From a virus, in IMG/VR virus record IMGVR_UViG_3300043015_002491, positions 58,510 to 122,509 of that record: 64,000 nucleotides of DNA; one strand, given 5' to 3'. Position 1 is the stretch's first letter, and each line of letters begins with the position of its first letter. The notes below the pieces were generated by a model, which searched no databases, was not told the origin of the DNA, and worked only from the letters and a program-made list of their open reading frames with translations. The position numbers and the translations under genes are program-made. Shown here one piece after another: positions 1-64,000 of this stretch.

Positions 1-111
1 TTCATTTTTAGAAACTATACTCGCTTTCAATGGATTTCCATTGTCATCAACCAAATACACTATTGATTCAGACTCATCTTTTTTAATTACTTTTGTAATA
101 ATTTTCATCAT
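1..111 (-). CDS. N-terminal fragment of unknown protein, cut by window edge
   Basis: An open frame of 37 codons starts with two consecutive ATG codons at 109-111 and 106-108 and runs off the left edge without a stop. The visible residues are hydrophilic (MMKIITKVIKKDESES, then a V-Y-L-V-D-D-N-G-N-P segment) and suggest a small beta-strand protein, but no family can be named from 37 residues. It lies downstream of the hairpin at 182-216, so it probably has its own transcription start. The call as a gene is moderately safe because of the ATG, the absence of stops and the consistent strand. Confidence 0.5.
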   Translation of the reverse strand, partial: MMKIITKVIKKDESESIVYLVDDNGNPLKASIVSKNE

Positions 112-181
112 TTATCTTTTAAACCTTATTATTTAATTATAACTTAAATCTAACTAAAAAAAATGAAAGTGTAAAGCATAA

Positions 182-216
182 AAAAGGTTTATATGAAAAA
201 ATCACATAAACCTTTT
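182..216. terminator. Bidirectional-looking hairpin terminator
   Basis: A 14-bp stem with one mismatch (AAAAGGTTTATATG against CACATAAACCTTTT) closes a 7-nt loop, with A-rich and T-rich flanks on both strands. It lies 185 bp beyond the stop of the Ro60-like gene and would end its transcript, including the structured tract between them. Confidence 0.7.
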
Positions 217-400
217 AATTTTATCGGAATGCGGGAGCGTTTACTTCAGAGCTCTGTAATGAAGGTTGTTTTTTATAGTACACATCCTAAGTTTTTTAGT
301 GTACCAAATAGGTGCTAACAACTTTAAAAACACCACCTTTCAACTGTACTTAATATAAATCTAATTTGTTAAAAAGTTTGCAGTATGCATTCCTTATATT
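217..400 (-). ncRNA. Structured non-coding tract after the Ro60-like gene (candidate ncRNA)
   Basis: These 184 bp hold no convincing ORF. On the minus strand they can fold into several hairpins: GTACAC/GTGTAC with an inner CTAA/TTAG helix (about 277-305), AGGTG/CACCT (about 309-338), and ACTTCA/TGAAG around a GAGCTC core (about 243-265). A local GC-rich patch (225-240, GCGGGAGCG) stands out in this AT-rich genome, as structured RNAs often do. Bacterial Ro60 homologues bind Y RNAs that are often encoded beside them, so a Y-like RNA or a structured 3' UTR is possible. No tRNA T-loop was found. This is inference from sequence pairing only. Confidence 0.3.
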
Positions 401-1852
401 TTAAACACGAATTGCTTCGTATCTTTCTGAACTAATAATATTCATCATCATTCCGTAAGGAGTGATATCATTACCAGCTAATAAGCTTGTTAATAACGCT
501 GGGCTGAAACCAGACACCAACGCAGTACCTTGCTTATCGAATTGTACTGGGTTATTGTCATTTCTTGATTGAATGTTCCAGTATACAACCTTTGGCATTG
601 TGTACCCAGCATCTGCATACATGTTTTCAATCATTCTTTGAGCAGTTGGATTCCAATCAGAATCACCTCTCCAACCATCGCCAGTAGCTTGGTTGAATTC
701 CATATCCGAAAGGATAAGAATCATAGTTGGCATTTCTGACTCAGCAACATTACTAGCTTTTGCTTTTTGAAGCAATACCTTGAATGTCTTTTCTAAGTCT
801 GTACTACCACCCCATTCTGCTCTAGATAGTTGGTTGAATCTGTCTCTTAAATCACCCTTTAAGTATTGTAACTTTGGGTTAGAGTGGAAAGTGAAGAATG
901 CATCCTTGAATGGTCCTTCATTTCTCTCAGAGATATATAAACCTAATGAGATAGCTACATCCATACAGCTGATATTTGCGTTACCGCCAGCTGACACACC
1001 CATTGAGCCAGAAACGTCTACCACTGGTAAAACTCTTTCTTTATTACCTTCCATGTAGTTAGGTAAAGCTTTCCATTGTTCAACAGCACCATCAGCTGAA
1101 CCATATTTCAAGTTCTTAGTAATGTCGTATGGATATACAGCACCAGCATTAATCTTAGTTTCACCCTTTGAAAGTGAATCCAAATATGCTTGGAATCTGC
1201 TACCATCATTCTTAGAGAATGCCTTCATGTAATCAGACATTGCCTTAGATGGTACGTGTTCGTATGTAATCGCACCGAATTCTCTAGCACACATTAATTG
1301 CTCAACAGTGTTAGATAACTCAGAAAGCATCTTTCTATACGCCTTTGGTGTTAACCCTAAGTGTTTTCTTAAGGTACTAGCCCATCTCTTCTTTTCCCTA
1401 TTCTTAGTGTTACCTCTTGGCATCCACTTAGCCGCAAGTCCATTACCATCTTTTAACGCTTTTTCAATTTCGTTAAGAGCTTCTTTCTCTAATTTAGTAC
1501 CAACTAATATTAAATAGTCATCATACCTACCGTACTCAGCAATAAGTCCTATGTTCTTCTTAAGTGCTGAAGTTTTAGTATTAGCAAGATAAGTTAAAAT
1601 ATCTCTGAAAGTACCTCTTTCACCAGCTCCACCTCTAACGTCTCTAGCCCAGAATAAAATCTTCATAGCTGTTAACGAATCTTCAGCGAAAGCTTTAGAA
1701 AATGCATTAATCTTTCTTTGTTTATCTTGCCCTCTTAAAGCACCAATTTGGAAAAATAGGTCTACACAAGAATTAAGTGTAGTTGAATTTGTTGTCATAC
1801 CATTTTCAGTAACAGTATCTTCAGTTCTTAAAGCGTCAATTAAATTTGCCAT
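401..1852 (-). CDS. Ro60-like (TROVE/DUF2828-type) protein with VWA domain
   Basis: This 483-residue protein has an alpha-helical N-terminal half (about 30-265, with the R-D-V-R-G-G-A-G-E-R motif at 70-79 and an N-T-V-E-Q motif at 181-185) followed by a von Willebrand factor A domain. The metal-ion site is intact: D279-x-S281-x-S283, T351 in G-G-S-T-D, and D383 in L-S-D-M. This architecture matches the Ro60/Rsr and DUF2828 families of ring-shaped RNA-binding proteins; bacterial members work with Y RNAs and exonucleases in RNA quality control. The N-terminal motif looks closer to DUF2828 than to classical Ro60. It has its own host-type promoter (1893-1923) and a structured tract plus hairpin downstream, so it is a single-gene unit. 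A role in RNA turnover during infection is inferred. Confidence 0.75.
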   Translation of the reverse strand: MANLIDALRTEDTVTENGMTTNSTTLNSCVDLFFQIGALRGQDKQRKINAFSKAFAEDSLTAMKILFWARDVRGGAGERGTFRDILTYLANTKTSALKKNIGLIAEYGRYDDYLILVGTKLEKEALNEIEKALKDGNGLAAKWMPRGNTKNREKKRWASTLRKHLGLTPKAYRKMLSELSNTVEQLMCAREFGAITYEHVPSKAMSDYMKAFSKNDGSRFQAYLDSLSKGETKINAGAVYPYDITKNLKYGSADGAVEQWKALPNYMEGNKERVLPVVDVSGSMGVSAGGNANISCMDVAISLGLYISERNEGPFKDAFFTFHSNPKLQYLKGDLRDRFNQLSRAEWGGSTDLEKTFKVLLQKAKASNVAESEMPTMILILSDMEFNQATGDGWRGDSDWNPTAQRMIENMYADAGYTMPKVVYWNIQSRNDNNPVQFDKQGTALVSGFSPALLTSLLAGNDITPYGMMMNIISSERYEAIRV

Positions 1853-1892
1853 AGTGTTAAAAATTTGAATTGTTAATTAATTTTAGTGTTCA

Positions 1893-1923
1893 CAAATATA
1901 TAACCTTTTTTTCCTTTTGTCAA
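1893..1923 (-). promoter_or_regulatory. Bacteroidetes-type promoter for the Ro60-like gene
   Basis: On the minus strand a TTG (1921-1923, within TTGACA) is followed after exactly 20 bp by TATATTTG (1893-1900), the Bacteroidetes -33/-7 pattern TTG...TAnnTTTG. The ATG follows 40 bp later. Confidence 0.8.
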
Positions 1924-1937
1924 CTTTTTTTTTAAAA

Positions 1938-2126
1938 TTATTTTAATAAATTTTGTAATTTTACCTGTAACTCATTGAGTTTCTTTTGGTTATTCTCAAT
2001 AATTTTTTGTTCATTATCTGGCATAGTTATGGGGTATTGTGATTTAAGTCTAGAAATCTCCCTTTGAAGTCTATCACCTTCTCTAATGTAATTGTCGTAA
2101 GCTTGCGCTTTTTCTTCTTGTGTCAT
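1938..2126 (-). CDS. Small coiled-coil protein
   Basis: A 62-residue, highly charged, probably fully helical protein (two helices broken near Y-P-I-T-M-P, residues 30-35). It starts directly after the lipoprotein gene, with only 1 bp between that gene's stop and its ATG, so the two are translated from one message. Family not recognised. It ends in an AT-rich gap before the promoter of the Ro60-like gene. Confidence 0.7.
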   Translation of the reverse strand: MTQEEKAQAYDNYIREGDRLQREISRLKSQYPITMPDNEQKIIENNQKKLNELQVKLQNLLK

Positions 2127-2127
2127 A

Positions 2128-2640
2128 TTAATTTATTTTAGTGAACCAAGCCCTAATAGTTGACGTTGTGTTTTGTATATTAGTGAACTCAGCGTTATTT
2201 ATTTGTCCGTCATCAACGAAGTAGTATCCGACATTGGCACTGTAGTGACTTCCACCAAATGGCATGAAGTATTTAAGCGTTAATTCATAATTTGTTGATG
2301 ATGGTAGTAATGATAGCGTGTATGGTCTTTGTGCGTTTTGATTTAATACATAATCATCACCAGTTGTAAATTCTATAGTATCGTTTGGATATTCTGTAGC
2401 AAATGCTGATACCACTTTTGTTAATACCCATCTTGTACCAACTAGTGGGTTTGTTTGGTTACCAGTACCTGGAAGTGTACCACCATGAGTGTATGTATTT
2501 TGCCAATTAGTTGTGTCAACTTCTTCTGGCACTTCTTCTAACGCAATAAATTCTTCTTTTTTACAAGAAGAAAATAAAAGTGCTATTATAACTAATATAA
2601 ATGTAAATATTAAAATTGTCTTTTTTGTTTCTAATTTCAT
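2128..2640 (-). CDS. Lipoprotein, predicted surface-exposed
   Basis: A 170-residue protein with a charged N-terminus, a hydrophobic stretch (8-24) and a lipobox ending L-F-S-S-C, so Cys26 should be lipidated. The next residues K-K-E-E fit the K-(D/E)2 lipoprotein export signal described for surface lipoproteins of Bacteroidetes. The mature part (about 50-170) looks like a small beta-rich domain of the lipocalin-like type seen in Bacteroidetes lipoproteins (G-T-R-W-V-L-T near its start); that resemblance is weak. A host-type promoter lies immediately upstream. Phage-encoded surface lipoproteins commonly act in superinfection exclusion; that role is inferred from location only. Confidence 0.75.
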   Translation of the reverse strand: MKLETKKTILIFTFILVIIALLFSSCKKEEFIALEEVPEEVDTTNWQNTYTHGGTLPGTGNQTNPLVGTRWVLTKVVSAFATEYPNDTIEFTTGDDYVLNQNAQRPYTLSLLPSSTNYELTLKYFMPFGGSHYSANVGYYFVDDGQINNAEFTNIQNTTSTIRAWFTKIN

Positions 2641-2663
2641 GTCCTTTAATTAATGGTTCTCTA

Positions 2664-2694
2664 CAAATGTAAGAAAGATATTTTAATTATCCAA
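2664..2694 (-). promoter_or_regulatory. Bacteroidetes-type promoter for the lipoprotein gene
   Basis: TTG (2692-2694), exactly 20 bp, then TACATTTG (2664-2671) on the minus strand; the ATG follows 23 bp after the box. It overlaps the 3' end of the 2683-2916 gene. Confidence 0.75.
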
Positions 2695-2916
2695 ATCTTT
2701 TTTAACAAATCTTACAATAATACCACCAATTTCTAATTCAATGACATCCTTATGTTGAAACTCTGTACTTTCTGGATTAGCTTTATAGAATAAATGTTCA
2801 TCCATCTTCTTATGGTCTGTTTCACTCATTTCATATAATAAAACTAACCCTTCTTTATTAATCTCATCGTTATTAATTACTTCTGAAACCGTTTTTATAA
2901 TATCATCATATTTCAT
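2683..2916 (-). CDS. Hypothetical small acidic protein
   Basis: A 77-residue protein with an acidic helical N-terminus and a C-terminal beta hairpin (V-I-E-L-E-I-G-G-I-I-V-R-F-V). It lies 1 bp after the stop of the 104-residue gene and so is co-translated with it. No family recognised. Its 3' end contains the promoter of the lipoprotein gene. Confidence 0.65.
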   Translation of the reverse strand: MKYDDIIKTVSEVINNDEINKEGLVLLYEMSETDHKKMDEHLFYKANPESTEFQHKDVIELEIGGIIVRFVKKDLDN

Positions 2917-2917
2917 A

Positions 2918-3232
2918 TTAAAACCTTGTAAAAATATTCTTTAAAAATGTACCTAATTTTTGATACCACTTTTTCTTTATTATAATTATACCGTTTGGGT
3001 TTGATTTAACTTTTTCACCTAAACCACTTTTAATTTCATTAATAAACCTGTTTTTCTTCCTTTCAACATCTTCTTTAATAGCTTTAATATCATTATTAAT
3101 GGAATCAATCGTTTCTACTTTTTCTAAACTTTCTTCCTTTTCTAGACCACTAATAAAAGTTTTATTATGTTCTTTAAATTTTGAAAGGACTGCTTCTAAC
3201 GGTATCTTACCCTCTAATTTTGGTTTACTCAT
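2918..3232 (-). CDS. Hypothetical basic/charged protein
   Basis: A 104-residue protein, mostly helical and charged, with a likely coiled coil at 27-70 and a basic, aromatic C-terminus (W-Y-Q-K-L-G-T-F-L-K-N-I-F-T-R-F) that may form an amphipathic membrane-binding helix. Its start overlaps the stop of the NUDIX gene by 4 bp, showing translational coupling. No family recognised. Confidence 0.65.
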   Translation of the reverse strand: MSKPKLEGKIPLEAVLSKFKEHNKTFISGLEKEESLEKVETIDSINNDIKAIKEDVERKKNRFINEIKSGLGEKVKSNPNGIIIIKKKWYQKLGTFLKNIFTRF

Positions 3233-3663
3233 ATTCTATTTATTTTACCCTTTAACCCTGGAAACAGTGGTTCTGGTAATTCATTTTTATCAAACCAACC
3301 CCAATCCAGATTCTCATGGTCTAATGTAGGTATAAATTCGCTATTTGTCAAGCCTTCGTAATAATGAAACTCTAAATTTTTACTCTTATGGTAGATTTTA
3401 TCTATAAATTTATAAGAAATAATATTTGGGTTTATCTGCATTTCTTCATTAACTTCTCTTTTAAGCCCTTCTAATACATCTTCACCGTCTTCAATACCAC
3501 CACTAACTAATGACCATGTATTAGGTTCATCACCAAAGTCATTTCTAAGTAATAATAGGATTCTACCAGTCGAGTTACACTTAACCAATACTCCAGCCGC
3601 AGTTCTTTTGTTTTCGTTTTCCATTAACATATATCTAACTTTATTTTTAATTAAATCTTTCAT
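3229..3663 (-). CDS. NUDIX hydrolase with short N-terminal leader
   Basis: A 144-residue protein whose NUDIX box (about residues 72-94) matches G-x5-E-x7-R-E-U-x-E-E-x-G-U except that the last glycine is glutamine (R-E-V-N-E-E-M-Q-I). NUDIX enzymes cleave nucleoside diphosphates linked to another group; phage members act on dNTPs, (p)ppGpp, NAD-like compounds or RNA caps, and the substrate here cannot be read from sequence. The first 17 residues (MKDLIKNKVRYMLMENE) lie before the NUDIX fold and resemble the N-termini of the proteins at 11576-11830 and 22130-22621. The motif ATATTTATA lies 4 bp before the ATG. Confidence 0.85.
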   Translation of the reverse strand: MKDLIKNKVRYMLMENENKRTAAGVLVKCNSTGRILLLLRNDFGDEPNTWSLVSGGIEDGEDVLEGLKREVNEEMQINPNIISYKFIDKIYHKSKNLEFHYYEGLTNSEFIPTLDHENLDWGWFDKNELPEPLFPGLKGKINRI

Positions 3664-3667
3664 ATTA

Positions 3668-3677
3668 TATAAATATT
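3668..3677 (-). promoter_or_regulatory. ATATTTATA motif before the NUDIX gene
   Basis: AATATTTATA on the minus strand ends 4 bp before the ATG. It is one of nine exact ATATTTATA copies before gene starts here and overlaps the TTG element of the divergent promoter at 3676-3706. It may be a phage-sigma promoter element or a translation signal. Confidence 0.4.
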
Positions 3678-3706
3678 GACTTATTGGATGATAAACGTTA
3701 TCTTTA
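3676..3706 (+). promoter_or_regulatory. Bacteroidetes-type promoter for the plus-strand membrane gene
   Basis: TTG (3676-3678), exactly 20 bp, then TATCTTTA (3699-3706), one base off TAnnTTTG; the ATG follows at 3723. It is the only candidate for this isolated plus-strand gene. Confidence 0.55.
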
Positions 3707-3722
3707 AAGAAAAATTAAAGTT

Positions 3723-4049
3723 ATGGTAAATTTATTTATTTTCGTATTAGTTGCTTATGGGATTAGTAACATTTTAATCTATGGTTCAATCTTTGAAGGT
3801 TGGAGAACCTTACTATCTAAATTAGGGACTGGCGATAAGAGTCTTTATAAACTATTCACTTGCATGATGTGTTTACCTACTTGGGTAGGGTTTGGTTTAT
3901 CTTATTTGTTACAATCACAAGGGATTGATACACCTATGACCACTTATGGTATTGAGAATTTATACTTATCTATATTTTTAGATGGTGTATTAAGTAGTGG
4001 AGCTGTTTATGCGTTTAACGTATTAGTTGAATACTTTGAGGGTGAATAA
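3723..4049 (+). CDS. Small membrane protein, DUF1360-like
   Basis: A 108-residue protein with three likely membrane segments (about 2-22, 51-65 and 82-102) and a cysteine motif C-M-M-C (47-50) followed by L-P-T-W-V-G. The motif and topology recall the DUF1360 family found in phages and bacteria, whose function is unknown. It is one of only two plus-strand genes in the window and is transcribed alone: its own promoter lies upstream and a terminator follows 6 bp after the stop. This looks like an independently regulated accessory gene. Confidence 0.7.
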   Translation: MVNLFIFVLVAYGISNILIYGSIFEGWRTLLSKLGTGDKSLYKLFTCMMCLPTWVGFGLSYLLQSQGIDTPMTTYGIENLYLSIFLDGVLSSGAVYAFNVLVEYFEGE

Positions 4050-4055
4050 TAAAAA

Positions 4056-4073
4056 AGCCCCAATTAAGGGGCT
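4056..4073. terminator. Bidirectional terminator between converging genes
   Basis: Perfect stem AGCCCC/GGGGCT with a 6-nt loop, A-run on the left and T-rich tract on the right, between the stop of the plus-strand membrane gene and the stop of the minus-strand gene ending at 4079. Confidence 0.85.
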
Positions 4074-4078
4074 CTTTA

Positions 4079-4723
4079 TTAATAACTTCCAATTTTTTCT
4101 TCTTCACATACTGGACAAACTTCATCTGGTCCAGAACAATTACATGTTATATTTGGTACATCGAATTCTTCTAATTCAACCTTACCATTCTTAGGTGGTA
4201 ATTCAATATCTTGACCTTTAACATTAGTGATTTTAATTTCACCATTTACCTTTTCAGTTGTTTTTTTAACTTCTTCTGGGTTAGCTGGTGGTGGTGGTAG
4301 TGTTTCTTCCACATTAACATCATCTTCTAACTCAAAGTTATCCATATCACCTAACGATGGCATAACACCTGGTTTATTAAAAGTAAATTTAAGTTCTTGT
4401 AATTCGTGTAAAGTTTTTTCTTTAAATAATTTTTTAAGTTCTTCTACCTTTTGTTTAAGTAATTCATATTTCTTTTCTCTTTCAATATTAACGCTAATAA
4501 CACCTTCAACATAATCTAATAAGTCGTCAATTGTTACACCTTCCTTTTCAGTGAAGAACATATAGTAATTTTGAGATTCATCAACTAACTCTTTTTTAAT
4601 CACATCACTATTTGGTACCGTCCACCCTTCTTTAAAGACAGCATCAACAATTTGCATACCTTGGATGTATCTAATACCAACAATGTGGGGTTGTAATGAA
4701 TCTAATCTTTCTTGTATTGACAT
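4079..4723 (-). CDS. Hypothetical protein with C-terminal cysteine cluster
   Basis: A 214-residue protein: a mixed alpha/beta N-terminal part (1-75), a charged coiled coil (about 78-110), a proline/acidic linker, and a C-terminal cluster C-N-C-S-G-P-D-E-V-C-P-V-C typical of a small zinc-binding knuckle. No family recognised. It is followed by a shared terminator and lies among small accessory genes. Confidence 0.7.
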   Translation of the reverse strand: MSIQERLDSLQPHIVGIRYIQGMQIVDAVFKEGWTVPNSDVIKKELVDESQNYYMFFTEKEGVTIDDLLDYVEGVISVNIEREKKYELLKQKVEELKKLFKEKTLHELQELKFTFNKPGVMPSLGDMDNFELEDDVNVEETLPPPPANPEEVKKTTEKVNGEIKITNVKGQDIELPPKNGKVELEEFDVPNITCNCSGPDEVCPVCEEEKIGSY

Positions 4724-4738
4724 AAAACAATTTTATTT

Positions 4739-4951
4739 TTAAATATAAATACCAGTTACGATACTCATTAAGATATATGCTATAGACATGCTCAATACCC
4801 ATAACGAAGTATTTTTAACTAAATACTTCTTAGGATTTTCAGTACTTGATTTCACCCAAGCTTGAGTAAAGTAGTACCCATGTCTAATAACGTTTAAACA
4901 TGACATAAATAACAAAATAAGTAAAATTTTATTGAGCATATCTATTAACAT
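4739..4951 (-). CDS. Small membrane protein
   Basis: A 70-residue protein with two hydrophobic segments (about 4-20 and 47-68) joined by a basic loop. No family recognised. It lies 10 bp after the H1-like gene and 15 bp before the 214-residue gene, in the same minus-strand run. A role in the host envelope is possible but not shown. Confidence 0.6.
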   Translation of the reverse strand: MLIDMLNKILLILLFMSCLNVIRHGYYFTQAWVKSSTENPKKYLVKNTSLWVLSMSIAYILMSIVTGIYI

Positions 4952-4961
4952 AATTTTTTAT

Positions 4962-5135
4962 TTAAGCTTTTTTCTTATCAGAAATTTCAAGTCTAAGCTC
5001 TTGAGCTACTTTTTTAATTTCTTGTAACCCTTGTCTAACTCTAGTTCCAGCAGCTTTATTGCTCTTACTATAGAATTTTTCTACATCTTCGTTAAGTCCT
5101 TCTACTAAAGCTTTTAAATTTTCAAATTTTTCCAT
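4962..5135 (-). CDS. Histone H1-like DNA-binding protein (Hc1-type, 57 residues)
   Basis: This 57-residue gene starts MEKFENLKALVEGL and contains F-Y-S-K-S-N-K-A-A-G-T-R-V-R-Q-G (21-36), the hallmark of the short histone H1-like proteins that are common in Bacteroidetes (pattern N-K-A-A-G-x-R-x-R). It ends in the basic segment S-D-K-K-K-A. The protein should be a helical hairpin that binds DNA or nucleoid. Its presence in a phage suggests capture from the host and a role in host nucleoid takeover, genome compaction or transcription control; this is inference. It is too short for ordinary ORF cut-offs and easily missed. Confidence 0.85.
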   Translation of the reverse strand: MEKFENLKALVEGLNEDVEKFYSKSNKAAGTRVRQGLQEIKKVAQELRLEISDKKKA

Positions 5136-5148
5136 TTTAATTTAATTT

Positions 5149-5385
5149 TTAATTATTATTATTGTTATTATTATTTGCGCTAGGTGCGTTAGCACTTGGC
5201 GCTGTATATGAATTCCATTTGGAAATCATAGTTTCAATTTTAACTATTTCAGCCAGTGATTCTTTAATTTCATCAACTAAATACTCAATATTACTTTCAC
5301 TACTATTGATAAGTCTTTGGAGTTTCTCTTCAGCCTTTAATTTATCACTAGCTAACTCAGCTAATATAATTTCAATCATTCTCAT
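5149..5385 (-). CDS. Small coiled-coil protein with Asn-run tail
   Basis: A 78-residue protein with a helical coiled-coil body (1-55) and a low-complexity tail of two A-P-S-A-N repeats followed by eight asparagines, encoded by an AAT/AAC triplet run. The tail is prone to length change by slippage. No family recognised. It precedes the H1-like gene in the same direction. Confidence 0.6.
   Translation of the reverse strand: MRMIEIILAELASDKLKAEEKLQRLINSSESNIEYLVDEIKESLAEIVKIETMISKWNSYTAPSANAPSANNNNNNNN
5152..5175. repeat. (ATT)n triplet repeat
   Basis: Eight consecutive ATT/GTT triplets (one GTT interruption) encode the Asn run at the C-terminus of the 5149-5385 gene. Copy number may vary among isolates. 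Confidence 0.8.
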
Positions 5386-5389
5386 GTGG

Positions 5390-5419
5390 TAAATATAAGG
5401 TATTAAAAATATTAATCAA
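5390..5419 (-). promoter_or_regulatory. Weak Bacteroidetes-like promoter
   Basis: TTG (5417-5419), 19 bp, TATATTTA (5390-5397), ending 4 bp before the ATG of the 5149-5385 gene. Spacing and the last base differ from the eight better matches, so this is tentative. Confidence 0.35.
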
Positions 5420-5436
5420 CCCTTAAACACGTTTTT

Positions 5437-5910
5437 TTACCCTTTTTTAAGGGATTCGTCTAAAATTTTGTAGATTTCTATGAAGTTATCCATATCAGAA
5501 CGTGTCTTAAGTTTATTATATGAAAACACTGATATCCATAGGGTTCTAATTGTGATAGGTACATTTCTATTGTCTTTATCATCGAGCATGTAAAATACTT
5601 CCATCATGAATTCTAAAAAATAATCATAAGCTTCTTTAGATTCATTAAAATGTATTTCTTCTTCTTTAAAATTATCGATGTTTTTATTCCAACACCATTT
5701 AAAATGATTTACTTTATCTTCGTCTGATGTGAAATCATCACCCATATAAGTATCAAATATAAGAGTCAATAAAGATTGTACAAAGTCACTAAACAAAAGA
5801 CATTTCTCATATCTAATGTTATTGGCGCTATATAATACTGCCACACTATCTTCACTTAACGGTGTTTTAATATAACTCAAAAATTCCCTAGTTTTATCCT
5901 CTTTTTCCAT
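5437..5910 (-). CDS. Hypothetical acidic helical protein
   Basis: A 157-residue, acidic, largely helical protein rich in aromatic residues (for example H-F-K-W-C-W-N-K at 90-97). No signal peptide, membrane segment or known motif is seen. It follows the endolysin gene in the same direction, with 38 bp between them. Function unknown. Confidence 0.6.
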   Translation of the reverse strand: MEKEDKTREFLSYIKTPLSEDSVAVLYSANNIRYEKCLLFSDFVQSLLTLIFDTYMGDDFTSDEDKVNHFKWCWNKNIDNFKEEEIHFNESKEAYDYFLEFMMEVFYMLDDKDNRNVPITIRTLWISVFSYNKLKTRSDMDNFIEIYKILDESLKKG

Positions 5911-5948
5911 TTAATCTAAATATATAGAATCAATAGAAAAAATAAATG

Positions 5949-6830
5949 TTATAATGACAATAGCATGTCAATTAAATCTTGTTGTGGAAATAAATCTGTT
6001 TTATCTTTCCTAGTATTGGTGTGGGTCCACATACCCTTCACTTTACCATAATAAGCATCTTCATTAAATTCAAAAGCATCGACACCCTTTTTCTTTATTT
6101 CTGATATTAAACCTTCTCTAACGTCAATACCATCCCTTTCGGCAATAAATAATATTAATTTTCTAGTACTCTCTATCTGTTCATCAGAATATCTATGCCA
6201 TTCTTGATGACCTCTAAATGGTTTATCTAACTTTACTATTTGTTCTGGTACTACACTAGTCCCAGCATAAGTCTTACCATTTGTTACATAACCAAAATTA
6301 CATATTTCAAGCCCTACAGAATGTGTGTGCATATGTTGTGAACCATTCTTACCTAAATGCCACCCATACCCACCTTCTGGAATACATTGTAACATCTTAC
6401 CATCATAATTAAAGTCATCACCCTTTACAGATGGTCCACCTAATACAAACTCAGTAGCTATTGACCCTCTAGAGTCCATACCCCACTGGTCAACACATTT
6501 ATATGGATTGTGCCAGCCAGCTGTATGATGTAAAAATAAATATTCTTTGTTTGTAGGACCTTCTTTATATTCACCCTTTGGTAGAAGATATCTTTCAATT
6601 ATTAATCCATTAGAAGTCTCGTAAAACGCCTCTGTATTGTCTGTGGTAGCTAACCCCATAGCATCCCAAGTTTTAGGACCTACAATACCATCAGCTTTTA
6701 ACCTATTTTGATGTTGCCACCTAATTACCGCTGATTCTGTACCTGGACCGAAATCACCATCAGCTGTTATACCTAAAAACTCTTGTAATTCTTTTACTTC
6801 TTTTCCCTTAGAACCTTTTTTTAATATCAT
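5949..6830 (-). CDS. Endolysin: N-acetylmuramoyl-L-alanine amidase with peptidoglycan-binding domain
   Basis: A 293-residue protein with an N-terminal peptidoglycan-binding domain (about 1-60; G-x-x-G-x-E-V-K-E-L-Q and D-G-D-F-G-P-G-T motifs) and an Amidase_2 domain (about 93-250). The likely first zinc ligand is in F-L-H-H-T-A-G (H101/H102), and the L-E-I-C-N-F motif (174-179) is the usual core strand. The enzyme cleaves the amide between MurNAc and L-Ala in peptidoglycan. No signal peptide is present, so release needs a holin or another route. A second amidase (13652-14272) sits in a separate cassette, so the two may serve lysis and entry separately. Confidence 0.9.
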   Translation of the reverse strand: MILKKGSKGKEVKELQEFLGITADGDFGPGTESAVIRWQHQNRLKADGIVGPKTWDAMGLATTDNTEAFYETSNGLIIERYLLPKGEYKEGPTNKEYLFLHHTAGWHNPYKCVDQWGMDSRGSIATEFVLGGPSVKGDDFNYDGKMLQCIPEGGYGWHLGKNGSQHMHTHSVGLEICNFGYVTNGKTYAGTSVVPEQIVKLDKPFRGHQEWHRYSDEQIESTRKLILFIAERDGIDVREGLISEIKKKGVDAFEFNEDAYYGKVKGMWTHTNTRKDKTDLFPQQDLIDMLLSL

Positions 6831-6869
6831 AACTTTTCTTTAGTAATAAATATTATACTAAATAAAAAA

Positions 6870-6887
6870 ACCCTCACAATGGAGGGT
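6870..6887 (-). terminator. Terminator after the 582-residue gene
   Basis: Stem ACCCTC/GAGGGT with a 6-nt loop followed on the minus strand by a seven-base T run, 26 bp beyond the stop at 6914. Confidence 0.8.
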
Positions 6888-6913
6888 TTTTATTTTAAAG
6901 TTTTAAGTTTGTA

Positions 6914-8662
6914 TTATCTATTAACTCTCATTACCATGTTTAATGGAATGTCATATCCTTGTGGGTCAATAACTGGTTCCATTTCACCATCTTCACCTGG
7001 TACATACTCGATTTCTAACCAATCACTAGTTTGTGGATTATCAGAACCGTAAGCGTCTCTAACTTTAGCAGCATCACCATCGTCAGATAACATCACTTCG
7101 TAACCACCAGCATTACTTATTGTATACGTTCCGTGTGGGATGAATTCTTCATCTTCTTCAAACACGCCTCTACCCTTAAGAATATCAGCTTGCGTTACTT
7201 TACCATCACGTGTTAAGTCTGGGAAATCTTTACCTTCTTCTTCTGAATATAAGTCTTCAAAGATTTCATCGAATCTATCACCTTCTTTTCTAATACTTAT
7301 TTTGTTTAATGAATTCATAGTACCCTCAAATCCTGGTATGTCATATCTAGATGGTTCTTCACCCATTCTAACTTTAAGTTCATTCTGTAATTGTAGAATG
7401 TCAGCTTCAAGCTCATTAACCATTCTTGAATTACCTTCTTTTTTATAATATTCTAAAGCGTCTGAAAGAACTTTTATTTGTACAGATAATTCAGCATCTG
7501 TACCATCTGTATTTACATTTTCGTTTATCTCAGCAGCTTCAGAGTCCGCAGACTTATCATTCATAAGTTGTCTAGCAATTTGCTTTTGTAAAACTTCGTT
7601 ATCACCAACAATAGCTTTAACATAAGCAGCTGCCGCCTCTATTTTTTCTGGTTTAGTATTAATTTTAGACGCTAATGTTTTAATTTTACTCATATCACCC
7701 ATAGTGTTGAATAAATTTTCAACATCTTTATTTTCAAATTCATCTAATTTTTCGTCAGATTCTTCTCTTTCCATTTCAGCGATTTTGTCGTGACCTTCAA
7801 GATTACCTTCGTTTTTGAATCCCGTACCAAATGCTTCATTAATATCTTTCTTTTTGTTTTTTAATTTTTTAAATACCTTATAAGCAACAACAGATAAAAT
7901 ACCACCAGCTAAAGCACCTAATGCTTGTATTAACATTGGGTTGTGTGCATGCATCATTTGTTCAATCGTTCCAATATTAGTAGCTATTTTACCTAAAACC
8001 ATTGGGTTTGGTACTAGCTTATCAGCTAATACGCCACCACCAACCATTGCACCTATGACTCCACCTATTTTACCACCCATGTCACCATCAGAAGATTCAG
8101 TCACACTTGAAGCTTTTTTCATTCCGAAATCCATAGCTTTTTCGATGAATTCATTACCGATTGTTGGTAATCCCTCATTTTCATTAGTCTTACCCATTGC
8201 AACAAATTGCTGTAAAGCCTCAATCGCTTGTGGGTTATTTAATATTTCATTAGAAATTTTTTCAATGTTTGGGTCATTGATTAATTTAGGTAATTCTTTT
8301 TTAATCTCACTTGATATTTCATCAGAACTAGGTCCAGCTTCTTCATTTAATAACCTCTTAGTCTTATTCCAAACATCAGTAAACGACTTATTCTCGTTAA
8401 GTCTTTGTTCACCCTTTAAATTACCAAGAGTATCTTGAGATTTGAAACCCATAAGGTGTTTCATCTTTTTCATATCCTCACTAATAAGGTTTTTATTCTC
8501 AGCTCTTAATACAGTTGCTTCATTGATATCCCATCTAACATCGTATGTCTCAGTACCATCAGTTATTTGGAATTCCTTACCATCTACTTTGTAAGATTCT
8601 GGAATTAATTTTAATGCATTATCCATTCCGTTGAATGGTTTTTTAAATGTAAGTCTTTTCAT
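6914..8662 (-). CDS. Acidic phage protein with paralogous N-terminal module and Gly-rich hydrophobic core
   Basis: A 582-residue acidic protein. Residues 1-110 (starting MKRLTFKKPFNGMDNALKLI) are paralogous to residues 189-305 of the next gene upstream, sharing I-P-E-S-Y-K-V-D, M-K-H-L-M-G and T-L-G-N-L-K-G. A glycine-rich hydrophobic part (about 195-270) could form membrane helices. The motif [LI]NE followed by A, E or N occurs five times (D-I-N-E-A, R-L-N-E-N, L-L-N-E-E, D-I-N-E-A, E-I-N-E-N), resembling the (L/I)xE sites cut by T4-type prohead protease. A virion-internal or scaffold role is inferred; no family is recognised. Confidence 0.65.
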   Translation of the reverse strand: MKRLTFKKPFNGMDNALKLIPESYKVDGKEFQITDGTETYDVRWDINEATVLRAENKNLISEDMKKMKHLMGFKSQDTLGNLKGEQRLNENKSFTDVWNKTKRLLNEEAGPSSDEISSEIKKELPKLINDPNIEKISNEILNNPQAIEALQQFVAMGKTNENEGLPTIGNEFIEKAMDFGMKKASSVTESSDGDMGGKIGGVIGAMVGGGVLADKLVPNPMVLGKIATNIGTIEQMMHAHNPMLIQALGALAGGILSVVAYKVFKKLKNKKKDINEAFGTGFKNEGNLEGHDKIAEMEREESDEKLDEFENKDVENLFNTMGDMSKIKTLASKINTKPEKIEAAAAYVKAIVGDNEVLQKQIARQLMNDKSADSEAAEINENVNTDGTDAELSVQIKVLSDALEYYKKEGNSRMVNELEADILQLQNELKVRMGEEPSRYDIPGFEGTMNSLNKISIRKEGDRFDEIFEDLYSEEEGKDFPDLTRDGKVTQADILKGRGVFEEDEEFIPHGTYTISNAGGYEVMLSDDGDAAKVRDAYGSDNPQTSDWLEIEYVPGEDGEMEPVIDPQGYDIPLNMVMRVNR

Positions 8663-8688
8663 TTTTATATTGTTTTATATTAATTTTA

Positions 8689-9882
8689 TTAATGTAGGTA
8701 ATAGGCTCTTTGGAAGGCACCAGATATTGCATATTTAGCTTCTTCACTACCGCTATCTAAATCTTTTCTTATTTGATTAAAGATATCCATTTCTTCAACC
8801 TCTGGTTTAACTGAAGTAGCGTTATAAGCCTTCTTCAAAATCCCTTTATCAGCTTCATCAGATAATTTACCAGCAACATATTCTAATTCTTTAGCTAAAG
8901 CTTGTGAGTTAACCTTTGCACCTGTTCTGTATTGTTCTTTACCACTAGCTTTTACCGTTTTTCTATCTAAATCAGAATAATCTGCTTCATTTAATAAGTT
9001 TTTAGTTTTACCCCAAATATCATTGAATGATTTATCCTCATTGATTCTCTCAGCACCCTTAAGGTTACCTAATGTCTCTTGAGACTTATATCCCATAAGA
9101 TGTTTCATCTTATTCATATCTTCATTCATAAGTTGCTTATCAGAAGCCTTAAGAACGATAGCTCTACCTTCATTAAGTGAACCTTCCCATCTGATTTCAT
9201 AATTCTCATTACCATCAGTCATTTGGAAAGTTTTATTATCAACTTTGTATGATTCTGGAATCATCTTTAGTGCGTTCTCCACACCTTTAAATTCATTTTT
9301 AAATACAAGTCTTTTCATTTTACTTTCATTTTTAGGCCCACTCTTTTTAATTTCTTCATCATCAAAGTCAGCACCAGAAATACGCAATGATTTTCTAACA
9401 TTACCAGCTTCAACTTCTAGTCTTTTCTTTTTGAATTTTTGAGCATCATCATATACTTTTTCATTACCTTCTGGTCCTTGGAATCCAGCTTGGTCTCCAG
9501 GTACAACGTTTGCAACGTCATCACCCTTATTTGCATTACCCATTGTAGAATCACCTTCAATAGCTTTCTTTTGTCTTTCGTCCCACTCTTCAGTGTCACC
9601 ATTAACCTCTAAAGCGGCCATACTACCCTTTTGTAGTTCACCTACATCATGTAATTCAGCTTGTTTATCACTATAGTTATATTTTTTAACGACCTCAGCG
9701 TTTTCTTTTTCACCATCCATTTTAGTGAAGTCTTTCATCTTTTTTTCAACATCTTTCATAGCAGCTTTGTTTTCCTTACCAGAGTCTTTTTGAACCTTTT
9801 CAGTTGCAGTTAACCCCTTTGGTTTAGATTCTTCCATTAAGAATGTAGAATCAAGATATTTTTTAATTAATGACTTATTCAT
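8689..9882 (-). CDS. Acidic phage protein, apparent fusion carrying the same paralogous module
   Basis: A 397-residue protein. The first 188 residues are highly charged and low in hydrophobics, starting with a helical leader (MNKSLIKKYLDSTFLMEE). From Met189 (MKRLVFKNEFKGVENALKMI) it repeats the module that opens the 582-residue neighbour, as if a duplicate gene had been fused in frame behind an unrelated N-terminus. The module ends in N-L-L-N-E-A, another [LI]NE site. The C-terminal 90 residues are helical. No family recognised; likely virion-associated by context. ATATTTATA lies 16 bp before the ATG. Confidence 0.65.
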   Translation of the reverse strand: MNKSLIKKYLDSTFLMEESKPKGLTATEKVQKDSGKENKAAMKDVEKKMKDFTKMDGEKENAEVVKKYNYSDKQAELHDVGELQKGSMAALEVNGDTEEWDERQKKAIEGDSTMGNANKGDDVANVVPGDQAGFQGPEGNEKVYDDAQKFKKKRLEVEAGNVRKSLRISGADFDDEEIKKSGPKNESKMKRLVFKNEFKGVENALKMIPESYKVDNKTFQMTDGNENYEIRWEGSLNEGRAIVLKASDKQLMNEDMNKMKHLMGYKSQETLGNLKGAERINEDKSFNDIWGKTKNLLNEADYSDLDRKTVKASGKEQYRTGAKVNSQALAKELEYVAGKLSDEADKGILKKAYNATSVKPEVEEMDIFNQIRKDLDSGSEEAKYAISGAFQRAYYLH

Positions 9883-9898
9883 AATATTATCTTTTTTA

Positions 9899-9908
9899 TA
9901 TAAATATA
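9899..9908 (-). promoter_or_regulatory. ATATTTATA motif
   Basis: TATATTTATA on the minus strand, 16 bp before the ATG of the 397-residue gene, without a TTG element 20 bp upstream. Confidence 0.4.
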
Positions 9909-9914
9909 AACTTT

Positions 9915-11573
9915 TTACTTAAAGTTACTTATTATTTTCTTAACCTCTTCAATAGTTCTACCAGTCTTTTTAGCAACTTCTTGAACTATGTGGTCATTTG
10001 AAACAACAGCCATTTTAGTTTTTTTTGTTTCGATAGCTCCTGGCCCTTCATCACAATATGGGTATTTCTTACATTTTTCTTTAACGTTAACAAAAGAACC
10101 ACCTTTTAATTGTGTTTCTGAATGAGAATCTTCATTCATTGGTATTTCTTGACTACTCATTGTCCCAAATGGTTGTTTAAATAATTTTTGGATTCTAGGT
10201 TGGTTATCATACTTAGCATCCATTTCTTTAGCCATTTGTTGAGCAACTTGTTTTGCATGTTCATCATCATTAGCAAATAAATAAAAATCCATTTCAGCTA
10301 TATATCTATTTCCACGTTCACCTTCTTCTAAGTGTTTATTTTCTTTATTTCCAGCTGTCCAAAATGATGATTTATATTTACCGCCACCCATTGGGACATC
10401 GTAACCAAAGAAATTATCAGCACCACCAACACTGCCAGTTGTTGTTGCTTCTTCTAAACCTAATAATGAATTAACATTATCACCATAATCACCTCTTAAA
10501 TATTCAACTAATTCATCATCAACTTTAACAAGGTCTTTACCATCTTCGTAATCAGATAAACCAACACCCATACTTAATGAGTCTAAGTTATCATTTACAT
10601 AACTCTCTATAGCCTCATCACTAATCTCCCAATCTTCATCATATTCAAAATCTGGAAAACCATCTTCATCTTTACCTATATAAGTTTTTTCAATATCAAC
10701 ATAAGGTTCGAAATCATCTTTAGGTAAATGATGATAATATAATACGAATTTTTCACCAGATTGGTTTGATAAGATTGCTATCTCGTCACTAAGTGTACCA
10801 ATAATTTTAAACTCACCACTAACTCTTTCACCTTCTCTATAGTCTGGTTCTTGTTGATTAAATGGTGCTGATGAATCATATTTAGCACCTAACGGATAAT
10901 CACCAATTTCATCTAGTTTTTGTTCTTCTTCACCCTGTGCTAATGCTTTAATAGCGTCTTCTCTTTCTTTTTCCTTAGCAGCTGTAATCGCATTAGATTC
11001 TTTTCTCTTTTTTTCGATAGCAGCCATTAGTTCTTCTCTAGACTTTCCAGACTTATTAGGTTCACCAATTTGTTTTCTAAAATAATCTGGTGTTATATCA
11101 GATAACTTAAGAGCTTCTTCAATAGCTTCCATTGCCATGTAGGGGCTTTTACCACAAGCCATCTCGTAAAGACCAGCACTAATAACTTGTTTTACTCTCT
11201 CTTTATCGTTATTAAATTTTTCTTTAACTATTCTACCTTCTTTAGTTAAACCACCAAACTCCATTAACTTACGTAATTTAGAGTACTTACCTTCACCTAA
11301 TGTTGGGTCAGATTCATTTAAGTTATATAATTCTTGGATAAAATCTTCATACATCTCATTAACCTTGTATGGGTTAGCTTTTTTTAAGTCCCTACTTATT
11401 TGAGGTCTGTGTGGTCCAGGTGCGGACTTAATCATATCTTTTAACATGTCTTCTTGAACGTTTTCCATTTCAAGGATTTTATTATATTGTTCTTGAGTAA
11501 CCTTAAGTACTTTAGGTTGACTCATCTCCTTAAGCATGTTAGCTTGTTTTTCGGTAATCTTTATCTTTCTCAT
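9915..11573 (-). CDS. Large acidic phage protein of unknown function
   Basis: A 552-residue acidic protein. It begins with a helical segment containing two related copies of a short motif (I-T-E-K-Q-A-N-M-L-K-E-M and V-T-Q-E-Q-Y-N-K-I-L-E-M), followed by a helical region (50-215) and beta-rich central and C-terminal parts. N-L-N-E-S and M-N-E-D sites recall the [LI]NE motifs of the neighbouring proteins. A C-terminal helix (V-A-K-K-T-G-R-T-I-E-E-V-K-K-I-I) ends the chain. No enzyme motif is seen. It lies 2 bp after the small gene 11576-11830 and is co-transcribed with it. Confidence 0.65.
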   Translation of the reverse strand: MRKIKITEKQANMLKEMSQPKVLKVTQEQYNKILEMENVQEDMLKDMIKSAPGPHRPQISRDLKKANPYKVNEMYEDFIQELYNLNESDPTLGEGKYSKLRKLMEFGGLTKEGRIVKEKFNNDKERVKQVISAGLYEMACGKSPYMAMEAIEEALKLSDITPDYFRKQIGEPNKSGKSREELMAAIEKKRKESNAITAAKEKEREDAIKALAQGEEEQKLDEIGDYPLGAKYDSSAPFNQQEPDYREGERVSGEFKIIGTLSDEIAILSNQSGEKFVLYYHHLPKDDFEPYVDIEKTYIGKDEDGFPDFEYDEDWEISDEAIESYVNDNLDSLSMGVGLSDYEDGKDLVKVDDELVEYLRGDYGDNVNSLLGLEEATTTGSVGGADNFFGYDVPMGGGKYKSSFWTAGNKENKHLEEGERGNRYIAEMDFYLFANDDEHAKQVAQQMAKEMDAKYDNQPRIQKLFKQPFGTMSSQEIPMNEDSHSETQLKGGSFVNVKEKCKKYPYCDEGPGAIETKKTKMAVVSNDHIVQEVAKKTGRTIEEVKKIISNFK

Positions 11574-11575
11574 AT

Positions 11576-11830
11576 TTAATTACTTTTATTAGACAATCCG
11601 TTTTTCCAGAAAGCTCTTTTAGTCCATAACTGTTTATATAATTGCGTTAAAACATTCTTAGTTATTTCAACAACTTTATCCTCTAAAGCTTTTTCAGTTT
11701 TGATTCTATCTTTAACAATTTTTTCAACCTTACTTTTAAATTCAGAAGAATCCATATACTTTTTAATTTCTGATTTAACATCAGATTTATTAACTTCCTC
11801 GTTTAACTTTTGTCTAATTAAATCTTTCAT
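11576..11830 (-). CDS. Small helical protein with candidate targeting leader
   Basis: An 84-residue, charged, helical protein beginning MKDLIRQKLNEEVNKS. This start resembles those of the NUDIX protein (MKDLIKNKVRYMLMEN) and of the GNAT-like protein (MKNFIKQKLRENLNLS), and contains the L-N-E sequence that fits a T4 prohead-protease site. The C-terminus is basic and aromatic (K-R-A-F-W-K-N). It is the first gene of the unit after the terminator at 11869-11885. Confidence 0.6.
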   Translation of the reverse strand: MKDLIRQKLNEEVNKSDVKSEIKKYMDSSEFKSKVEKIVKDRIKTEKALEDKVVEITKNVLTQLYKQLWTKRAFWKNGLSNKSN

Positions 11831-11843
11831 TATTTTCTTTATT

Positions 11844-11853
11844 TATAAATATT
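11844..11853 (-). promoter_or_regulatory. ATATTTATA motif
   Basis: AATATTTATA on the minus strand, 13 bp before the ATG at 11830 and just after a terminator, where a fresh start of transcription would be expected. Confidence 0.5.
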
Positions 11854-11868
11854 GAATAATAATAAAAA

Positions 11869-11885
11869 AACCCCTCAAGGGGGTT
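11869..11885 (-). terminator. Terminator after the tail-tube-like gene
   Basis: Stem AACCCC/GGGGTT around a 5-nt loop, followed on the minus strand by a T run, just past the stop at 11890. Confidence 0.8.
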
Positions 11886-11889
11886 ATTT

Positions 11890-12414
11890 TTAATAAAGAA
11901 GTTCAGCTGAATTTGGTTTGACTTTAATTCTACATATTACAAGACCATCATCACTATAATCTAATCCACCAAAATCAACTTCAATAACATCACAATCCAG
12001 TATTGCCCATTTTTCAACAACCATACCTGTTGGGTCAAGCATCTCTAATGTCATATCAAGTTTTTTCTTCCCTTTAATTAAGCTATATAAATATTTACTC
12101 ACTGAAGGTTCTATAGGGTCATTTAATACGAATTCCATTTCTTGTATCTCATAATAAGTACCTTTCCAAAAACTATTAATTTTTTTAAATCTTGGTCTAC
12201 TCGCTTTATATAAAACCCATGGTTTTATTTCTTTACCATCACCCAACATTAAAACCCATCTATTCTTTTTCTTCGGTTCATAGGGTACGGGCATTTTCAT
12301 TAATAAATCATACTTACTTTCCAGGGGATTATTTTCACCTGTTAATTCTTCATAGTAAGGGTTTAACTCACCAGTTTGTGGGTCATGTGTTGGGACTCTT
12401 TTCTTGAAACTCAT
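11890..12414 (-). CDS. Tail-tube-like protein (gp19-like, tentative)
   Basis: A 174-residue soluble protein. The C-terminal half (M-T-L-E-M-L-D-P-T-G, then W-A-I-L-D-C-D-V-I-E-V-D-F-G-G-L-D-Y-S, then L-V-I-C-R-I-K-V) follows the order found in tail tube proteins of the gp19/Hcp fold: a statement of displacement followed by beta strands and a terminal I-x-V-K-P strand. The match is by pattern only. It is a single gene followed by a terminator, as expected for a protein needed in high copy. It could instead be another small baseplate protein of the same fold. Confidence 0.45.
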   Translation of the reverse strand: MSFKKRVPTHDPQTGELNPYYEELTGENNPLESKYDLLMKMPVPYEPKKKNRWVLMLGDGKEIKPWVLYKASRPRFKKINSFWKGTYYEIQEMEFVLNDPIEPSVSKYLYSLIKGKKKLDMTLEMLDPTGMVVEKWAILDCDVIEVDFGGLDYSDDGLVICRIKVKPNSAELLY

Positions 12415-12427
12415 AAATAAATATTTT

Positions 12428-12904
12428 TTATAAAACTAATATTAATGTTAATATAGGTAAAACCACTGAACCAGTAAAACCTAATATTTTTAAACTTTTT
12501 TGTTTTCTTATTTCTTTCTTTTGGTCTTTTATAATTTCATCCTTAAGGTCTAATTCTTTATCCTTATTAACAATAACTTGTTGTAGGTTATCGTTAATTT
12601 GTTCTAAGTTAAATTTTTCATTACTTAAATTCATTAACACTTCTTTTTGCATTGTGATTGTATTAAGTTGTAGACTATCTTTAACTTTATACTGAATTAA
12701 AAGACTGTCCGCATATTCATACTTTAAAACATCTTCTAAAAGTATCTTTGCATCAGATAGACTCATACTAACCATAGTATCACCATATTCATTAACAAAA
12801 GTTGTAACCCTATTTGGTTCTTTTATTGATATATTCTGAGAGTGACTTTGAAACACCATTAGCGTCAAGCTTAAGAACAATATTAGAAACTTTATCTTTT
12901 GCAT
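12428..12904 (-). CDS. Exported coiled-coil protein with C-terminal membrane anchor (spanin-like)
   Basis: A 158-residue protein with an N-terminal signal sequence (hydrophobic 5-18, likely cleaved near S-H-S-Q), a long coiled coil (about 70-135) and a C-terminal membrane segment (142-158). There is no lipobox cysteine. The first 95 bp overlap the end of the preceding gene in another frame. Nested or overlapping pairs of membrane-anchored coiled-coil proteins are typical of phage spanins that fuse inner and outer membranes at lysis, and this is the best guess; the topology differs from the classical Rz/Rz1 pair. Confidence 0.5.
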   Translation of the reverse strand: MQKIKFLILFLSLTLMVFQSHSQNISIKEPNRVTTFVNEYGDTMVSMSLSDAKILLEDVLKYEYADSLLIQYKVKDSLQLNTITMQKEVLMNLSNEKFNLEQINDNLQQVIVNKDKELDLKDEIIKDQKKEIRKQKSLKILGFTGSVVLPILTLILVL

Positions 12905-13181
12905 TTTCTAAAACTTCAATTTTTTTGTCTTTTTCATTAATTTTAACTTGGGTAGAATCTATTGAAATTAAAAGACTATCATTAATATGATTAAGCTTTA
13001 AATTAACTAATTCAAGACTATCGTTATTATTTAATAATTTAATATTACTATCTTTTAAGTTATTAATTTCATCTTCATAGATATCAATACCCTTTGATGG
13101 TCTGAAAAAAAAACTTAATATCAAAGCACCAGCTAAGATAATAATAAATAAAACTTTTATATCAAATTTATCTTTAACCAT
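12810..13181 (-). CDS. Membrane-anchored coiled-coil protein (i-spanin-like)
   Basis: A 123-residue protein with one N-terminal membrane segment (9-26) followed by a periplasmic coiled coil (about 33-105), the layout of an inner-membrane spanin. Its final 95 bp overlap the start of the 158-residue gene in a different frame. Two short repeated segments, N-D-S-L-E-L-V-N-L-K-L and N-D-S-L-L-I-S-I, lie in the coil. It is part of a cassette with an amidase, which supports a lysis role, but no sequence family is recognised. Confidence 0.5.
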   Translation of the reverse strand: MVKDKFDIKVLFIIILAGALILSFFFRPSKGIDIYEDEINNLKDSNIKLLNNNDSLELVNLKLNHINDSLLISIDSTQVKINEKDKKIEVLENAKDKVSNIVLKLDANGVSKSLSEYINKRTK

Positions 13182-13184
13182 TAT

Positions 13185-13655
13185 TTACGCTTTTAACGTA
13201 GAATCGTTTAAAAAATTATCATTCCAATTATCTTTCCAGATATCATAGTTTTGAACTAACTTATTTAGGGTGATGATATCATCCTTAGTAATCTCAACAT
13301 ATCTGTTACCAACAGGTGTACCTAATTGAACCCCACCATTCTTAGAGTATGACCATTCAATACCATTACCTAATTTACCTGTTAACACAACGTTTTGTGT
13401 TTCTAAATCAATATTAAAGTTATCAAACTTAACGTCATTAGTAACTTTTTCAACAAAAGATTCTTTGTTTTTTTCAAAGTAATCTTTTTCAGTATTATCT
13501 AACTGCTCTTCAAAGTTAACATCACCCTCATTTTCAGTTTTAGGTTCTGTAGTTTGAAATTCTTCGTTCTCTCTAATAAGATTCTTATGCTTCGATGTTT
13601 GAGCTCTCATAGTCTCAAGCATCAATTTAGTCATTTCATGTTCACTATTTTTCAT
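13185..13655 (-). CDS. Hypothetical protein in the membrane/amidase cassette
   Basis: A 156-residue protein with a charged, disordered N-terminal half (1-65) and a beta-rich C-terminal half (75-150, with a G-N-G-I-E-W-S-Y-S-K-N-G-G-V-Q-L segment). Its start overlaps the amidase stop by 4 bp and its stop lies 3 bp before the i-spanin-like gene, so it is translated with them. No family recognised. Confidence 0.6.
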   Translation of the reverse strand: MKNSEHEMTKLMLETMRAQTSKHKNLIRENEEFQTTEPKTENEGDVNFEEQLDNTEKDYFEKNKESFVEKVTNDVKFDNFNIDLETQNVVLTGKLGNGIEWSYSKNGGVQLGTPVGNRYVEITKDDIITLNKLVQNYDIWKDNWNDNFLNDSTLKA

Positions 13656-14272
13656 ATTTCTAATTTATTTTTCATTTCTAAAAAATCCCAAGCTGGACTA
13701 ACATCTGTATAGTACTTCTCGAAATTACTCTTATAAAGGATACCATTATAATTTTCTACACCATCAAAGTTAGTATTATGGTTAATTACCTTAAGTGGTA
13801 TATCAAACTCTAAACATAATTGTCTAACTAGTTTATATGTAGAATCTTTTTGTTTTTGAGTGTATGGTGCCCAATACTTATGATTTCTCCACCTTTTCTC
13901 AAAAACTGAATCCTTTCTATTATAAATATGACCAAGATAGTTAATATACTTATTTTCACTATTTAAATCTTTCATAAGCCAACCTTCATTTTCTAATACT
14001 ATAGAAATGATGGTTTCATTTAAAAAAATGTCATCTAAAAAATTTGAATAATTATTTGGTGAGAAATGTTGGTAGGTGTTACCTTCTACATCTATAGTGA
14101 ACATAGCTGTCTTAGTATATCTACCGTTCCATCTTTTGTTCCAACCAATACAATGTCTCATATCGGTTGAAAATGTATTACCAATGACAATCTTTTTTTT
14201 GACTGTTACTTCATTAATATAGTTCTTTTCACTTAATTTATAAGATTCTTTATCAATGATTAAATCACTCAT
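13652..14272 (-). CDS. Second amidase-fold cell-wall hydrolase
   Basis: A 206-residue protein with the N-acetylmuramoyl-L-alanine amidase fold: K-K-I-V-I-G-N-T (27-34) as first strand, G-N-T-Y-Q-H-F-S as second, I-I-S-I-V-L-E-N-E-G-W (88-98) as core, Y-T-Q-K-Q-K-D-S and I-P-L-K-V-I-N-H-N in the usual later positions, and D-V-S-P-A-W-D-F near the end, equivalent to D-P-G-P-x-F-D-W. The first zinc histidine of the family is not in its normal place (N-T-F replaces H-H/H-C-T), so activity is uncertain. It shares one base with the preceding stop, a sign of coupled translation. Confidence 0.7.
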   Translation of the reverse strand: MSDLIIDKESYKLSEKNYINEVTVKKKIVIGNTFSTDMRHCIGWNKRWNGRYTKTAMFTIDVEGNTYQHFSPNNYSNFLDDIFLNETIISIVLENEGWLMKDLNSENKYINYLGHIYNRKDSVFEKRWRNHKYWAPYTQKQKDSTYKLVRQLCLEFDIPLKVINHNTNFDGVENYNGILYKSNFEKYYTDVSPAWDFLEMKNKLEI

Positions 14273-15582
14273 TATCTTTTCTTAAAAAAAATTGTGTCAG
14301 ATTTACCGTCTCTAACTTCTTTATTACTACCAATTCTTTCAATCGAATTTTTCTTTCTAACTGGTACAGTCACTGAAAAACCTCTTTCTCTTTCTTTAAT
14401 TTCTTTAATATCTTCTCTAGATATTGCTTTCTTTATAGGTTCTTCTGTTATCTTAATATTATCTTCTACCCCCTTAACTTCTTGAACTCCGTTATTAACA
14501 GATTTAACAAACACCTTATTATTTGTACTTTCTTCCTTAACTTCTGGTTCAATTTCCTCATCTTGGTGTTCGATTTCAACATCAATATCATTGTCTGGAG
14601 TTTCATCATATTCTGGTGAAGCTATATGAACTTCATCTTCGATTGGTAATTGTTCTTCTGGTAATTCTATCTCACCACTTTCTTCATTAACCAATTCCAT
14701 TTTAGCGTCTGGAAAACCAGGGTCAAGTTCTCTAACAAATTCTGGTGTTGTTTTTACAGTCTCATTTACAACCTCATTTACAGCATCATCTTTCTTAGCA
14801 TTAATAACCTTATTAAATACAATTACCATGATAACAGCCATTGGGTCACCAATAACAATAAGAAGGATGATAAAATACTTCATTACATCATCCATTGTCA
14901 TTCCAGTAATATCGGCTAAATACTTAAGTGGACCTAATTCTGAAGCTACATCATCACCTAATTTAACTTCAGTTATTTCATTTTCTAATTCAAAAACTTT
15001 TTTAGATAATTCATCAGATTTACCATTAAGCACTTCTTGCCTTTCAATAGCTTTATCTAATTGAGCTTCTAGAACTTTTCTAGTTGATGATGATGTCGTT
15101 CTTATAATTTCACCTGTTTCTTTATCTTTATATTCTATAACGTTATTAGATAAACCTTTGGTTAATTCAGTTATTGTTTCACCAACACCTACTTTTTCGT
15201 TAATTATGATATTTAATTGGGATTGATAACCATCTCTCTTTTTTTCCAATAACTCAATTTTAGCTTTTACATTTTCAAACTTGGAGAATGTTTCTTTATA
15301 TGAAGATGAAAGGAATCCATAGATACCCATAGACGTGATAGTCATAGCAATAACTATGAATAATGATAAGATAGTATTGTAAAACCAACCTATCTTCTTT
15401 CCATAAGTGTGTATTGCAGATGTGGCAATAATTTTAGCAGCTTCAATACTTGAGAATAAAATAAGTCCTACAGTACCAGCACCAGCGAAGACTTTTAAAA
15501 GACCATTCACTGATACATAAGCAACTGTACCAGCCATACCTACCGCCATAATTAAAATCAAATATAATAATACCTTTTTCAT
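14272..15582 (-). CDS. Multispan membrane protein with coiled coil
   Basis: A 436-residue protein with three N-terminal membrane segments (about 4-26, 31-53 and 66-90), a long coiled coil (95-205), a fourth and perhaps fifth membrane segment (about 235-262), and a long, acidic, disordered cytoplasmic tail ending in a basic stretch. No family is recognised. As the first gene of a unit with an amidase and two spanin-like proteins, a holin-like or envelope-docking role is possible, but it is much larger than usual holins. Confidence 0.6.
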   Translation of the reverse strand: MKKVLLYLILIMAVGMAGTVAYVSVNGLLKVFAGAGTVGLILFSSIEAAKIIATSAIHTYGKKIGWFYNTILSLFIVIAMTITSMGIYGFLSSSYKETFSKFENVKAKIELLEKKRDGYQSQLNIIINEKVGVGETITELTKGLSNNVIEYKDKETGEIIRTTSSSTRKVLEAQLDKAIERQEVLNGKSDELSKKVFELENEITEVKLGDDVASELGPLKYLADITGMTMDDVMKYFIILLIVIGDPMAVIMVIVFNKVINAKKDDAVNEVVNETVKTTPEFVRELDPGFPDAKMELVNEESGEIELPEEQLPIEDEVHIASPEYDETPDNDIDVEIEHQDEEIEPEVKEESTNNKVFVKSVNNGVQEVKGVEDNIKITEEPIKKAISREDIKEIKERERGFSVTVPVRKKNSIERIGSNKEVRDGKSDTIFFKKR

Positions 15583-15586
15583 ACTA

Positions 15587-15620
15587 TATAAATATATGGT
15601 TTAATCATTTAATGCGTCAA
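15587..15620 (-). promoter_or_regulatory. Promoter-like element before the membrane/amidase cassette
   Basis: TATATTTATA (15587-15596) lies 4 bp before the ATG. A TTG occurs at 15618-15620, 21 bp upstream of TATATTTA, so the site has features of both motif classes in this window. Confidence 0.45.
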
Positions 15621-16434
15621 ATAAACCATGAGCATTGTGTCTAACTTTTCTAATGGCTTTTTCTTTTATTTGTCTAACCCTTTCTTTAGTGATACCATAC
15701 TTTTCACCGATAGCTTCTAATGTCATTGGTTCATATTCACTATCTATACCGTAATAAGCTTTAATAATTTCTCTTTCTCTATCACTAAGTAATGATAATA
15801 CAGAGTTAAGCTCTTCTTTAACCCTTTCATCTATATCGTAAAAGCTTTCATCTTTTAACGAATTTTTATCTTCAAGGATTTCATATAATTCACTACCGTC
15901 TTCATTAATAAATTCGTTAAGTGAACCACAACTAGGTAATGAGAATAAATCAACGAAATTTTCATTCTCCATTAGTTCTTCGTTAGTTGGTTCTCTTTCA
16001 TTCTTAAATTCAAAACTTTCAATTTCTTTTTTGATTTGTGAAATTTTACCAATAACGTTAGATGGTATTCTTATAGTTCTTGAATTATCGTTTAAGGATT
16101 GCATAATAGATTGTTTAATCCAATGCACTGCGTATGAAATAAAACGAAAACCCCTAGTATGGTCATATCGCTTTGCAGCCTTTACTAAACCAAAATTACC
16201 TTCACTAATTAAATCAGATAAAGATAAACCTTGCCCTTGGTATTCTTTAGCTATTGATATCACAAACTTTAAATTTGATTCTACTAACTTATCAATAGCT
16301 AAATCATCACCTTCTTTTATTCTTATTGCTAAATCAACTTCTTCTTGTGGACTTAACAATTCTGATTTTCTTACATCTTTAAAATATTTAGAGATACTCT
16401 CATCTCCATTAAAATTTACGTATACTTTACTCAT
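15601..16434 (-). CDS. Sigma-70 family RNA polymerase sigma factor, RpoD-like
   Basis: A 277-residue sigma factor with region 1.2 (about 15-45), region 2 (46-115; F-R-F-I-S-Y-A-V-H-W-I-K-Q-S-I being the -10-binding helix), region 3 (about 120-200) and region 4 (210-270; L-E-A-I-G-E-K-Y-G-I-T-K-E-R-V-R-Q-I-K being the helix-turn-helix). Size and layout match the short RpoD of Bacteroidetes, which also lacks region 1.1. The -10-reading helix has H where the host protein usually has W in the W-W-I-R-Q motif, which could alter promoter choice. It probably redirects host RNA polymerase to phage promoters. ATATTTATA lies 45 bp upstream. Confidence 0.9.
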   Translation of the reverse strand: MSKVYVNFNGDESISKYFKDVRKSELLSPQEEVDLAIRIKEGDDLAIDKLVESNLKFVISIAKEYQGQGLSLSDLISEGNFGLVKAAKRYDHTRGFRFISYAVHWIKQSIMQSLNDNSRTIRIPSNVIGKISQIKKEIESFEFKNEREPTNEELMENENFVDLFSLPSCGSLNEFINEDGSELYEILEDKNSLKDESFYDIDERVKEELNSVLSLLSDREREIIKAYYGIDSEYEPMTLEAIGEKYGITKERVRQIKEKAIRKVRHNAHGLFDALND

Positions 16435-16479
16435 TAATTACATTATTCTATAACTTTGTTATTTATGTCTGTTAGGACA

Positions 16480-16489
16480 TATAAATATA
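16480..16489 (-). promoter_or_regulatory. ATATTTATA motif before the sigma gene
   Basis: TATATTTATA on the minus strand, 45 bp before the ATG of the sigma factor, without a TTG 19-21 bp upstream. If the sigma factor recognises this motif, the gene would be self-activating. Confidence 0.4.
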
Positions 16490-16520
16490 CGTAAATAATA
16501 AAAAAAGTAAACCTTTTTAA

Positions 16521-17051
16521 TTACATTTTTGTGAGAAATTCAAGTATTTCTTTATCGTGGTCAGTAAGATTATCGACACCCTTATCAAGTATTTCGTTCA
16601 TAAGTTTTTCCCTATCTTTTTTACCCATTTCTTTCAACATTTCTTTTCTATACCTAGTTTTAGGTTTTACAAAAGTCCTTGAACCATAACTGGTAATACC
16701 ACTTGATGCTTTATCATTAACACTCGACACATCATCAATCAATTTATTTGTCAAATCTTCTAACTCTAAGTCATATTCTTTACTTATATGACCAAATAAA
16801 GCATCATTTAACCCTTCATTAGTTAAGAAATAACCAGATGTTTCTGGGTCAGTATCAAATATTAAAAAATTTCTATTTAATGACTTAAAATAATCGGTAA
16901 GCTCACTAACTTCAGCAATACTAGTAAAAGTTGATATAACAATACCCTTAGCTTCTAAAAATCTAGGTGAATCCTCGGCAATTTTACCAATCTCTAGTTT
17001 ACATCCACTAGTTTCACCCATAACAACTATACAATAACTTCTAAATTTCAT
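16521..17051 (-). CDS. Hypothetical protein
   Basis: A 176-residue protein with an alpha/beta N-terminal half (K-G-I-V-I-S-T-F and F-L-I-F-D-T-D strands) and a basic linker (128-145). The C-terminal helix pair (L-M-N-E-I-L-D-K-G-V-D-N-L-T-D-H-D-K-E-I) resembles the short DUF6576-type motif found at the ends of several Bacteroidetes proteins. It has its own host-type promoter and sits between gp46 and the sigma gene. Function unknown. Confidence 0.65.
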   Translation of the reverse strand: MKFRSYCIVVMGETSGCKLEIGKIAEDSPRFLEAKGIVISTFTSIAEVSELTDYFKSLNRNFLIFDTDPETSGYFLTNEGLNDALFGHISKEYDLELEDLTNKLIDDVSSVNDKASSGITSYGSRTFVKPKTRYRKEMLKEMGKKDREKLMNEILDKGVDNLTDHDKEILEFLTKM

Positions 17052-17079
17052 ATTTATTTTTTTTTTGTTCGTATTATAA

Positions 17080-17110
17080 CAAATATAACATTTTTTTCTT
17101 TTAAAATCAA
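17080..17110 (-). promoter_or_regulatory. Bacteroidetes-type promoter
   Basis: TTG (17108-17110), exactly 20 bp, TATATTTG (17080-17087); the ATG of the 176-residue gene follows 28 bp later. Confidence 0.8.
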
Positions 17111-17113
17111 AAT

Positions 17114-19489
17114 TTACTTAAGTTTTGATATATTATTTTCCTTTATTACCGTTATAATGTTATCAGCCCAGTCCTTAACCATATCATTTTGAGTAATGAA
17201 GAAAACTATGTCAAACATATCAGAAACTCTCTCGAAAAGTGGTTTCATATTAGGTAAGTTATCCGCTGCAACCCTACCCATAACCTCATCGAATACAATA
17301 AAGTTAGGTGTTGGTAATGATGACATCTTACCTAAGACACATCTAAGGGCAATACTTGAAGTTGTTAATTCAAATCCACTACCAGACTTCAATGGTTTCT
17401 CTACACCGTCTTTAATTAATAAATATTTAACTTCATTCTTATCGTCAATATAAACTTCAACCTCAAAGTCTGTAATATCTTCTAATAATCTTTGTAACTC
17501 ACCATTAATGATAGGTAAAACACTTCTAAGTATTAATTTACTAATACCCTTTTTACCAATCATGTCAATATAAATCTTAAAGATTCTATCAATCTCTTTT
17601 TCTTTACCGATAGTAACTATTAACTTCTCTTTAGTTTCAATATCCTTAGTATTAGAACTAACACTTATAGCTATATCCTTTAAAGCATCATTAATTAAAT
17701 CTTTTTGTCTATCAGATACAACTATTTTAGTATCTACTTGACTGATTTCGATATCAATCTCTTTATTCTTGTCAATAGCTTCTAAATTAGCGTTATATTT
17801 CTTTAAGTCACTCATCTTTTCCTTCAAAGTAACCCTAAATGAGTCAATCTCAACTTCAAGACGGTCTTTTTGTAATTCTAATTTATTTTTATTTTCGATT
17901 AATTTCTTAGAATCAGACATCCCAGTTATTTCAGTCTCAATATCTTTTAACTTTCTTTCAGCCGTCTCCTTTTCTCTCTTAATATTTTCAATAGTACCAT
18001 TATGTTCAGCGATATGTTTACTATTATCCACATCATCCAATGGTCTATTACAAGCTTTACATATTCCACTCTTAATTAAATCCTCTACAACACCTTCTAA
18101 TCTAGTAATTTCAGCTTCTTTAACAGCAATATCACTACTAGTTTTAGTTTTTTCTTTATTAAGTCTAAAATCTTTCTCTTCATCAAAATCAACCTTACCT
18201 ATTTCTTTGATTTTAGATTCTATTTCTTGAATTGTCTTCTTATGTACTTTACCATTAGCAGTAATAGTGTCAATTTCAGTTTGAAGTGTCTTAGGGTTAA
18301 GCGCTAACACTTCATCATCAATCTTAATCTTTGATGTAGCTAATCTTAATTTCTCGTCTTGTAATTTCTTATTAACTTTTTTCTCAATTTCTAATTCATT
18401 TTCTTTGACACCCTTATCTTTCTCTAGTTGTATTAAATTTTCCTTATGTGTTTCAATCTCTTCTTTAAGAGTTTCGATATCATAAAGATTAGACTTCATT
18501 GTTTTAGTAAAGGTATTATGCATTTTCCTAACAATACTCTCCTTTTCAGAAAGAACTTCTAAACCAATAAATCTAGTTAGTAATTTACCAGATTCACCAG
18601 CTGTTGAATCAACTAAATCGTCAAGGTTCTTTGATGTTGCTAATACAACCAAATCGAAGTCTTTTTCAGTACCAATAGTATCCTTAATCAATTCAGTTGT
18701 TTTTCTAGCATCTTCATCATTCATCTCTTCTTCTTCACCATCTGGTAGTATTCTATAATAAGATAACTTATTAGTTACATTCCAACCACCTTTTCTCTTT
18801 GGTTTTCTCTCAAGATATCTTTCAATAATGAATTCATCTTCACCTTCAATTTCCATCATACCTCTAACAATAAGGTCTTTTTCTTCATTAAACTGGTTAA
18901 ACACCTCAACATTCTTATCAGTCTTAGTTGTTTTACCAAAGAATAAGAATTTAACAGCATCAATTGTAAGTGTTGTCTTTCCACCCTGGTTCGCTGGCTG
19001 GGAATTAATTACTGTAAAACCCTTATACTTGTCTACTGGAAAATAATTACCATTACCAAATGATAAGAAATTATTCACCATAAGCCATGATAGTTTATAC
19101 TTTTTATGTAATGTTTCTTCTAAATCATATTCTAATTCAGCGTTAACTTTATCGTCTAAAGCTATGATTCTATCGAAATCAACATCGTCTTTACCTTCTC
19201 TAGTAAGCCATTCTTTAAAAAGGCTTCTTTGGTATGGTATACTCATGATATTGTCAATAGTGGCACCATCAATCTTAATTTCTTTACCAGACTTATCAAC
19301 CTTAACTGGTCTATAAACAACATTAATATTTTGTGTTGGTATTCCGTACTTATTTGAAAAATACTTCTTTACTCTAGCTCTAGATTCCCTAGAGTAGTTC
19401 TCTGGTTTGTCATCCCAATACACCTTAATCTTTGCATAAGGTGGTATACTAACTTTGTTTGTTTCTACTATTTCTTTTTCCTGTTCCAT
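17114..19489 (-). CDS. Recombination nuclease ATPase subunit, gp46/SbcC/Rad50-like
   Basis: A 791-residue SMC-like ATPase. The N-terminal part holds the nucleotide-binding loop N-Q-G-G-K-T-T (about 170), then long coiled coils meet at a zinc hook C-K-A-C (about 477), and the C-terminal part holds the signature region (F-E-L-T-T-S-S-I-A-L-R) and Walker B (F-I-V-F-D-E-V-M-G). The P-loop has P where A or G normally starts the motif. With gp47 it should form the exonuclease that resects DNA ends for recombination-dependent replication. An unusual 110-residue N-terminal extension precedes the ATPase. The gene overlaps its upstream neighbour by 22 bp. Confidence 0.9.
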   Translation of the reverse strand: MEQEKEIVETNKVSIPPYAKIKVYWDDKPENYSRESRARVKKYFSNKYGIPTQNINVVYRPVKVDKSGKEIKIDGATIDNIMSIPYQRSLFKEWLTREGKDDVDFDRIIALDDKVNAELEYDLEETLHKKYKLSWLMVNNFLSFGNGNYFPVDKYKGFTVINSQPANQGGKTTLTIDAVKFLFFGKTTKTDKNVEVFNQFNEEKDLIVRGMMEIEGEDEFIIERYLERKPKRKGGWNVTNKLSYYRILPDGEEEEMNDEDARKTTELIKDTIGTEKDFDLVVLATSKNLDDLVDSTAGESGKLLTRFIGLEVLSEKESIVRKMHNTFTKTMKSNLYDIETLKEEIETHKENLIQLEKDKGVKENELEIEKKVNKKLQDEKLRLATSKIKIDDEVLALNPKTLQTEIDTITANGKVHKKTIQEIESKIKEIGKVDFDEEKDFRLNKEKTKTSSDIAVKEAEITRLEGVVEDLIKSGICKACNRPLDDVDNSKHIAEHNGTIENIKREKETAERKLKDIETEITGMSDSKKLIENKNKLELQKDRLEVEIDSFRVTLKEKMSDLKKYNANLEAIDKNKEIDIEISQVDTKIVVSDRQKDLINDALKDIAISVSSNTKDIETKEKLIVTIGKEKEIDRIFKIYIDMIGKKGISKLILRSVLPIINGELQRLLEDITDFEVEVYIDDKNEVKYLLIKDGVEKPLKSGSGFELTTSSIALRCVLGKMSSLPTPNFIVFDEVMGRVAADNLPNMKPLFERVSDMFDIVFFITQNDMVKDWADNIITVIKENNISKLK

Positions 19490-20034
19490 AAATCACTTAT
19501 ATTTGAACCGAAGAAGCCTTGTTTACCTTCTCCGTATATGTCATTATCTTCTTCTTTTGGTTTAGCTTTCTCCGCTTCTAATTCTTCTTTTAGTTGTGAA
19601 ATTTCTTTAGTTAAATCGGATATTTTCCCATTAAGTGTGTCGATTTCATCAAGTTGTTTATTCCTTAATTGACTTGTTTCTTGCATAGCAGCAGCACTCT
19701 TAAGTTTTTCAGAAGCTAATTTACTTCTAACATCTTTTAGTTCTATTTGTAACTTATTAACTACTTCATCATCAGTTACAAATACTTCCTTCTCAACAAT
19801 TTTCTCAACTTCCCTCACCACTTCAACTGGTACTTCCTTAATAACCTCTTTTTCTACAATCTTTTCAACTTCCACTTCTTTTATTTCGGCTGGTTTATCC
19901 CATGGAGTAGCACCAAACTTCTCAGACGTAAAACCTTGTCTTACCATCTTTATTATAAAGTCATCTACCCCAGAGATATCATTCAAACGGCAATATTCCC
20001 AGATTTCATCTTTAAGTTGTTTTGGTAACTCCAT
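19468..20034 (-). CDS. Coiled-coil protein between gp47 and gp46
   Basis: A 188-residue protein: a small helical N-terminal domain (1-45, starting MELPKQLKDEIWEYC), a remarkable V/E/K repeat stretch (about 50-85; V-E-K-I-V-E-K-E-V recurs), then a coiled coil (90-160) and a short C-terminal tail (F-F-G-S-N-I-S-D-L-W). It shares one base with the gp47 stop and overlaps gp46 by 22 bp, so it is made together with both subunits and may be a partner of the nuclease complex. No family recognised. Confidence 0.7.
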   Translation of the reverse strand: MELPKQLKDEIWEYCRLNDISGVDDFIIKMVRQGFTSEKFGATPWDKPAEIKEVEVEKIVEKEVIKEVPVEVVREVEKIVEKEVFVTDDEVVNKLQIELKDVRSKLASEKLKSAAAMQETSQLRNKQLDEIDTLNGKISDLTKEISQLKEELEAEKAKPKEEDNDIYGEGKQGFFGSNISDLWNRKKK

Positions 20035-20849
20035 TATAAATTAGTTAATTGTTCAGTACCATTATCTAAATCATCCAATGATGTTACCTTGAATTGATAG
20101 AAACCATAATCAGTTTCAATATCATGCTCTTCAAATGTTCTTGATTCTACATCCCACCATAAGAAACCATGCTTACTTACAGTCTCCCCAAAGTTTTGTT
20201 GAATAAGACTAGACGGATACGCAATTGGGATGCCCTTGTAATTAAACACTTGTCTCTTGTGGATATCACCAAGTAACACCATATCACAACCTTCAAAGTG
20301 TTCTAACGCTGTTGCTTCGTCAAATTCATATCCGATATCGGTAGTAGCCCCAATAATTGGTGCATGATAAAGCCCTATATAAGTTTTATCATCGCCATGT
20401 TCTGTTCTACCTTCTTCAATATTAGGTCTAGTATTTTCTTCAAATATTGAATAGTTACACCATACAATATTTTCATCTAAATAACACTTAGATTCCTTGT
20501 AATATTTAATATCTAAGTCTGGTAGTAGTTGTACCATTGGTGTGATGCTATCAACTCTATCCTTATTATTTTCTAATAAGTCATGATTCCCAGCTACGAT
20601 TACAACTGGTGCAATCTTCTCTAGTTTTCTAAGGAACCATGTACCAAGTATAAGAAGTTCATTGGAAATCGTAATCTTCTGGTGAACATAATCACCAACT
20701 ATAACGATTCTTATTTCTTCTCTCTCATATCCTTTAACCATTTCTCTAATGGTCTTAAGGAAAGTTTTAAATGCTGCTCCGTATTCATCGTGCATCCTAT
20801 ATGTTCTTATGTGAATATCAGCAATATGTATTATTTTTTTTACTTTCAT
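20034..20849 (-). CDS. Recombination nuclease subunit, gp47/SbcD/Mre11-like
   Basis: A 271-residue metallophosphoesterase with the expected motif order: A-D-I-H-I-R (near 10), V-G-D-Y-V-H (about 51), A-G-N-H-D-L (about 91) and L-G-D-I-H-K (about 193), which bind two metal ions. It is the nuclease partner of gp46/SbcC. It is shorter than bacterial SbcD (about 400), as usual for phage forms, lacking the C-terminal cap. Its gene is first in the gp47 / coiled-coil / gp46 chain. Confidence 0.9.
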   Translation of the reverse strand: MKVKKIIHIADIHIRTYRMHDEYGAAFKTFLKTIREMVKGYEREEIRIVIVGDYVHQKITISNELLILGTWFLRKLEKIAPVVIVAGNHDLLENNKDRVDSITPMVQLLPDLDIKYYKESKCYLDENIVWCNYSIFEENTRPNIEEGRTEHGDDKTYIGLYHAPIIGATTDIGYEFDEATALEHFEGCDMVLLGDIHKRQVFNYKGIPIAYPSSLIQQNFGETVSKHGFLWWDVESRTFEEHDIETDYGFYQFKVTSLDDLDNGTEQLTNL

Positions 20850-20850
20850 A

Positions 20851-21057
20851 CTATAATTTACTTAATTTTTCTAAATAATGTTCTGACTCAACTGCTAAAT
20901 AAAATAACATATCTAATCTTTCAGAATCAAATATAATATTTTTTTCTTCTTCAGACAAGTTATTAAAATTATTAATTAAAAATTTTAACTTTTCATTAAT
21001 ATTAATAAAACCACTTATAGTGTCATCAATATTTCTAGCGATATCGTTTTTATCCAT
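20851..21057 (-). CDS. Small helical protein
   Basis: A 68-residue acidic, helical protein. Its ATG overlaps the end of the PD-(D/E)XK nuclease gene by 8 bp and its stop lies 1 bp before the gp47 start, so it belongs to the recombination operon. No family recognised. Confidence 0.6.
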   Translation of the reverse strand: MDKNDIARNIDDTISGFININEKLKFLINNFNNLSEEEKNIIFDSERLDMLFYLAVESEHYLEKLSKL

Positions 21058-22000
21058 TTTTCTTTTTTATTTCTTCAGCTAATAATTGTTTTCTCTTTTT
21101 ATCTCTGGAAGCAAATCTCTTTTTCTCAGCAAATACTCCATCAATTCTTGGTAATGGGTCCATTGTTAATACCTTCGTATAAAATGATTTCTCAATCTTA
21201 TATTCAGTGAATTTACCATCATCTGTTAAGTGAACAATGATAGCACCTAAGAATTTAAGGTTTTCATACTTTGTACCCTTAAGCATATCCATTATAAGTC
21301 TAGCATATAATGGTAATTGAATCTTATAATGACTTAACGCTGTGTCTGGCCATTCTTCAAATGGTTCCAGCATTTGTTCAGTATATGAATGCACTTCAAA
21401 GTTTTTTGGCTTATTCGTTTTCCAATCTGTCACTATAAACCCTAGTACACCATTCTCATCAAATATAACCCAAACCTTATCTGGTTGACCTGTATAACCT
21501 AACTCTGGGCTACCTAATACCATCTCTGTATCAAGAAGTATAGCACCTCTACGATGCATAAGACGAATAAAATCATGACCAGCATCAATCATGTTATTAC
21601 CATCAATAATTTGTTGTTCATCACAATCAAATATGGGTTTTCTTACTTCCTTATATGAACCATATTGAGCCAATAAATCAGTTTCTAACAAATAGTGAAC
21701 TCTTGAACCCTTATTATTAGCGTAATCAGCTGTACCTTGCCATTGAGTTAACAATTCATCTTGTGCTACTAAATCACCATTAGTCATTTGCCATGACTTA
21801 TCTAATGATGGAAAATCATTATAAAATTGTTTTATAACTGTAGATACACTAGGATAATCTGAACGTATCTTACCATTCAAATCTCTCATGTAGTAAGTGT
21901 GTGTATCTTCAACAAAGGATAAGTCAAGTTCTTTTTGTCTTTGCTCAATTACATCTCTTATTTCTTTTGCAATTTTTTTTAATTCTTCTTTATTATCCAC
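21050..22000 (-). CDS. PD-(D/E)XK nuclease, RecB/Cas4-like
   Basis: A 316-residue protein with the ordered motifs of the RecB-type nuclease fold: G-S-R-V-H-Y-L-L-E (motif with catalytic His, about 93-101), G-Y-T-G-Q-P-D-K-V-W (Asp, about 170), G-F-I-V-T-D-W-K-T-N-K (D-x-K, about 189-199) and Q-L-P-L-Y-A (motif Q-x-x-x-Y, about 229-234). It is a likely DNA exonuclease or end-processing enzyme, in an operon with gp47 and gp46. It is driven by a host-type promoter with a 69-bp leader. Confidence 0.85.
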   Translation of the reverse strand: MDNKEELKKIAKEIRDVIEQRQKELDLSFVEDTHTYYMRDLNGKIRSDYPSVSTVIKQFYNDFPSLDKSWQMTNGDLVAQDELLTQWQGTADYANNKGSRVHYLLETDLLAQYGSYKEVRKPIFDCDEQQIIDGNNMIDAGHDFIRLMHRRGAILLDTEMVLGSPELGYTGQPDKVWVIFDENGVLGFIVTDWKTNKPKNFEVHSYTEQMLEPFEEWPDTALSHYKIQLPLYARLIMDMLKGTKYENLKFLGAIIVHLTDDGKFTEYKIEKSFYTKVLTMDPLPRIDGVFAEKKRFASRDKKRKQLLAEEIKKKNG

Positions 22001-22075
22001 ACTTATCTATTAAATCTTTTTATTAAATCATTTCTATATTCGTTATAAGTCATACTTTTAATTTTACAATTAAAA

Positions 22076-22106
22076 CAAATATACCCATTTTTTAGTTAAA
22101 AATCAA
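22076..22106 (-). promoter_or_regulatory. Bacteroidetes-type promoter for the recombination operon
   Basis: TTG (22104-22106), exactly 20 bp, TATATTTG (22076-22083). It directs the nuclease-gp47-gp46 operon and its TTG abuts the ATATTTATA motif of the divergent gene. Confidence 0.8.
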
Positions 22107-22116
22107 TATATTTATA
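22107..22116 (+). promoter_or_regulatory. ATATTTATA motif, plus strand
   Basis: TATATTTATA ends 13 bp before the plus-strand ATG at 22130. It shows the motif follows gene direction, because here it is on the plus strand. Confidence 0.5.
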
Positions 22117-22129
22117 GTAAAAGGAAAAA

Positions 22130-22621
22130 ATGAAGAATTTTATAAAACAAAAATTAAGGGAAAACCTAAATTTATCAACATTATCTTTATATAGTAAGGT
22201 AGATATTTCTGATGATGAGAAATTAAGGATAAAAAATCTTAAATGGTCTGATTTAATTTTAGAACCACAAAATGAAATGTCACCAGTGCAGATTAAAGTT
22301 GATTTCCCATGGGAGAGTGAAGTTTCAAAAGGCATTGCTTTAGATATCACTTTAGTTAAAGATATGTTTTATCAAATTCACATTTCATTAGATGAAAATC
22401 TTAGAGGGTTAGGTTTAGGTTATAAAATATATAAAGCTATTATAATGAATTTTGGCCATGTTTATTCTGGTAAAGGTAGGAGACTTAATAGTTTAGAAGT
22501 ACCTAAGATTTGGGATAAATTATCTAAAGATTCAGATATAACATGTGTTTCTAACGATATAGCTGATATGTGTGTTGCTAATAACGCACCAAATAAAGAT
22601 GAGTTATTAAATAATTTCTAA
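22130..22621 (+). CDS. GNAT-like acetyltransferase with short N-terminal leader
   Basis: A 163-residue protein. The segment L-D-E-N-L-R-G-L-G-L-G-Y-K-I-Y-K-A (about 87-103) is the acetyl-CoA-binding motif A (R-x-x-G-x-G/A) of GNAT enzymes, placed after a beta strand (Y-Q-I-H-I-S). The rest is short for a GNAT, so a reduced or modified enzyme is possible. The first residues (MKNFIKQKLRENLNLS) match the leader seen on the NUDIX and 84-residue proteins. It is one of two plus-strand genes and its TAA overlaps the TAG of the converging primase gene (sequence CTAA). Confidence 0.65.
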   Translation: MKNFIKQKLRENLNLSTLSLYSKVDISDDEKLRIKNLKWSDLILEPQNEMSPVQIKVDFPWESEVSKGIALDITLVKDMFYQIHISLDENLRGLGLGYKIYKAIIMNFGHVYSGKGRRLNSLEVPKIWDKLSKDSDITCVSNDIADMCVANNAPNKDELLNNF

Positions 22622-23559
22622 TACAACTTATGTTCTGGTACCTTAGATGAATTTCTAAGTAATTTAACAATACCCTTTGGTCCTAATTTTTCAAATATAC
22701 TTGATGGGTCGTGACCATAAGGTGGTGTACATAACATTATTCTGTTATAAAGCTTACCAGTATTCAATTCTCTATAAATCCTTAATGCATCATCATGAGC
22801 ATCCTCATCTAACACAATAACTATCTTACCTCTAGCTTTATTATAGAGTGTTAATTTTAATTTATCTGGTAATGATTTACCAAGTATAGCTATTGAATTA
22901 GGTATAACTATATGGTCAAATGCACCTTCAACTAAATAAATGGTCGCATCCCAATTAATTTTATCCTCATTGAATATAATTAAATTTTTAAGTGCATCTG
23001 GATTAAGATACTTTGGTTTTTTCCATTTATCCCAAGCTCTACCAACAAAGAAATTAAGGTCGCCAAATTCATCATAAGATGGTAGTATTATCCTATCATG
23101 GTATTTACCCTTTATAGTATAACCAATATTATAATACTTAATCATATCATCGGTAATACCCCTTTTCTTTAAGTATTCGTAAGCGTTATTAAATTTAAAA
23201 TAATTTGAATTTTCTAATGTAAGTGGTATAAACCCTTCTGGTAGATGTACTTCTGTTGGAGTTTGTTCTAAATCTACAACGTAATCATCCTCTGGCTTAA
23301 CTAAATTATATTCTTTAAGTATTTGTTTATTACCATATCTCTTAATAAGGTACGGAATCTTACCATGCATGTTGTGTTCGAAACCACATACCCAACATCT
23401 GAATATGTTTTTCTTGTAGTTTACAGCTAATTTATGTTTACCCTTACCTTTACCATGTTCAGCACAAGAAGGACAATCAAAAGATAATTGCCCCTTCTCT
23501 TCATTATGCTCGGCTGGTTCACCAAGGAATTGTTTAAATATACTTGTAATCATACTCAT
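22618..23559 (-). CDS. DnaG-type primase
   Basis: A primase of about 313 residues: an N-terminal zinc-binding domain (C-P-S-C ... C-W-V-C), a central RNA-polymerase-like part, and a TOPRIM domain with V-E-G-A-F-D-H (about 200) and V-L-D-E-D-A-H-D-D (about 237). It makes RNA primers with the DnaB-type helicase encoded at 55044-56486. The longer reading from GTG at 23565 is unlikely because that codon lies in the promoter -7 box; ATG at 23559, or the next ATG at 23553, is preferred. The end overlaps the converging GNAT-like gene. Confidence 0.85.
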   Translation of the reverse strand: MSMITSIFKQFLGEPAEHNEEKGQLSFDCPSCAEHGKGKGKHKLAVNYKKNIFRCWVCGFEHNMHGKIPYLIKRYGNKQILKEYNLVKPEDDYVVDLEQTPTEVHLPEGFIPLTLENSNYFKFNNAYEYLKKRGITDDMIKYYNIGYTIKGKYHDRIILPSYDEFGDLNFFVGRAWDKWKKPKYLNPDALKNLIIFNEDKINWDATIYLVEGAFDHIVIPNSIAILGKSLPDKLKLTLYNKARGKIVIVLDEDAHDDALRIYRELNTGKLYNRIMLCTPPYGHDPSSIFEKLGPKGIVKLLRNSSKVPEHKLY

Positions 23560-23564
23560 TATCA

Positions 23565-23595
23565 CAAATATATGATAAAATATTTAAATAAACAA
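23565..23595 (-). promoter_or_regulatory. Bacteroidetes-type promoter, probably leaderless
   Basis: TTG (23593-23595), exactly 20 bp, TATATTTG (23565-23572). The box ends 5 bp before the ATG at 23559, so transcription should start at or within a few bases of the start codon. Confidence 0.75.
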
Positions 23596-23597
23596 AT

Positions 23598-24242
23598 TTA
23601 TTCCCAACTACCTTCTTTTTTCATTATAGCTCTAACACAACAATAAGCATCTGTCATATCGTAATTTTCTTTCTTTAGGGTTTTTGTTTTTGTATAAAGC
23701 CAAGTGATTTGTGGTTCTAAATCAGAAACTTTTTCCCATACAACAATCTTTTTATCAATGTCCCAAGGATAAGCACCAAATAATACTGGATTTTTCTTTG
23801 AAATTTCTTTATCGGTATAAGGTTCACCCTTTTTATTATGAGTTCTTACAGCCATTAATTCTGGGAACGCATACTTTCTAGAGTCATATGATGAAATAAA
23901 TTCTGGTACAACACCAAGTGTATCATAAACAGACCTAGAAACCATACCATTAAATCTAAGTAATGTGGCAACAGTATTTACGTTATTAGAACGTAATAAA
24001 GGTTCTTCTATTATCACTCTAGAAATCCCTACATCAGCATACTTATTCAAGAATTCTTCCTCAAATATTCTAGCTTTTTCAAATAATTCCTGTAATTTAT
24101 CTTTTGGCATAGGTTTAATCTTTGGAGACACATGGTGTAATAGTTTTAATTTGCCCTTACCACCTAAATCTTCAAATAAAGCAATACCAATCGTTTTTGT
24201 TGATACGTCTAAACCTAGAATAAGTTTATTATTTTCACTCAT
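23598..24242 (-). CDS. RuvC-like Holliday junction resolvase
   Basis: A 214-residue protein with the RNase H-like fold of RuvC: G-L-D-V-S-T-K-T-I-G (10-19, first catalytic Asp), V-I-I-E-E-P (about 88-93, catalytic Glu) and D-M-T-D-A-Y-C-C (near 198, C-terminal Asp). It probably resolves branched DNA before packaging, taking the place of T4 endonuclease VII. It is followed at once by the primase promoter. A tentative TAnnTTTG box precedes it. Confidence 0.85.
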   Translation of the reverse strand: MSENNKLILGLDVSTKTIGIALFEDLGGKGKLKLLHHVSPKIKPMPKDKLQELFEKARIFEEEFLNKYADVGISRVIIEEPLLRSNNVNTVATLLRFNGMVSRSVYDTLGVVPEFISSYDSRKYAFPELMAVRTHNKKGEPYTDKEISKKNPVLFGAYPWDIDKKIVVWEKVSDLEPQITWLYTKTKTLKKENYDMTDAYCCVRAIMKKEGSWE

Positions 24243-24278
24243 ATACTTAATTTTTTACTAAGTATAACCTATAATACC

Positions 24279-24286
24279 CAAATGTA
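24279..24286 (-). promoter_or_regulatory. Possible -7 box before the resolvase gene
   Basis: TACATTTG on the minus strand, 36 bp before the ATG, but no TTG at the 20-bp spacing; weaker than the other promoters. Confidence 0.35.
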
Positions 24287-24292
24287 AAGTGT

Positions 24293-25498
24293 TTAATAAT
24301 TAATCGTTACATTAAATGCTACCATATCATCAATTGGTTTATAATACGTTGCATTTAACTTACCAATAGCTATTAATGTACCAGAATTATCATATAAACC
24401 AAGTTCGGTAATTCTAGGTGTATCACCTTCTGCCCAAGTAGGGTTAGATGATGCTCCAAACTCACCCCTTTCAGCAATACAAGTTATCGATTGAGATACA
24501 GTAGTTCTTAAATGGTTGAATGTTATTGAAGTACCAGTTGCACTAGCTGAACCTTCAATAAAATCATTTACTATTGTAGGTTCTGTTATCACCATAAACC
24601 CACTATCTAAATAAGCTATACCTACTGGTGTATCAGCAGTAAGACTTAAACCTTCATTATTAGTAAAGTTATAAGTTTCTTTACCATTAATACTAAATGC
24701 TTTGTTAGATGCGTAACCAGTAGACCATGATTTAGTAGCATCACCACCATTAGGTTTAACTATATCATCTGAAAATAAAAGAGCTCTGTTAGGACCAAAA
24801 ACACTTAAATTATTTGATGTATCTGAAACATCATTATCTAATAAATTAAGACTTCTATTAGTCTTTTCGTAAGTACTATAAATGTTAAACGTGTTAGCTG
24901 TATTAGATAATGTCATATTAATTGATTTACCATCAATCACTTCTCCATATTCGTTATTATCAATACCAATAACTAATATTTTAGTTTGAGCTAAACCACT
25001 GTAAGCTGTATTTTGATACCCGCCAGAATTTATTGTTGTTGCAGTAAATGTATTGAAATCTTGTGAAGTAATTGGTAAACCAAACGATTGAAATAGATTT
25101 GTTAATGAATCTGTAGACACATTACTTAAGGATATTTTATTTTGAGTAATCACATCACCACTGTAATTAATTGTTTTATAACCAAGTGGTGTAAATGTCG
25201 TGTTTATAGATATTGATGCGGATTCAACAGGTTTTTTGTCAGTAGTGGCATCATAAGCTAAACTATTTCTAACCACATAATTAACACCACCATTATTAAT
25301 ATCAGAACCATTATTGTTTCCACCCATACCTGGTACTTCACCCATACCAAGTCCAATATCAGTACCGTAATATGAGTCTGAATCCCCAAGATTAAAAAAT
25401 CTTACAAGATTATTATCATTTGTTATAAGCCTTCTTCTACCTTCTGGTGTAAGTTTAGCTGTTAATTGTATTGTTGTTCCTGTACTTAAATATCCCAT
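24293..25498 (-). CDS. Tail-fibre-like protein, paralogue A
   Basis: A protein of about 401 residues. The start at 25498 (MGYLSTGTTIQL) is preferred to the longer one at 25522, because it avoids overlap with the upstream gene and aligns with its paralogue. The N-terminus (K-L-T-P-E-G-R-R-R-L ... F-N-L-G-D-S-D) and C-terminus (I-T-E-L-G-L-Y-D-N-S-G-T-L-I-A-I-G-K-L) match those of the neighbouring 722-residue protein while the middle differs. E-x-G-L-Y-D-x-x-G is common in phage fibre and collar proteins. Last gene of the virion block. Confidence 0.65.
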   Translation of the reverse strand: MGYLSTGTTIQLTAKLTPEGRRRLITNDNNLVRFFNLGDSDSYYGTDIGLGMGEVPGMGGNNNGSDINNGGVNYVVRNSLAYDATTDKKPVESASISINTTFTPLGYKTINYSGDVITQNKISLSNVSTDSLTNLFQSFGLPITSQDFNTFTATTINSGGYQNTAYSGLAQTKILVIGIDNNEYGEVIDGKSINMTLSNTANTFNIYSTYEKTNRSLNLLDNDVSDTSNNLSVFGPNRALLFSDDIVKPNGGDATKSWSTGYASNKAFSINGKETYNFTNNEGLSLTADTPVGIAYLDSGFMVITEPTIVNDFIEGSASATGTSITFNHLRTTVSQSITCIAERGEFGASSNPTWAEGDTPRITELGLYDNSGTLIAIGKLNATYYKPIDDMVAFNVTINY

Positions 25499-25499
25499 G

Positions 25500-27668
25500 T
25501 TAAAAATCCATTGCCATTTCAATCATTATTGTGTTACCAGATGCTAATTTAACTGGTTTAGATAATTTACCAATCATAACTAAATCACCAGTTGAATCAT
25601 AAATACCAACTTCCGTAACTCTAATATCTGGTGCATTAGAGCTTGAGTTAAGTCTAGTAGGGTTTCCAGTAGTTTGAAAATCATCAGCTGAGACTTTAAT
25701 ATTAAATATACTTTTAAAAATTGTAGCACCAATATAAGTTTCTAAATTACCATAAAAGAATCTTTCATCACCAAATTGTAATCTATCTGTATTAGCATTA
25801 CTTGGCATTGATAAAGAATTAATTATACTAAATGTAGTTGAACCAGTATTAACTGAATTATCAATTAAAAAACCTAAAGCTGTTGGGTTTTGGCCTTCTA
25901 ATAAAATTGGGTCAATCGTTTCTGAAGTCCCAGAGGTAATACTAGTACTAGTAAAATCATATGATTTCCATGTATCAGCTAAAGGTCTAGAATCATCAGA
26001 GACAATTTGATATAATACTTTGAACTCCTTAGCTGAGAACCCCATACCATCATAACTAGACTTTTCTTCTTTCCTCATGTATGGTAATAAGTCAGTGTCA
26101 GCAATTCTAAATTGAACATCCTTAGAAGATGATGTATTATTTTTAATCTTACTATAATATTGACAAGGAAGTGTTGTAGTTAAACCAGTACCACTAGTAT
26201 TTTCAAATGTATAAGTTAAGTACATTGTACTATTCGTTGGTAAGATACCGTTAGTTGAACCATTAGCTGAACTAACAAGGTTAGCTGCAAGTGGTGGAAG
26301 TGTCCAGTTTCTATTTGATTTGTATGAAGTAGCTGCAACTATTTCATCATCACTAAATACAACAGTTTTAAGTTGTGGGAAAACCTTACCGACAACAATT
26401 GGTGTGTCAGAAACTAAGGTTGGGTCTTCTATAAGGTCAATATATTCAATATCACTATTACCAATAAGTTTAGTAGTACCACTAGCTAAGAATGTCATAC
26501 CCATTACATTACCATTTTCTGTTGAACCACTTCTTCTGTGATACATAAGGTCTGGTAAATGCACTTTAAGTGTCTTATTATTATCATTATCTATATAGAA
26601 AAATTCTCCATAGAAGTTTGAAATAGTGTTGTTAGTATAATGTAAAATTGATAATGATTTCTTAACACCATCAATGACAGATTCACCTGGAGTAGCACAA
26701 ATATCTACTAATGAAGTATCTAACTCATTAGTACACCCAACTTCAAAATATGGGTATTTTTGACCTAGATATTCATTAGAACCAAATTTTTCAAATGGTT
26801 CGTTTGGTGTTGCTACTGTGTTATTAACACTAGCACCAGTCATACCAGCAAGATTTTCACACCAAACATTATTCATGTTCCAAACTGGAACATCACTACA
26901 TGATACATCACAACAACTAGCAAAAGAAAGTGTGTTAGAATTCCAGTAAGCTGTTGTATTTTGAAAACCAAAACCTTGATAAACTTCTTGACTTGTATAA
27001 ATCATATACTCAGTTAAAGCTGTAGTTGAATTAATATTAGGTAATTCTCTATCAAGTGTTATAGTGTCACCAGCAGAGAATGTCGTACCACTAGATTGTA
27101 TCTTATACCATAAATGCGGTGTAGGGATAGTGTTACCATTAACTACTTGACTACCCAGCGTATCATTACCTATTTTTAATAAGATATAATCACCTACACT
27201 ATATGTTGTACCATTATTAACGACTAATGTTGTACCACCAGTTATACTAGAACCACTAATAGTACCATAATACTTAACATAATCACTAGTATAATTAGTT
27301 GTAAATGTTGAATGAGTTGTATCAGCACTAAAAAAACCTCTTTCAGTAGCTTGATTATTAACGACAGCTTTAATAGTTTTTATCTGACTATTAGATAAAG
27401 GATTTAAATTCTGATTATTATTACTATTAGATGTAACAAAATACTTTATGTCTGGTTGTCTATCAACAGGTCTTAAAACCTTTGAATTACCAGAAAGACT
27501 TGCATCACTTTGATAGTTATCAAATAAGTCTTCTCTATCATAATTAATTTCAGAATCACCTATCGCCCAAGAGGTGAAATTTAATCTACCTTGGGCTAAT
27601 TTTTGCCTACCAGTTTCAGTTAATTTTATATTAACGAAAGCGCTTGTATTGTTTATAATGTAGCTCAT
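25500..27668 (-). CDS. Tail-fibre-like protein, paralogue B
   Basis: A 722-residue beta-rich, Thr/Ser/Asn-rich protein. It shares its N-terminal cap (K-L-T-E-T-G-R-Q-K-L-A-Q-G ... W-A-I-G-D-S-E) and C-terminal cap (R-V-T-E-V-G-I-Y-D-S-T-G-D-L-V-M-I-G-K-L) with the 401-residue paralogue. It is likely a fibre or baseplate-attached protein with a variable middle. ATATTTATA lies 4 bp before the ATG, in a gap of about 60 bp after the 900-residue gene. Confidence 0.65.
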   Translation of the reverse strand: MSYIINNTSAFVNIKLTETGRQKLAQGRLNFTSWAIGDSEINYDREDLFDNYQSDASLSGNSKVLRPVDRQPDIKYFVTSNSNNNQNLNPLSNSQIKTIKAVVNNQATERGFFSADTTHSTFTTNYTSDYVKYYGTISGSSITGGTTLVVNNGTTYSVGDYILLKIGNDTLGSQVVNGNTIPTPHLWYKIQSSGTTFSAGDTITLDRELPNINSTTALTEYMIYTSQEVYQGFGFQNTTAYWNSNTLSFASCCDVSCSDVPVWNMNNVWCENLAGMTGASVNNTVATPNEPFEKFGSNEYLGQKYPYFEVGCTNELDTSLVDICATPGESVIDGVKKSLSILHYTNNTISNFYGEFFYIDNDNNKTLKVHLPDLMYHRRSGSTENGNVMGMTFLASGTTKLIGNSDIEYIDLIEDPTLVSDTPIVVGKVFPQLKTVVFSDDEIVAATSYKSNRNWTLPPLAANLVSSANGSTNGILPTNSTMYLTYTFENTSGTGLTTTLPCQYYSKIKNNTSSSKDVQFRIADTDLLPYMRKEEKSSYDGMGFSAKEFKVLYQIVSDDSRPLADTWKSYDFTSTSITSGTSETIDPILLEGQNPTALGFLIDNSVNTGSTTFSIINSLSMPSNANTDRLQFGDERFFYGNLETYIGATIFKSIFNIKVSADDFQTTGNPTRLNSSSNAPDIRVTEVGIYDSTGDLVMIGKLSKPVKLASGNTIMIEMAMDF

Positions 27669-27672
27669 ATTT

Positions 27673-27682
27673 TATAAATATT
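27673..27682 (-). promoter_or_regulatory. ATATTTATA motif before fibre gene B
   Basis: AATATTTATA on the minus strand ends 4 bp before the ATG at 27668, at one of the few real gaps in the virion block. Confidence 0.45.
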
Positions 27683-27725
27683 CTTTTTTATCTTATTTTA
27701 CTAATAAATACTAAAAAATAAAGGT

Positions 27726-30428
27726 TTAGTACGAATTAAATGCATTAGTTTGTATTGTTATATCTATTACTTCACTATAAGCAGTTGTCGTAAATGGATT
27801 ACCACATATATCTTCATAAGTTTTTTCATTCTTAATTCGATAATATTGGACATCGCCAACACTACCACTTAATTCAATAGGTACTGAATAAGTGATTTGA
27901 CCTTCAACGTATGGTGTTGTAGCACTTGTTGTTAAAAGTGTTGTAAAATCTTTACTACTACTAAATTCAACAGTGAATAAACCATTAGTATTTTGAGGTT
28001 CATTAGTTATTACCCATGAAACATTAAAAGATGGTATTGTTACATCACCTTGTATTGTAACATTACTAGTGTAATAAATACCAATAACATCACCAACAAT
28101 TAAATTACCTTCAAGTATTATCCTATTAGAATCACTTGTTGATAAATAATAATCAATATTATCAGCTAACGTAACACCATTAATTGTTACTATTATATCA
28201 CCACCAGATGGTACTAAGTCAGTGTATAATTCATATTTACCAGTTGTTGTGTTATAGTAAACTTTTTCATTTCCTTGATTATTTGTTGTACCACTAACTA
28301 TTGGTGATGTTATTTCTAAACCTTCATTTCTAATATTATCACTATTTTGACTATTAGCATATGCATATGTTAATACATCACCACTAACTATTGTATCATT
28401 AAATGTTATTAAAGTAGTTGTACTTAATGCACTTAACGTGTAATCTAAATCTTTTTGTAATGTTAAACCATTAATAGATATTATATAATCACTTTCAGCT
28501 GAGGTTAAAACAGCTGTGTTAGAATTACCATTTAATATAATACCATCAACTATTAATGAACCTATTGGATTAGATTTACCAATACTAGGTGTGATTGTTG
28601 GTGTTTCAGCTGAATTAAATGCTACAAAATGAAAATCCCTATATGGTTCATATAATTTATATTGTGAACCCAAGTTGTTTGATGGTAGTGTGTCTCTATC
28701 ACCATTTAATAAAGCAAACTCCGTACAAACATCATGGGAAAAATAACTCTTAATTAAATAATCACCATCAAGTGTTAATGAACTAACAGGTACACTAACT
28801 GTTATAGCGCTAGTAGCACTAAATGATGACCACTCATATATTTCAGATTCAAACTTAGTTGAATCTATAAAATAACCAAGTGCGTGATTGTATTTAAATA
28901 TTTTAAAATTAAATGTAGTATTTTTATCTAAAAATTCACTAGTGTTAGCTGTAAAATTAAAACCTAAATCAATCTCCGTTTCATTTGTTATATTGTATAC
29001 CTCTTGACTATTAATAGTTGTTGCTGTGAAATCTAAATTACATATAACACTATTAATATCACTACATGTTCCAGTAAATACACAAACGGTGTCTGTATAA
29101 TTTAATTGAGTACAAGTGTATCCAGTACCACAAACATCTAGAGAATAACCAGCTGGACATGAATAACCAGAAGATTCACCTAAATCTAACACTTGTATAC
29201 CAGTAGTACCACTAACAACATCACTTCTATAATCAGCTGTGGTAAATATTGTTACAGCACTCAACTGAGATTCGGTTGTCATACCAGTAAGACTAGAAAT
29301 ACCAACATTATATATTTCAGCACCAAATGACGCATAACTACCATTATTTTTACCTTCCATCTCAATGATGTGTTTACCAGATGTTAATTGGACTTCAAAT
29401 ACCCTCCAATAACTAAGTGATTCTGTACCTCCAACAGCATTTTCAGATGTAAAGAATGTTTCACCATCAAGTTTAAATCTAGCCCAATTATCACCAGAAA
29501 GACCTATAGAATAAGTTCCACTTGTGTTTATATCAATACAAGCTGAAAATCCTATCCATTCTAAGTTTGGTTGTCCTATACCAGGTTCTGTTGTCCATAT
29601 ACCACAATTATTAAGTCTACCATAAAGAGTACTACCATTTGCATCCCATAATTGATTTGTTGAGGAAGCATTAGGTGATATTGCTATACCACCACTTGTT
29701 CTAAGTGTTGTTGAACTACCTGTAAGAATATACGGTATTTCACCTGTAAGATTAGTACTAAAAAAATGGGTACCATTATTGGCATAACCAGCATTAAGGT
29801 TACCAGTAGTCGCTGTATAAATTGTACCATTAAGTGTTGCGGCAGTTGTTGTTGTAAAAACACAACTATCACCTTCTGGTGTTGGGTTATATCCCGTTGG
29901 ACATGAACATGATGTATCACCAGTTGTGTTACCAGTAACAATACAATTAGGTGTATAATTTAATTCAGTATTTATATCAACCCTTAATTCAGAAAAACCA
30001 TTTTGAGTTACATTGAATTGAGTCCCATTAAAATTAAAATTATAACCAAGCGCTGTTAAAGAATCATTAACACTACCACTAAATTGACTTATATTTGGTG
30101 CATCATTAATATTTGTTGACGTGTAAAACACATCAGTATTCACTAATAAATTATCTTCATATATTTTGGTTGACCAAATAATATTATTGAAACAATCAGC
30201 TGACATAGCTGCTACTTTAAAACATTCGGTTGTAGCGGTAAGTATATTAGTGTAAGATACACCACTAAGGTCACATGTTTGTGTTTCACAATCTATTTTA
30301 CTAGCACCGCTCATACTAAAGAATGGCATATTGAAAATACAAATATCTGAACTCGTATTTACAACTGATACTGTTGAATTTCTTCTACAATTACCTGTTT
30401 GGTCGTATATTTCGTTTTGATAACTCAT
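27726..30428 (-). CDS. Large fibre-like protein with repeated beta modules
   Basis: A 900-residue Thr/Asn-rich protein. Two related modules, I-N-G-L-T-L-Q-K-D-L-D-Y and I-N-G-V-T-L-A-D-N-I-D-Y followed by a G-D-V strand (about 650-790), recall the repeats of phage fibres. A fibronectin III-like domain follows (about 795-895). Earlier, short cysteine pairs occur near C-P-T-G-Y-N-P and C-P-A-G-Y-S-L, resembling host surface-protein motifs. It shares one base with the upstream 80-residue gene (TAATG type junction). Probably a host-binding tail fibre. Confidence 0.6.
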   Translation of the reverse strand: MSYQNEIYDQTGNCRRNSTVSVVNTSSDICIFNMPFFSMSGASKIDCETQTCDLSGVSYTNILTATTECFKVAAMSADCFNNIIWSTKIYEDNLLVNTDVFYTSTNINDAPNISQFSGSVNDSLTALGYNFNFNGTQFNVTQNGFSELRVDINTELNYTPNCIVTGNTTGDTSCSCPTGYNPTPEGDSCVFTTTTAATLNGTIYTATTGNLNAGYANNGTHFFSTNLTGEIPYILTGSSTTLRTSGGIAISPNASSTNQLWDANGSTLYGRLNNCGIWTTEPGIGQPNLEWIGFSACIDINTSGTYSIGLSGDNWARFKLDGETFFTSENAVGGTESLSYWRVFEVQLTSGKHIIEMEGKNNGSYASFGAEIYNVGISSLTGMTTESQLSAVTIFTTADYRSDVVSGTTGIQVLDLGESSGYSCPAGYSLDVCGTGYTCTQLNYTDTVCVFTGTCSDINSVICNLDFTATTINSQEVYNITNETEIDLGFNFTANTSEFLDKNTTFNFKIFKYNHALGYFIDSTKFESEIYEWSSFSATSAITVSVPVSSLTLDGDYLIKSYFSHDVCTEFALLNGDRDTLPSNNLGSQYKLYEPYRDFHFVAFNSAETPTITPSIGKSNPIGSLIVDGIILNGNSNTAVLTSAESDYIISINGLTLQKDLDYTLSALSTTTLITFNDTIVSGDVLTYAYANSQNSDNIRNEGLEITSPIVSGTTNNQGNEKVYYNTTTGKYELYTDLVPSGGDIIVTINGVTLADNIDYYLSTSDSNRIILEGNLIVGDVIGIYYTSNVTIQGDVTIPSFNVSWVITNEPQNTNGLFTVEFSSSKDFTTLLTTSATTPYVEGQITYSVPIELSGSVGDVQYYRIKNEKTYEDICGNPFTTTAYSEVIDITIQTNAFNSY

Positions 30429-30670
30429 TAATATGATATTTCTATTTCTTTATATATTTTATCTCTGTTAACACTTAAACCAAAATCACTCGATTTATAT
30501 AAATTTTCACTACTAACAACTTTCTTAAAGTTTTGTAAGAATACCTCAAGAGAACCTATTTTAAACCAATCAGTATACCCAAAATCAGTTTGTATAGTTT
30601 TAAGAATAGCAACATCATCACTAATATTGTCAGCAATTTTCCCTGTTATGTTTTGTATTAATATCGGCAT
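30428..30670 (-). CDS. Small virion-block protein
   Basis: An 80-residue soluble protein (T-D-F-G-Y-T-D-W-F-K-I-G-S-L-E-V-F-L). It is translationally coupled to the 900-residue fibre gene, so it may be an assembly partner. ATATTTATA lies 7 bp before the ATG. No family recognised. Confidence 0.55.
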   Translation of the reverse strand: MPILIQNITGKIADNISDDVAILKTIQTDFGYTDWFKIGSLEVFLQNFKKVVSSENLYKSSDFGLSVNRDKIYKEIEISY

Positions 30671-30677
30671 CTTATTT

Positions 30678-30687
30678 TATAAATATG
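30678..30687 (-). promoter_or_regulatory. ATATTTATA motif
   Basis: CATATTTATA on the minus strand, 7 bp before the ATG at 30670, in a 43-bp gap. Confidence 0.4.
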
Positions 30688-30713
30688 TTCCTATTTTTTT
30701 ATTAATAATATTT

Positions 30714-31232
30714 TTAAGGATTTAGTATTGTTACTGAACCTAAAAATTCTGGACTACAGTTAATTTGTTTCATGTACGCTCCAGTACATTTAGTTATTAT
30801 ATTATTATTTGAACCACTAAATGGAATAACTGTTGTATCTACACCAACATTTAAATCATATCCAATTACATTATCATCAGTAATTAATAATAAATTTATT
30901 TGACCTAATAAGTCTTTAACTATAGAGTAAGATGCTAAATAATTATTATACGATGTTTTATCAAAACAATCACTACCAGATGGACTAGCAGATAATTCTA
31001 CAATAAGTAAATTTAAATTAGCTTTAGTATTATTAACGGCTGTTACGTAATCTTGGAATAATAGTAATAACTTATCGTAGGTTTGAACTGAAAGTTCATC
31101 TTTTTTTGAAATTATTAATCTATTTAAACATTTAAGATTAGCATCAAATACCTCTCTTATTGATGTTTCGTAGTCTGACCAATCATTTGGTAATTGGTCA
31201 CATTTGAAATCTTCTAAGTCAAATAAAAACAT
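30714..31232 (-). CDS. Virion-block protein of the FDLED family
   Basis: A 172-residue helical protein that begins MFLFDLEDFKCDQLPNDWSD. The start resembles those at 37035 (MFKFDLEDYTACNWS) and 34409 (MVLFFDLCNYTDPNAKAIG), and the following helix and A-S-P-S-G-S-D-C segment correspond to A-E-P-G-L-S-G-C in the 325-residue protein. This indicates duplication and divergence within the tail block. Function unknown; perhaps an adaptor for fibres. Confidence 0.55.
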   Translation of the reverse strand: MFLFDLEDFKCDQLPNDWSDYETSIREVFDANLKCLNRLIISKKDELSVQTYDKLLLLFQDYVTAVNNTKANLNLLIVELSASPSGSDCFDKTSYNNYLASYSIVKDLLGQINLLLITDDNVIGYDLNVGVDTTVIPFSGSNNNIITKCTGAYMKQINCSPEFLGSVTILNP

Positions 31233-31250
31233 ATCTCTTTTAATTATTAA

Positions 31251-33401
31251 TTATATTATGTAATTTGAGTCACTATAAAGAACTGTCCCACCAGAATAGT
31301 TATAAATCTCTAACCAATCCACAGTAGTTCTAGAATTTGATGTCTCTACGGTTCTATTAGCATAAATTTTAAAATCATTATAATCCAATGGGTTAGTTAA
31401 TTCAACTCGCCAATCACCATCCCAATAATACTTAAGTTGATTACCTTCAAAATAAGTATCCAATAAACCACATGTTACCCCACTTAAACTTGGTATTAAA
31501 GTGTATGAAGAACCAGATGCTGGAATTGTTTTATTATAATAGTGATTGATATATCTATATATAAACTTTTCTTGAGCATCATTATCATAAGTTGCTGAAC
31601 GAACATAACTAAAACGTGGGAATAAATAGTTATACCTAGATGAAGTATTAGTTGTTCCAGTGTAATTAGATGTTACACCAGTTGAATATCTATTTACACT
31701 AGTTACAATACTATTATATCTAATATTACAATTTATATCACATGTGTCAGCAGTTAACCCTAGTGTAATTGTTGGTAATGTTAATTGTAAATAGTAATCA
31801 GCTCCAGTTGTACCAGTCGTAACTATTGATGATTGGTGTACTGATATATTTCTCAATATTCCAACATCACCACACACTTGATTACCAGTTGACCCTGGAT
31901 AATATATGTCAAAAATTCTATAATAATCCTCATTAGATGAATCACCCGAATAAATAGATATATTCGGTTTTATATTATTTATATATTCATTATAATAATC
32001 TCTAACATAAGTTGGGTTATCTGTAGTAAGTTTAAACAATCCATTCGATTTTTCATATTTTATAAAGTAATTATTATCTGCTGGTTCACAAACTAAATTA
32101 TTTATTTGGTAAAATACATTTTGAAGATTACATCTTTTTTGATTAAAATATAATCCATTGAAATTAAGTAAACTAAAACCGTTAGAATCGGTACCAGATG
32201 CACCATAAGAACTATATTCACTTAGGTAAGTATCAAGCTTATTTGTTAGTGTTATCCCACTAACTTTAAAGGTTATTGTACTACTACATTCACCTGTTAC
32301 CACAGTAATTGTAGAACCACTAATCTTTAATGGTTTATTTGGTAGATTAAGATTACAATCTATTGTATCAGCACAACCAAAATAAAAATCCCAACTTGTT
32401 GATGGGTTAGAAGTATTAGGTATAACTTCTAAATCTATAGTATCACCATCATTAATAGTAAAACCAGTTAAACAAGTTATTTTTGATACATATTGGGAGG
32501 TATCGGCTGATTTAGGGAAGACGTTATTATTAACGTTAGTACTTGGTAAATTAGACCCAACCTCCCAATATTCCAATACGATAGGGTTATTGTAGGCTGA
32601 ACCATTATACGTTAATTTAAGTTTATCTGGTACAAAACTACCTCTAAATTTCCATGCAAAATAATTTGTATTAGCACTTAATATAAATGTTGATGAAAGT
32701 GCTGTTGGAGGTGTACCATTACCAATACTAGTAAAATTTACTCTATGTTCATATTGTGATAAATCTGAACTACCATCACCATTATTACATCTAAATGCAT
32801 CCACATCAACAGTTACACTTTGAAAACATGTTAATAATGCTGGTACTGGGTCATTACTATATGCAGTATTACCGCTTTGTGAAAAATCAATACCACCTAT
32901 ATTAACTTTATCTATTATTGGTAGATATGTACCAGCTGGCACAAATAACGCAGAAGTACCAATTAATGGATGTTGGTAATTATAATTAAAGCTAGTACCA
33001 GAACCACTCACATATTTAAGGTTATTTGAACTATCATACCAATGTATTATATAATCACTTAAATCTGTTTGACATGAAGCGGTTAAAGCACCAGCATACA
33101 ACCTACCAACAGTAGATGTAGGAAAATAATCAAAACCTAAATCACATGTTATGCATAAATTATTCTCACCTATATCACCATATGTTTGTATATTATTATT
33201 TGTATCAAGTACCATAACTTTAGTGGCATCATCTGGAACTAATAAGTTAAAAGGTGTTGTTGTTGCTGTTAATTCAGTTCTTGTTCTATTTTGAACAATT
33301 GGGGTAGCGTAATTATCTGAATCAGTAAATATACTAAAATCAGTACTAGTTGAAGTTAGACCACTAGATGATAATATAACTGTAACGTATTTTCTTGGCA
33401 T
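31251..33401 (-). CDS. Large Thr/Ser/Asn-rich tail protein
   Basis: A 716-residue beta-rich protein with many Ser, Thr, Asn and Tyr residues and scattered cysteines, composition typical of phage fibre or adhesion proteins. The start M-P-R-K-Y-V-T-V-I-L-S-S looks like a first beta strand. It lies 18 bp upstream of the 172-residue FDLED-type gene and 30 bp downstream of the 325-residue one. No family recognised. Confidence 0.6.
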   Translation of the reverse strand: MPRKYVTVILSSSGLTSTSTDFSIFTDSDNYATPIVQNRTRTELTATTTPFNLLVPDDATKVMVLDTNNNIQTYGDIGENNLCITCDLGFDYFPTSTVGRLYAGALTASCQTDLSDYIIHWYDSSNNLKYVSGSGTSFNYNYQHPLIGTSALFVPAGTYLPIIDKVNIGGIDFSQSGNTAYSNDPVPALLTCFQSVTVDVDAFRCNNGDGSSDLSQYEHRVNFTSIGNGTPPTALSSTFILSANTNYFAWKFRGSFVPDKLKLTYNGSAYNNPIVLEYWEVGSNLPSTNVNNNVFPKSADTSQYVSKITCLTGFTINDGDTIDLEVIPNTSNPSTSWDFYFGCADTIDCNLNLPNKPLKISGSTITVVTGECSSTITFKVSGITLTNKLDTYLSEYSSYGASGTDSNGFSLLNFNGLYFNQKRCNLQNVFYQINNLVCEPADNNYFIKYEKSNGLFKLTTDNPTYVRDYYNEYINNIKPNISIYSGDSSNEDYYRIFDIYYPGSTGNQVCGDVGILRNISVHQSSIVTTGTTGADYYLQLTLPTITLGLTADTCDINCNIRYNSIVTSVNRYSTGVTSNYTGTTNTSSRYNYLFPRFSYVRSATYDNDAQEKFIYRYINHYYNKTIPASGSSYTLIPSLSGVTCGLLDTYFEGNQLKYYWDGDWRVELTNPLDYNDFKIYANRTVETSNSRTTVDWLEIYNYSGGTVLYSDSNYII

Positions 33402-33431
33402 TTTATTTAACTTTATTTAACTTTATTCATT

Positions 33432-34409
33432 TTATTCATCCCCATAATAATAAGTACTAGTAACTGTTGCTAAAGAAGTTGGTGGTGGACACTCATCGGT
33501 ATAAAATTCTTCAATAATAGAACCCATACAATCATTTAGATAATCAATATTGTTTAAATTACATGGTCCATCTATACATGTAAAAGTTGAACCCATTTTA
33601 TATTCAAACTTTTGTTCATCAAAAACTGTATTCCTATAAACATAAGTTGAATCCCATATGGTAGTCGCTGGTACAACTTGTTCAATAAGGTCAATCCAAT
33701 AATTACCTACAGCTTGACCGAAATTATCCATGTCAAAATAATCATACTGACTACTCTTATATGAACTAAAGTCTAATGAATTAAAATTATACCTATCATA
33801 AAGCATCCTAAGTGTAGCATATGAACTAATTGTTTGTCTATTCTTAACATCAATTAATTCACTACTGATAACATTAGTAAATTCTTCAACAGAATCAACT
33901 TGAACTAAGTCAGTTGTTAATTTACCGCTAAGGTCTATACAGTCATCTCCACATTTTATTAATGGACAACAACCTATCCCCCAATAATTCTTTTTCCATT
34001 CTTCTGGGTATGACCAATATGTTGTAATTTCTTGACCGCTGAAATAATAAAATATTTCATTAGTGGCACACATCACTTCATTTATTAGTTGGGTGTAATC
34101 ATAATATATTTGAGGTGTTACATCCATTTGGTTATTAGCTAAATTCCAAAAGTTGCTATATCTACTATCTAATCCCATTCCACTAATTGTTTGCCATGCT
34201 GTTGTGTAACCAGTACAACCACTAAGACCAGGTTCAGCTGATAATGCCAATCTAAGTTCATTCATACCCTTAATAAAAGCATCTTTAGTGGCTCTAGCGG
34301 TTGTTGATAAGTCACTCCAATCACCAACAAGTCTATAATCTTGGTTATCGCAACCAATTGCTTTAGCATTAGGGTCAGTATAATTACATAAATCAAAAAA
34401 TAGTACCAT
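33432..34409 (-). CDS. Virion-block protein, diverged FDLED family member
   Basis: A 325-residue protein whose first 80 residues align by pattern with the 172-residue protein (F-F-D-L ... D-W-S-D-L ... A-K-D-A-F-I ... G-C). The remainder is rich in Tyr, Trp and paired cysteines (C-C-P-L-I-K-C-G-D-D-C near 180). It lies 1 bp after the stop of the 874-residue gene. Function unknown; structural role inferred from location. Confidence 0.55.
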   Translation of the reverse strand: MVLFFDLCNYTDPNAKAIGCDNQDYRLVGDWSDLSTTARATKDAFIKGMNELRLALSAEPGLSGCTGYTTAWQTISGMGLDSRYSNFWNLANNQMDVTPQIYYDYTQLINEVMCATNEIFYYFSGQEITTYWSYPEEWKKNYWGIGCCPLIKCGDDCIDLSGKLTTDLVQVDSVEEFTNVISSELIDVKNRQTISSYATLRMLYDRYNFNSLDFSSYKSSQYDYFDMDNFGQAVGNYWIDLIEQVVPATTIWDSTYVYRNTVFDEQKFEYKMGSTFTCIDGPCNLNNIDYLNDCMGSIIEEFYTDECPPPTSLATVTSTYYYGDE

Positions 34410-34410
34410 A

Positions 34411-37035
34411 TTATAATATATATTTTTTTACCTGGAAATCTGGTATATATTTATTCGCAAATAAGAATGGTCTAGTCGCTAGTATAACTTCATTATAGGT
34501 TTTAAGTCTAGCATCCCTGTTACCTATTCTTGTTGTTAGCAAATCTCCTATAAGGTTTGCAACATCATTTGTACCATCACTTAAATCTTCCCAATTATTT
34601 GTTAATGGATTCCAAAAATAATAAGTCCCCGCTGAATATGGTTCAACACCTCTTATATCACCTGGATTACCAGTTATACCTGTGAGTGTTGTTAGACTAT
34701 CGACTGCTGGTTGGAATGTAATGTCGTTACCACTAAACACAACATTTAAAGAATTACCACTAGGACTAACTGTATAATATTCAGTGTATGCTGATGCATG
34801 ATACCATTGAACCATCGGTATATTCTTAATATCAGCAATACTGTAACCACCTAATACAGATGTATCTTGTTGCAGACCACTAATACTAGTTACTGGATAT
34901 TTTGGATTCTGGGCATCACTCCAACCATTATTTTTTATAAGATTATACTCGTTTAAATCTTTTAGATAAGTATCTCTATTAGCTCTATATAAAATATTTT
35001 CATCTTCATCACAATCATATGTTGTATCACATGCACCATACGTTTCAAAAATATCTTTAGTCCATATACCAGAATAATCTGTCATTGTATCATGTGGTAA
35101 TGGGTAATCTACTATATTTTTAACAACATCACATGTTGCTGAATAAGAACATTCAACTGGGTGTGAATAATATTCATCACTAGTTATTCCTGTTGTTGCA
35201 CCAGCACAATTAAGGATATTATTATCTTGCATATAACACCAAACATCTTGTTCAACAGCCCTTGCTGGTGAAAGATTTAAATCAACTTCCTTAGTGTTTA
35301 TAACTAATCTATGATGATTTGTATTATATTCAGCTGGTCTATATTTTAAGTCATAGAACCTATCATCTCTAGACCTATTAGCAATCCAAGATTTTTTATT
35401 ATCTATAATTCTTGTAAGTTCAAATTTTGGTGGTTCAGATATAAATGTTTCAACATTATCAACCTTAGTACAACTCTTAGTCATCTTAACTCTATCAAGT
35501 AATACTGAAAAATCAGCACAAGCGTTACTAATTTTAATTGACATATTTACCTTTTCACCCTTTAGTGATTGGATTAATTTAACGTCACATATTTTACTTG
35601 AATAAGATAACCAACAAGATTGCCACCAATCACTTAACGCATCGTTAAGAGTTTTTGGGTCTAAAGAATTTAATTGCGTTTTTTCATCTGCTGGTATTAT
35701 GTTATATACTTCGTTAGTAATTTGTTTCCTAAACTGAAGACAGTCACTAAATTTAGTGGTATTAAACTTACCAGACGTAGCAAATGGCGCTAATGGAGAA
35801 TAATTACCTTGATTAAGTGTTGGCATTACACCAGTACTACCACTAATTATTATACCAGTAGACCCACTAGCATTACTAATATAATTCCAGAAATTACCAT
35901 TACCAATATTAAAGATGCTTTCTTCATAAACCGTTTCTAATCTATTGTTACTCGTATTTAATCTTTCCAGAGTAAAAGATATATTTAAATTTTCGAAAAA
36001 TTCAATAACTGAATTACAAGTACCAGCTAAAAATATAGTTTGAGTTTGACTTTTTAAAGACGCTATATCATTAGTTATCTTATCTTTACTATCAGTTAAT
36101 TTTTTAAGCTCTATTTCTAATTCCGTAATTTTTTTATTAGCTTTAGCTTTATCGTATATCGTATAATTACAATTAACACTATATAATGTATCCGTTGAAG
36201 TTGAAGCTACGTTTTCTAAAGAATCAATATCCTTACAATCATAAATAGTCGTATTAGTACCATCACTATTAAACCAAGTTTGATAATCGTTACCTAATAT
36301 TTTTTTCCATTCTAATAACCCAGCATCAGTTAAACAATATTTTTTAACTCTAGTATTATCAAAGTAAGGTAAACTCCATGACCATGAACTTGGTGGTGTA
36401 CTATCTTTCCAAGTGTTATTTGGGGCTTTATAGTATAAATTACTCCAATTAGCTGGTGGTTTAGCCCATGAACCCCATGTAGTTCCATTGAAAGTTGTGC
36501 CAGGTTTTATGGAATTAGTTTCAGTACACTCAATTACAAATGGTACATCATATAATGATATTAATCTATTATTTATATTAGATATTTCAATATCAATTTT
36601 ATTTAAATCATTTTCTAATTTAACAATTTTATCACTATTAGTTTGTACTATTGTTGGTACTCCATTTATAGCTTCTTCTAATACATCACAATCAAATTTA
36701 AATTTATAATCAAATGAAACATCTAAACAACAAGTTTCATTCTCATCTATATCAAATAAAGCGCTAGTATTACCTTGCGGATTTATAATAAGTTTAAAGT
36801 CATCTAAATCACAATCAGTTTTTTTCCAAAGGCATTTACGATTTTCAATGTCAAATTCGTAACCAGATTTTTCACAACAAGTTTCAATGTTAGAAAATCC
36901 AGTTTGCACATTGTTAGCGTCATATATACTAACTGTACCATCTGGTTTTTCTAAAAACGTATAACCATCATTTTCAGCTTGTAATTTTGTGGACCAATTA
37001 CAGGCTGTGTAATCTTCTAAATCAAATTTAAACAT
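34411..37035 (-). CDS. Large Cys/Trp-rich tail protein
   Basis: An 874-residue protein starting MFKFDLEDYTACNWS, with two short coiled coils (about 115-155 and 300-330), many Trp and Tyr residues in tandem W-x-x-P segments (around 190-215) and frequent cysteines. The N-terminal dozen residues are shared with two downstream genes. No family recognised; a tail or baseplate component by location. Confidence 0.55.
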   Translation of the reverse strand: MFKFDLEDYTACNWSTKLQAENDGYTFLEKPDGTVSIYDANNVQTGFSNIETCCEKSGYEFDIENRKCLWKKTDCDLDDFKLIINPQGNTSALFDIDENETCCLDVSFDYKFKFDCDVLEEAINGVPTIVQTNSDKIVKLENDLNKIDIEISNINNRLISLYDVPFVIECTETNSIKPGTTFNGTTWGSWAKPPANWSNLYYKAPNNTWKDSTPPSSWSWSLPYFDNTRVKKYCLTDAGLLEWKKILGNDYQTWFNSDGTNTTIYDCKDIDSLENVASTSTDTLYSVNCNYTIYDKAKANKKITELEIELKKLTDSKDKITNDIASLKSQTQTIFLAGTCNSVIEFFENLNISFTLERLNTSNNRLETVYEESIFNIGNGNFWNYISNASGSTGIIISGSTGVMPTLNQGNYSPLAPFATSGKFNTTKFSDCLQFRKQITNEVYNIIPADEKTQLNSLDPKTLNDALSDWWQSCWLSYSSKICDVKLIQSLKGEKVNMSIKISNACADFSVLLDRVKMTKSCTKVDNVETFISEPPKFELTRIIDNKKSWIANRSRDDRFYDLKYRPAEYNTNHHRLVINTKEVDLNLSPARAVEQDVWCYMQDNNILNCAGATTGITSDEYYSHPVECSYSATCDVVKNIVDYPLPHDTMTDYSGIWTKDIFETYGACDTTYDCDEDENILYRANRDTYLKDLNEYNLIKNNGWSDAQNPKYPVTSISGLQQDTSVLGGYSIADIKNIPMVQWYHASAYTEYYTVSPSGNSLNVVFSGNDITFQPAVDSLTTLTGITGNPGDIRGVEPYSAGTYYFWNPLTNNWEDLSDGTNDVANLIGDLLTTRIGNRDARLKTYNEVILATRPFLFANKYIPDFQVKKYIL

Positions 37036-37102
37036 TATCCTCTTTTATTATAATTATATGATAATATACTTTATTTATTTTTTTTGTAAACATTAGACAT
37101 AT

Positions 37103-39913
37103 TTAAGCTTTTAATATTGTTAAATTATAAGAAACTGAAAAATCTGCACATTTTTCTTGCCCCATTTGTCTAAGTTTATATAACACATAAAAGAAATTAG
37201 TGTCATAATTAATATTATTTATAAAATGTTGATAACCTCTTGGTGTTAATTTACAACCATAACCATCTTTATTAGTATATGGGTCTGTAATAACTGTAGG
37301 GTTAACTAAACCAGTCCTAGTTGGACACCAACAGCTGTCAGCTTCATTAACAACTCTTAAATTACCGTTTGGGTCTTTAAATTTAAGATAGTATTCACCG
37401 TTAAACAAATACATGTCATTAATATTTGGTGACACTAATTCCCATTGACAAGATAAATCACAACCACAACCATTTTGTTGGTTATCATCACTAATACCTG
37501 GTGATAGACAACACACATAACCACTATCAAGTTTACTCCAAGTAAAATCAGATGTTACATAATCTAAAAGTGTACCACCGTTACCTAAATGGTATGATAA
37601 AGTTGTACTATTAGTATAAACCCTATTAAAGGTTTCATGATAATAAGGGTTACCGTTAGCCCTTGTTTCACAACAAGTTTTTGGTCCAAACATACTATAT
37701 CTAAATGAGTTTGGGTGACCATAGAAATCGTATAACGTATATTTCCATTGGTAGTAATTATAATTATAAATTGTATTTGTATTATATTTTGAATTAAGAT
37801 ATCCAAAATTTAAATCTGTTGAATAACAATCAGCTTTTGTACCTTCACAGTTAGGTTTTAGTCTCTCAAAATTAATTATAAGTGAATCATCATCTTCAAT
37901 TGGTTCACAACCACAATCAGTTAATTCAACTTGTGGACAAAAATCATTAATAACATTAGTATCTAATAAAACTACATTTGATAAATCAGACCCATCTAAA
38001 GCTACTGGGTCAACATATGTATTACCACTATAATTATTTATTAAACCATTATTATAGTTATTGAACAACTGAGTAACACCACTAGTTACAGTAGTTGATG
38101 TAATCGTAAACGCACTAAAATTAGGTATAATATTTTCTAATTGTGCTATATATTCATAACCACTATCATATGGCCCAACATGGGGATTATTACCTATTAG
38201 AGTATATTGTGTTGCAGCTGAACCAGCGGTTTCTCTATACCATCCACCACCTTTCTGGAAGTACATATCTCTAGTATTCCTAAAGAATTTAGGGTAACCG
38301 TCTGCATCAACATTGTAAAGACTTAAATCGTTTGGTAAATTATTGTATTTTAAAACTTTATAGAATAAATCCATATCGATTGGTTCTTTAGCAACATAGA
38401 CGTGTTCATTAAAATCTATAAGACCATCTGGTGTACCAATAAGTTTAAAAAAGAACTCTATTGGGTTTCTAGTACCCTTTGATTTCCATATATGGGCTGA
38501 GTTAAGTATAAGTCTTCTCCAAAGCTCTACTTCAGCTTCATTAGGTGAAAGACCTCTAGAGTGTCCTGGATATGTGTTACTACCTAATTTAAGGTAATTA
38601 TTTATTAAATCATTTTCAACTAAAGATGATGTTAATTCCCAACCTAAAACTCTGGCTAAGTATTTAACTAATTGGTCTGGTGTATTCGCTAATTTATTAT
38701 AAGTAACAACATTTGCAAATGAAATACCATCAATATATTTTTTAATTTCATCATACTCTCTACCGTAAATCTTAAGAGTCTTGTTCATCTTTTGACCAGC
38801 AGTTTCTTCTTCACTACCATCACATCTAGGTATAGTGTCAAAGTCAGAAATACTTTCAGATGTTAAGAATCTAACCATTAAATTTGTTTCAATACCATCC
38901 TTACCATTTGTGATTTGTATTAATTCACTAACAAATCTAGTGTATTCACTTGTATTAAAATCTATGTTATATCCATCGGATACTGGCCATGTAAGAGTTT
39001 TATTAGCGGTAACGATACTACCATCATCAACTTCAACCTTATAAACATATTTTGATGTATATTTAGGATTAGATAACCTATTTAATAAATAAGATTCGTA
39101 TTCGTTTAACGAATTAAAAAATTCCTCTTCAAGTTCACTCTTAGGTTTAATATGATATTCTATAGTCGATGAACTAACAACTGTTGGGTCAAATGGATTA
39201 CCATCAACCGAAAAATATAATGTATCATTAAGTTGATTAGTGGAACCAGTAAAACCTATAATAGGATATTCAATATCATTTATGTAAATTACATAATCAA
39301 AATAATTCGTAGTAAGGTTTCTTAAATCATTTTCTTCATTAAATGTATCTAGTATTGTACCATTTTTCTTATAATTAATATCGAACTTATTAATTATAAA
39401 ATTAGTATTAACACTAAATTTAGATTGATTAGTATTTAAATCAAAAGTATAATTAGAGTATGTATTACCAATAACCGTCTTAATACCGTCAGTCCTAAAT
39501 GGATTTAAATATAATGATGCTGGCCAATTACTTATTATCTTCTCTAGTGAAACTCTAACAAATTCAGTAGCTGAACCAAAATACGCAAAATTAGATAAAT
39601 TAGTCTTATCAATATTTATCGTTGTGTTAATATTATTATTAAGTAATGTATTAACCCTTTTATCATCTAATTTAAGAGTTTCAAGCGAATAAAAATTGCT
39701 AAATTTTTTAGTTGAAAATATTCTACTTAATCTACCTTCGTAATTTACTGTTGTAACAAAGTTACCAAACGTGAAGGTAGAGTTAGTACCATCAGCATCA
39801 CTTGTTAATTGATTACCAACTAAATCATCACTAAAATTTCTATACTCAATTCCATTATCATAAAATACTCTTTGAGCATATCCAACTACTTTTATTCTAT
39901 CACTACTAGGCAT
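37103..39913 (-). CDS. Large baseplate/tail protein
   Basis: A 936-residue protein. The segment around 440-500 (L-W-R-R-L-I-L-N-S-A-H-I-W-K-S-K-G-T-R-N, then P-I-E-F-F-F-K-L-I-G) recalls the pattern of phage tail proteins of the P2 gpI/TIGR02242 kind, in which an aromatic helix is followed by K-G-T and a hydrophobic helix; this is a weak match. The C-terminal third is Cys-rich and hydrophilic (C-G-C-E, C-G-C-D-L-S-C). It begins 4 bp after the stop of the 303-residue gene. Confidence 0.5.
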   Translation of the reverse strand: MPSSDRIKVVGYAQRVFYDNGIEYRNFSDDLVGNQLTSDADGTNSTFTFGNFVTTVNYEGRLSRIFSTKKFSNFYSLETLKLDDKRVNTLLNNNINTTINIDKTNLSNFAYFGSATEFVRVSLEKIISNWPASLYLNPFRTDGIKTVIGNTYSNYTFDLNTNQSKFSVNTNFIINKFDINYKKNGTILDTFNEENDLRNLTTNYFDYVIYINDIEYPIIGFTGSTNQLNDTLYFSVDGNPFDPTVVSSSTIEYHIKPKSELEEEFFNSLNEYESYLLNRLSNPKYTSKYVYKVEVDDGSIVTANKTLTWPVSDGYNIDFNTSEYTRFVSELIQITNGKDGIETNLMVRFLTSESISDFDTIPRCDGSEEETAGQKMNKTLKIYGREYDEIKKYIDGISFANVVTYNKLANTPDQLVKYLARVLGWELTSSLVENDLINNYLKLGSNTYPGHSRGLSPNEAEVELWRRLILNSAHIWKSKGTRNPIEFFFKLIGTPDGLIDFNEHVYVAKEPIDMDLFYKVLKYNNLPNDLSLYNVDADGYPKFFRNTRDMYFQKGGGWYRETAGSAATQYTLIGNNPHVGPYDSGYEYIAQLENIIPNFSAFTITSTTVTSGVTQLFNNYNNGLINNYSGNTYVDPVALDGSDLSNVVLLDTNVINDFCPQVELTDCGCEPIEDDDSLIINFERLKPNCEGTKADCYSTDLNFGYLNSKYNTNTIYNYNYYQWKYTLYDFYGHPNSFRYSMFGPKTCCETRANGNPYYHETFNRVYTNSTTLSYHLGNGGTLLDYVTSDFTWSKLDSGYVCCLSPGISDDNQQNGCGCDLSCQWELVSPNINDMYLFNGEYYLKFKDPNGNLRVVNEADSCWCPTRTGLVNPTVITDPYTNKDGYGCKLTPRGYQHFINNINYDTNFFYVLYKLRQMGQEKCADFSVSYNLTILKA

Positions 39914-39917
39914 AAGA

Positions 39918-40829
39918 TTACACGTTTGTTATATCATTAAATTCTTTACCAAAATCAATGTTATTAAGTCTGTTTTCTCTAACTTCAAATAATGGTTTAC
40001 CATTAAATCTATCTTTGATTTCGTATAAATTGTATTGTTTATAAATATTATCTTCAAAGTTATAAATAGTGTAAATACCATCTTCAAGACTCTTAGTTTG
40101 GTTACCGAATAACCCAATAGCAAGTGTTTCAATATCGTACTCAACCATTTCAATTTCAATAACAAATGGTGAGAAGAAAGTGTTAGTTATAATAACGTCC
40201 TGGTCTGGTGAACCAATAAACGGTAATGTATTTGGTTTAACATTACTTGGAGATGAGGGTGTTACAGTACAAAAAACTAAATTAGAATTATCATTAAATC
40301 TATATCTAATAGCTTTTTGATTAACATTTGTTAAGTTTTGATTCACTGGTTCAGCTTTATTGTTAGAAGTTACTATTCTAAAGAAATTAGGTATTTTCTT
40401 ATCGTTAGCTGCTGAATTAGTTGTTAAATACTCTATCCTATAACCAATTAAACCATTGTTTTGGAACTTCTCTAAAAATGGAGCAAGATTTGTATCCGAT
40501 GTATCGAATAAGATACCCTTTATATCTGGATATGCTGATAACACACCACAATCTATTATTTTAGTTCTAATTTCAGTAGGTTTAAATACAATTGTATAAA
40601 TACCCTTAGCACCAAAATCAGTTACTGGTAATTTAAGATTGTAAAGACCACCAAATATCTCAAACCCACCACTACTATTTGGGTTATTTATTGGGATTAG
40701 GTTACTTGAATCTAATTTAAAAACTGATGTGTTAGCGTTTTCTCTATTTTTTGAGTAAAACACAGTCATCTCCACATCTTGTGGTGACATATCTGCTGGT
40801 CTTACCGTACCGTATACTCCTGTTGCCAT
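39918..40829 (-). CDS. Tail/baseplate protein
   Basis: A 303-residue beta-rich protein (V-Y-G-T-V-R-P-A-D-M-S-P-Q-D near the start). No family is recognised. Gene spacing and the late-type motif 24 bp upstream of its ATG suggest a fresh late transcript that also covers the 936- and 874-residue genes. Confidence 0.55.
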   Translation of the reverse strand: MATGVYGTVRPADMSPQDVEMTVFYSKNRENANTSVFKLDSSNLIPINNPNSSGGFEIFGGLYNLKLPVTDFGAKGIYTIVFKPTEIRTKIIDCGVLSAYPDIKGILFDTSDTNLAPFLEKFQNNGLIGYRIEYLTTNSAANDKKIPNFFRIVTSNNKAEPVNQNLTNVNQKAIRYRFNDNSNLVFCTVTPSSPSNVKPNTLPFIGSPDQDVIITNTFFSPFVIEIEMVEYDIETLAIGLFGNQTKSLEDGIYTIYNFEDNIYKQYNLYEIKDRFNGKPLFEVRENRLNNIDFGKEFNDITNV

Positions 40830-40853
40830 ATTATTATACTTTTTTCTCTTTTA

Positions 40854-40863
40854 TATAAATATC
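40854..40863 (-). promoter_or_regulatory. ATATTTATA motif
   Basis: GATATTTATA on the minus strand, 24 bp before the ATG at 40829, in a 35-bp gap inside the virion block. Confidence 0.45.
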
Positions 40864-40864
40864 C

Positions 40865-41797
40865 TTATTTCATTATTTTATAAAAACCATTACCATAATT
40901 AACTAAATCATTTAAACTAGTTATTTCAGCTAACTGCATATGGCTTTGGTATACTGTTGCTCTACCTCTATCAATAAAAACATCACTATAAACTGTTGGT
41001 GTGGTAGTTATACCGAAAAGATATTCTTCTCTAGTCATTGCTGATAAGGATGAATTAGTTTCATTAAAAGCTTGCCCTTTGTAAAATAGTTGTGTAACAT
41101 CTATTGGGAATTCACCATATATATCATTACTAACAAACCTAGTACTACCAGTATAAGTCCTAAAGAAAAGACCTAATTGTGGGTCTGGGTTGGTTAGGTT
41201 TATAACTTCTAAATCATCACCACCTATTACATAATTTATAGGATTTAAATTATTGTCACTAATAACTCTATCAACACTAGTATATGTATTACCTTGATAA
41301 TCATCTACTATTTCACTAGACATATTAAACATAGGTATGTATTTATTGACTAAATCATAAGACTTAACTTCATCAATTCTATCGTTAGTATAAGCACTAA
41401 TACTAATACCTGGTTCAAAATAATTATTTAATGGTTTATTTGGCCATCTAATGTCTGGTTCATATATATTTTGACTAATTAATGGAACTGGGCTATAATT
41501 ACCCATAAATGGAAAATTTAAACCTAAATTAGTCAGTTTAGTATTTAATTCCTTATACGATTTAGGGTCTAAAGGTAATCCATCGTAAGCTTCGTACTCA
41601 ATGTCCTTTGCTATACCCATATCATCAGTATCTTGAGTGATAAATACGTTTATCGTAAAAGCTTTATCTATTAAACCTTTAGAATTTATACCATTAGCGA
41701 AAGTGTTACCAGATAAAAACCATCTATATGTCCCCCAAGTAGCTTTATCTCTACTAACATAATCTTCAAGTAATATTTTTTTCTTATATATTTGCAT
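40865..41797 (-). CDS. Tail/baseplate protein
   Basis: A 310-residue soluble protein beginning MQIYKKKILLEDYVSRD, with a mixed alpha/beta composition. Its start overlaps the stop of the 311-residue gene by one base. No family recognised. Its place between gp25/gp6 homologues and fibre-like proteins suggests a baseplate part. Confidence 0.55.
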   Translation of the reverse strand: MQIYKKKILLEDYVSRDKATWGTYRWFLSGNTFANGINSKGLIDKAFTINVFITQDTDDMGIAKDIEYEAYDGLPLDPKSYKELNTKLTNLGLNFPFMGNYSPVPLISQNIYEPDIRWPNKPLNNYFEPGISISAYTNDRIDEVKSYDLVNKYIPMFNMSSEIVDDYQGNTYTSVDRVISDNNLNPINYVIGGDDLEVINLTNPDPQLGLFFRTYTGSTRFVSNDIYGEFPIDVTQLFYKGQAFNETNSSLSAMTREEYLFGITTTPTVYSDVFIDRGRATVYQSHMQLAEITSLNDLVNYGNGFYKIMK

Positions 41798-42732
41798 TAT
41801 GATGAGCTTATTTCGTATAAATTAACAGTTATTGTATTTGTAGAATTATTTACATTACTTGAATAGGTATCACTTATTTGATAATAAAAACCATTAGTAT
41901 CCCTTTGTAAATCATATCTAGTATGTAAATTATTTAAATTACTAGTACCAATAGTTGTATTAGCTATATCATCAATCGTGTTATTAGGGTTATTAGATGA
42001 CATAAGCTTTGTAGTTTTACCAGTCTTAGCGTTGGCAAACGTAGCTTTCATATAAACACTTTTAGGTACTGTTGGTAATATCTCATCCTTAAAATAATAT
42101 AAGAAAAACCCTTCACCATTTAAATTTCTATCTAATATAGGGTTACCAAGTGTGAATGATACTTCATAATTACTTGGGTCTGGTACATCACCAGCAGAAC
42201 TTAAATCACTAGGCATGAATTTTGGGAATAAAGTTATAAAGAATAATAATCTTTGACTTGTACCTATATCACTATCATAGAAATCCAATCTAAGAAATGA
42301 CTTAGTGAATGAATTCTTTCTTAACTCAAAATCACTATAAACAAATTTTCTATCAATATCACCTAAATCATCACCCCACATACTATTAACACCATAAGTT
42401 AATGGTGAAAGTAATGCACCAGTATTAACATCTCTATCTAAGAATCTAACCTTATACGTTAACCCTTCACACCTATTATTGTTGATTAATCTAGGTATCA
42501 ATTTAACTTTTTCATAATCAAAAATATCATTAATAGAGTTTTCAACTTCAACATCAACAAAATTTTTATCAATAATTTCTTGCTGACCAGCTAACCAAGG
42601 TGCTTGACTTATAGGTACATTAATGGCGTTTATGTTACCATACTTAAGTTCACCAGTACTTGGGTCAACAGTAACAGTAGTACCAGTTAAATTTTTTAAC
42701 GCTATTTTATAGTTATTAACATATATCATCAC
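41797..42732 (-). CDS. Tail/baseplate protein
   Basis: A 311-residue protein starting MMIYVNNYKIALKNL. It overlaps the preceding 576-residue gene by 17 bp and the following gene by 1 bp, so the three are made together. Beta-rich, without recognised motifs. Confidence 0.55.
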   Translation of the reverse strand: MMIYVNNYKIALKNLTGTTVTVDPSTGELKYGNINAINVPISQAPWLAGQQEIIDKNFVDVEVENSINDIFDYEKVKLIPRLINNNRCEGLTYKVRFLDRDVNTGALLSPLTYGVNSMWGDDLGDIDRKFVYSDFELRKNSFTKSFLRLDFYDSDIGTSQRLLFFITLFPKFMPSDLSSAGDVPDPSNYEVSFTLGNPILDRNLNGEGFFLYYFKDEILPTVPKSVYMKATFANAKTGKTTKLMSSNNPNNTIDDIANTTIGTSNLNNLHTRYDLQRDTNGFYYQISDTYSSNVNNSTNTITVNLYEISSS

Positions 42733-44446
42733 TTCTATTAATTAAATAGTCATCAGTTATACTATCACCTCTTGGGTCCGCTGGGTCATAATTATTTTCG
42801 TCTAAATCACCAGCATAATATAGACCATAATTATTGAATGGGTCTTGTCTCATAGTTTTAAAACACAAATTAGTGTGAATATAATGAGTACCATTAGTAA
42901 ATGGATAGTCTAATAAATCATCTTCACCATCAAATACCCCAATATCTAACAGGTCTCTCCATAAATATCTACCATCACCTAAATCTGCGGCATAATCTGG
43001 TATTCCAGCCGTAAATTCATTACCTTGTTCAACGTAAAGTGAAAATTCTTTAATTTTAATCCTATGATGTGGTTTATAAAGATAACCTTCCCTTCTAGGC
43101 CCACCTGGTCTTGAACCAGATGATGCTGTTTCTCTATTAATAGTATTAAATCTATGTAATACATCAGTTAACACTATTTCTCGTTGTTCAAGTCTATTAA
43201 ACTCTACGACATCTAAATAATAATCATTGTCATTAACTGTTAGGTTATTTTCTAATGGTATATGTGTTTGAAATGGTGTATTAGAACCATCATGTATTCT
43301 TCTAATATTAGATAAAGTTGTTATCGTTAAATTATCATTTATAAATTCTAAATCAAGTCCAGATTTAACTTTACCAAAAACAGGGTTATTTTTAACTTTA
43401 CTATCCGTTTTTATAAAGGTAATAAACAATTCGCTAAGTGGTCTACCAAGATTGTCGGTTAAACCAGCTATATCAATATCTTCTGTAATTGCTAATTGGA
43501 ATACTTGGTCATTAAAAACTGAATTACTAAATGCTAATGGATATATTTCATAATCATCCTTATTAAGCATAAGATTCTTAACCTTTCTAAGGTAATATGT
43601 TGATAACTCACCATTATAATTTCTTCTTAATCTACCACTTAAAGAATTAGATATACCTACTGGGTCAACATCAATGACAAAATAATTATATTTATAATCC
43701 CCATTATCTAAACCAAGTCTTTCAACTTTAAAAGTACCATTTAATTGAAGATAGGACATGTTGTTTAGTGTTACCCTATCACCAGTGGTTAACCCATGAT
43801 ATGTTGAAGTAGCTAAGGCAATCATTGCTCTACCACCAACCTCAACTGGTCTTGAGTTAATTATTAATAAACCACCATTTACACTGTCATGTGTATCATC
43901 TGAATCGTATGGATAAGTTATTAGTATATCCCAATTTTTATTAACATTAGAATTTAAATCAAACCTTTTTCTAGTAGGTTCCATATCATAAAATCTACAT
44001 ATACCAGTCTTTGTAACATCTGGGTCATAAAAACCAAACCAACCATCATTTTCAGTTAAATTTATATTAACCGATTCTTTATAATTATATTTAATATCAT
44101 TTAATATTTCATCAAAAGCATTCATCTTAAAAATATCTTCATCAAATGTTGCAAATGAATTATTATTTTCATTAGGAGATACATTATTAAAATCAGTACC
44201 TAGATAACCTATACTATTAACGTTAAATAATGGGTTACTAAAAATAGGATTGATAGTAAAAATAAGTCTATAAAGGGTAGATGCATTTCTTTCTTTATTA
44301 AATTCTTCACCTACATCTATAACATGGTTAATTTCACCTGGTGGTAATAGTTTTCTCTCACCATCAAAATTAACACTAACAAAACTATTTTTGTTATTAT
44401 CTTTTTTAGATGTAAACTTTTTTAACCTATATTTTCTTCTATCCAT
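42716..44446 (-). CDS. Tail/baseplate protein
   Basis: A 576-residue protein with a basic N-terminus (MDRRKYRLKKFTSKKD) and a beta-rich body containing a short segment, L-T-T-G-D-R-V-T-L-N-N-M, typical of phage tail beta domains. It lies 5 bp after the stop of the 1554-residue gene and overlaps the next by 17 bp. No family is recognised. Confidence 0.55.
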   Translation of the reverse strand: MDRRKYRLKKFTSKKDNNKNSFVSVNFDGERKLLPPGEINHVIDVGEEFNKERNASTLYRLIFTINPIFSNPLFNVNSIGYLGTDFNNVSPNENNNSFATFDEDIFKMNAFDEILNDIKYNYKESVNINLTENDGWFGFYDPDVTKTGICRFYDMEPTRKRFDLNSNVNKNWDILITYPYDSDDTHDSVNGGLLIINSRPVEVGGRAMIALATSTYHGLTTGDRVTLNNMSYLQLNGTFKVERLGLDNGDYKYNYFVIDVDPVGISNSLSGRLRRNYNGELSTYYLRKVKNLMLNKDDYEIYPLAFSNSVFNDQVFQLAITEDIDIAGLTDNLGRPLSELFITFIKTDSKVKNNPVFGKVKSGLDLEFINDNLTITTLSNIRRIHDGSNTPFQTHIPLENNLTVNDNDYYLDVVEFNRLEQREIVLTDVLHRFNTINRETASSGSRPGGPRREGYLYKPHHRIKIKEFSLYVEQGNEFTAGIPDYAADLGDGRYLWRDLLDIGVFDGEDDLLDYPFTNGTHYIHTNLCFKTMRQDPFNNYGLYYAGDLDENNYDPADPRGDSITDDYLINRSDDIC

Positions 44447-44451
44447 TATAA

Positions 44452-47400
44452 TTATATTTTTTTACTAACTGCTTTACATGTTGCTGGTGGTAAACAAAAA
44501 GTTGGTATAACTGAATTATAACTTTCTACCAAAATTGAACCATTAACCCATTTCTCACACTTAACCGATGGGTCATTAAATTCATAAGAAATAACCTTAA
44601 CCTTATACTCTCTATCCCAATCCAAAACATTATTTAATGTAGAAATAACATTACCATTAGAATCTATTACGTTATAAGTAGATGGGAATGTATAACTAAC
44701 GCTTGGCCAACCAGTAAACGGATTTTTAATGTCTAAATTTGGTTGATTAAATGTTAAGTTGGTTCTATCCCAGGTTCCACCACCTTTTCTAGTCCATATC
44801 TCAAACTTATATCTACCATATCTAGTACCAGTACCTGTATTAAATGAATTTCTACTAGCGTATGTATCACCCCATCCACCATCAAAATCTTTAACTTCAA
44901 TTTTTAAATTTTGACATGGTGAATTAAGATAATCTGGAATACAACCTTGTATAGGGTCGTCATACCATTCAACTTTTAAAGGTTTTATTTCATTTATTCT
45001 ACCGCCAATAAGAGCTGAGTATGGACCTAATATTTCTACTTCTATTTCCTCTTCACAATCATTTTCATCTTTAACTTTAATTTTTAAGTTACCACCACCA
45101 TCATTTAAACTTGATGAGTATAAATTATTTAACACTTGCCACCCGCTACCACTTGGAAGTGGTGAGTCATTTAATAAAGTATTATTTGGGGCTGCACCAT
45201 TAATGGTAACTTCGTAATTACCAGTACCACCAATAACTTTATATTCTAAATAACCATCATTACCACCATAACAAGAAATATTTTTCTTGTTCTGAGTAGA
45301 TATTTGAATTTGTGATGGTTCGTTAATTGTAAATGATTGACTAACAGTTTGACCAGCAGCATCGGTATAAATCACATCATAGGTACCTTGACTAAAATCA
45401 TTTATTAAATTAAAACTTTGATATACCCCACCACTATCAGTACCGTAACTACCTAGCACTAAATTACCAGCAGAATCTTTCCATTCAATTTTTGGTGCTG
45501 GATTAGTACCTTGAACACCTCCAGTAACATTTAATGAAGCTATACCATCATCAGCACCAAAACATGTTATATCAGTAGTATTTAACGTAATAATTGGTAA
45601 ATCTGGTTCTTTAATGATAACACTACTTTGACATTGAGTTTGTACATCACCACTATCCTTAACAACTATTGTATATTCCCCAGCAATTAATGGTTTAGTG
45701 TTATCACCAGTTACAGTCACTGAACTTTGGAAAGTACCACTAGTAATTAAAATATTATTTGAATCAAATATTTCGTAAATATAGTCTGGTAGGCCTTGAG
45801 AAGCGTTAATTGTTATAACACCATCATTAGAACCTTGCTGACTTGCTGGTTGTGAATCAATAAAACAAGTAACACCTTGGGGTCCTGGAACTGTAAATGA
45901 ACAATTACTTTCATTACCTATAGAATCTAATACTTTAACACTATAAACCCCACCAAATAAATTATCAATTGTTGGTTGGTCATCAACTAATGGGTATTGT
46001 ACTATATTACCACTTATGGTCACTGTAGGTCCAGTCCATTTATAAGTGTATGGTGGAACACCACCAAGCATTTCAATTGTTATTTTACCAGTACCGTTAT
46101 TAGGGTCGTCATCATCATTAACTAATTCTTTAACTATACATGTAAAGTCTACTTCTTGTTCAGTTATACATGGTACAAAGTATTTTCTTTTCATTTTTTG
46201 TAATGCTGTTTTACCTGGTATTAAACCAAAGTAAAAATAAAATGAATTTTCATATTGCCAAACATCATTATTAGTTATAGGACCTCTAAAGTTTTCATAA
46301 TTTTTATCTTGTAGAACAGAATTACTAGTAGGGAAGATTGATGTAATAGTTGGTGCCTTATCAAAATATACGAATGGTATACTATTTGGTACTACTGTTG
46401 GATTCCCTGGGGTTACAACAGGAGTTAAACCATTTACATAAGCAAACGTACCTCTAATAAACGCATTATCAACATCTGTATTTGTTATTTTATCATCAAC
46501 TGTTAATATACTACCAGAATTATCTTCTCTAAGCTCATCTAAACCAACACCAAGCTCACAAAGTCTTCTAATGTTAGTGGTATTATCTTTATTAGTTATA
46601 ATCCCAATACATGTTACAGAAGCTATAAGTGAACCTGGGTTAATAAATCCATCGGTGTCAAAACCACTTACTTCAATAACACCACTTTCTTCCCACTTAC
46701 CTGTACTAGCATTGTATACAGTTTCTTCATATTCTGATGTAAGCGGTGGTTTATTAAAAGTAGTGTCTACGAATGAATCATACACTTTTGGTATACCTTC
46801 CCAATCACAATCTGACATTGAACCAAGACTAACAATATCAGTAGCCCATAATTTCATATTAGATGTTCTGGAGTAAGCAGCATAATAAAATTCATCACCA
46901 AATTTCTTTATATAACCTTCTTTAGTTTTAACATGTCTTCTACTGTTAACACCTATAGGGTTAGGTGTAGTGTCTGCAACAAATTGAGGCCATCCAATGG
47001 TACCAGAATCAACAATATAGTTAGTTTTACAATTATTATCTGAACCCGATTTTTCACAATTAAAGTCACAATATTTTTCTTTATTACCACTTTTCTTAAC
47101 TTTAAGTTTATACTTAAGTAAAAATGAATAAAGAGTACCGTTTATCCAATCATTATAAAAATCAAATTTAAAAACATTTAATTGTTCAGCCAATTGTATA
47201 GCCACACAATTACTCCAACCAGCATCACCTGGTGGTATTGTATCAAAAAATTTATGGCCTGGGTCACCATCATCTGGATAATGAAATTGTAAAGCACTAC
47301 CATTTGGTGGTGGTGATGGACATGAATTCTTCTCGCTTGGTTCGTCATTTGAAACTCCAGTGAATTTTTGAGTTGCCTCCCAAGTTTTGGTATATGGGAA

Positions 47401-49116
47401 TGGGTTTTTAATTCCACCTGGAGCGTATTTTTCATTACCACACTCAAGGGTAATGTAAGGTATATATGGTATAATCGCTTTACAGCTACAATTACCATTA
47501 GAATTAACACAACCAATACAAAAACCTTGCATACAACTTTTAAAACTAATACTTTTTATAAAAGGTAGTTTAGATATTGTAACCCTAATAACACAGACTA
47601 AAGTAGCTAGAGCTAAAATAGTAACACATATTAACCTTAAAATAACATTAAGTAATGCAACTATAATATTTAATAAAGGTATTAAGATAGAATTAATTAG
47701 TACTATTAAAGTTGCTATTACTTTAAGAATAATACATAAAACAGTAAACAACGGGTTAAGTTTAGTGTCTAATCTATTAAATGGGAATGGGTTATTAGAA
47801 CCTTCATCAACATCTTTAATACCTATAAAGTTCCTATTCTCAACACTTTTATTTGGTTGTAATCTAGGTAATAAATTCTTCACTGTATAAATCTTATTCC
47901 AAGACATTTCAGCAAAATGTTTATTCCTAGTTGTATTATCAAAACTGTAATCTGAATCATTATAATTAACTGGGTTATGAGGTACAAGGTATTTAGCTCT
48001 TGTTCTAAGTCTACCTTCCCCACCAGTTTCACTCATACTGATTCTAAACCTATATTTACCCTTAGTAGGTACACCCTTAGTTGGGTCATTTGATGGTACT
48101 AAAGTACCGTCTTCAGCGGTTACCTTATATTCTAAATTCATAGGTACTTGATAAGCCCAAGTACCATCTTCATCAATTAATTCACCTCCTTGGAAATCAT
48201 ATCTTTCAACATTACCATTAGGTGTTTTTCTAAGCATTTCGATTCTACCTTCACCAGTAACCACATCTGACATGTTACCTAAATTTTTTCTAGGTCTACA
48301 CTTCTTATTTACTGAATTTTTATCATTATCAGTAAATATAGAACCTATAAATAATGCATTTGGGACAATTCTGGTGTTTAAATCGACATCAGTTCTAGTG
48401 ATACCTATTTCACATTCTTCAGTATCACCCCAAAAAGGTAACACTGTAACACTAATAGGTGATATGGTTTTTATTTGCGTAGGTTTAGGGTCTTCATCTC
48501 TACCCTTAAATTTTGTATTTGATTCAAATTTAAATTCACTAACACCTTCTTTAATTAAATCATATGGTTTTTGTGATAAATAACCAATATCTGATAAATC
48601 TGCTTCAACATGCATGTAATGAGTACCTACTGGTACACCAAAAATCATAAAGTCACCAGACTGATTTGTTGTTGTTGTAAATTTATAATATTTACAAAAT
48701 ATTTCACCCATTTCTGGGTTATCTTGTACTTGTCTCTTATTTGGGAATGTCCCTACTGGTGTAAAACATTCATCCTTACCTCTACCGTTCCTTTGTAATA
48801 AATTATAAGGTATCCCATCCTTATCTTTATCTGTTACAATTTCATATGGGTATAACCCAAATATTTCTGGGTCTAATTTATCTTCTTCATCAATCGGAAT
48901 AAATATAGAAACTTTTGTGTTTGGTACACCAAGACCGTTATTAACTATAACTCTACCTACCACAACACCGTAGTCAGAACAAAATCTTCTATAAGCTTCA
49001 TCTTGTGAAATCTTAAGCGAAAGTATTTCAATAAAATCGAACTTTTGGTCGATTTTTAAATTTACTGATTTTTCTCCACCACCAGGAGTGGTTCTTATTC
49101 TAATATTATCCGACAT
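44452..49116 (-). CDS. Giant tail protein with membrane segment and SprB-like repeats
   Basis: A 1554-residue protein in the gp25/gp6 block. Residues about 40-180 look like a transthyretin-type carboxypeptidase-regulatory fold (G-V-P-N-T-K-V-S-I-F-I, V-P-V-G-T-H-Y). Residues 455-520 are intensely hydrophobic, enough for two or three membrane helices, followed by a Cys-rich stretch (C-M-Q-G-F-C-I-G-C, C-S-C). Residues about 985-1370 hold four tandem repeats of the SprB type (I-T-C-F-G-A-D-D-G, I-S-C-Y-G-G-N-D-G, G-G-V-P-P-Y-T-Y-K-W), known from the gliding adhesin SprB of flavobacteria. This mix suggests host contact and membrane insertion during infection. Confidence 0.7.
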   Translation of the reverse strand: MSDNIRIRTTPGGGEKSVNLKIDQKFDFIEILSLKISQDEAYRRFCSDYGVVVGRVIVNNGLGVPNTKVSIFIPIDEEDKLDPEIFGLYPYEIVTDKDKDGIPYNLLQRNGRGKDECFTPVGTFPNKRQVQDNPEMGEIFCKYYKFTTTTNQSGDFMIFGVPVGTHYMHVEADLSDIGYLSQKPYDLIKEGVSEFKFESNTKFKGRDEDPKPTQIKTISPISVTVLPFWGDTEECEIGITRTDVDLNTRIVPNALFIGSIFTDNDKNSVNKKCRPRKNLGNMSDVVTGEGRIEMLRKTPNGNVERYDFQGGELIDEDGTWAYQVPMNLEYKVTAEDGTLVPSNDPTKGVPTKGKYRFRISMSETGGEGRLRTRAKYLVPHNPVNYNDSDYSFDNTTRNKHFAEMSWNKIYTVKNLLPRLQPNKSVENRNFIGIKDVDEGSNNPFPFNRLDTKLNPLFTVLCIILKVIATLIVLINSILIPLLNIIVALLNVILRLICVTILALATLVCVIRVTISKLPFIKSISFKSCMQGFCIGCVNSNGNCSCKAIIPYIPYITLECGNEKYAPGGIKNPFPYTKTWEATQKFTGVSNDEPSEKNSCPSPPPNGSALQFHYPDDGDPGHKFFDTIPPGDAGWSNCVAIQLAEQLNVFKFDFYNDWINGTLYSFLLKYKLKVKKSGNKEKYCDFNCEKSGSDNNCKTNYIVDSGTIGWPQFVADTTPNPIGVNSRRHVKTKEGYIKKFGDEFYYAAYSRTSNMKLWATDIVSLGSMSDCDWEGIPKVYDSFVDTTFNKPPLTSEYEETVYNASTGKWEESGVIEVSGFDTDGFINPGSLIASVTCIGIITNKDNTTNIRRLCELGVGLDELREDNSGSILTVDDKITNTDVDNAFIRGTFAYVNGLTPVVTPGNPTVVPNSIPFVYFDKAPTITSIFPTSNSVLQDKNYENFRGPITNNDVWQYENSFYFYFGLIPGKTALQKMKRKYFVPCITEQEVDFTCIVKELVNDDDDPNNGTGKITIEMLGGVPPYTYKWTGPTVTISGNIVQYPLVDDQPTIDNLFGGVYSVKVLDSIGNESNCSFTVPGPQGVTCFIDSQPASQQGSNDGVITINASQGLPDYIYEIFDSNNILITSGTFQSSVTVTGDNTKPLIAGEYTIVVKDSGDVQTQCQSSVIIKEPDLPIITLNTTDITCFGADDGIASLNVTGGVQGTNPAPKIEWKDSAGNLVLGSYGTDSGGVYQSFNLINDFSQGTYDVIYTDAAGQTVSQSFTINEPSQIQISTQNKKNISCYGGNDGYLEYKVIGGTGNYEVTINGAAPNNTLLNDSPLPSGSGWQVLNNLYSSSLNDGGGNLKIKVKDENDCEEEIEVEILGPYSALIGGRINEIKPLKVEWYDDPIQGCIPDYLNSPCQNLKIEVKDFDGGWGDTYASRNSFNTGTGTRYGRYKFEIWTRKGGGTWDRTNLTFNQPNLDIKNPFTGWPSVSYTFPSTYNVIDSNGNVISTLNNVLDWDREYKVKVISYEFNDPSVKCEKWVNGSILVESYNSVIPTFCLPPATCKAVSKKI

Positions 49117-49123
49117 TTATATT

Positions 49124-49483
49124 TTATTTTTCCTCGTCTGTTATATCTTCAACATCCATCATAACAAGGTCTTCTTCATCATACTCATCATCATCATCAT
49201 AATCTTCATCATCACCCTTATCTTTAATCCCTAAAGTAGTACCTATACTAACTAAAGCACCTGTTACATTAACACTTTCGTTCAAATAAATCGTTTTAAA
49301 CAAAATATATGCAGTAAAAGGGAATATGATAGGTAATATTATCACTAATGAAATAAGGTATAAAAATGTTTTAACTATAAAAATTAATAAACCAACCCAA
49401 CTGAATCTATTTTTTATTTCAACATTTTCATTGGTATCGAATCCTAAAACATTTTCTCTACCACTTTTACAATTACAACCCAT
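49124..49483 (-). CDS. Membrane protein within the baseplate block
   Basis: A 119-residue protein with a Cys-containing N-terminus (MGCNCKSGRENVLGF), two or three hydrophobic segments (about 28-65 and 75-90) and a strongly acidic C-terminus (D-D-E-D-Y-D-D-D-D-E). It lies 7 bp before the 1554-residue gene that also has a membrane segment, so the two may act together, for example in DNA delivery through the host membrane. No family recognised. Confidence 0.6.
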   Translation of the reverse strand: MGCNCKSGRENVLGFDTNENVEIKNRFSWVGLLIFIVKTFLYLISLVIILPIIFPFTAYILFKTIYLNESVNVTGALVSIGTTLGIKDKGDDEDYDDDDEYDEEDLVMMDVEDITDEEK

Positions 49484-49547
49484 AATTTTTATTTTTTTTT
49501 TAAACTGTTATAATTAAATATAACAATTAAAAAAGATAAAGTGAATA

Positions 49548-51365
49548 TTATTTAACTCTTACCTTTATATCTGTTGCTGGATATTTAATTTCAAACATAC
49601 CAATTGGGTCGCCAAAAAGTGTGTATTCACCCAATAAGTCTATTTGTCTTGTAGCATTATCACTATATGGTTGAGGTACTTCATTACTTGAATACTTACC
49701 ACCCCCAACTTTATTATAAACTCTTAAATCAATGACATTCAATACACCTGGTACATTATTTATTTGCTCAATAAGTTGTGCTAAATAAATATTATCACCC
49801 ATACCCCATTTATTAATATCAAAATAATCTCTTATAGTGGTAACTACTTGAGAAATCACTTCTGATTGAGAGAACTGTTTATCAACAAATAAATCAGCTT
49901 CAAAACCTAAATTAAAGACTTTACCATTATCAACTTCTATATAGTCATTAATCATTCTGTAGTCAGAAAGATAAGTCGCTATATTGTCCTTAAGTGTTGA
50001 TGTTAATGAAGTACTTAACTTACTTTCTTCATCTAATACAAGGGTATAAACCTTAACTTTGTTTTGAATCTCCATTACATTATTTCTGAATGGAATACCA
50101 AATTCCCCTGGCATAAGAGCAATTCTTGTTTTATAATCTTCAATAGTAACACATCTTTCTTGTGACGAGAAATTATATCTAACAAGATTCCTTAATTCTT
50201 CTATTGAAGGTTCATCCTTACCACCTAATGCTGGTAGTGGATTATTAACCTTAAGTGAATTAATAACTCTTTGGTTATTAGTAGGGTTAGAACCGTTAAC
50301 TGCCATGTTTTTTTGCGTAACAGTTGTTATAACATTAGGTCCTATATTTGTATTAGCACCACCACCAACTCTATATGATATAAACATCGTTTTATTAGGA
50401 CTTACTGTTAACCCTAATGATGTATTATTAATAAAGTCACCTATCCTATTAACTAAGTTTTTATTTACGTCAAATTCACAAAGCGCTGAAATGTCTTCAG
50501 TACCACCTCCAAATATAATCTTAGTAAATCCATTATCCGTATATTCTCTAATAAATCTTTGGTCTATTCTTTTGAATTTACCTGGCTTAACAGTTGAATT
50601 ATCACTTAACCTTGTATTGTCTGGTATAAATAATAAATCATCAGCTAAGGCGTTAACTTCATACCATCTAAGGTCTTCACTATAAAATTGAGCATTTGTT
50701 GGGTTATTTGAATAATTTGTACCATCAAGTGTAATTATTGAGTTAATTGATAATACATTATCATCTGGTAATATAACCTCAAAAAACGGTTTAACATCTG
50801 AACTACTAATAGTTCTTTTGAAAATCTTAGTTAAACCATTAACAACCATTTCTCTCTTTGTTATTGTATAATTGATGACATTACCATTGTTATCAAGATT
50901 TGGTAAAACAAGTCTATTAGGAATACCACCAGTAGTAAATGGACTAGAAAAATCAATTTCATCCATTGTTTCAAATATTTTACCAGCACCACTAACTTGA
51001 CACCCCCTATCAATAATAGGGCAATAACTAACATCAAATGTATCCCCTAATACTGGTACCGTAACTGAAAAGTCACAGATAGTCACTGATGGTCTTTTAC
51101 CAGGAACCTTAAGGCCAAACGTTCTAGCCATTGAAAGAATTGAATTTCTTTCTTGTGCAAAATCAATTTGTGTTTCTTGAAACATTCGGTCAGTATGGAA
51201 TGAAAGCATATCCCCAACAGCAGCGTTAAGTTCCAAAAGCATCATACCAACACTGGCATCGTTATAGTCATTAAAAATATCTGGATAATATTGTCTAACA
51301 AAACTAAGTAGTTCTGTTCTTACATCGGCAAAATTCCTAGCGTAATAATTTATTTTTTTAGCCAT
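49548..51365 (-). CDS. Baseplate wedge protein, gp6/gpJ-like
   Basis: A 605-residue protein. The N-terminus (Y-Y-A-R-N-F-A-D-V-R-T-E-L, then D-I-F-N-D-Y-N-D-A-S-V-G-M-M-L-L-E-L, then G-D-M-L-S-F-H-T-D-R) is typical of T4 gp6 and related Baseplate_J proteins, and the C-terminal part has the conserved Y-D-I-N-K-W and I-N-N-V-P-G-V segments. Such proteins form the ring of the baseplate. It directly follows gp25, the usual order. Confidence 0.85.
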   Translation of the reverse strand: MAKKINYYARNFADVRTELLSFVRQYYPDIFNDYNDASVGMMLLELNAAVGDMLSFHTDRMFQETQIDFAQERNSILSMARTFGLKVPGKRPSVTICDFSVTVPVLGDTFDVSYCPIIDRGCQVSGAGKIFETMDEIDFSSPFTTGGIPNRLVLPNLDNNGNVINYTITKREMVVNGLTKIFKRTISSSDVKPFFEVILPDDNVLSINSIITLDGTNYSNNPTNAQFYSEDLRWYEVNALADDLLFIPDNTRLSDNSTVKPGKFKRIDQRFIREYTDNGFTKIIFGGGTEDISALCEFDVNKNLVNRIGDFINNTSLGLTVSPNKTMFISYRVGGGANTNIGPNVITTVTQKNMAVNGSNPTNNQRVINSLKVNNPLPALGGKDEPSIEELRNLVRYNFSSQERCVTIEDYKTRIALMPGEFGIPFRNNVMEIQNKVKVYTLVLDEESKLSTSLTSTLKDNIATYLSDYRMINDYIEVDNGKVFNLGFEADLFVDKQFSQSEVISQVVTTIRDYFDINKWGMGDNIYLAQLIEQINNVPGVLNVIDLRVYNKVGGGKYSSNEVPQPYSDNATRQIDLLGEYTLFGDPIGMFEIKYPATDIKVRVK

Positions 51366-51377
51366 AATTAGTTTTTT

Positions 51378-51776
51378 TTATACTTGTATAATAACAAAGT
51401 CAGTTTCTTGAAAAACACCTTCTGTTACTGTGTAATCAATTCTTATAGTAGTTAAAGCTTCATTTTCTTCTGATTGCTCAACAATAACATCGTTTATTTG
51501 TAAATTAGGTAAATATTTTTTTACTGTATCAGTAATATCTTGTTTAATAGCATTAAGTGTTGTCGTATCATTTGGTTCAAAAATAAATTTAAGTAAATCA
51601 GTACCAAATTCTGGCATGTAAAGCCTTTCACCCTTCCTAGTAAGTATTAAATGCATTAAATCTGATTTAATAGCGTGTTTATCACTATTATTTAATTCAA
51701 CAAAGAAACCTCTTTTACTTTCTTGAAATGGGAATGCTATATTTATATATTTTCCGTTTCCAGCCATATTATTCAC
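51378..51776 (-). CDS. Baseplate wedge protein, GPW/gp25 family
   Basis: A 132-residue protein with the gp25 signature: L-I-L-T-R-K-G-E-R-L-Y-M-P-E-F-G (about 45-60), then F-E-P-N-D and a terminal beta pair. gp25 joins the wedges of the baseplate to the tail sheath. As the first gene of the virion block it follows a terminator and a late-type motif. Confidence 0.9.
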   Translation of the reverse strand: MNNMAGNGKYINIAFPFQESKRGFFVELNNSDKHAIKSDLMHLILTRKGERLYMPEFGTDLLKFIFEPNDTTTLNAIKQDITDTVKKYLPNLQINDVIVEQSEENEALTTIRIDYTVTEGVFQETDFVIIQV

Positions 51777-51782
51777 TTTATA

Positions 51783-51792
51783 GATAAATATG
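51783..51792 (-). promoter_or_regulatory. ATATTTAT-like motif opening the virion block
   Basis: CATATTTATC on the minus strand, 6 bp before the ATG of gp25 and 40 bp past a strong terminator, the position expected for a late promoter. Confidence 0.45.
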
Positions 51793-51830
51793 ATAATAAA
51801 TATTTTTGAAAAATAAATAGAACAATAAAA

Positions 51831-51858
51831 AAAGGGGAAATCTTTCGAAATCCCCTTT
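51831..51858 (-). terminator. Strong terminator after NrdA
   Basis: Stem AAAGGGGA/TCCCCTTT with a 12-nt loop, then a T run on the minus strand, 30 bp past the NrdA stop. It separates the replication/nucleotide block from the virion block. Confidence 0.85.
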
Positions 51859-51888
51859 TAATATTAAAAAAATTTAAGCTTCACAGCC

Positions 51889-54051
51889 TCACGCATCGCA
51901 TCCACCACCAGCACAGGTAAACATAGAGTTTTCTGGTTTCTTAACAACTTGTGTATTGTCAGTAGCAGATAATTTCTTATTGCTACCTAATTTAGATTTA
52001 GTTCTAGTATAATAAGCACCAGTTTTAAGTCCATTCTTCCAAGCATAAACTAATGCGCTTGAAATTTTTGAGTACTTAGCATCCGAATGGTACACATTAA
52101 GAGATTGTGACTGGTCTACATACTTATTTCTTATAATAGATAAGTCTAATAAAGCCTTTTGAGGGATTTCCCAAACAGTTTTATATCTGAATCTTATATC
52201 TTCTGGAATCTCAGAAATATCTTGAACACTACCTTCATTGGCGATTAATTGATTCCTAACCTCTTCAGTCCATAACCCTAATTCATCTAATTCTTCAACT
52301 AAGTACTTGTTTACAACAATAAACTCACCATCACCAACCATTCTTGTAAAAATATTAGATGTGATTGGTTCAAAACATTCAAACGCACCTAAAAGAATTG
52401 CAGATGATGCGGTAGGCATAAGACCTAATAAAAGTGAATTCATCATAGGGATTGGTTCACCCTCTTTTAATGGGGACCATCCTTCAATATAAGTTTCACC
52501 TCTTGAATACATTGAACCTTCATATGCTGGATAATTTTCACCAGTTTCTATAGCTAAAGCCATTGATTCTTCAACAGCAGATTTATACATTGCTTCAAAA
52601 ATCTTTTCAGTCCATTCCTTAGCCTCTTCAGATTCAAAAGATATTTTTTTCTTAGCAAAAAAGTCAGCCATACCAGCAACACCAATAGCAATAGCTCTTT
52701 GGTCCATACCAGCATTAGCACTCCATTCATCAGACCATTTATTCCTAGTTATTACTTGATTTAATGCTCTAACTAAAACCTTAACAGATTTTGAAATACT
52801 CTTAATATCATCATGTTCAGCTAAATTAACTGAAGCTAATGTACATTGTGGTGTATAACCTGGTTTAGAAGCTTGCATAATTTCGATACAAAGATTTGAT
52901 TGTGCAACCACACCAATATTATCTTGCATATTCCTTCTATTAGCATTGTCCTTATAGAAAACATAAGGTGTACCAGATTCTACTTGAGAACGAATGATTG
53001 CATCCCAAATCTTTCTTGGTTCGACTTTGTGACCTAAACCTAAGTCGATAGCTTTATTATATTCTTCTTTAAATTCTTCACCATGAATAGTGTGGAAAGG
53101 TTTAAGACCAGCTTCGATAATATCATTTGGGCAGAATAAATAATATGCTTGATTATCGGTAAGTGCTTTCATGAATACATCATCAACACTTACAGCTGTA
53201 AATAAATCTCTAGCTCTATTTAACTCTTCACCAATAGGAAGTCTTAACTCTAAGAATTCAAGAATATCTCTATGCCAAGTTGATAAGTATAAAGCACAAG
53301 AACCAGACCTATTACCTTGTTTATAGAATCTCATATGAGATTGTACCATATCAGCAAATCTAACGACACCACCAGCATAACCCTTAAATGACTTTACAAG
53401 GCTTCTAGAACTTCTTAAAACATCGATATTAAGTCCAATACCAGAACCTTCTTTAGAACCATGGGAAATCTTATCAAGAGTAGCATTAATACCCTCAATA
53501 GAATCATCATAAAGAGTAGTAAGGTTACAAGAAATCATACCATTTCTACCTTCAACTCCAGAGTTAGAAAGAATAGGTGTAGCAAAATTAATTTTCTTTT
53601 CAGATAACTCAACCTTTAACTTTCTTCTTTCTTTAAAAGAATCTGGATATAAATGATGTGCAACTCTATCATGCATCATTGATGGAATTTCTACTGGTAC
53701 CCCTTCTGAATTTTTCATTGAGTACTTCTTAAGGAATGTAGAAGCCGCAAATGTATCAAATAAATCATCTACTGGCATTGTTTCAACTTCCAATAACTTT
53801 GATTGTCTTGAAATTAGAATCCTCCCACCTAACACAGCGTAGTCTGGGTGTTGAATAGATAAATCAGCACATTGAAATGCTATAATTTCATCAATATCCG
53901 TAGCAGTCATACCATCAGTAATATGTGGTACAACCTTTTGGAATAATAACGTATTATCTACCTTAAGACTCTTAGATTGTTGTTTAAGTCTTGTAAGGAT
54001 TTTATTAGGGTTAAACGCTTGTTTACGTCCATCTCTTTTTATTATCTTCAT
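51889..54051 (-). CDS. nrdA: Ribonucleoside-diphosphate reductase, large subunit (class Ia)
   Basis: A 720-residue class I large subunit with an N-terminal ATP-cone (about 1-85; M-K-I-I-K-R-D-G-R-K-Q-A-F), the S-C-N-L-T-T-L segment with the active-site cysteine, the N-L-C-I-E-I-M motif and the C-terminal redox pair C-A-G-G-G-C. It reduces ribonucleotides to deoxyribonucleotides for phage replication with NrdB, encoded 25 bp upstream. The stop is TGA, followed in frame by four codons (Gly-Cys-Glu-Ala) and TAA. Confidence 0.95.
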   Translation of the reverse strand: MKIIKRDGRKQAFNPNKILTRLKQQSKSLKVDNTLLFQKVVPHITDGMTATDIDEIIAFQCADLSIQHPDYAVLGGRILISRQSKLLEVETMPVDDLFDTFAASTFLKKYSMKNSEGVPVEIPSMMHDRVAHHLYPDSFKERRKLKVELSEKKINFATPILSNSGVEGRNGMISCNLTTLYDDSIEGINATLDKISHGSKEGSGIGLNIDVLRSSRSLVKSFKGYAGGVVRFADMVQSHMRFYKQGNRSGSCALYLSTWHRDILEFLELRLPIGEELNRARDLFTAVSVDDVFMKALTDNQAYYLFCPNDIIEAGLKPFHTIHGEEFKEEYNKAIDLGLGHKVEPRKIWDAIIRSQVESGTPYVFYKDNANRRNMQDNIGVVAQSNLCIEIMQASKPGYTPQCTLASVNLAEHDDIKSISKSVKVLVRALNQVITRNKWSDEWSANAGMDQRAIAIGVAGMADFFAKKKISFESEEAKEWTEKIFEAMYKSAVEESMALAIETGENYPAYEGSMYSRGETYIEGWSPLKEGEPIPMMNSLLLGLMPTASSAILLGAFECFEPITSNIFTRMVGDGEFIVVNKYLVEELDELGLWTEEVRNQLIANEGSVQDISEIPEDIRFRYKTVWEIPQKALLDLSIIRNKYVDQSQSLNVYHSDAKYSKISSALVYAWKNGLKTGAYYTRTKSKLGSNKKLSATDNTQVVKKPENSMFTCAGGGCDA

Positions 54052-54076
54052 TATATTTTTTTTGTTATATTAATTA

Positions 54077-55036
54077 TTAAAAATCATCAGAACCAAAAAT
54101 ATCTTCATGTTCTTCTGGCATCTCAACTCTTGTATAACCACCCCCAGTTCTTCTTTCAAAGAAATTATTTTTAGATGATAATCCAATCTTTTTCATGTAA
54201 TCAAGTGGGTTCTTAACATTGAAGTGTGTTTCTCCAATAAAATCCTTTAACACAACATCTGTTACGAATTCAACATATTGAATCATCATTTCTTTAGTAA
54301 GGCCTGGTAAACCTTCTGGTAAAGACTCTTCTACGAATTTCTTTTCAGTTTCATAACAAGAAAGAATAACTTCTTTCATAGCTTCTTTACTAGGTTTGTA
54401 TTCATCTTTAACATATTGTTTAAACATTTGTACAGCGAACTCATAGTGAAAACCTTCATCTCTAAGGATAAGTTCATTCATCTCAGCTAATCCTGGCATC
54501 TTATTTCTACTTCTAAAATAGAACACACCAGCAAATACACTAGAAAATGCAATACCTTCAACACATGCGAATGCGATTAATTTTTCCACAAACGTACCAT
54601 TATTTAACCAATTCTCAGCCCATGAAGCTTTAGCATTAACGGCTGGGTTAGTAATCATAGAATTGAATAAATCAGTCTTCTCTTTATTATCCTTAATATA
54701 AGTATCGATTAGAAGAGAATAACCATTAGCATGTACTTGTTCAATAAATGCTTGGTGTTGGTAGTAATACTTAGCTTCTTCAATATCTACGTTTGTTATA
54801 ACATTATCACAAAGATTTTCAATCACTAATCCATCAGATATAGTAAAGAAAGCTAAAATATTTTTTAAATAAAACTTCTCATCATTACTTAACTCATCGT
54901 ATCTATCTTGAGCTAAATTAACTTCTTCTGCAACCCACGTTTGTTTCTCAGCTGCCTTGTACGCATCCCATAAGTCTTGATTCTTAATAGGGAAAATAGA
55001 ATACCTTTTCTCTGTATCCGAATTTTTTAAATACAT
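54077..55036 (-). CDS. nrdB: Ribonucleoside-diphosphate reductase, small subunit
   Basis: A 319-residue diiron protein with metal ligands and radical site in place: D68 in F-T-I-S-D-G, E99 and H102 in F-I-E-Q-V-H, tyrosyl radical candidate Y106 (E-x-x-H-x-x-x-Y spacing as in E. coli), and a second E-x-x-H (R-D-E-G-F-H). It therefore looks active. The C-terminal tail (E-E-H-E-D-I-F-G-S-D-D-F) is the acidic, aromatic end that docks to NrdA. Confidence 0.95.
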   Translation of the reverse strand: MYLKNSDTEKRYSIFPIKNQDLWDAYKAAEKQTWVAEEVNLAQDRYDELSNDEKFYLKNILAFFTISDGLVIENLCDNVITNVDIEEAKYYYQHQAFIEQVHANGYSLLIDTYIKDNKEKTDLFNSMITNPAVNAKASWAENWLNNGTFVEKLIAFACVEGIAFSSVFAGVFYFRSRNKMPGLAEMNELILRDEGFHYEFAVQMFKQYVKDEYKPSKEAMKEVILSCYETEKKFVEESLPEGLPGLTKEMMIQYVEFVTDVVLKDFIGETHFNVKNPLDYMKKIGLSSKNNFFERRTGGGYTRVEMPEEHEDIFGSDDF

Positions 55037-55043
55037 ATTATTT

Positions 55044-56486
55044 TTAATTTAAATTTTGATTATTATCCTCAACTCCACTAGCTTGTTGCCTCTTAATCAT
55101 TGCATCTCTTAACATGTTAACACGTTCTTGAGCTTTCACTTCTTTTACTTCTTCTGTTTGAAGGAATGTCTTACCTTGTTCTCCACCTTCGGTCATATCA
55201 ATCTTAATTCTACCGTTATCAAATATGATATCTTCAAATACGATTCCGTCTTTACCAAATCTAGATTTCAAAATGGCCATATTAGCATGCCCACTTTCTT
55301 TCTGTTCAAGGGATTTAGCAATAGAAACAATAAAGTGTCCAATTTGACCTTTCTTAATTGAACCACCAATCATTGTAGAATCAACAGTTTCTGCGTTAAT
55401 CGCACTTCTGTTACCTTGTACCGCTGTCCAACCAGCAATATCTAATTCTGCTAACATGGTTTCAAATTGTCTCATTACATTACCCTCACCAGCATATTCG
55501 TCTTTAAAAGCCTTTGTAGGTTGAACACAATCAATGTAGTCAACTAAAACGATATCTGGTCTAAATCCTTGCGCAATCAGCTTTTTAATATATTGCTTGA
55601 TGTGAGGTATTGTTGTACCATCACTAGGGAATTTCTTTAATTTAATTACACCTGGTTGCGCTTCTCTTTGACTAGCTATATTAAAAACTAATTCCTTATT
55701 AGGACTTAAATCATTAAGTGTTATATCAACGTCTGGTTCTAAGTTAGCCCAACATGTCAAGTGTTTTCTTTGGATAACCTTTGGGTTGTCTTCAAAGAAT
55801 ATCTGTAGAACGTTTTGTCCTACGTTTTTAGCGTGGTTTGCAATCTTAGTGAACATTGTTGTCTTACCAACACCAAAAGCCGCTAAAATCACTGCTAATT
55901 CACCCTTAGATAAACCACCATCCATATACGAATCAAGCCCATTAATACCAGTTGGTATTGGGTTTCTGAAATCATCGGCTAATACATGTTCTAAATCATT
56001 AAATACATCTATACCGTCATCCTTGTTTTCTCCAACCTCTAAAGCTTTCTTAAGTATTTCTTCACACTTAATGTAGTCTTCAAGGTCACCCTTTTCAATA
56101 ATTTCATTTATTTCCTTAACTGATTTTTTAAGTTCTTGTTGTTTACAGAACTTCATAGCTGTATCTTGGACATACAAACCATTATTTAAATCAGCATTCT
56201 TAATTCTATCATATCTATCTAACTGTAACTGTTTTTCGATATCATCAGTGGTATTACTAACAAGAATAGATTCCAGACTTTGAATGTCTGGAATATTCTC
56301 GTATTCATCATAAAAATCAATTATTTTTCCACAAACAACTCTTAAAAAACTATCTTCAAAATAATTTGGGTTTAAAATATCAACAATAGACTCACCAAAC
56401 CTTCTATCGACTAAAATTTGTTGTAATAATCTGTGTTGAAAATCTACACCTAAATAACCTAAATTGTCTTTGTTTATTTTACCCAT
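55044..56486 (-). CDS. Replicative DNA helicase, DnaB/gp41-like
   Basis: A 480-residue helicase with an N-terminal helical domain (about 10-150) and a RecA-type motor: Walker A A-A-F-G-V-G-K-T-T-M (about 202-211), Walker B I-V-L-V-D-Y-I-D (about 310) and the later G-N-R-S-A-I-N and G-G-S-I-K-K motifs. It unwinds DNA at the fork with the primase at 22618-23559. A variant of the late-type motif (CATATTTATT) lies 18 bp upstream. Confidence 0.9.
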   Translation of the reverse strand: MGKINKDNLGYLGVDFQHRLLQQILVDRRFGESIVDILNPNYFEDSFLRVVCGKIIDFYDEYENIPDIQSLESILVSNTTDDIEKQLQLDRYDRIKNADLNNGLYVQDTAMKFCKQQELKKSVKEINEIIEKGDLEDYIKCEEILKKALEVGENKDDGIDVFNDLEHVLADDFRNPIPTGINGLDSYMDGGLSKGELAVILAAFGVGKTTMFTKIANHAKNVGQNVLQIFFEDNPKVIQRKHLTCWANLEPDVDITLNDLSPNKELVFNIASQREAQPGVIKLKKFPSDGTTIPHIKQYIKKLIAQGFRPDIVLVDYIDCVQPTKAFKDEYAGEGNVMRQFETMLAELDIAGWTAVQGNRSAINAETVDSTMIGGSIKKGQIGHFIVSIAKSLEQKESGHANMAILKSRFGKDGIVFEDIIFDNGRIKIDMTEGGEQGKTFLQTEEVKEVKAQERVNMLRDAMIKRQQASGVEDNNQNLN

Positions 56487-56514
56487 TTTTTAAAACTTGT
56501 ATTTAATAAATATG

Positions 56515-57072
56515 TTAGTTAATTTCAAAATCATATGGTGGAAACTCAAAAGTTAAGTCATACCCCTCATATGTTGTTGTATAGCTATTTCTAGAAAAAT
56601 ATTCTTGAATTTCATCAATAATATCTGGTATAATTTCTCTGATATTAACTGCATATCTTACATCAGTTTGAAACCAGTTACCAGAAAATGCTGATGTGGC
56701 AACAACTTTCTTATCAACCTTAATTTCAAACGTAAATAAGTCTTCATCTTCGAAGATATTTTTATTCTCATCACCAGTATTAATTCTATACGGGTTGTAA
56801 GTATTCCAACAAACTTCCTTTGAAAGCTTTTTAAAATAGCTAGGGATAATACCCATACTACCAATAGTTCCTACCTCAACACCTACAATGTTATCCATTA
56901 ACTCTTTAAGTTCATAAGATTTTAAAACATCTTCATTATAACCCCTTACATCAAAAAGTCTTTGACAAATGATGTGATTATCACCATTTTTCTCTTTACC
57001 ATTCTTTTTGTAAAGAATGAATTCAAATCTAAAATTTTCCCAGAAATTCTTCTTACTTTTTTGGTTTTTCAT
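56515..57072 (-). CDS. Hypothetical protein in the replication block
   Basis: A 185-residue protein with a basic start (MKNQKSKKNFWENF) and mixed alpha/beta composition. It lies between the FEN-type nuclease and the helicase, 8 bp after the nuclease stop, so a role in replication is possible. No family recognised. Confidence 0.6.
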   Translation of the reverse strand: MKNQKSKKNFWENFRFEFILYKKNGKEKNGDNHIICQRLFDVRGYNEDVLKSYELKELMDNIVGVEVGTIGSMGIIPSYFKKLSKEVCWNTYNPYRINTGDENKNIFEDEDLFTFEIKVDKKVVATSAFSGNWFQTDVRYAVNIREIIPDIIDEIQEYFSRNSYTTTYEGYDLTFEFPPYDFEIN

Positions 57073-57079
57073 ATTTAAT

Positions 57080-58138
57080 TTAATTTATTACCTCGTTATT
57101 TTTCTTCTCCCTCTCCATTAATTTTTTAAAGGGTAAAAGATAGTTATCATATCTAAACTCACCAAGCATTGTATCAATACCGTCTTCCTTAAGCATTCTG
57201 TAAGCATTTTTAATACTTCTATCACCAGTAAGTGGTGATTGCTTAAGTAAATCAATTTCCTCTAATGCATCTTCTGTTAAGAGTGGTTTAGATAAATCAA
57301 CCAACATTTCATTAATTTTATATAGTTGGTCTCCTTGTATACCATCGGTTGTACCATTGATGATATTGTCTAAGACTGCAAGTGGTTTTTTTTTCTCACT
57401 CAGTCTAACTTCTTGTAACTCTCTAGCTTTTTCGATTATTTCATTTAATTCCATTTTTCTCTCAGCTAACTCTGGGAAATGTTTAAGTAATGTCCCTTCG
57501 CCAAGACGTTTAACACCTTTAATACTATCACTATTATCACCACAAAGGATTTTAATTAATGCAACGTTCTCATAATGATAAGGAAAGTGTTCCTTAAAAT
57601 TACTTGGTTTAATGTAAGTTCTTTTATCTAACATATAAATTCTAACATCATCATTAATTAATTGACATAAATCCCTATCACTTGTAATAATAGTTATTTT
57701 TTCATTTTCTAATTTAGTATTACAATAATACGCAATAAAATCGTCACTTTCAACTTTTTCGTGAATTATTTGTCGAATAAATAATTCTTCTAGGTAATTA
57801 AACACAACCATTCGTTGTGCTACTTCTTCTAAATCCTCTGGTTTTGTACCATTTATATAATCTTTACCACGACCACTCTTGTAATCCTTGTAAATCTCCC
57901 ATCTTAACTTACCAGAAAATTCACCATCCCAAAAAACATAACACTTGTGAAATATATTTTCATCAAGTATTTTTCTTAGGACCGTTATAAATTGATATAT
58001 ACCACCGATATGTTCACCATTTCGATTGTATTCATTTCTAGCTCCGAGAAAGCCCCTCTTATAAAGGGCGTTCCCGTCAACTAGTAATGTGTTTTGTATT
58101 TCAGTTACCTTACCATTTTTTGGCGGTCTTCTTTTCAT
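57080..58138 (-). CDS. 5'-3' exonuclease / RNase H (FEN-like)
   Basis: A 352-residue nuclease of the FEN/5'-exonuclease family, like T4 RNase H: L-L-V-D-G-N-A-L (catalytic Asp, about 17), R-W-E-I-Y-K-D-Y-K-S-G-R, V-E-S-D-D-F-I-A (about 125), I-T-S-D-R-D-L-C-Q-L (about 147) and C-G-D-N-S-D-S-I-K-G (about 198, the helix-hairpin-helix entry). It removes RNA primers and flaps from lagging-strand fragments. Confidence 0.85.
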   Translation of the reverse strand: MKRRPPKNGKVTEIQNTLLVDGNALYKRGFLGARNEYNRNGEHIGGIYQFITVLRKILDENIFHKCYVFWDGEFSGKLRWEIYKDYKSGRGKDYINGTKPEDLEEVAQRMVVFNYLEELFIRQIIHEKVESDDFIAYYCNTKLENEKITIITSDRDLCQLINDDVRIYMLDKRTYIKPSNFKEHFPYHYENVALIKILCGDNSDSIKGVKRLGEGTLLKHFPELAERKMELNEIIEKARELQEVRLSEKKKPLAVLDNIINGTTDGIQGDQLYKINEMLVDLSKPLLTEDALEEIDLLKQSPLTGDRSIKNAYRMLKEDGIDTMLGEFRYDNYLLPFKKLMEREKKNNEVIN

Positions 58139-58168
58139 ATTACCTTTTTAAAAGGTTAAACAATAAAT

Positions 58169-59275
58169 TTACTCTCCTAAGTCATCCATTCCGAATCCTT
58201 GTTCCTCTTTCTCGATTGTAAAGTCATCAAGAGTAGTGTTAAGTCTTGCAAGAATGTAATCCTTGTGTTCTTTTTTGTATTCATCAATCTTAGCTGGATT
58301 CCAATATCCATGTGGTGTTGATGCTAATTTACCATGTTCCTCAATACCATTTACTTGGTTCTTTTCACATCTAACTTTCGTTTCAATACCAAATTGATAC
58401 GTTTCACCACCAGAAGTAGCTTTTAATTTAGATGTAGAGTGAGAAAGGATACCACCAAAGTGAACAATAATTCTTGGTGAATAGAAGAATGCTTCACCAC
58501 CCTTATGTTTGATAACTTTATTTTCATTATCCAACCAAATCTTTTGAACAACCGCAAAAGTATTAGTATAAGGCTTACCTTCTTTTCTAGAAGCTGGGAT
58601 TCTATGATTTGTAAGAGATTTAAATGCAGTCTCCATACTACCAGCATTCCATTGATTATTATTAGATTTAGACATAACAGACTTGAATCCATTAATTGAA
58701 CCTACTGAATCCCAAAGGAAACATAAATTCCTAGGTAAATCACCAGCATCTTGTGCATCAAGTAAATCAGTCATAAATCTAGCAATATCTTCAATAACTG
58801 GTTCACCTCTAAGTGGTTTACTACCATCTTTACCATTTGAATAATCAAATGTTTCATACCTCTTTAAAAGGTCATCACCATTCATAAAGATAAAATCACC
58901 TTCATAATCAATAACTTCACCAGTTTGTTCGTCAACAATCTCTTCAAATTGTACACCAATATTTCTAGCGTGTTCCCAAGACCAGTTACCTTCAGTTTCC
59001 ATAATTACTGGAAGGTCCCCAATTTTTTGAGCCCCAGCAACAGCCTCATAAATAGCTGTAGATTTACCTGTATTAGAGTAGCCTCTAAATGAAGTAAAAT
59101 ACCCTCTAGCTAAACCTGGAATCTTTAACGCTTCATGAAAAGCATCTGACATAGGAATCCATGTAAGGTCTTTTTCTTTAACAGTTACATCCATTCCATT
59201 ATTTTTTTTAAATGATGATAAGTCGAAACCTTTCTTATCACCTGGTTTTTTTGGTGCCTTTTTAGCCATACTCAT
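58169..59275 (-). CDS. RecA/UvsX-like recombinase
   Basis: A 368-residue protein with a RecA core: Walker A G-Y-S-N-T-G-K-S-T-A (about 66-75) and Walker B L-C-F-L-W-D-S-V-G (about 185), with a long loop for DNA binding thereafter. The C-terminal tail is acidic. It catalyses strand exchange for recombination-dependent replication, with the gp32-like protein. Two Met codons (59275 and 59269) can start it. The terminator after the gp32-like gene lies upstream, so its transcript may rely on read-through. Confidence 0.85.
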   Translation of the reverse strand: MSMAKKAPKKPGDKKGFDLSSFKKNNGMDVTVKEKDLTWIPMSDAFHEALKIPGLARGYFTSFRGYSNTGKSTAIYEAVAGAQKIGDLPVIMETEGNWSWEHARNIGVQFEEIVDEQTGEVIDYEGDFIFMNGDDLLKRYETFDYSNGKDGSKPLRGEPVIEDIARFMTDLLDAQDAGDLPRNLCFLWDSVGSINGFKSVMSKSNNNQWNAGSMETAFKSLTNHRIPASRKEGKPYTNTFAVVQKIWLDNENKVIKHKGGEAFFYSPRIIVHFGGILSHSTSKLKATSGGETYQFGIETKVRCEKNQVNGIEEHGKLASTPHGYWNPAKIDEYKKEHKDYILARLNTTLDDFTIEKEEQGFGMDDLGE

Positions 59276-59320
59276 ATTTAATTTATTTTTAAAATTTACA
59301 ATTTATTATTACTTAAAAAA

Positions 59321-59340
59321 GGGTAACTTTAAAGTTACCC
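59321..59340 (-). terminator. Terminator after the gp32-like gene
   Basis: Perfect palindrome GGGTAACTTT/AAAGTTACCC followed by a T run on the minus strand, 22 bp beyond the gp32-like stop. It may limit downstream expression relative to the abundant SSB. Confidence 0.8.
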
Positions 59341-59362
59341 CTATTTAATTTAATTATATAGA

Positions 59363-60307
59363 TTAGAATGGTAAGTCATCATCCTCATCTTCTTCAGTTG
59401 TTGTATTTACCTCAGTAGTATTAACCTCAACAACTGGGGCCTCAAAAGTTTTAGTCTCTAAATTTATTTCGGTTTTAGTTGTTGCGTTAGCTAAACCCAT
59501 TGTTAATTCAGAATCTAAATCACCAACTTCTTTTTGGTCAGCTTCTTTATTTTTAGACTCCTTAGAAACGTAACATTCTTTTTCTTTATCCCACACAGGA
59601 GTTTCACCACCTACTACGATAGCTAAGTAATCATATGACCTTGTAGAATAAACATCTCTCCATGTTCTTTTATCTTCTAACCAAGCTTTCATTTGTTCTG
59701 GGTCATCAGATAATGGAGTTTGTTGCATTACGTTGTTTATAGATTTTACACCTGGAATTCCGTTAGTAGGGTCTCTCTGAATATCAAGAGATAAATCTCT
59801 ACCAGTTTCTGGATGTGTAATGTCATGCTCGGCTGTTTTAATAGCCCCCATAATTTTGTCTAATACACCGTCTTTCTTGTAATTGTGGTTAAATCTCCAG
59901 AACTTAACACCTTCTTGTGGATTATCTCTATCAATAATCTTAACAACATACATCATTCTAGGTGAATACTTCTTAGCTAATTCTTTATCAGATTCTTTAC
60001 CTGTAGCTAACAATACTTGTCTTGCTTCACAAAATGGACATGCTTCACCTTCTTCATGTTTAAGACATGGGAATGTCTTCCATTCTCCATCAACTTTAGC
60101 CTTATGACCCCACATTACTGTGAATGATGTTTCTTGTCCTTCATCTGGCGGTAAGATTCTTATTCTCTTAGTATCAGAATTGATACCATCTTTTAGATAA
60201 GTACTGAAATAATTTTTTAAATCGTACTTCTTGTTAGTGCTAGTGTTTGTACTAGTCTTTCCAGCATTTTCATACTGCTTCATCATTGCTTCAAAAACGT
60301 CACTCAT
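59363..60307 (-). CDS. Single-stranded DNA-binding protein, gp32-like
   Basis: A 314-residue protein with the T4 gp32 layout: an N-terminal cooperativity region, an OB-fold core with a zinc site C81-x2-H84-x5-C90-x2-C93 and an acidic C-terminal tail. The last six residues are D-D-D-L-P-F, which is the tip of bacterial SSB (D-D-D-I-P-F in E. coli), not of T4 gp32. That tip normally recruits host replication and repair proteins. It has its own promoter, a 230-nt leader with tandem repeats and its own terminator, so it is a single-gene unit, likely with autogenous control. Confidence 0.9.
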   Translation of the reverse strand: MSDVFEAMMKQYENAGKTSTNTSTNKKYDLKNYFSTYLKDGINSDTKRIRILPPDEGQETSFTVMWGHKAKVDGEWKTFPCLKHEEGEACPFCEARQVLLATGKESDKELAKKYSPRMMYVVKIIDRDNPQEGVKFWRFNHNYKKDGVLDKIMGAIKTAEHDITHPETGRDLSLDIQRDPTNGIPGVKSINNVMQQTPLSDDPEQMKAWLEDKRTWRDVYSTRSYDYLAIVVGGETPVWDKEKECYVSKESKNKEADQKEVGDLDSELTMGLANATTKTEINLETKTFEAPVVEVNTTEVNTTTEEDEDDDLPF

Positions 60308-60542
60308 AATTTTTATTTTTTTTTAAATTGTTATTAATTGTTGTAATAAAGTGTAATATTCGTAAATCTTAATTTTTAATATTCATATTCGTAAAATTCA
60401 TATTCGTAAAATTCATATTCGTAAAATTCATAAAATATCAAACAATATTAGCAACATTTTTGATACTCTAAATATACTTCAAAACCTAGGAAAGTAAAGT
60501 ACTTTAGAGATTTTTTTTAATCACTTTTTTTAACTCTCTTCA
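60308..60542 (-). promoter_or_regulatory. Long AT-rich leader of the gp32-like gene
   Basis: The 235 bp between the -7 box and the ATG hold no ORF. They hold the tandem repeats, a small palindrome AAAGTACTTT near 60500 and an A/T-only tract next to the start codon. A translational operator is the simplest reading; an origin-like iteron array is the alternative. Confidence 0.5.
60381..60425 (-). repeat. Three tandem 15-bp repeats in the gp32-like leader
   Basis: Three exact head-to-tail copies of ATTCATATTCGTAAA (plus strand; TTTACGAATATGAAT in the mRNA), with partial copies on both sides (ATTCATAAA at 60426-60434 and ATTCGTAAAT at 60358-60367). They lie 75-125 nt before the start codon, inside the predicted transcript, and are nearly free of stable pairing. 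In T4, gp32 represses its own mRNA through an unstructured repetitive leader. Confidence 0.85.
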
Positions 60543-60573
60543 CAAATATACCATATATTAAATCTAAATGCAA
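60543..60573 (-). promoter_or_regulatory. Bacteroidetes-type promoter for the gp32-like gene
   Basis: TTG (60571-60573), exactly 20 bp, TATATTTG (60543-60550). Predicted start of transcription is near 60537, about 230 nt before the ATG. Confidence 0.8.
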
Positions 60574-60591
60574 GTTTTTTATGAAAAAAAT

Positions 60592-60617
60592 AAAGGGGAT
60601 ACGTTAATATCCCCTTT
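60592..60617 (-). terminator. Terminator after the acidic protein gene
   Basis: Perfect 10-bp stem AAAGGGGATA/TATCCCCTTT with a 6-nt loop, followed by a T-rich tract (six T's plus ATTT) on the minus strand, 25 bp past the stop at 60642. Confidence 0.85.
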
Positions 60618-60641
60618 AAATATAGTATTTAAACTTAATTT

Positions 60642-61421
60642 TTAAATTTCGTCTTCTTCAAATGGATTATCATAGATACTGTTTTTAGCATCAATTTCAT
60701 TATAATCAGCATCAATATCATCTTTAGTTAATACATACTCTTTTGGTTCTTTATTTTCATCACCCATAACATCATAAATACCTTCTTTATCTTTCCAGAA
60801 ATCAGTTAATTTAAGATTATATGGTGCGGAACTTAATGAACGCATTTCTAATTTTTCCTCTTCGGTTGGGTTTCTCTTCTCGAATTCAGTTTCAAGATTT
60901 TCAATCTTACTACTTATAGCATCCATACCCTTTGTAGCGTTTTCTAATTTAGAAACCATTTGCATTAATTGGTCTATCTTAGCATTTGCAGCGTCAGCTG
61001 ATGCTTTAGCTTCTTCAGAACCCTTAACTAATTCGGTAACATCTAACTCAACAGAGTCTTCTTCTGGTTCTTCTTCTGGCGATGGTTCTTCAGAACTAAA
61101 AGAGTCTTCTTCATCATCACCTTCTTCATCACCAAATGATAAACCTTCTTCACCTTCCGCTCCTCCTTCTGGTTCTTCTTCTGGTGCTGATTTTTCATCT
61201 GATGATTCTTCACTACTAGCATCTTCACTTCCGAATGGTAAATCACCAGCATCTTCTTCATCCTCAACTGGGTCCTCTTCGTTTAAATCACCTAAAATGA
61301 TTTCTTCACCACTCTTTAATTCTGGTTCAGCTCTATCTTCATAAAAAGCGTACTCAGACATTAATTTAAACTTTTTTAATTCCTCGTTAAGTAGTTCTTT
61401 ATTTAATTTATTTTTACGCAT
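60642..61421 (-). CDS. Highly acidic protein, possible scaffold or internal head protein
   Basis: A 259-residue protein. It starts with a helical leader (MRKNKLNKELLNEELKKF, then L-M-S-E-Y), followed by an extremely acidic, Ser/Glu-rich disordered region (about 40-125), a coiled coil (128-185) and an acidic C-terminal part. L-L-N-E-E and L-N-E-E are possible prohead-protease sites. The composition resembles phage scaffold and core proteins, but no family match can be claimed. Confidence 0.55.
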   Translation of the reverse strand: MRKNKLNKELLNEELKKFKLMSEYAFYEDRAEPELKSGEEIILGDLNEEDPVEDEEDAGDLPFGSEDASSEESSDEKSAPEEEPEGGAEGEEGLSFGDEEGDDEEDSFSSEEPSPEEEPEEDSVELDVTELVKGSEEAKASADAANAKIDQLMQMVSKLENATKGMDAISSKIENLETEFEKRNPTEEEKLEMRSLSSAPYNLKLTDFWKDKEGIYDVMGDENKEPKEYVLTKDDIDADYNEIDAKNSIYDNPFEEDEI

Positions 61422-61433
61422 CTTAGTTTATGT

Positions 61434-61631
61434 TTAGAAAAGAAGTTGTCTACCATCTTCTGTAATTATTTTTTTATTGATTCTTTCAACTAATGATTTA
61501 TCCCCCTTGATAACACAAGTACCAGAACTGCAATCCATATTAGGGTCGTTTTGCATAGCTTCCATTTGTTTTTTCTTTTCTTCATCAGAAAGAAAATCAT
61601 TTAAACTGTTTTTTAAATTTTTATTATCCAT
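61434..61631 (-). CDS. Small protein with Cys pair
   Basis: A 65-residue protein with a charged helical start and a conserved-looking segment D-C-S-S-G-T-C-V-I-K-G-D-K-S-L-V-E-R-I-N-K-K (33-54). The two cysteines (C-x4-C) could form a disulfide or bind metal. It is followed 12 bp later by the acidic protein gene. No family recognised. Confidence 0.55.
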   Translation of the reverse strand: MDNKNLKNSLNDFLSDEEKKKQMEAMQNDPNMDCSSGTCVIKGDKSLVERINKKIITEDGRQLLF

Positions 61632-61678
61632 AACTTATAATTTTAACCTTTGTTATACTAATAAATATATGGAAATAC

Positions 61679-62080
61679 TTAAAAAATACGCTTTATGTTA
61701 TATATATTCAATTCATTATCTTTGTATAAGAGTATTTTATCTTGATATTCTTCCCAATTAATTTTAACAGATTTATAATCAATGTTACCAACACTACCAG
61801 GATGTTGGTTTTCAATCATTTTATTTAAAGCATTAATAGTATAAATACATGTACCTTTCTTGTGAATAAGGATTGCATTAGGGAATATATTTTTAAAATT
61901 AACTTTCTTGTTATTTTTTACAACAAACTTAAAAGTTACGATTAACTTAGATTCATCATCTAAGTTTTTAAATACAAATACACTTTCTTTATTAACACCA
62001 AATTTATTATCCAAATAATTTAAAAACCAATCAAGTCTTTCTGGAAAAATAAATGATGCTAATAATATTGTTTTATCCAT
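61679..62080 (-). CDS. Hypothetical protein
   Basis: A 133-residue alpha/beta protein (I-L-L-A-S-F-I-F-P-E-R-L at the start). Its first codons overlap the end of the upstream gene by 8 bp, so the two are co-translated. It is not recognised. Codon and amino-acid use are similar to the neighbours. Confidence 0.55.
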   Translation of the reverse strand: MDKTILLASFIFPERLDWFLNYLDNKFGVNKESVFVFKNLDDESKLIVTFKFVVKNNKKVNFKNIFPNAILIHKKGTCIYTINALNKMIENQHPGSVGNIDYKSVKINWEEYQDKILLYKDNELNIYNIKRIF

Positions 62081-62669
62081 TTTTATTTATAGAATATAAT
62101 AGTGGGATATACTTAACTTCATCGTCAAGCATTCCTAAGTTATTTTTATATTCTATAAGTATCTCACTATTATCCAAAAAGACCATAGATAATTCTTTTA
62201 TCTTAACTAAAAATAAGTCTAAATTATATCCTAAAAATTCAACTTGTTTTAAATCAATACCAAATAAATATTTTTCGGAATAAATATAAACCATTCTCTC
62301 ATTAACAAAAGTTATATTATTATTTGATTCTTTTATCTTATTAAAGATTTTACTAACTTTTCTATCACTAAATAAAATAAAATCAATAAAGATATATTCA
62401 ACACTATCCTTAACGTGTTTATAAGAATTTTCAATAAAATAAAATAAATCTTCTTCAAAAAGAACCCTCTTCTCTTTTTTACTAAATGTCCAGTAAGTTA
62501 AATCATCTAACTTTCTATCTACAAAGTTTAATTTAGTATCAAGTTTTTTAACATTATCAAGCCCAATAATTAATGTAGGGATTCCCTCTATAATATCATT
62601 AAGAGAATCCACAACATTAAAGTTTTCATCAACCTTTAAACTATCAGAAGTAATTATGTTACCAATCAT
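62073..62669 (-). CDS. Hypothetical protein with leaderless-type promoter
   Basis: A 198-residue protein rich in Ile, Phe and Leu, alpha/beta, without membrane segments. It is not recognised. The promoter box ends only 4 bp before the ATG. It overlaps the next gene by 8 bp, so the pair is one unit. Its position between the hub gene and the replication block, with a host-type promoter, suggests early or middle expression. Confidence 0.6.
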   Translation of the reverse strand: MIGNIITSDSLKVDENFNVVDSLNDIIEGIPTLIIGLDNVKKLDTKLNFVDRKLDDLTYWTFSKKEKRVLFEEDLFYFIENSYKHVKDSVEYIFIDFILFSDRKVSKIFNKIKESNNNITFVNERMVYIYSEKYLFGIDLKQVEFLGYNLDLFLVKIKELSMVFLDNSEILIEYKNNLGMLDDEVKYIPLLYSINKNG

Positions 62670-62673
62670 GATA

Positions 62674-62704
62674 CAAATATACTTAAAAATAACTGAAAAT
62701 ACAA
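62674..62704 (-). promoter_or_regulatory. Bacteroidetes-type promoter, probably leaderless
   Basis: TTG (62702-62704), exactly 20 bp, TATATTTG (62674-62681). The box ends 4 bp before the ATG at 62669, so transcription should start at or next to the start codon. Confidence 0.8.
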
Positions 62705-62707
62705 ATT

Positions 62708-64000
62708 TTAACTATTAATATTAGTATCATAGTTAGTTGCGTCACCAGTTGTTTTATCATCTTTTAATTCTTGATTAACTATTTTACTATCAGCATTAAA
62801 TGAGAAGGCTTTTTGGTAAATATCAGCTAAATCACTTTGTTTTTGTGGTATACTTAAACCAAGATTCTTCATCTGTGTTTCCCATTTAGTAAAAAATTGA
62901 GCCATTTTACTATCGACAATTTCGAAGTGATGTACTTCATCTATTCTAATACTAAAATCATTTATTCCACTAACAGTTGATTTGATATTCTGCCTACCTC
63001 TTGTACCAGAATTACTAAAATCTCCACCCCACTTAATAGTATCTTTCCATTTAGTGTTAGTAGTTAAAAATTCTTTTATTTTAGTCATTACACCATTATC
63101 TTTAACAACAGTTAAATTACCACTAACCCAACCATATGGGTCTCTTTTATCATTCTTATTGTATGGGTTACCTAATATAACACCATTATAATTACCAGTG
63201 AAAACAACATCAATTGCTAAACCAGCTCCATGTTTAGATTTTTTATCCCTTCCTGGGCCACCAGCAACTGTTTCTTGTAAACTTCTGGTGATACCATTAG
63301 AAGCTAGACTAATATTTTTAGAAGGGAAAGCAGCAGCTAAATAATCACTTAAATCCTTCATAAATTCTCTAAGTTTTTCACCAGCTAAACCATTACTTTT
63401 ATCAGCAATATATATGTTACCATTAACTTCAACATAGAAACCATCTGAACCATTAATAGTCGTAAGGTTAGGTGTTTTATTACTAGTATTTGAATTATTA
63501 CCACCAGAACCACCAGTCGCTTCATTAAGAGATTCAAGACTACCTAATAAATTCATAAATAATTCTTGAGCAGTTATAAGTGGTGTTCTAGTCCTCTTAA
63601 CTCTATTACCAGTAAATCTAGTCACCATATTATGTGGTGTTATACTATGACTAACCTTATAAATTTGATAAGCACCTCTAAACATTGGTATATCATCCAA
63701 TTGGAAATACATCATAGGTTGAATCATGGCATCACCCATCATTTCAACGTTTACATTATAACCTCTTCTTGAGTAAACATTGAATAAGTTTTGACCATTA
63801 TAAACTGGTTGTCTCTTATCACCAGTTTGTGAAATGTCTTCAATAATTTGAAGCGATTCGTCAGTTTCAGTAAATTCACTTTGGTCTATCTTAACACTCT
63901 TGAAATAGTGTTGATTTTGGATACCATAACTAATTAAAAAGAATGGTATATTAAGTGTACCATCCTCAATAACATTACCAGAACTATCTTTACGTTTGTC
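62708..64000 (-). CDS. Baseplate-hub-like protein with C-terminal M15 peptidase domain, 5' end outside window
   Basis: The frame stays open to the right edge, so the first Met seen at 63742 is internal. At least 430 residues are visible. The first part (S-R-R-G-Y-N-V-N-V-E-M-M-G-D-A, then I-P-M-F-R-G-A-Y-Q-I-Y-K-V-S-H) resembles the hub/late-control-D type of tail proteins. The C-terminal part carries M15 metallopeptidase zinc motifs: S-K-H-G-A-G-L-A-I-D (S-x-H-x(3)-x-A-x-D type) and D-E-V-H-H-F-E-I. It is likely a tail-tip protein that cuts peptide bonds of peptidoglycan during entry. Confidence 0.75.
   Translation of the reverse strand, partial: DKRKDSSGNVIEDGTLNIPFFLISYGIQNQHYFKSVKIDQSEFTETDESLQIIEDISQTGDKRQPVYNGQNLFNVYSRRGYNVNVEMMGDAMIQPMMYFQLDDIPMFRGAYQIYKVSHSITPHNMVTRFTGNRVKRTRTPLITAQELFMNLLGSLESLNEATGGSGGNNSNTSNKTPNLTTINGSDGFYVEVNGNIYIADKSNGLAGEKLREFMKDLSDYLAAAFPSKNISLASNGITRSLQETVAGGPGRDKKSKHGAGLAIDVVFTGNYNGVILGNPYNKNDKRDPYGWVSGNLTVVKDNGVMTKIKEFLTTNTKWKDTIKWGGDFSNSGTRGRQNIKSTVSGINDFSIRIDEVHHFEIVDSKMAQFFTKWETQMKNLGLSIPQKQSDLADIYQKAFSFNADSKIVNQELKDDKTTGDATNYDTNINS

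What the first reader, a model, noticed from the sequence alone, without database searches (positions are those of the whole stretch)
3229..22621. Shared N-terminal leader on unrelated proteins: candidate capsid-targeting sequence
The NUDIX protein (MKDLIKNKVRYML), the 84-residue protein (MKDLIRQKLNEEV) and the GNAT-like protein (MKNFIKQKLRENL) start alike although their bodies differ; the proteins at 8689-9882 and 60642-61421 have looser versions. T4 internal proteins carry a short cleavable capsid-targeting sequence ending in (L/I)xE. The enzymes may thus be packed in the head and injected with DNA.
Basis: inference. Interest (0 to 1): 0.65.

Follow-up and report, generated by a model that had tools for sequence, protein, structure and literature searches.

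The report
Phage address tags for packaged enzymes
Many otherwise unrelated proteins of this large, probably Bacteroidota-infecting T4-like phage start with the same short tag, very probably a removable address label that loads enzymes into the virus head for delivery into the next cell; if so, the injected toolkit of uncultured giant phages can be read from sequence.

Summary
The shared N-terminus is real and goes well beyond the window, which is part of a 122.5-kb fragment of a T4-like phage. In that record nine proteins start with M-K-x-(L/F)-I-(K/R)-x-x-L-x-E (0.1 expected by shuffling; 0 of 588 internal Met sites), and about ten more carry looser or related leaders. Five relatives show the leader too. 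The bodies are unrelated: NUDIX, CCA-adding enzyme, P-loop kinase, nucleotidyltransferase, lysozyme; related leaders precede Acb1-like and probably NAMPT proteins. One relative's leader protein is an ADP-ribosyltransferase, the class of T4's packaged Alt.

Given only the first six residues, Glu is at residue 11 in 35 of 52 cases (background 6.7%). L-x-E is T4 gp21's cleavage motif; T4 gp24 loses MAKINELLRE, and relatives' capsid proteins have LLNE/LLSE at gp23's cleavage column. Relatives encode the gp21-type protease, leader genes lie beside their capsid genes, and leader genes favour a late-gene-like upstream motif. Orthologues gain, lose or swap leaders; one nuclease carries a capsid-protein propeptide instead.

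Best reading: a lineage-specific capsid-targeting sequence with an unusually large enzymatic cargo. Packaging, cleavage and injection are inferred; I have no virion data.

The parts
3619..3663 (-). Leader of the NUDIX protein, MKDLIKNKVRYMLME (degenerate: L-x-E at residues 13-15)
   Evidence: the orthologue in G002 has the canonical MKYFIRKRLLEE
3229..3663 (-). NUDIX hydrolase, candidate packaged enzyme
   Evidence: PF00293 7.6e-17 from residue 19 on; homologues in other jumbo phages align only from residues 12-14
3669..3676 (-). Late-type motif ATATTTAT upstream of the NUDIX gene
9832..9882 (-). Leader of the 397-aa protein, MNKSLIKKYLDSTFLME
   Evidence: orthologue in G017 MDKNIIKKYLNES
8689..9882 (-). 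397-aa protein of unknown function behind a looser leader
9900..9907 (-). Late-type motif ATATTTAT upstream of the 397-aa gene
11798..11830 (-). Leader of the 84-aa protein, MKDLIRQKLNE
   Evidence: conserved in G001, G002, G003, G015
11576..11830 (-). 84-aa protein, unknown function, candidate internal head protein
11845..11852 (-). Late-type motif ATATTTAT upstream of the 84-aa gene
22108..22115 (+). Late-type motif ATATTTAT upstream of the GNAT-like gene
22130..22162 (+). Leader of the GNAT-like protein, MKNFIKQKLRE
   Evidence: highest PWM score in the record, 28.3; low-confidence helix in the model, pLDDT below 50 for residues 1-20
22130..22621 (+). GNAT-like protein, candidate packaged enzyme (weak assignment)
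   Evidence: no Pfam hit; single-sequence AlphaFold2 model pTM 0.69; Foldseek hits mostly GNATs at E about 3e-3
61383..61421 (-). Looser leader of the 259-aa acidic protein, MRKNKLNKELLNE
   Evidence: PWM 9.2; orthologue in G002 MKNKIKKELLNEE
60642..61421 (-). 259-aa acidic protein behind that leader

Best explanation
The leader is a capsid-targeting sequence (CTS) private to this lineage of large, probably Bacteroidota-infecting T4-like phages. Inferred working: the proteins are made mostly late; the roughly 11-residue basic amphipathic segment M-K-x-L-I-K-x-x-L-x-E docks them on the prohead scaffold core; the S77 (gp21-type) protease cuts after L-x-E during maturation; the freed proteins stay in the head with the DNA and enter the next host with it. 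Much of the recognisable cargo is enzymes acting on nucleotides, RNA ends or proteins, so the likeliest purpose is early takeover and counter-defence before phage genes are expressed. Shown: the shared leader, its fixed terminal L-x-E, its modularity, the match to the capsid protein's cleavage column, protease and head-gene neighbours in relatives, and the late-like motifs. Inferred: scaffold binding, cleavage, packaging and injection.
For: N-terminal-only enrichment over shuffles and internal Met sites; conserved K2, I5, K6, L9, E11; selecting only on residues 2-6 predicts E11 in 35/52, p 6e-29; 28 unrelated bodies; T4 gp21 cuts after L/I-X-E and the T4 CTS is 10 residues (PMC9026906); T4 gp24 loses 10 residues (PMC9958956), i.e. 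MAKINELLRE; six relatives have LNE/LSE/ISE/VSE/LNE/LKE at the column of T4 gp23 Glu65; S77 protease in G002, G015, G017; leader genes beside gp21/MCP in G002, G017 and, with a related leader, LR756508; late-type motif on 9/19 leader genes against 10/149 others, p 2e-5, same trend in G001, G002, G015; ortholog leader swaps and losses; a GIY-YIG nuclease with a capsid-protein propeptide; ADP-ribosyltransferase cargo as in T4 Alt.
Against: No virion data. The record itself has no head genes. The CCA gene has an early-type upstream motif and one orthologue (L112) lacks a leader. A similar leader precedes a small protein that looks membrane-bound (record 51780-52016, read by eye), which fits soluble cargo poorly. 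The NUDIX leader here is degenerate. The late-motif enrichment is not significant in G003 (0.09) or G017 (0.2). The MCP cleavage sites are inferred by alignment.
Confidence: 0.8

Rival explanations
1. The leader is a docking tag for something other than the prohead core, for example the inner membrane, the tail or baseplate, or a phage-induced compartment, and is not cleaved.
For: A similar leader precedes a small, apparently membrane-bound protein conserved in five genomes, and leader genes in the window lie near tail-type genes; an amphipathic basic helix could bind membranes.
Against: The fixed terminal L-x-E and its identity with gp23/gp24 cleavage sites have no reason under this view; leader genes flank gp21 and MCP in G002 and G017; a nuclease carries a capsid propeptide in the leader's place.
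Confidence: 0.12
2. The leader is spread as a recombination cassette (shared gene starts) and has little function of its own.
For: Leader genes are clustered in the record (34014-46623) and leaders are gained, lost and swapped.
Against: The codons and upstream bases differ between genes, so the likeness is at protein level; key positions stay invariant in orthologues whose bodies are 23-39% identical.
Confidence: 0.04
3. The leader sets expression or stability, as a translation-start signal or degron.
For: It lies at the very start of genes, many with a late-type motif upstream.
Against: Conservation is of amino acids, not bases; it is confined to a small set of proteins and absent from the replication proteins; a start signal would not fix E at residue 11.
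Confidence: 0.03
4. Chance likeness from the K-, I- and E-rich composition of an A+T-rich genome.
For: The composition favours K, I and E.
Against: Composition-preserving shuffles give 0.08 hits against 9, no internal Met site matches, and independent genomes repeat it.
Confidence: 0.01

Closest known systems
T4 capsid-targeting sequence of IPII/IPIII (MKTYQEFIAE), with the leaders of IPI and Alt (MELITELFDE)
   Same: 10-11 residue N-terminal leader on proteins with otherwise unrelated bodies, ending in hydrophobic-x-acidic; encoded by phages with gp20/gp21/gp23-type heads; ADP-ribosyltransferase among the cargo.
   Different: Different sequence (M-K-x-L-I-K-x-x-L-x-E); far more proteins per genome; mostly recognisable enzymes (NUDIX, CCA-adding, kinase, NTase, lysozyme) rather than small inhibitors; packaging not demonstrated.
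T4 gp24 N-terminal propeptide (MAKINELLRE, removed)
   Same: Length 10 against 11 and the same end: LLRE followed by S.
   Different: gp24 is a shell protein; here the leader is on non-shell proteins.
phiKZ / SPN3US inner-head and ejection proteins
   Same: Giant phages with many processed internal proteins cut by a gp21-related protease after Glu.
   Different: Propeptides there are mostly over 100 residues in SPN3US, the phiKZ motif is S/A-x-E, and I know of no short leader shared by unrelated proteins there.
Leader-like N-termini in huge phages LR756508 (MKxxExxLRxIIxEE) and LR745206 (MILKKYKMFLES and similar)
   Same: Short basic, amphipathic N-termini shared by several proteins; in LR756508 clustered around the S77 protease and MCP; in LR745206 one precedes a CCA-adding enzyme 39% identical to this phage's.
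   Different: Different leader sequences. I found no description of any of them in the papers searched. In the LR745206 stretch the statistical support is thin (2 pairs against at most 1 by shuffling).

Membership tests
T4-type capsid-targeting sequence (CTS) | Short N-terminal leader shared by proteins with unrelated bodies | tested here: met
   28 body clusters carry the strict leader; enrichment over shuffles and internal Met
T4-type capsid-targeting sequence (CTS) | Leader ends in a gp21-type site, L/I-x-E | tested here: met
   E11 in 35/52 and hydrophobic residue 9 in 43/52 when selecting only on residues 2-6; consensus from PMC9026906. A minority (NUDIX, 397-aa protein) have the L-x-E a few residues later
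T4-type capsid-targeting sequence (CTS) | Phage encodes an S77 (gp21-type) prohead protease | tested here: inconclusive
   Not in this fragment; present over the cut-off in leader-bearing relatives G002, G015 and G017
T4-type capsid-targeting sequence (CTS) | Same motif at the maturation site of the phage's major capsid protein | tested here: met
   LNE, LSE and ISE in G015, G017 and G002 at the T4 gp23 Glu65 column; by alignment only, in relatives
T4-type capsid-targeting sequence (CTS) | Late synthesis together with head proteins | tested here: inconclusive
   Late-type upstream motif enriched in G000, G001, G002, G015, not significant in G003 and G017; no expression data; CCA gene has the early-type motif
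T4-type capsid-targeting sequence (CTS) | Tagged proteins are inside the virion | not testable with these tools
   Needs virion proteomics
T4-type capsid-targeting sequence (CTS) | Leader removed by the protease; mature protein injected | not testable with these tools
   Needs N-terminal mass spectrometry, a protease assay and an injection assay
T4 CTS, homologous sequence MKTYQEFIAEA | Sequence identity with the T4 leader itself | tested here: not met
   T4 has 0/272 matches to this leader's pattern; likeness is in layout only
phiKZ-type propeptides | Mostly long propeptide cleaved at S/A-x-E | tested here: not met
   Leaders here are about 11 residues with hydrophobic P3

The most novel reading that the evidence does not exclude
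Large T4-like phage lineages each keep a private capsid address label, and the same cargo enzymes (for example the CCA-adding enzyme) acquire whichever label their phage's scaffold reads. Even the capsid protein's own propeptide can serve as a label, as on the GIY-YIG nuclease. These phages would then inject a ready-made set of a dozen or more proteins, enzymes of RNA repair, nucleotide and NAD metabolism, cyclic-nucleotide counter-defence and ADP-ribosylation among them, before any phage gene is expressed.
Probability: 0.45. Interest if true: 0.87.

Novelty: new variant of a known kind. Interest (0 to 1): 0.72.

Why it matters
T4's packaged internal proteins turned out to be first-strike anti-restriction factors (PMC12373910), but for uncultured giant phages what is injected is unknown. 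If this leader is the address label, the injected set can be read from genomes alone. Here it would include RNA-end enzymes, NUDIX, probably NAMPT, Acb1-like proteins and, in a relative, an ADP-ribosyltransferase: several of these chemistries are linked to known anti-phage defences. It would also offer a short packaging tag for large T4-like phages of Bacteroidota.

Tried and rejected
PF03420 against this record: no hit, explained by the record being a fragment without head genes. PHROGs gave no useful function for most leader proteins. RM378 (24 kb) and Microcystis phage Mel-JY01 (41 kb) show no comparable shared leader in the stretches read. Chance and DNA-level explanations were rejected. 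A packaged complete tRNA-repair kit was considered and weakened: the two RNA-ligase-like genes of this record (29712-30770 and 32355-33470, identified by eye) have no leader, and one has the early-type motif. In G003 the 506-aa leader protein and the nucleotidyltransferase are fused in one 859-aa frame; no strict leader was found inside the fusion. The GNAT assignment is only weakly supported by fold (E about 3e-3, TM about 0.4). Literature searches found no description of this leader.
Full report
What was checked. The window is bases 58,510-122,509 of a 122,509-base virus record, classed as linear and often a fragment. Its genes mark a T4-like myovirus: gp6- and gp25-type baseplate proteins, NrdA/B, UvsX, gp46/47 (assigned by eye apart from gp6). 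The closest cultured relatives by the gp6 protein include Flavobacterium phage immuto at 28% identity. Closer uncultured relatives were fetched in stretches: G001 (194 kb), G002 (380 kb), G003 (103 kb), G015 (363 kb) and G017 (142 kb).

The observation. The three proteins start as stated. With a strict pattern M-(x)-[KR]-x-x-[ILVF]-[KR]-x-x-[LIVMF]-x-E, 9 of 168 proteins of the record match. Shuffled N-termini give a mean of 0.08 (at most 2 in 2,000 shuffles), and 0 of 588 internal Met sites match. Relatives give 7/213, 7/161 and 16/482, each above every shuffle. A PWM trained on the other genomes separates leader proteins from internal Met sites; information is highest at K2, I5, K6, L9 and E11 and drops from residue 12 on. 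Because that pattern demands E, I repeated the test selecting only on residues 2-6 (K-x-[LFI]-I-[KR]). Of 52 such proteins 35 have E at residue 11 (background 6.7%, p 6e-29) and 43 have a hydrophobic residue at 9 (p 3e-13). These counts include orthologues, so they are not fully independent. Several proteins without E11 have an L/I-x-E about one helical turn later; the window's NUDIX and 397-aa proteins are of this kind.

Bodies. Over all fetched relatives the strict leader sits on 28 body clusters that do not match each other. In this record the leader, canonical or a variant, precedes NUDIX (PF00293), a CCA-adding/polyA-polymerase-type enzyme (PF01743, 7.1e-37), an AAA_33 P-loop kinase, a weak MTPAP-like nucleotidyltransferase, phage lysozyme (PF00959) and GP88. 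Related leaders precede an Acb1/2H protein (PF23474, 7.8e-7) and, with a small shift, NAMPT. A G001 leader protein is an ADP-ribosyltransferase (ART-PolyVal, 1.3e-10), and the G015 Acb1 relative (6.7e-9) has a leader ending LLNE. A second leader class (MKLxxLYxxLLxE) and a third (MRRFDKKxNIxxANLLAEQRYL) occur in several of these genomes.

Modularity. NUDIX homologues in other jumbo phages align only from residues 12-14 on, and NAMPT homologues mostly from residues 31-46 on. Orthologues gain, lose or swap leaders. The CCA enzyme has MKDKIKQILRED here, MKKLIKKILREN in G003, none in L112, and MILKKYKMFLES in the 634-kb phage LR745206 at 39% identity. The lysozyme has MKHLIENLLREE here and MEIRKIIREELNDFDW in G002. 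In one family with bodies 23-39% identical, M1, K2, I5, L9 and E11 stay invariant. A 144-aa GIY-YIG nuclease of this record starts with a region matching the N-terminus of G002's major capsid protein (KWNELGLLEG...MAMLLES). A second phage has the same at 81% identity, while G001's homologue lacks it.

Link to head maturation. T4 gp21 cuts after L/I-X-E; the T4 CTS is the first 10 residues of IPIII, with targeting mainly at residues 4 and 7 and processing at 8 and 10 (PMC9026906). T4 gp24 loses its first 10 residues (PMC9958956) and reads MAKINELLRE-STTT; leaders here end LLRE-S (MKDRIKILLRESS) and LLNE-S (MKKLIKKLLNESI). In an alignment of gp23-type proteins the T4 cleavage Glu65 falls in a column where six relatives have LNE, LSE, ISE, VSE, LNE and LKE. 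Leader-bearing relatives G002, G015 and G017 encode the S77 protease. Leader genes lie beside head genes in G002 (152917 next to gp21; 153796 and 159503 around the MCP at 155604), in G017 (134227, 135565 and 136047 next to the MCP at 138042) and, with a related leader type, in LR756508 (more than ten around gp21 and MCP).

Timing. Two upstream motifs stand out in this genome: ATATTTAT and TATATTTG. ATATTTAT precedes terL, gp20 and gp21 of G002 and tail operons here; TATATTTG precedes genes such as a DnaJ-like chaperone and an RNA-ligase-like gene. Reading them as late-type and early-type is inference. ATATTTAT lies within 50 bases of 9/19 leader genes against 10/149 others (p 2e-5), with the same trend in G001 (2.5e-4), G002 (9.4e-5) and G015 (2.5e-4), and no significance in G003 (0.09) or G017 (0.2). 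The CCA gene carries the early-type motif, an exception.

Control. An unsupervised test (pairs of similar N-termini against shuffles) recovers the known T4 leaders, ipII with ipIII and alt with its duplicate alt.-1, along with homing-endonuclease paralogues. It gives 13 pairs here against 0.5 by shuffling, and 165 against 5.7 in G002.

Interpretation. The simplest account is a lineage-specific CTS: late synthesis, docking on the scaffold, cleavage after L-x-E, retention in the head, ejection with DNA. The T4 precedent is strong: internal proteins share only an N-terminal leader, are injected, and Ip1-3 each block a different GmrSD restriction enzyme (PMC12373910). What is new is the leader sequence, the breadth and enzymatic nature of the cargo, and the sign that different large T4-like lineages each have their own leader. 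I found no paper describing this leader, but only open-licence papers could be searched.

Limits. No proteomics; a fragmentary record; MCP cleavage sites by alignment only; leader starts depend on start-codon choice; orthologues inflate some counts; the GNAT assignment is weak. The host group is inferred from immuto's host and from related large-phage lineages predicted to infect Bacteroidota (PMC12619734; PMC9723584).

Noticed in passing
L005:19058-19492(-) (record 57058-57492) and L138:6001-6438: A GIY-YIG nuclease whose N-terminus matches the propeptide of the T4-type major capsid protein; conserved at 81% in a second phage, absent from a third phage's homologue.
   Followed up: partly
L110 and L108 (Flavobacterium phage immuto): The cultured phage immuto has its own shared leader, M(x)NFDLKKFLVENKLTxNSxLL, on four proteins, two of them just upstream of terminase, and a second one (MKKSxLxxxIKEEL) on others.
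   Followed up: partly
L132 (LR756508, 484 kb): More than ten small proteins around the S77 protease and MCP of this huge phage start with MKxxExxLRxIIxEE-type leaders (37 similar pairs against 0.3 by shuffling).
   Followed up: partly
L088-L107 (G002, 380 kb): Many leader proteins continue with a second conserved stretch, DFDWV(R/K)(D/E), right after the leader; its role is unknown.
   Followed up: no
window 6914-8662(-) and 8689-9882(-): Two neighbouring proteins share a domain of about 110 residues (MKRLTFKKPFNGMDNALKLIPESYKVDG...), at the N-terminus of one and inside the other, 65% identical; the pair recurs in relatives.
   Followed up: partly
Upstream regions of the record, for example window 3669-3676(-) and 22108-22115(+): Two promoter-like motifs split the genes: ATATTTAT before late-type genes and TATATTTG before early-type genes.
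   Followed up: partly
L003:14983-15545, L004:948-1600, L004:17784-18987 (record about 15-20.6 kb and 36.8-38 kb): Short plus-strand frames with likeness to one another (for example GTRTHTPL, NGRN-type phrases), typical of translated tRNA gene arrays; not checked with a tRNA finder.
   Followed up: no
L005:13780-14016(-) (record 51780-52016): A small protein with a leader-like start (MKEFIKDIFTED) and what look like two membrane helices, conserved in five genomes; a similar one (MKIFKDMLTERGKYS) lies between gp20 and gp21 in G002.
   Followed up: partly
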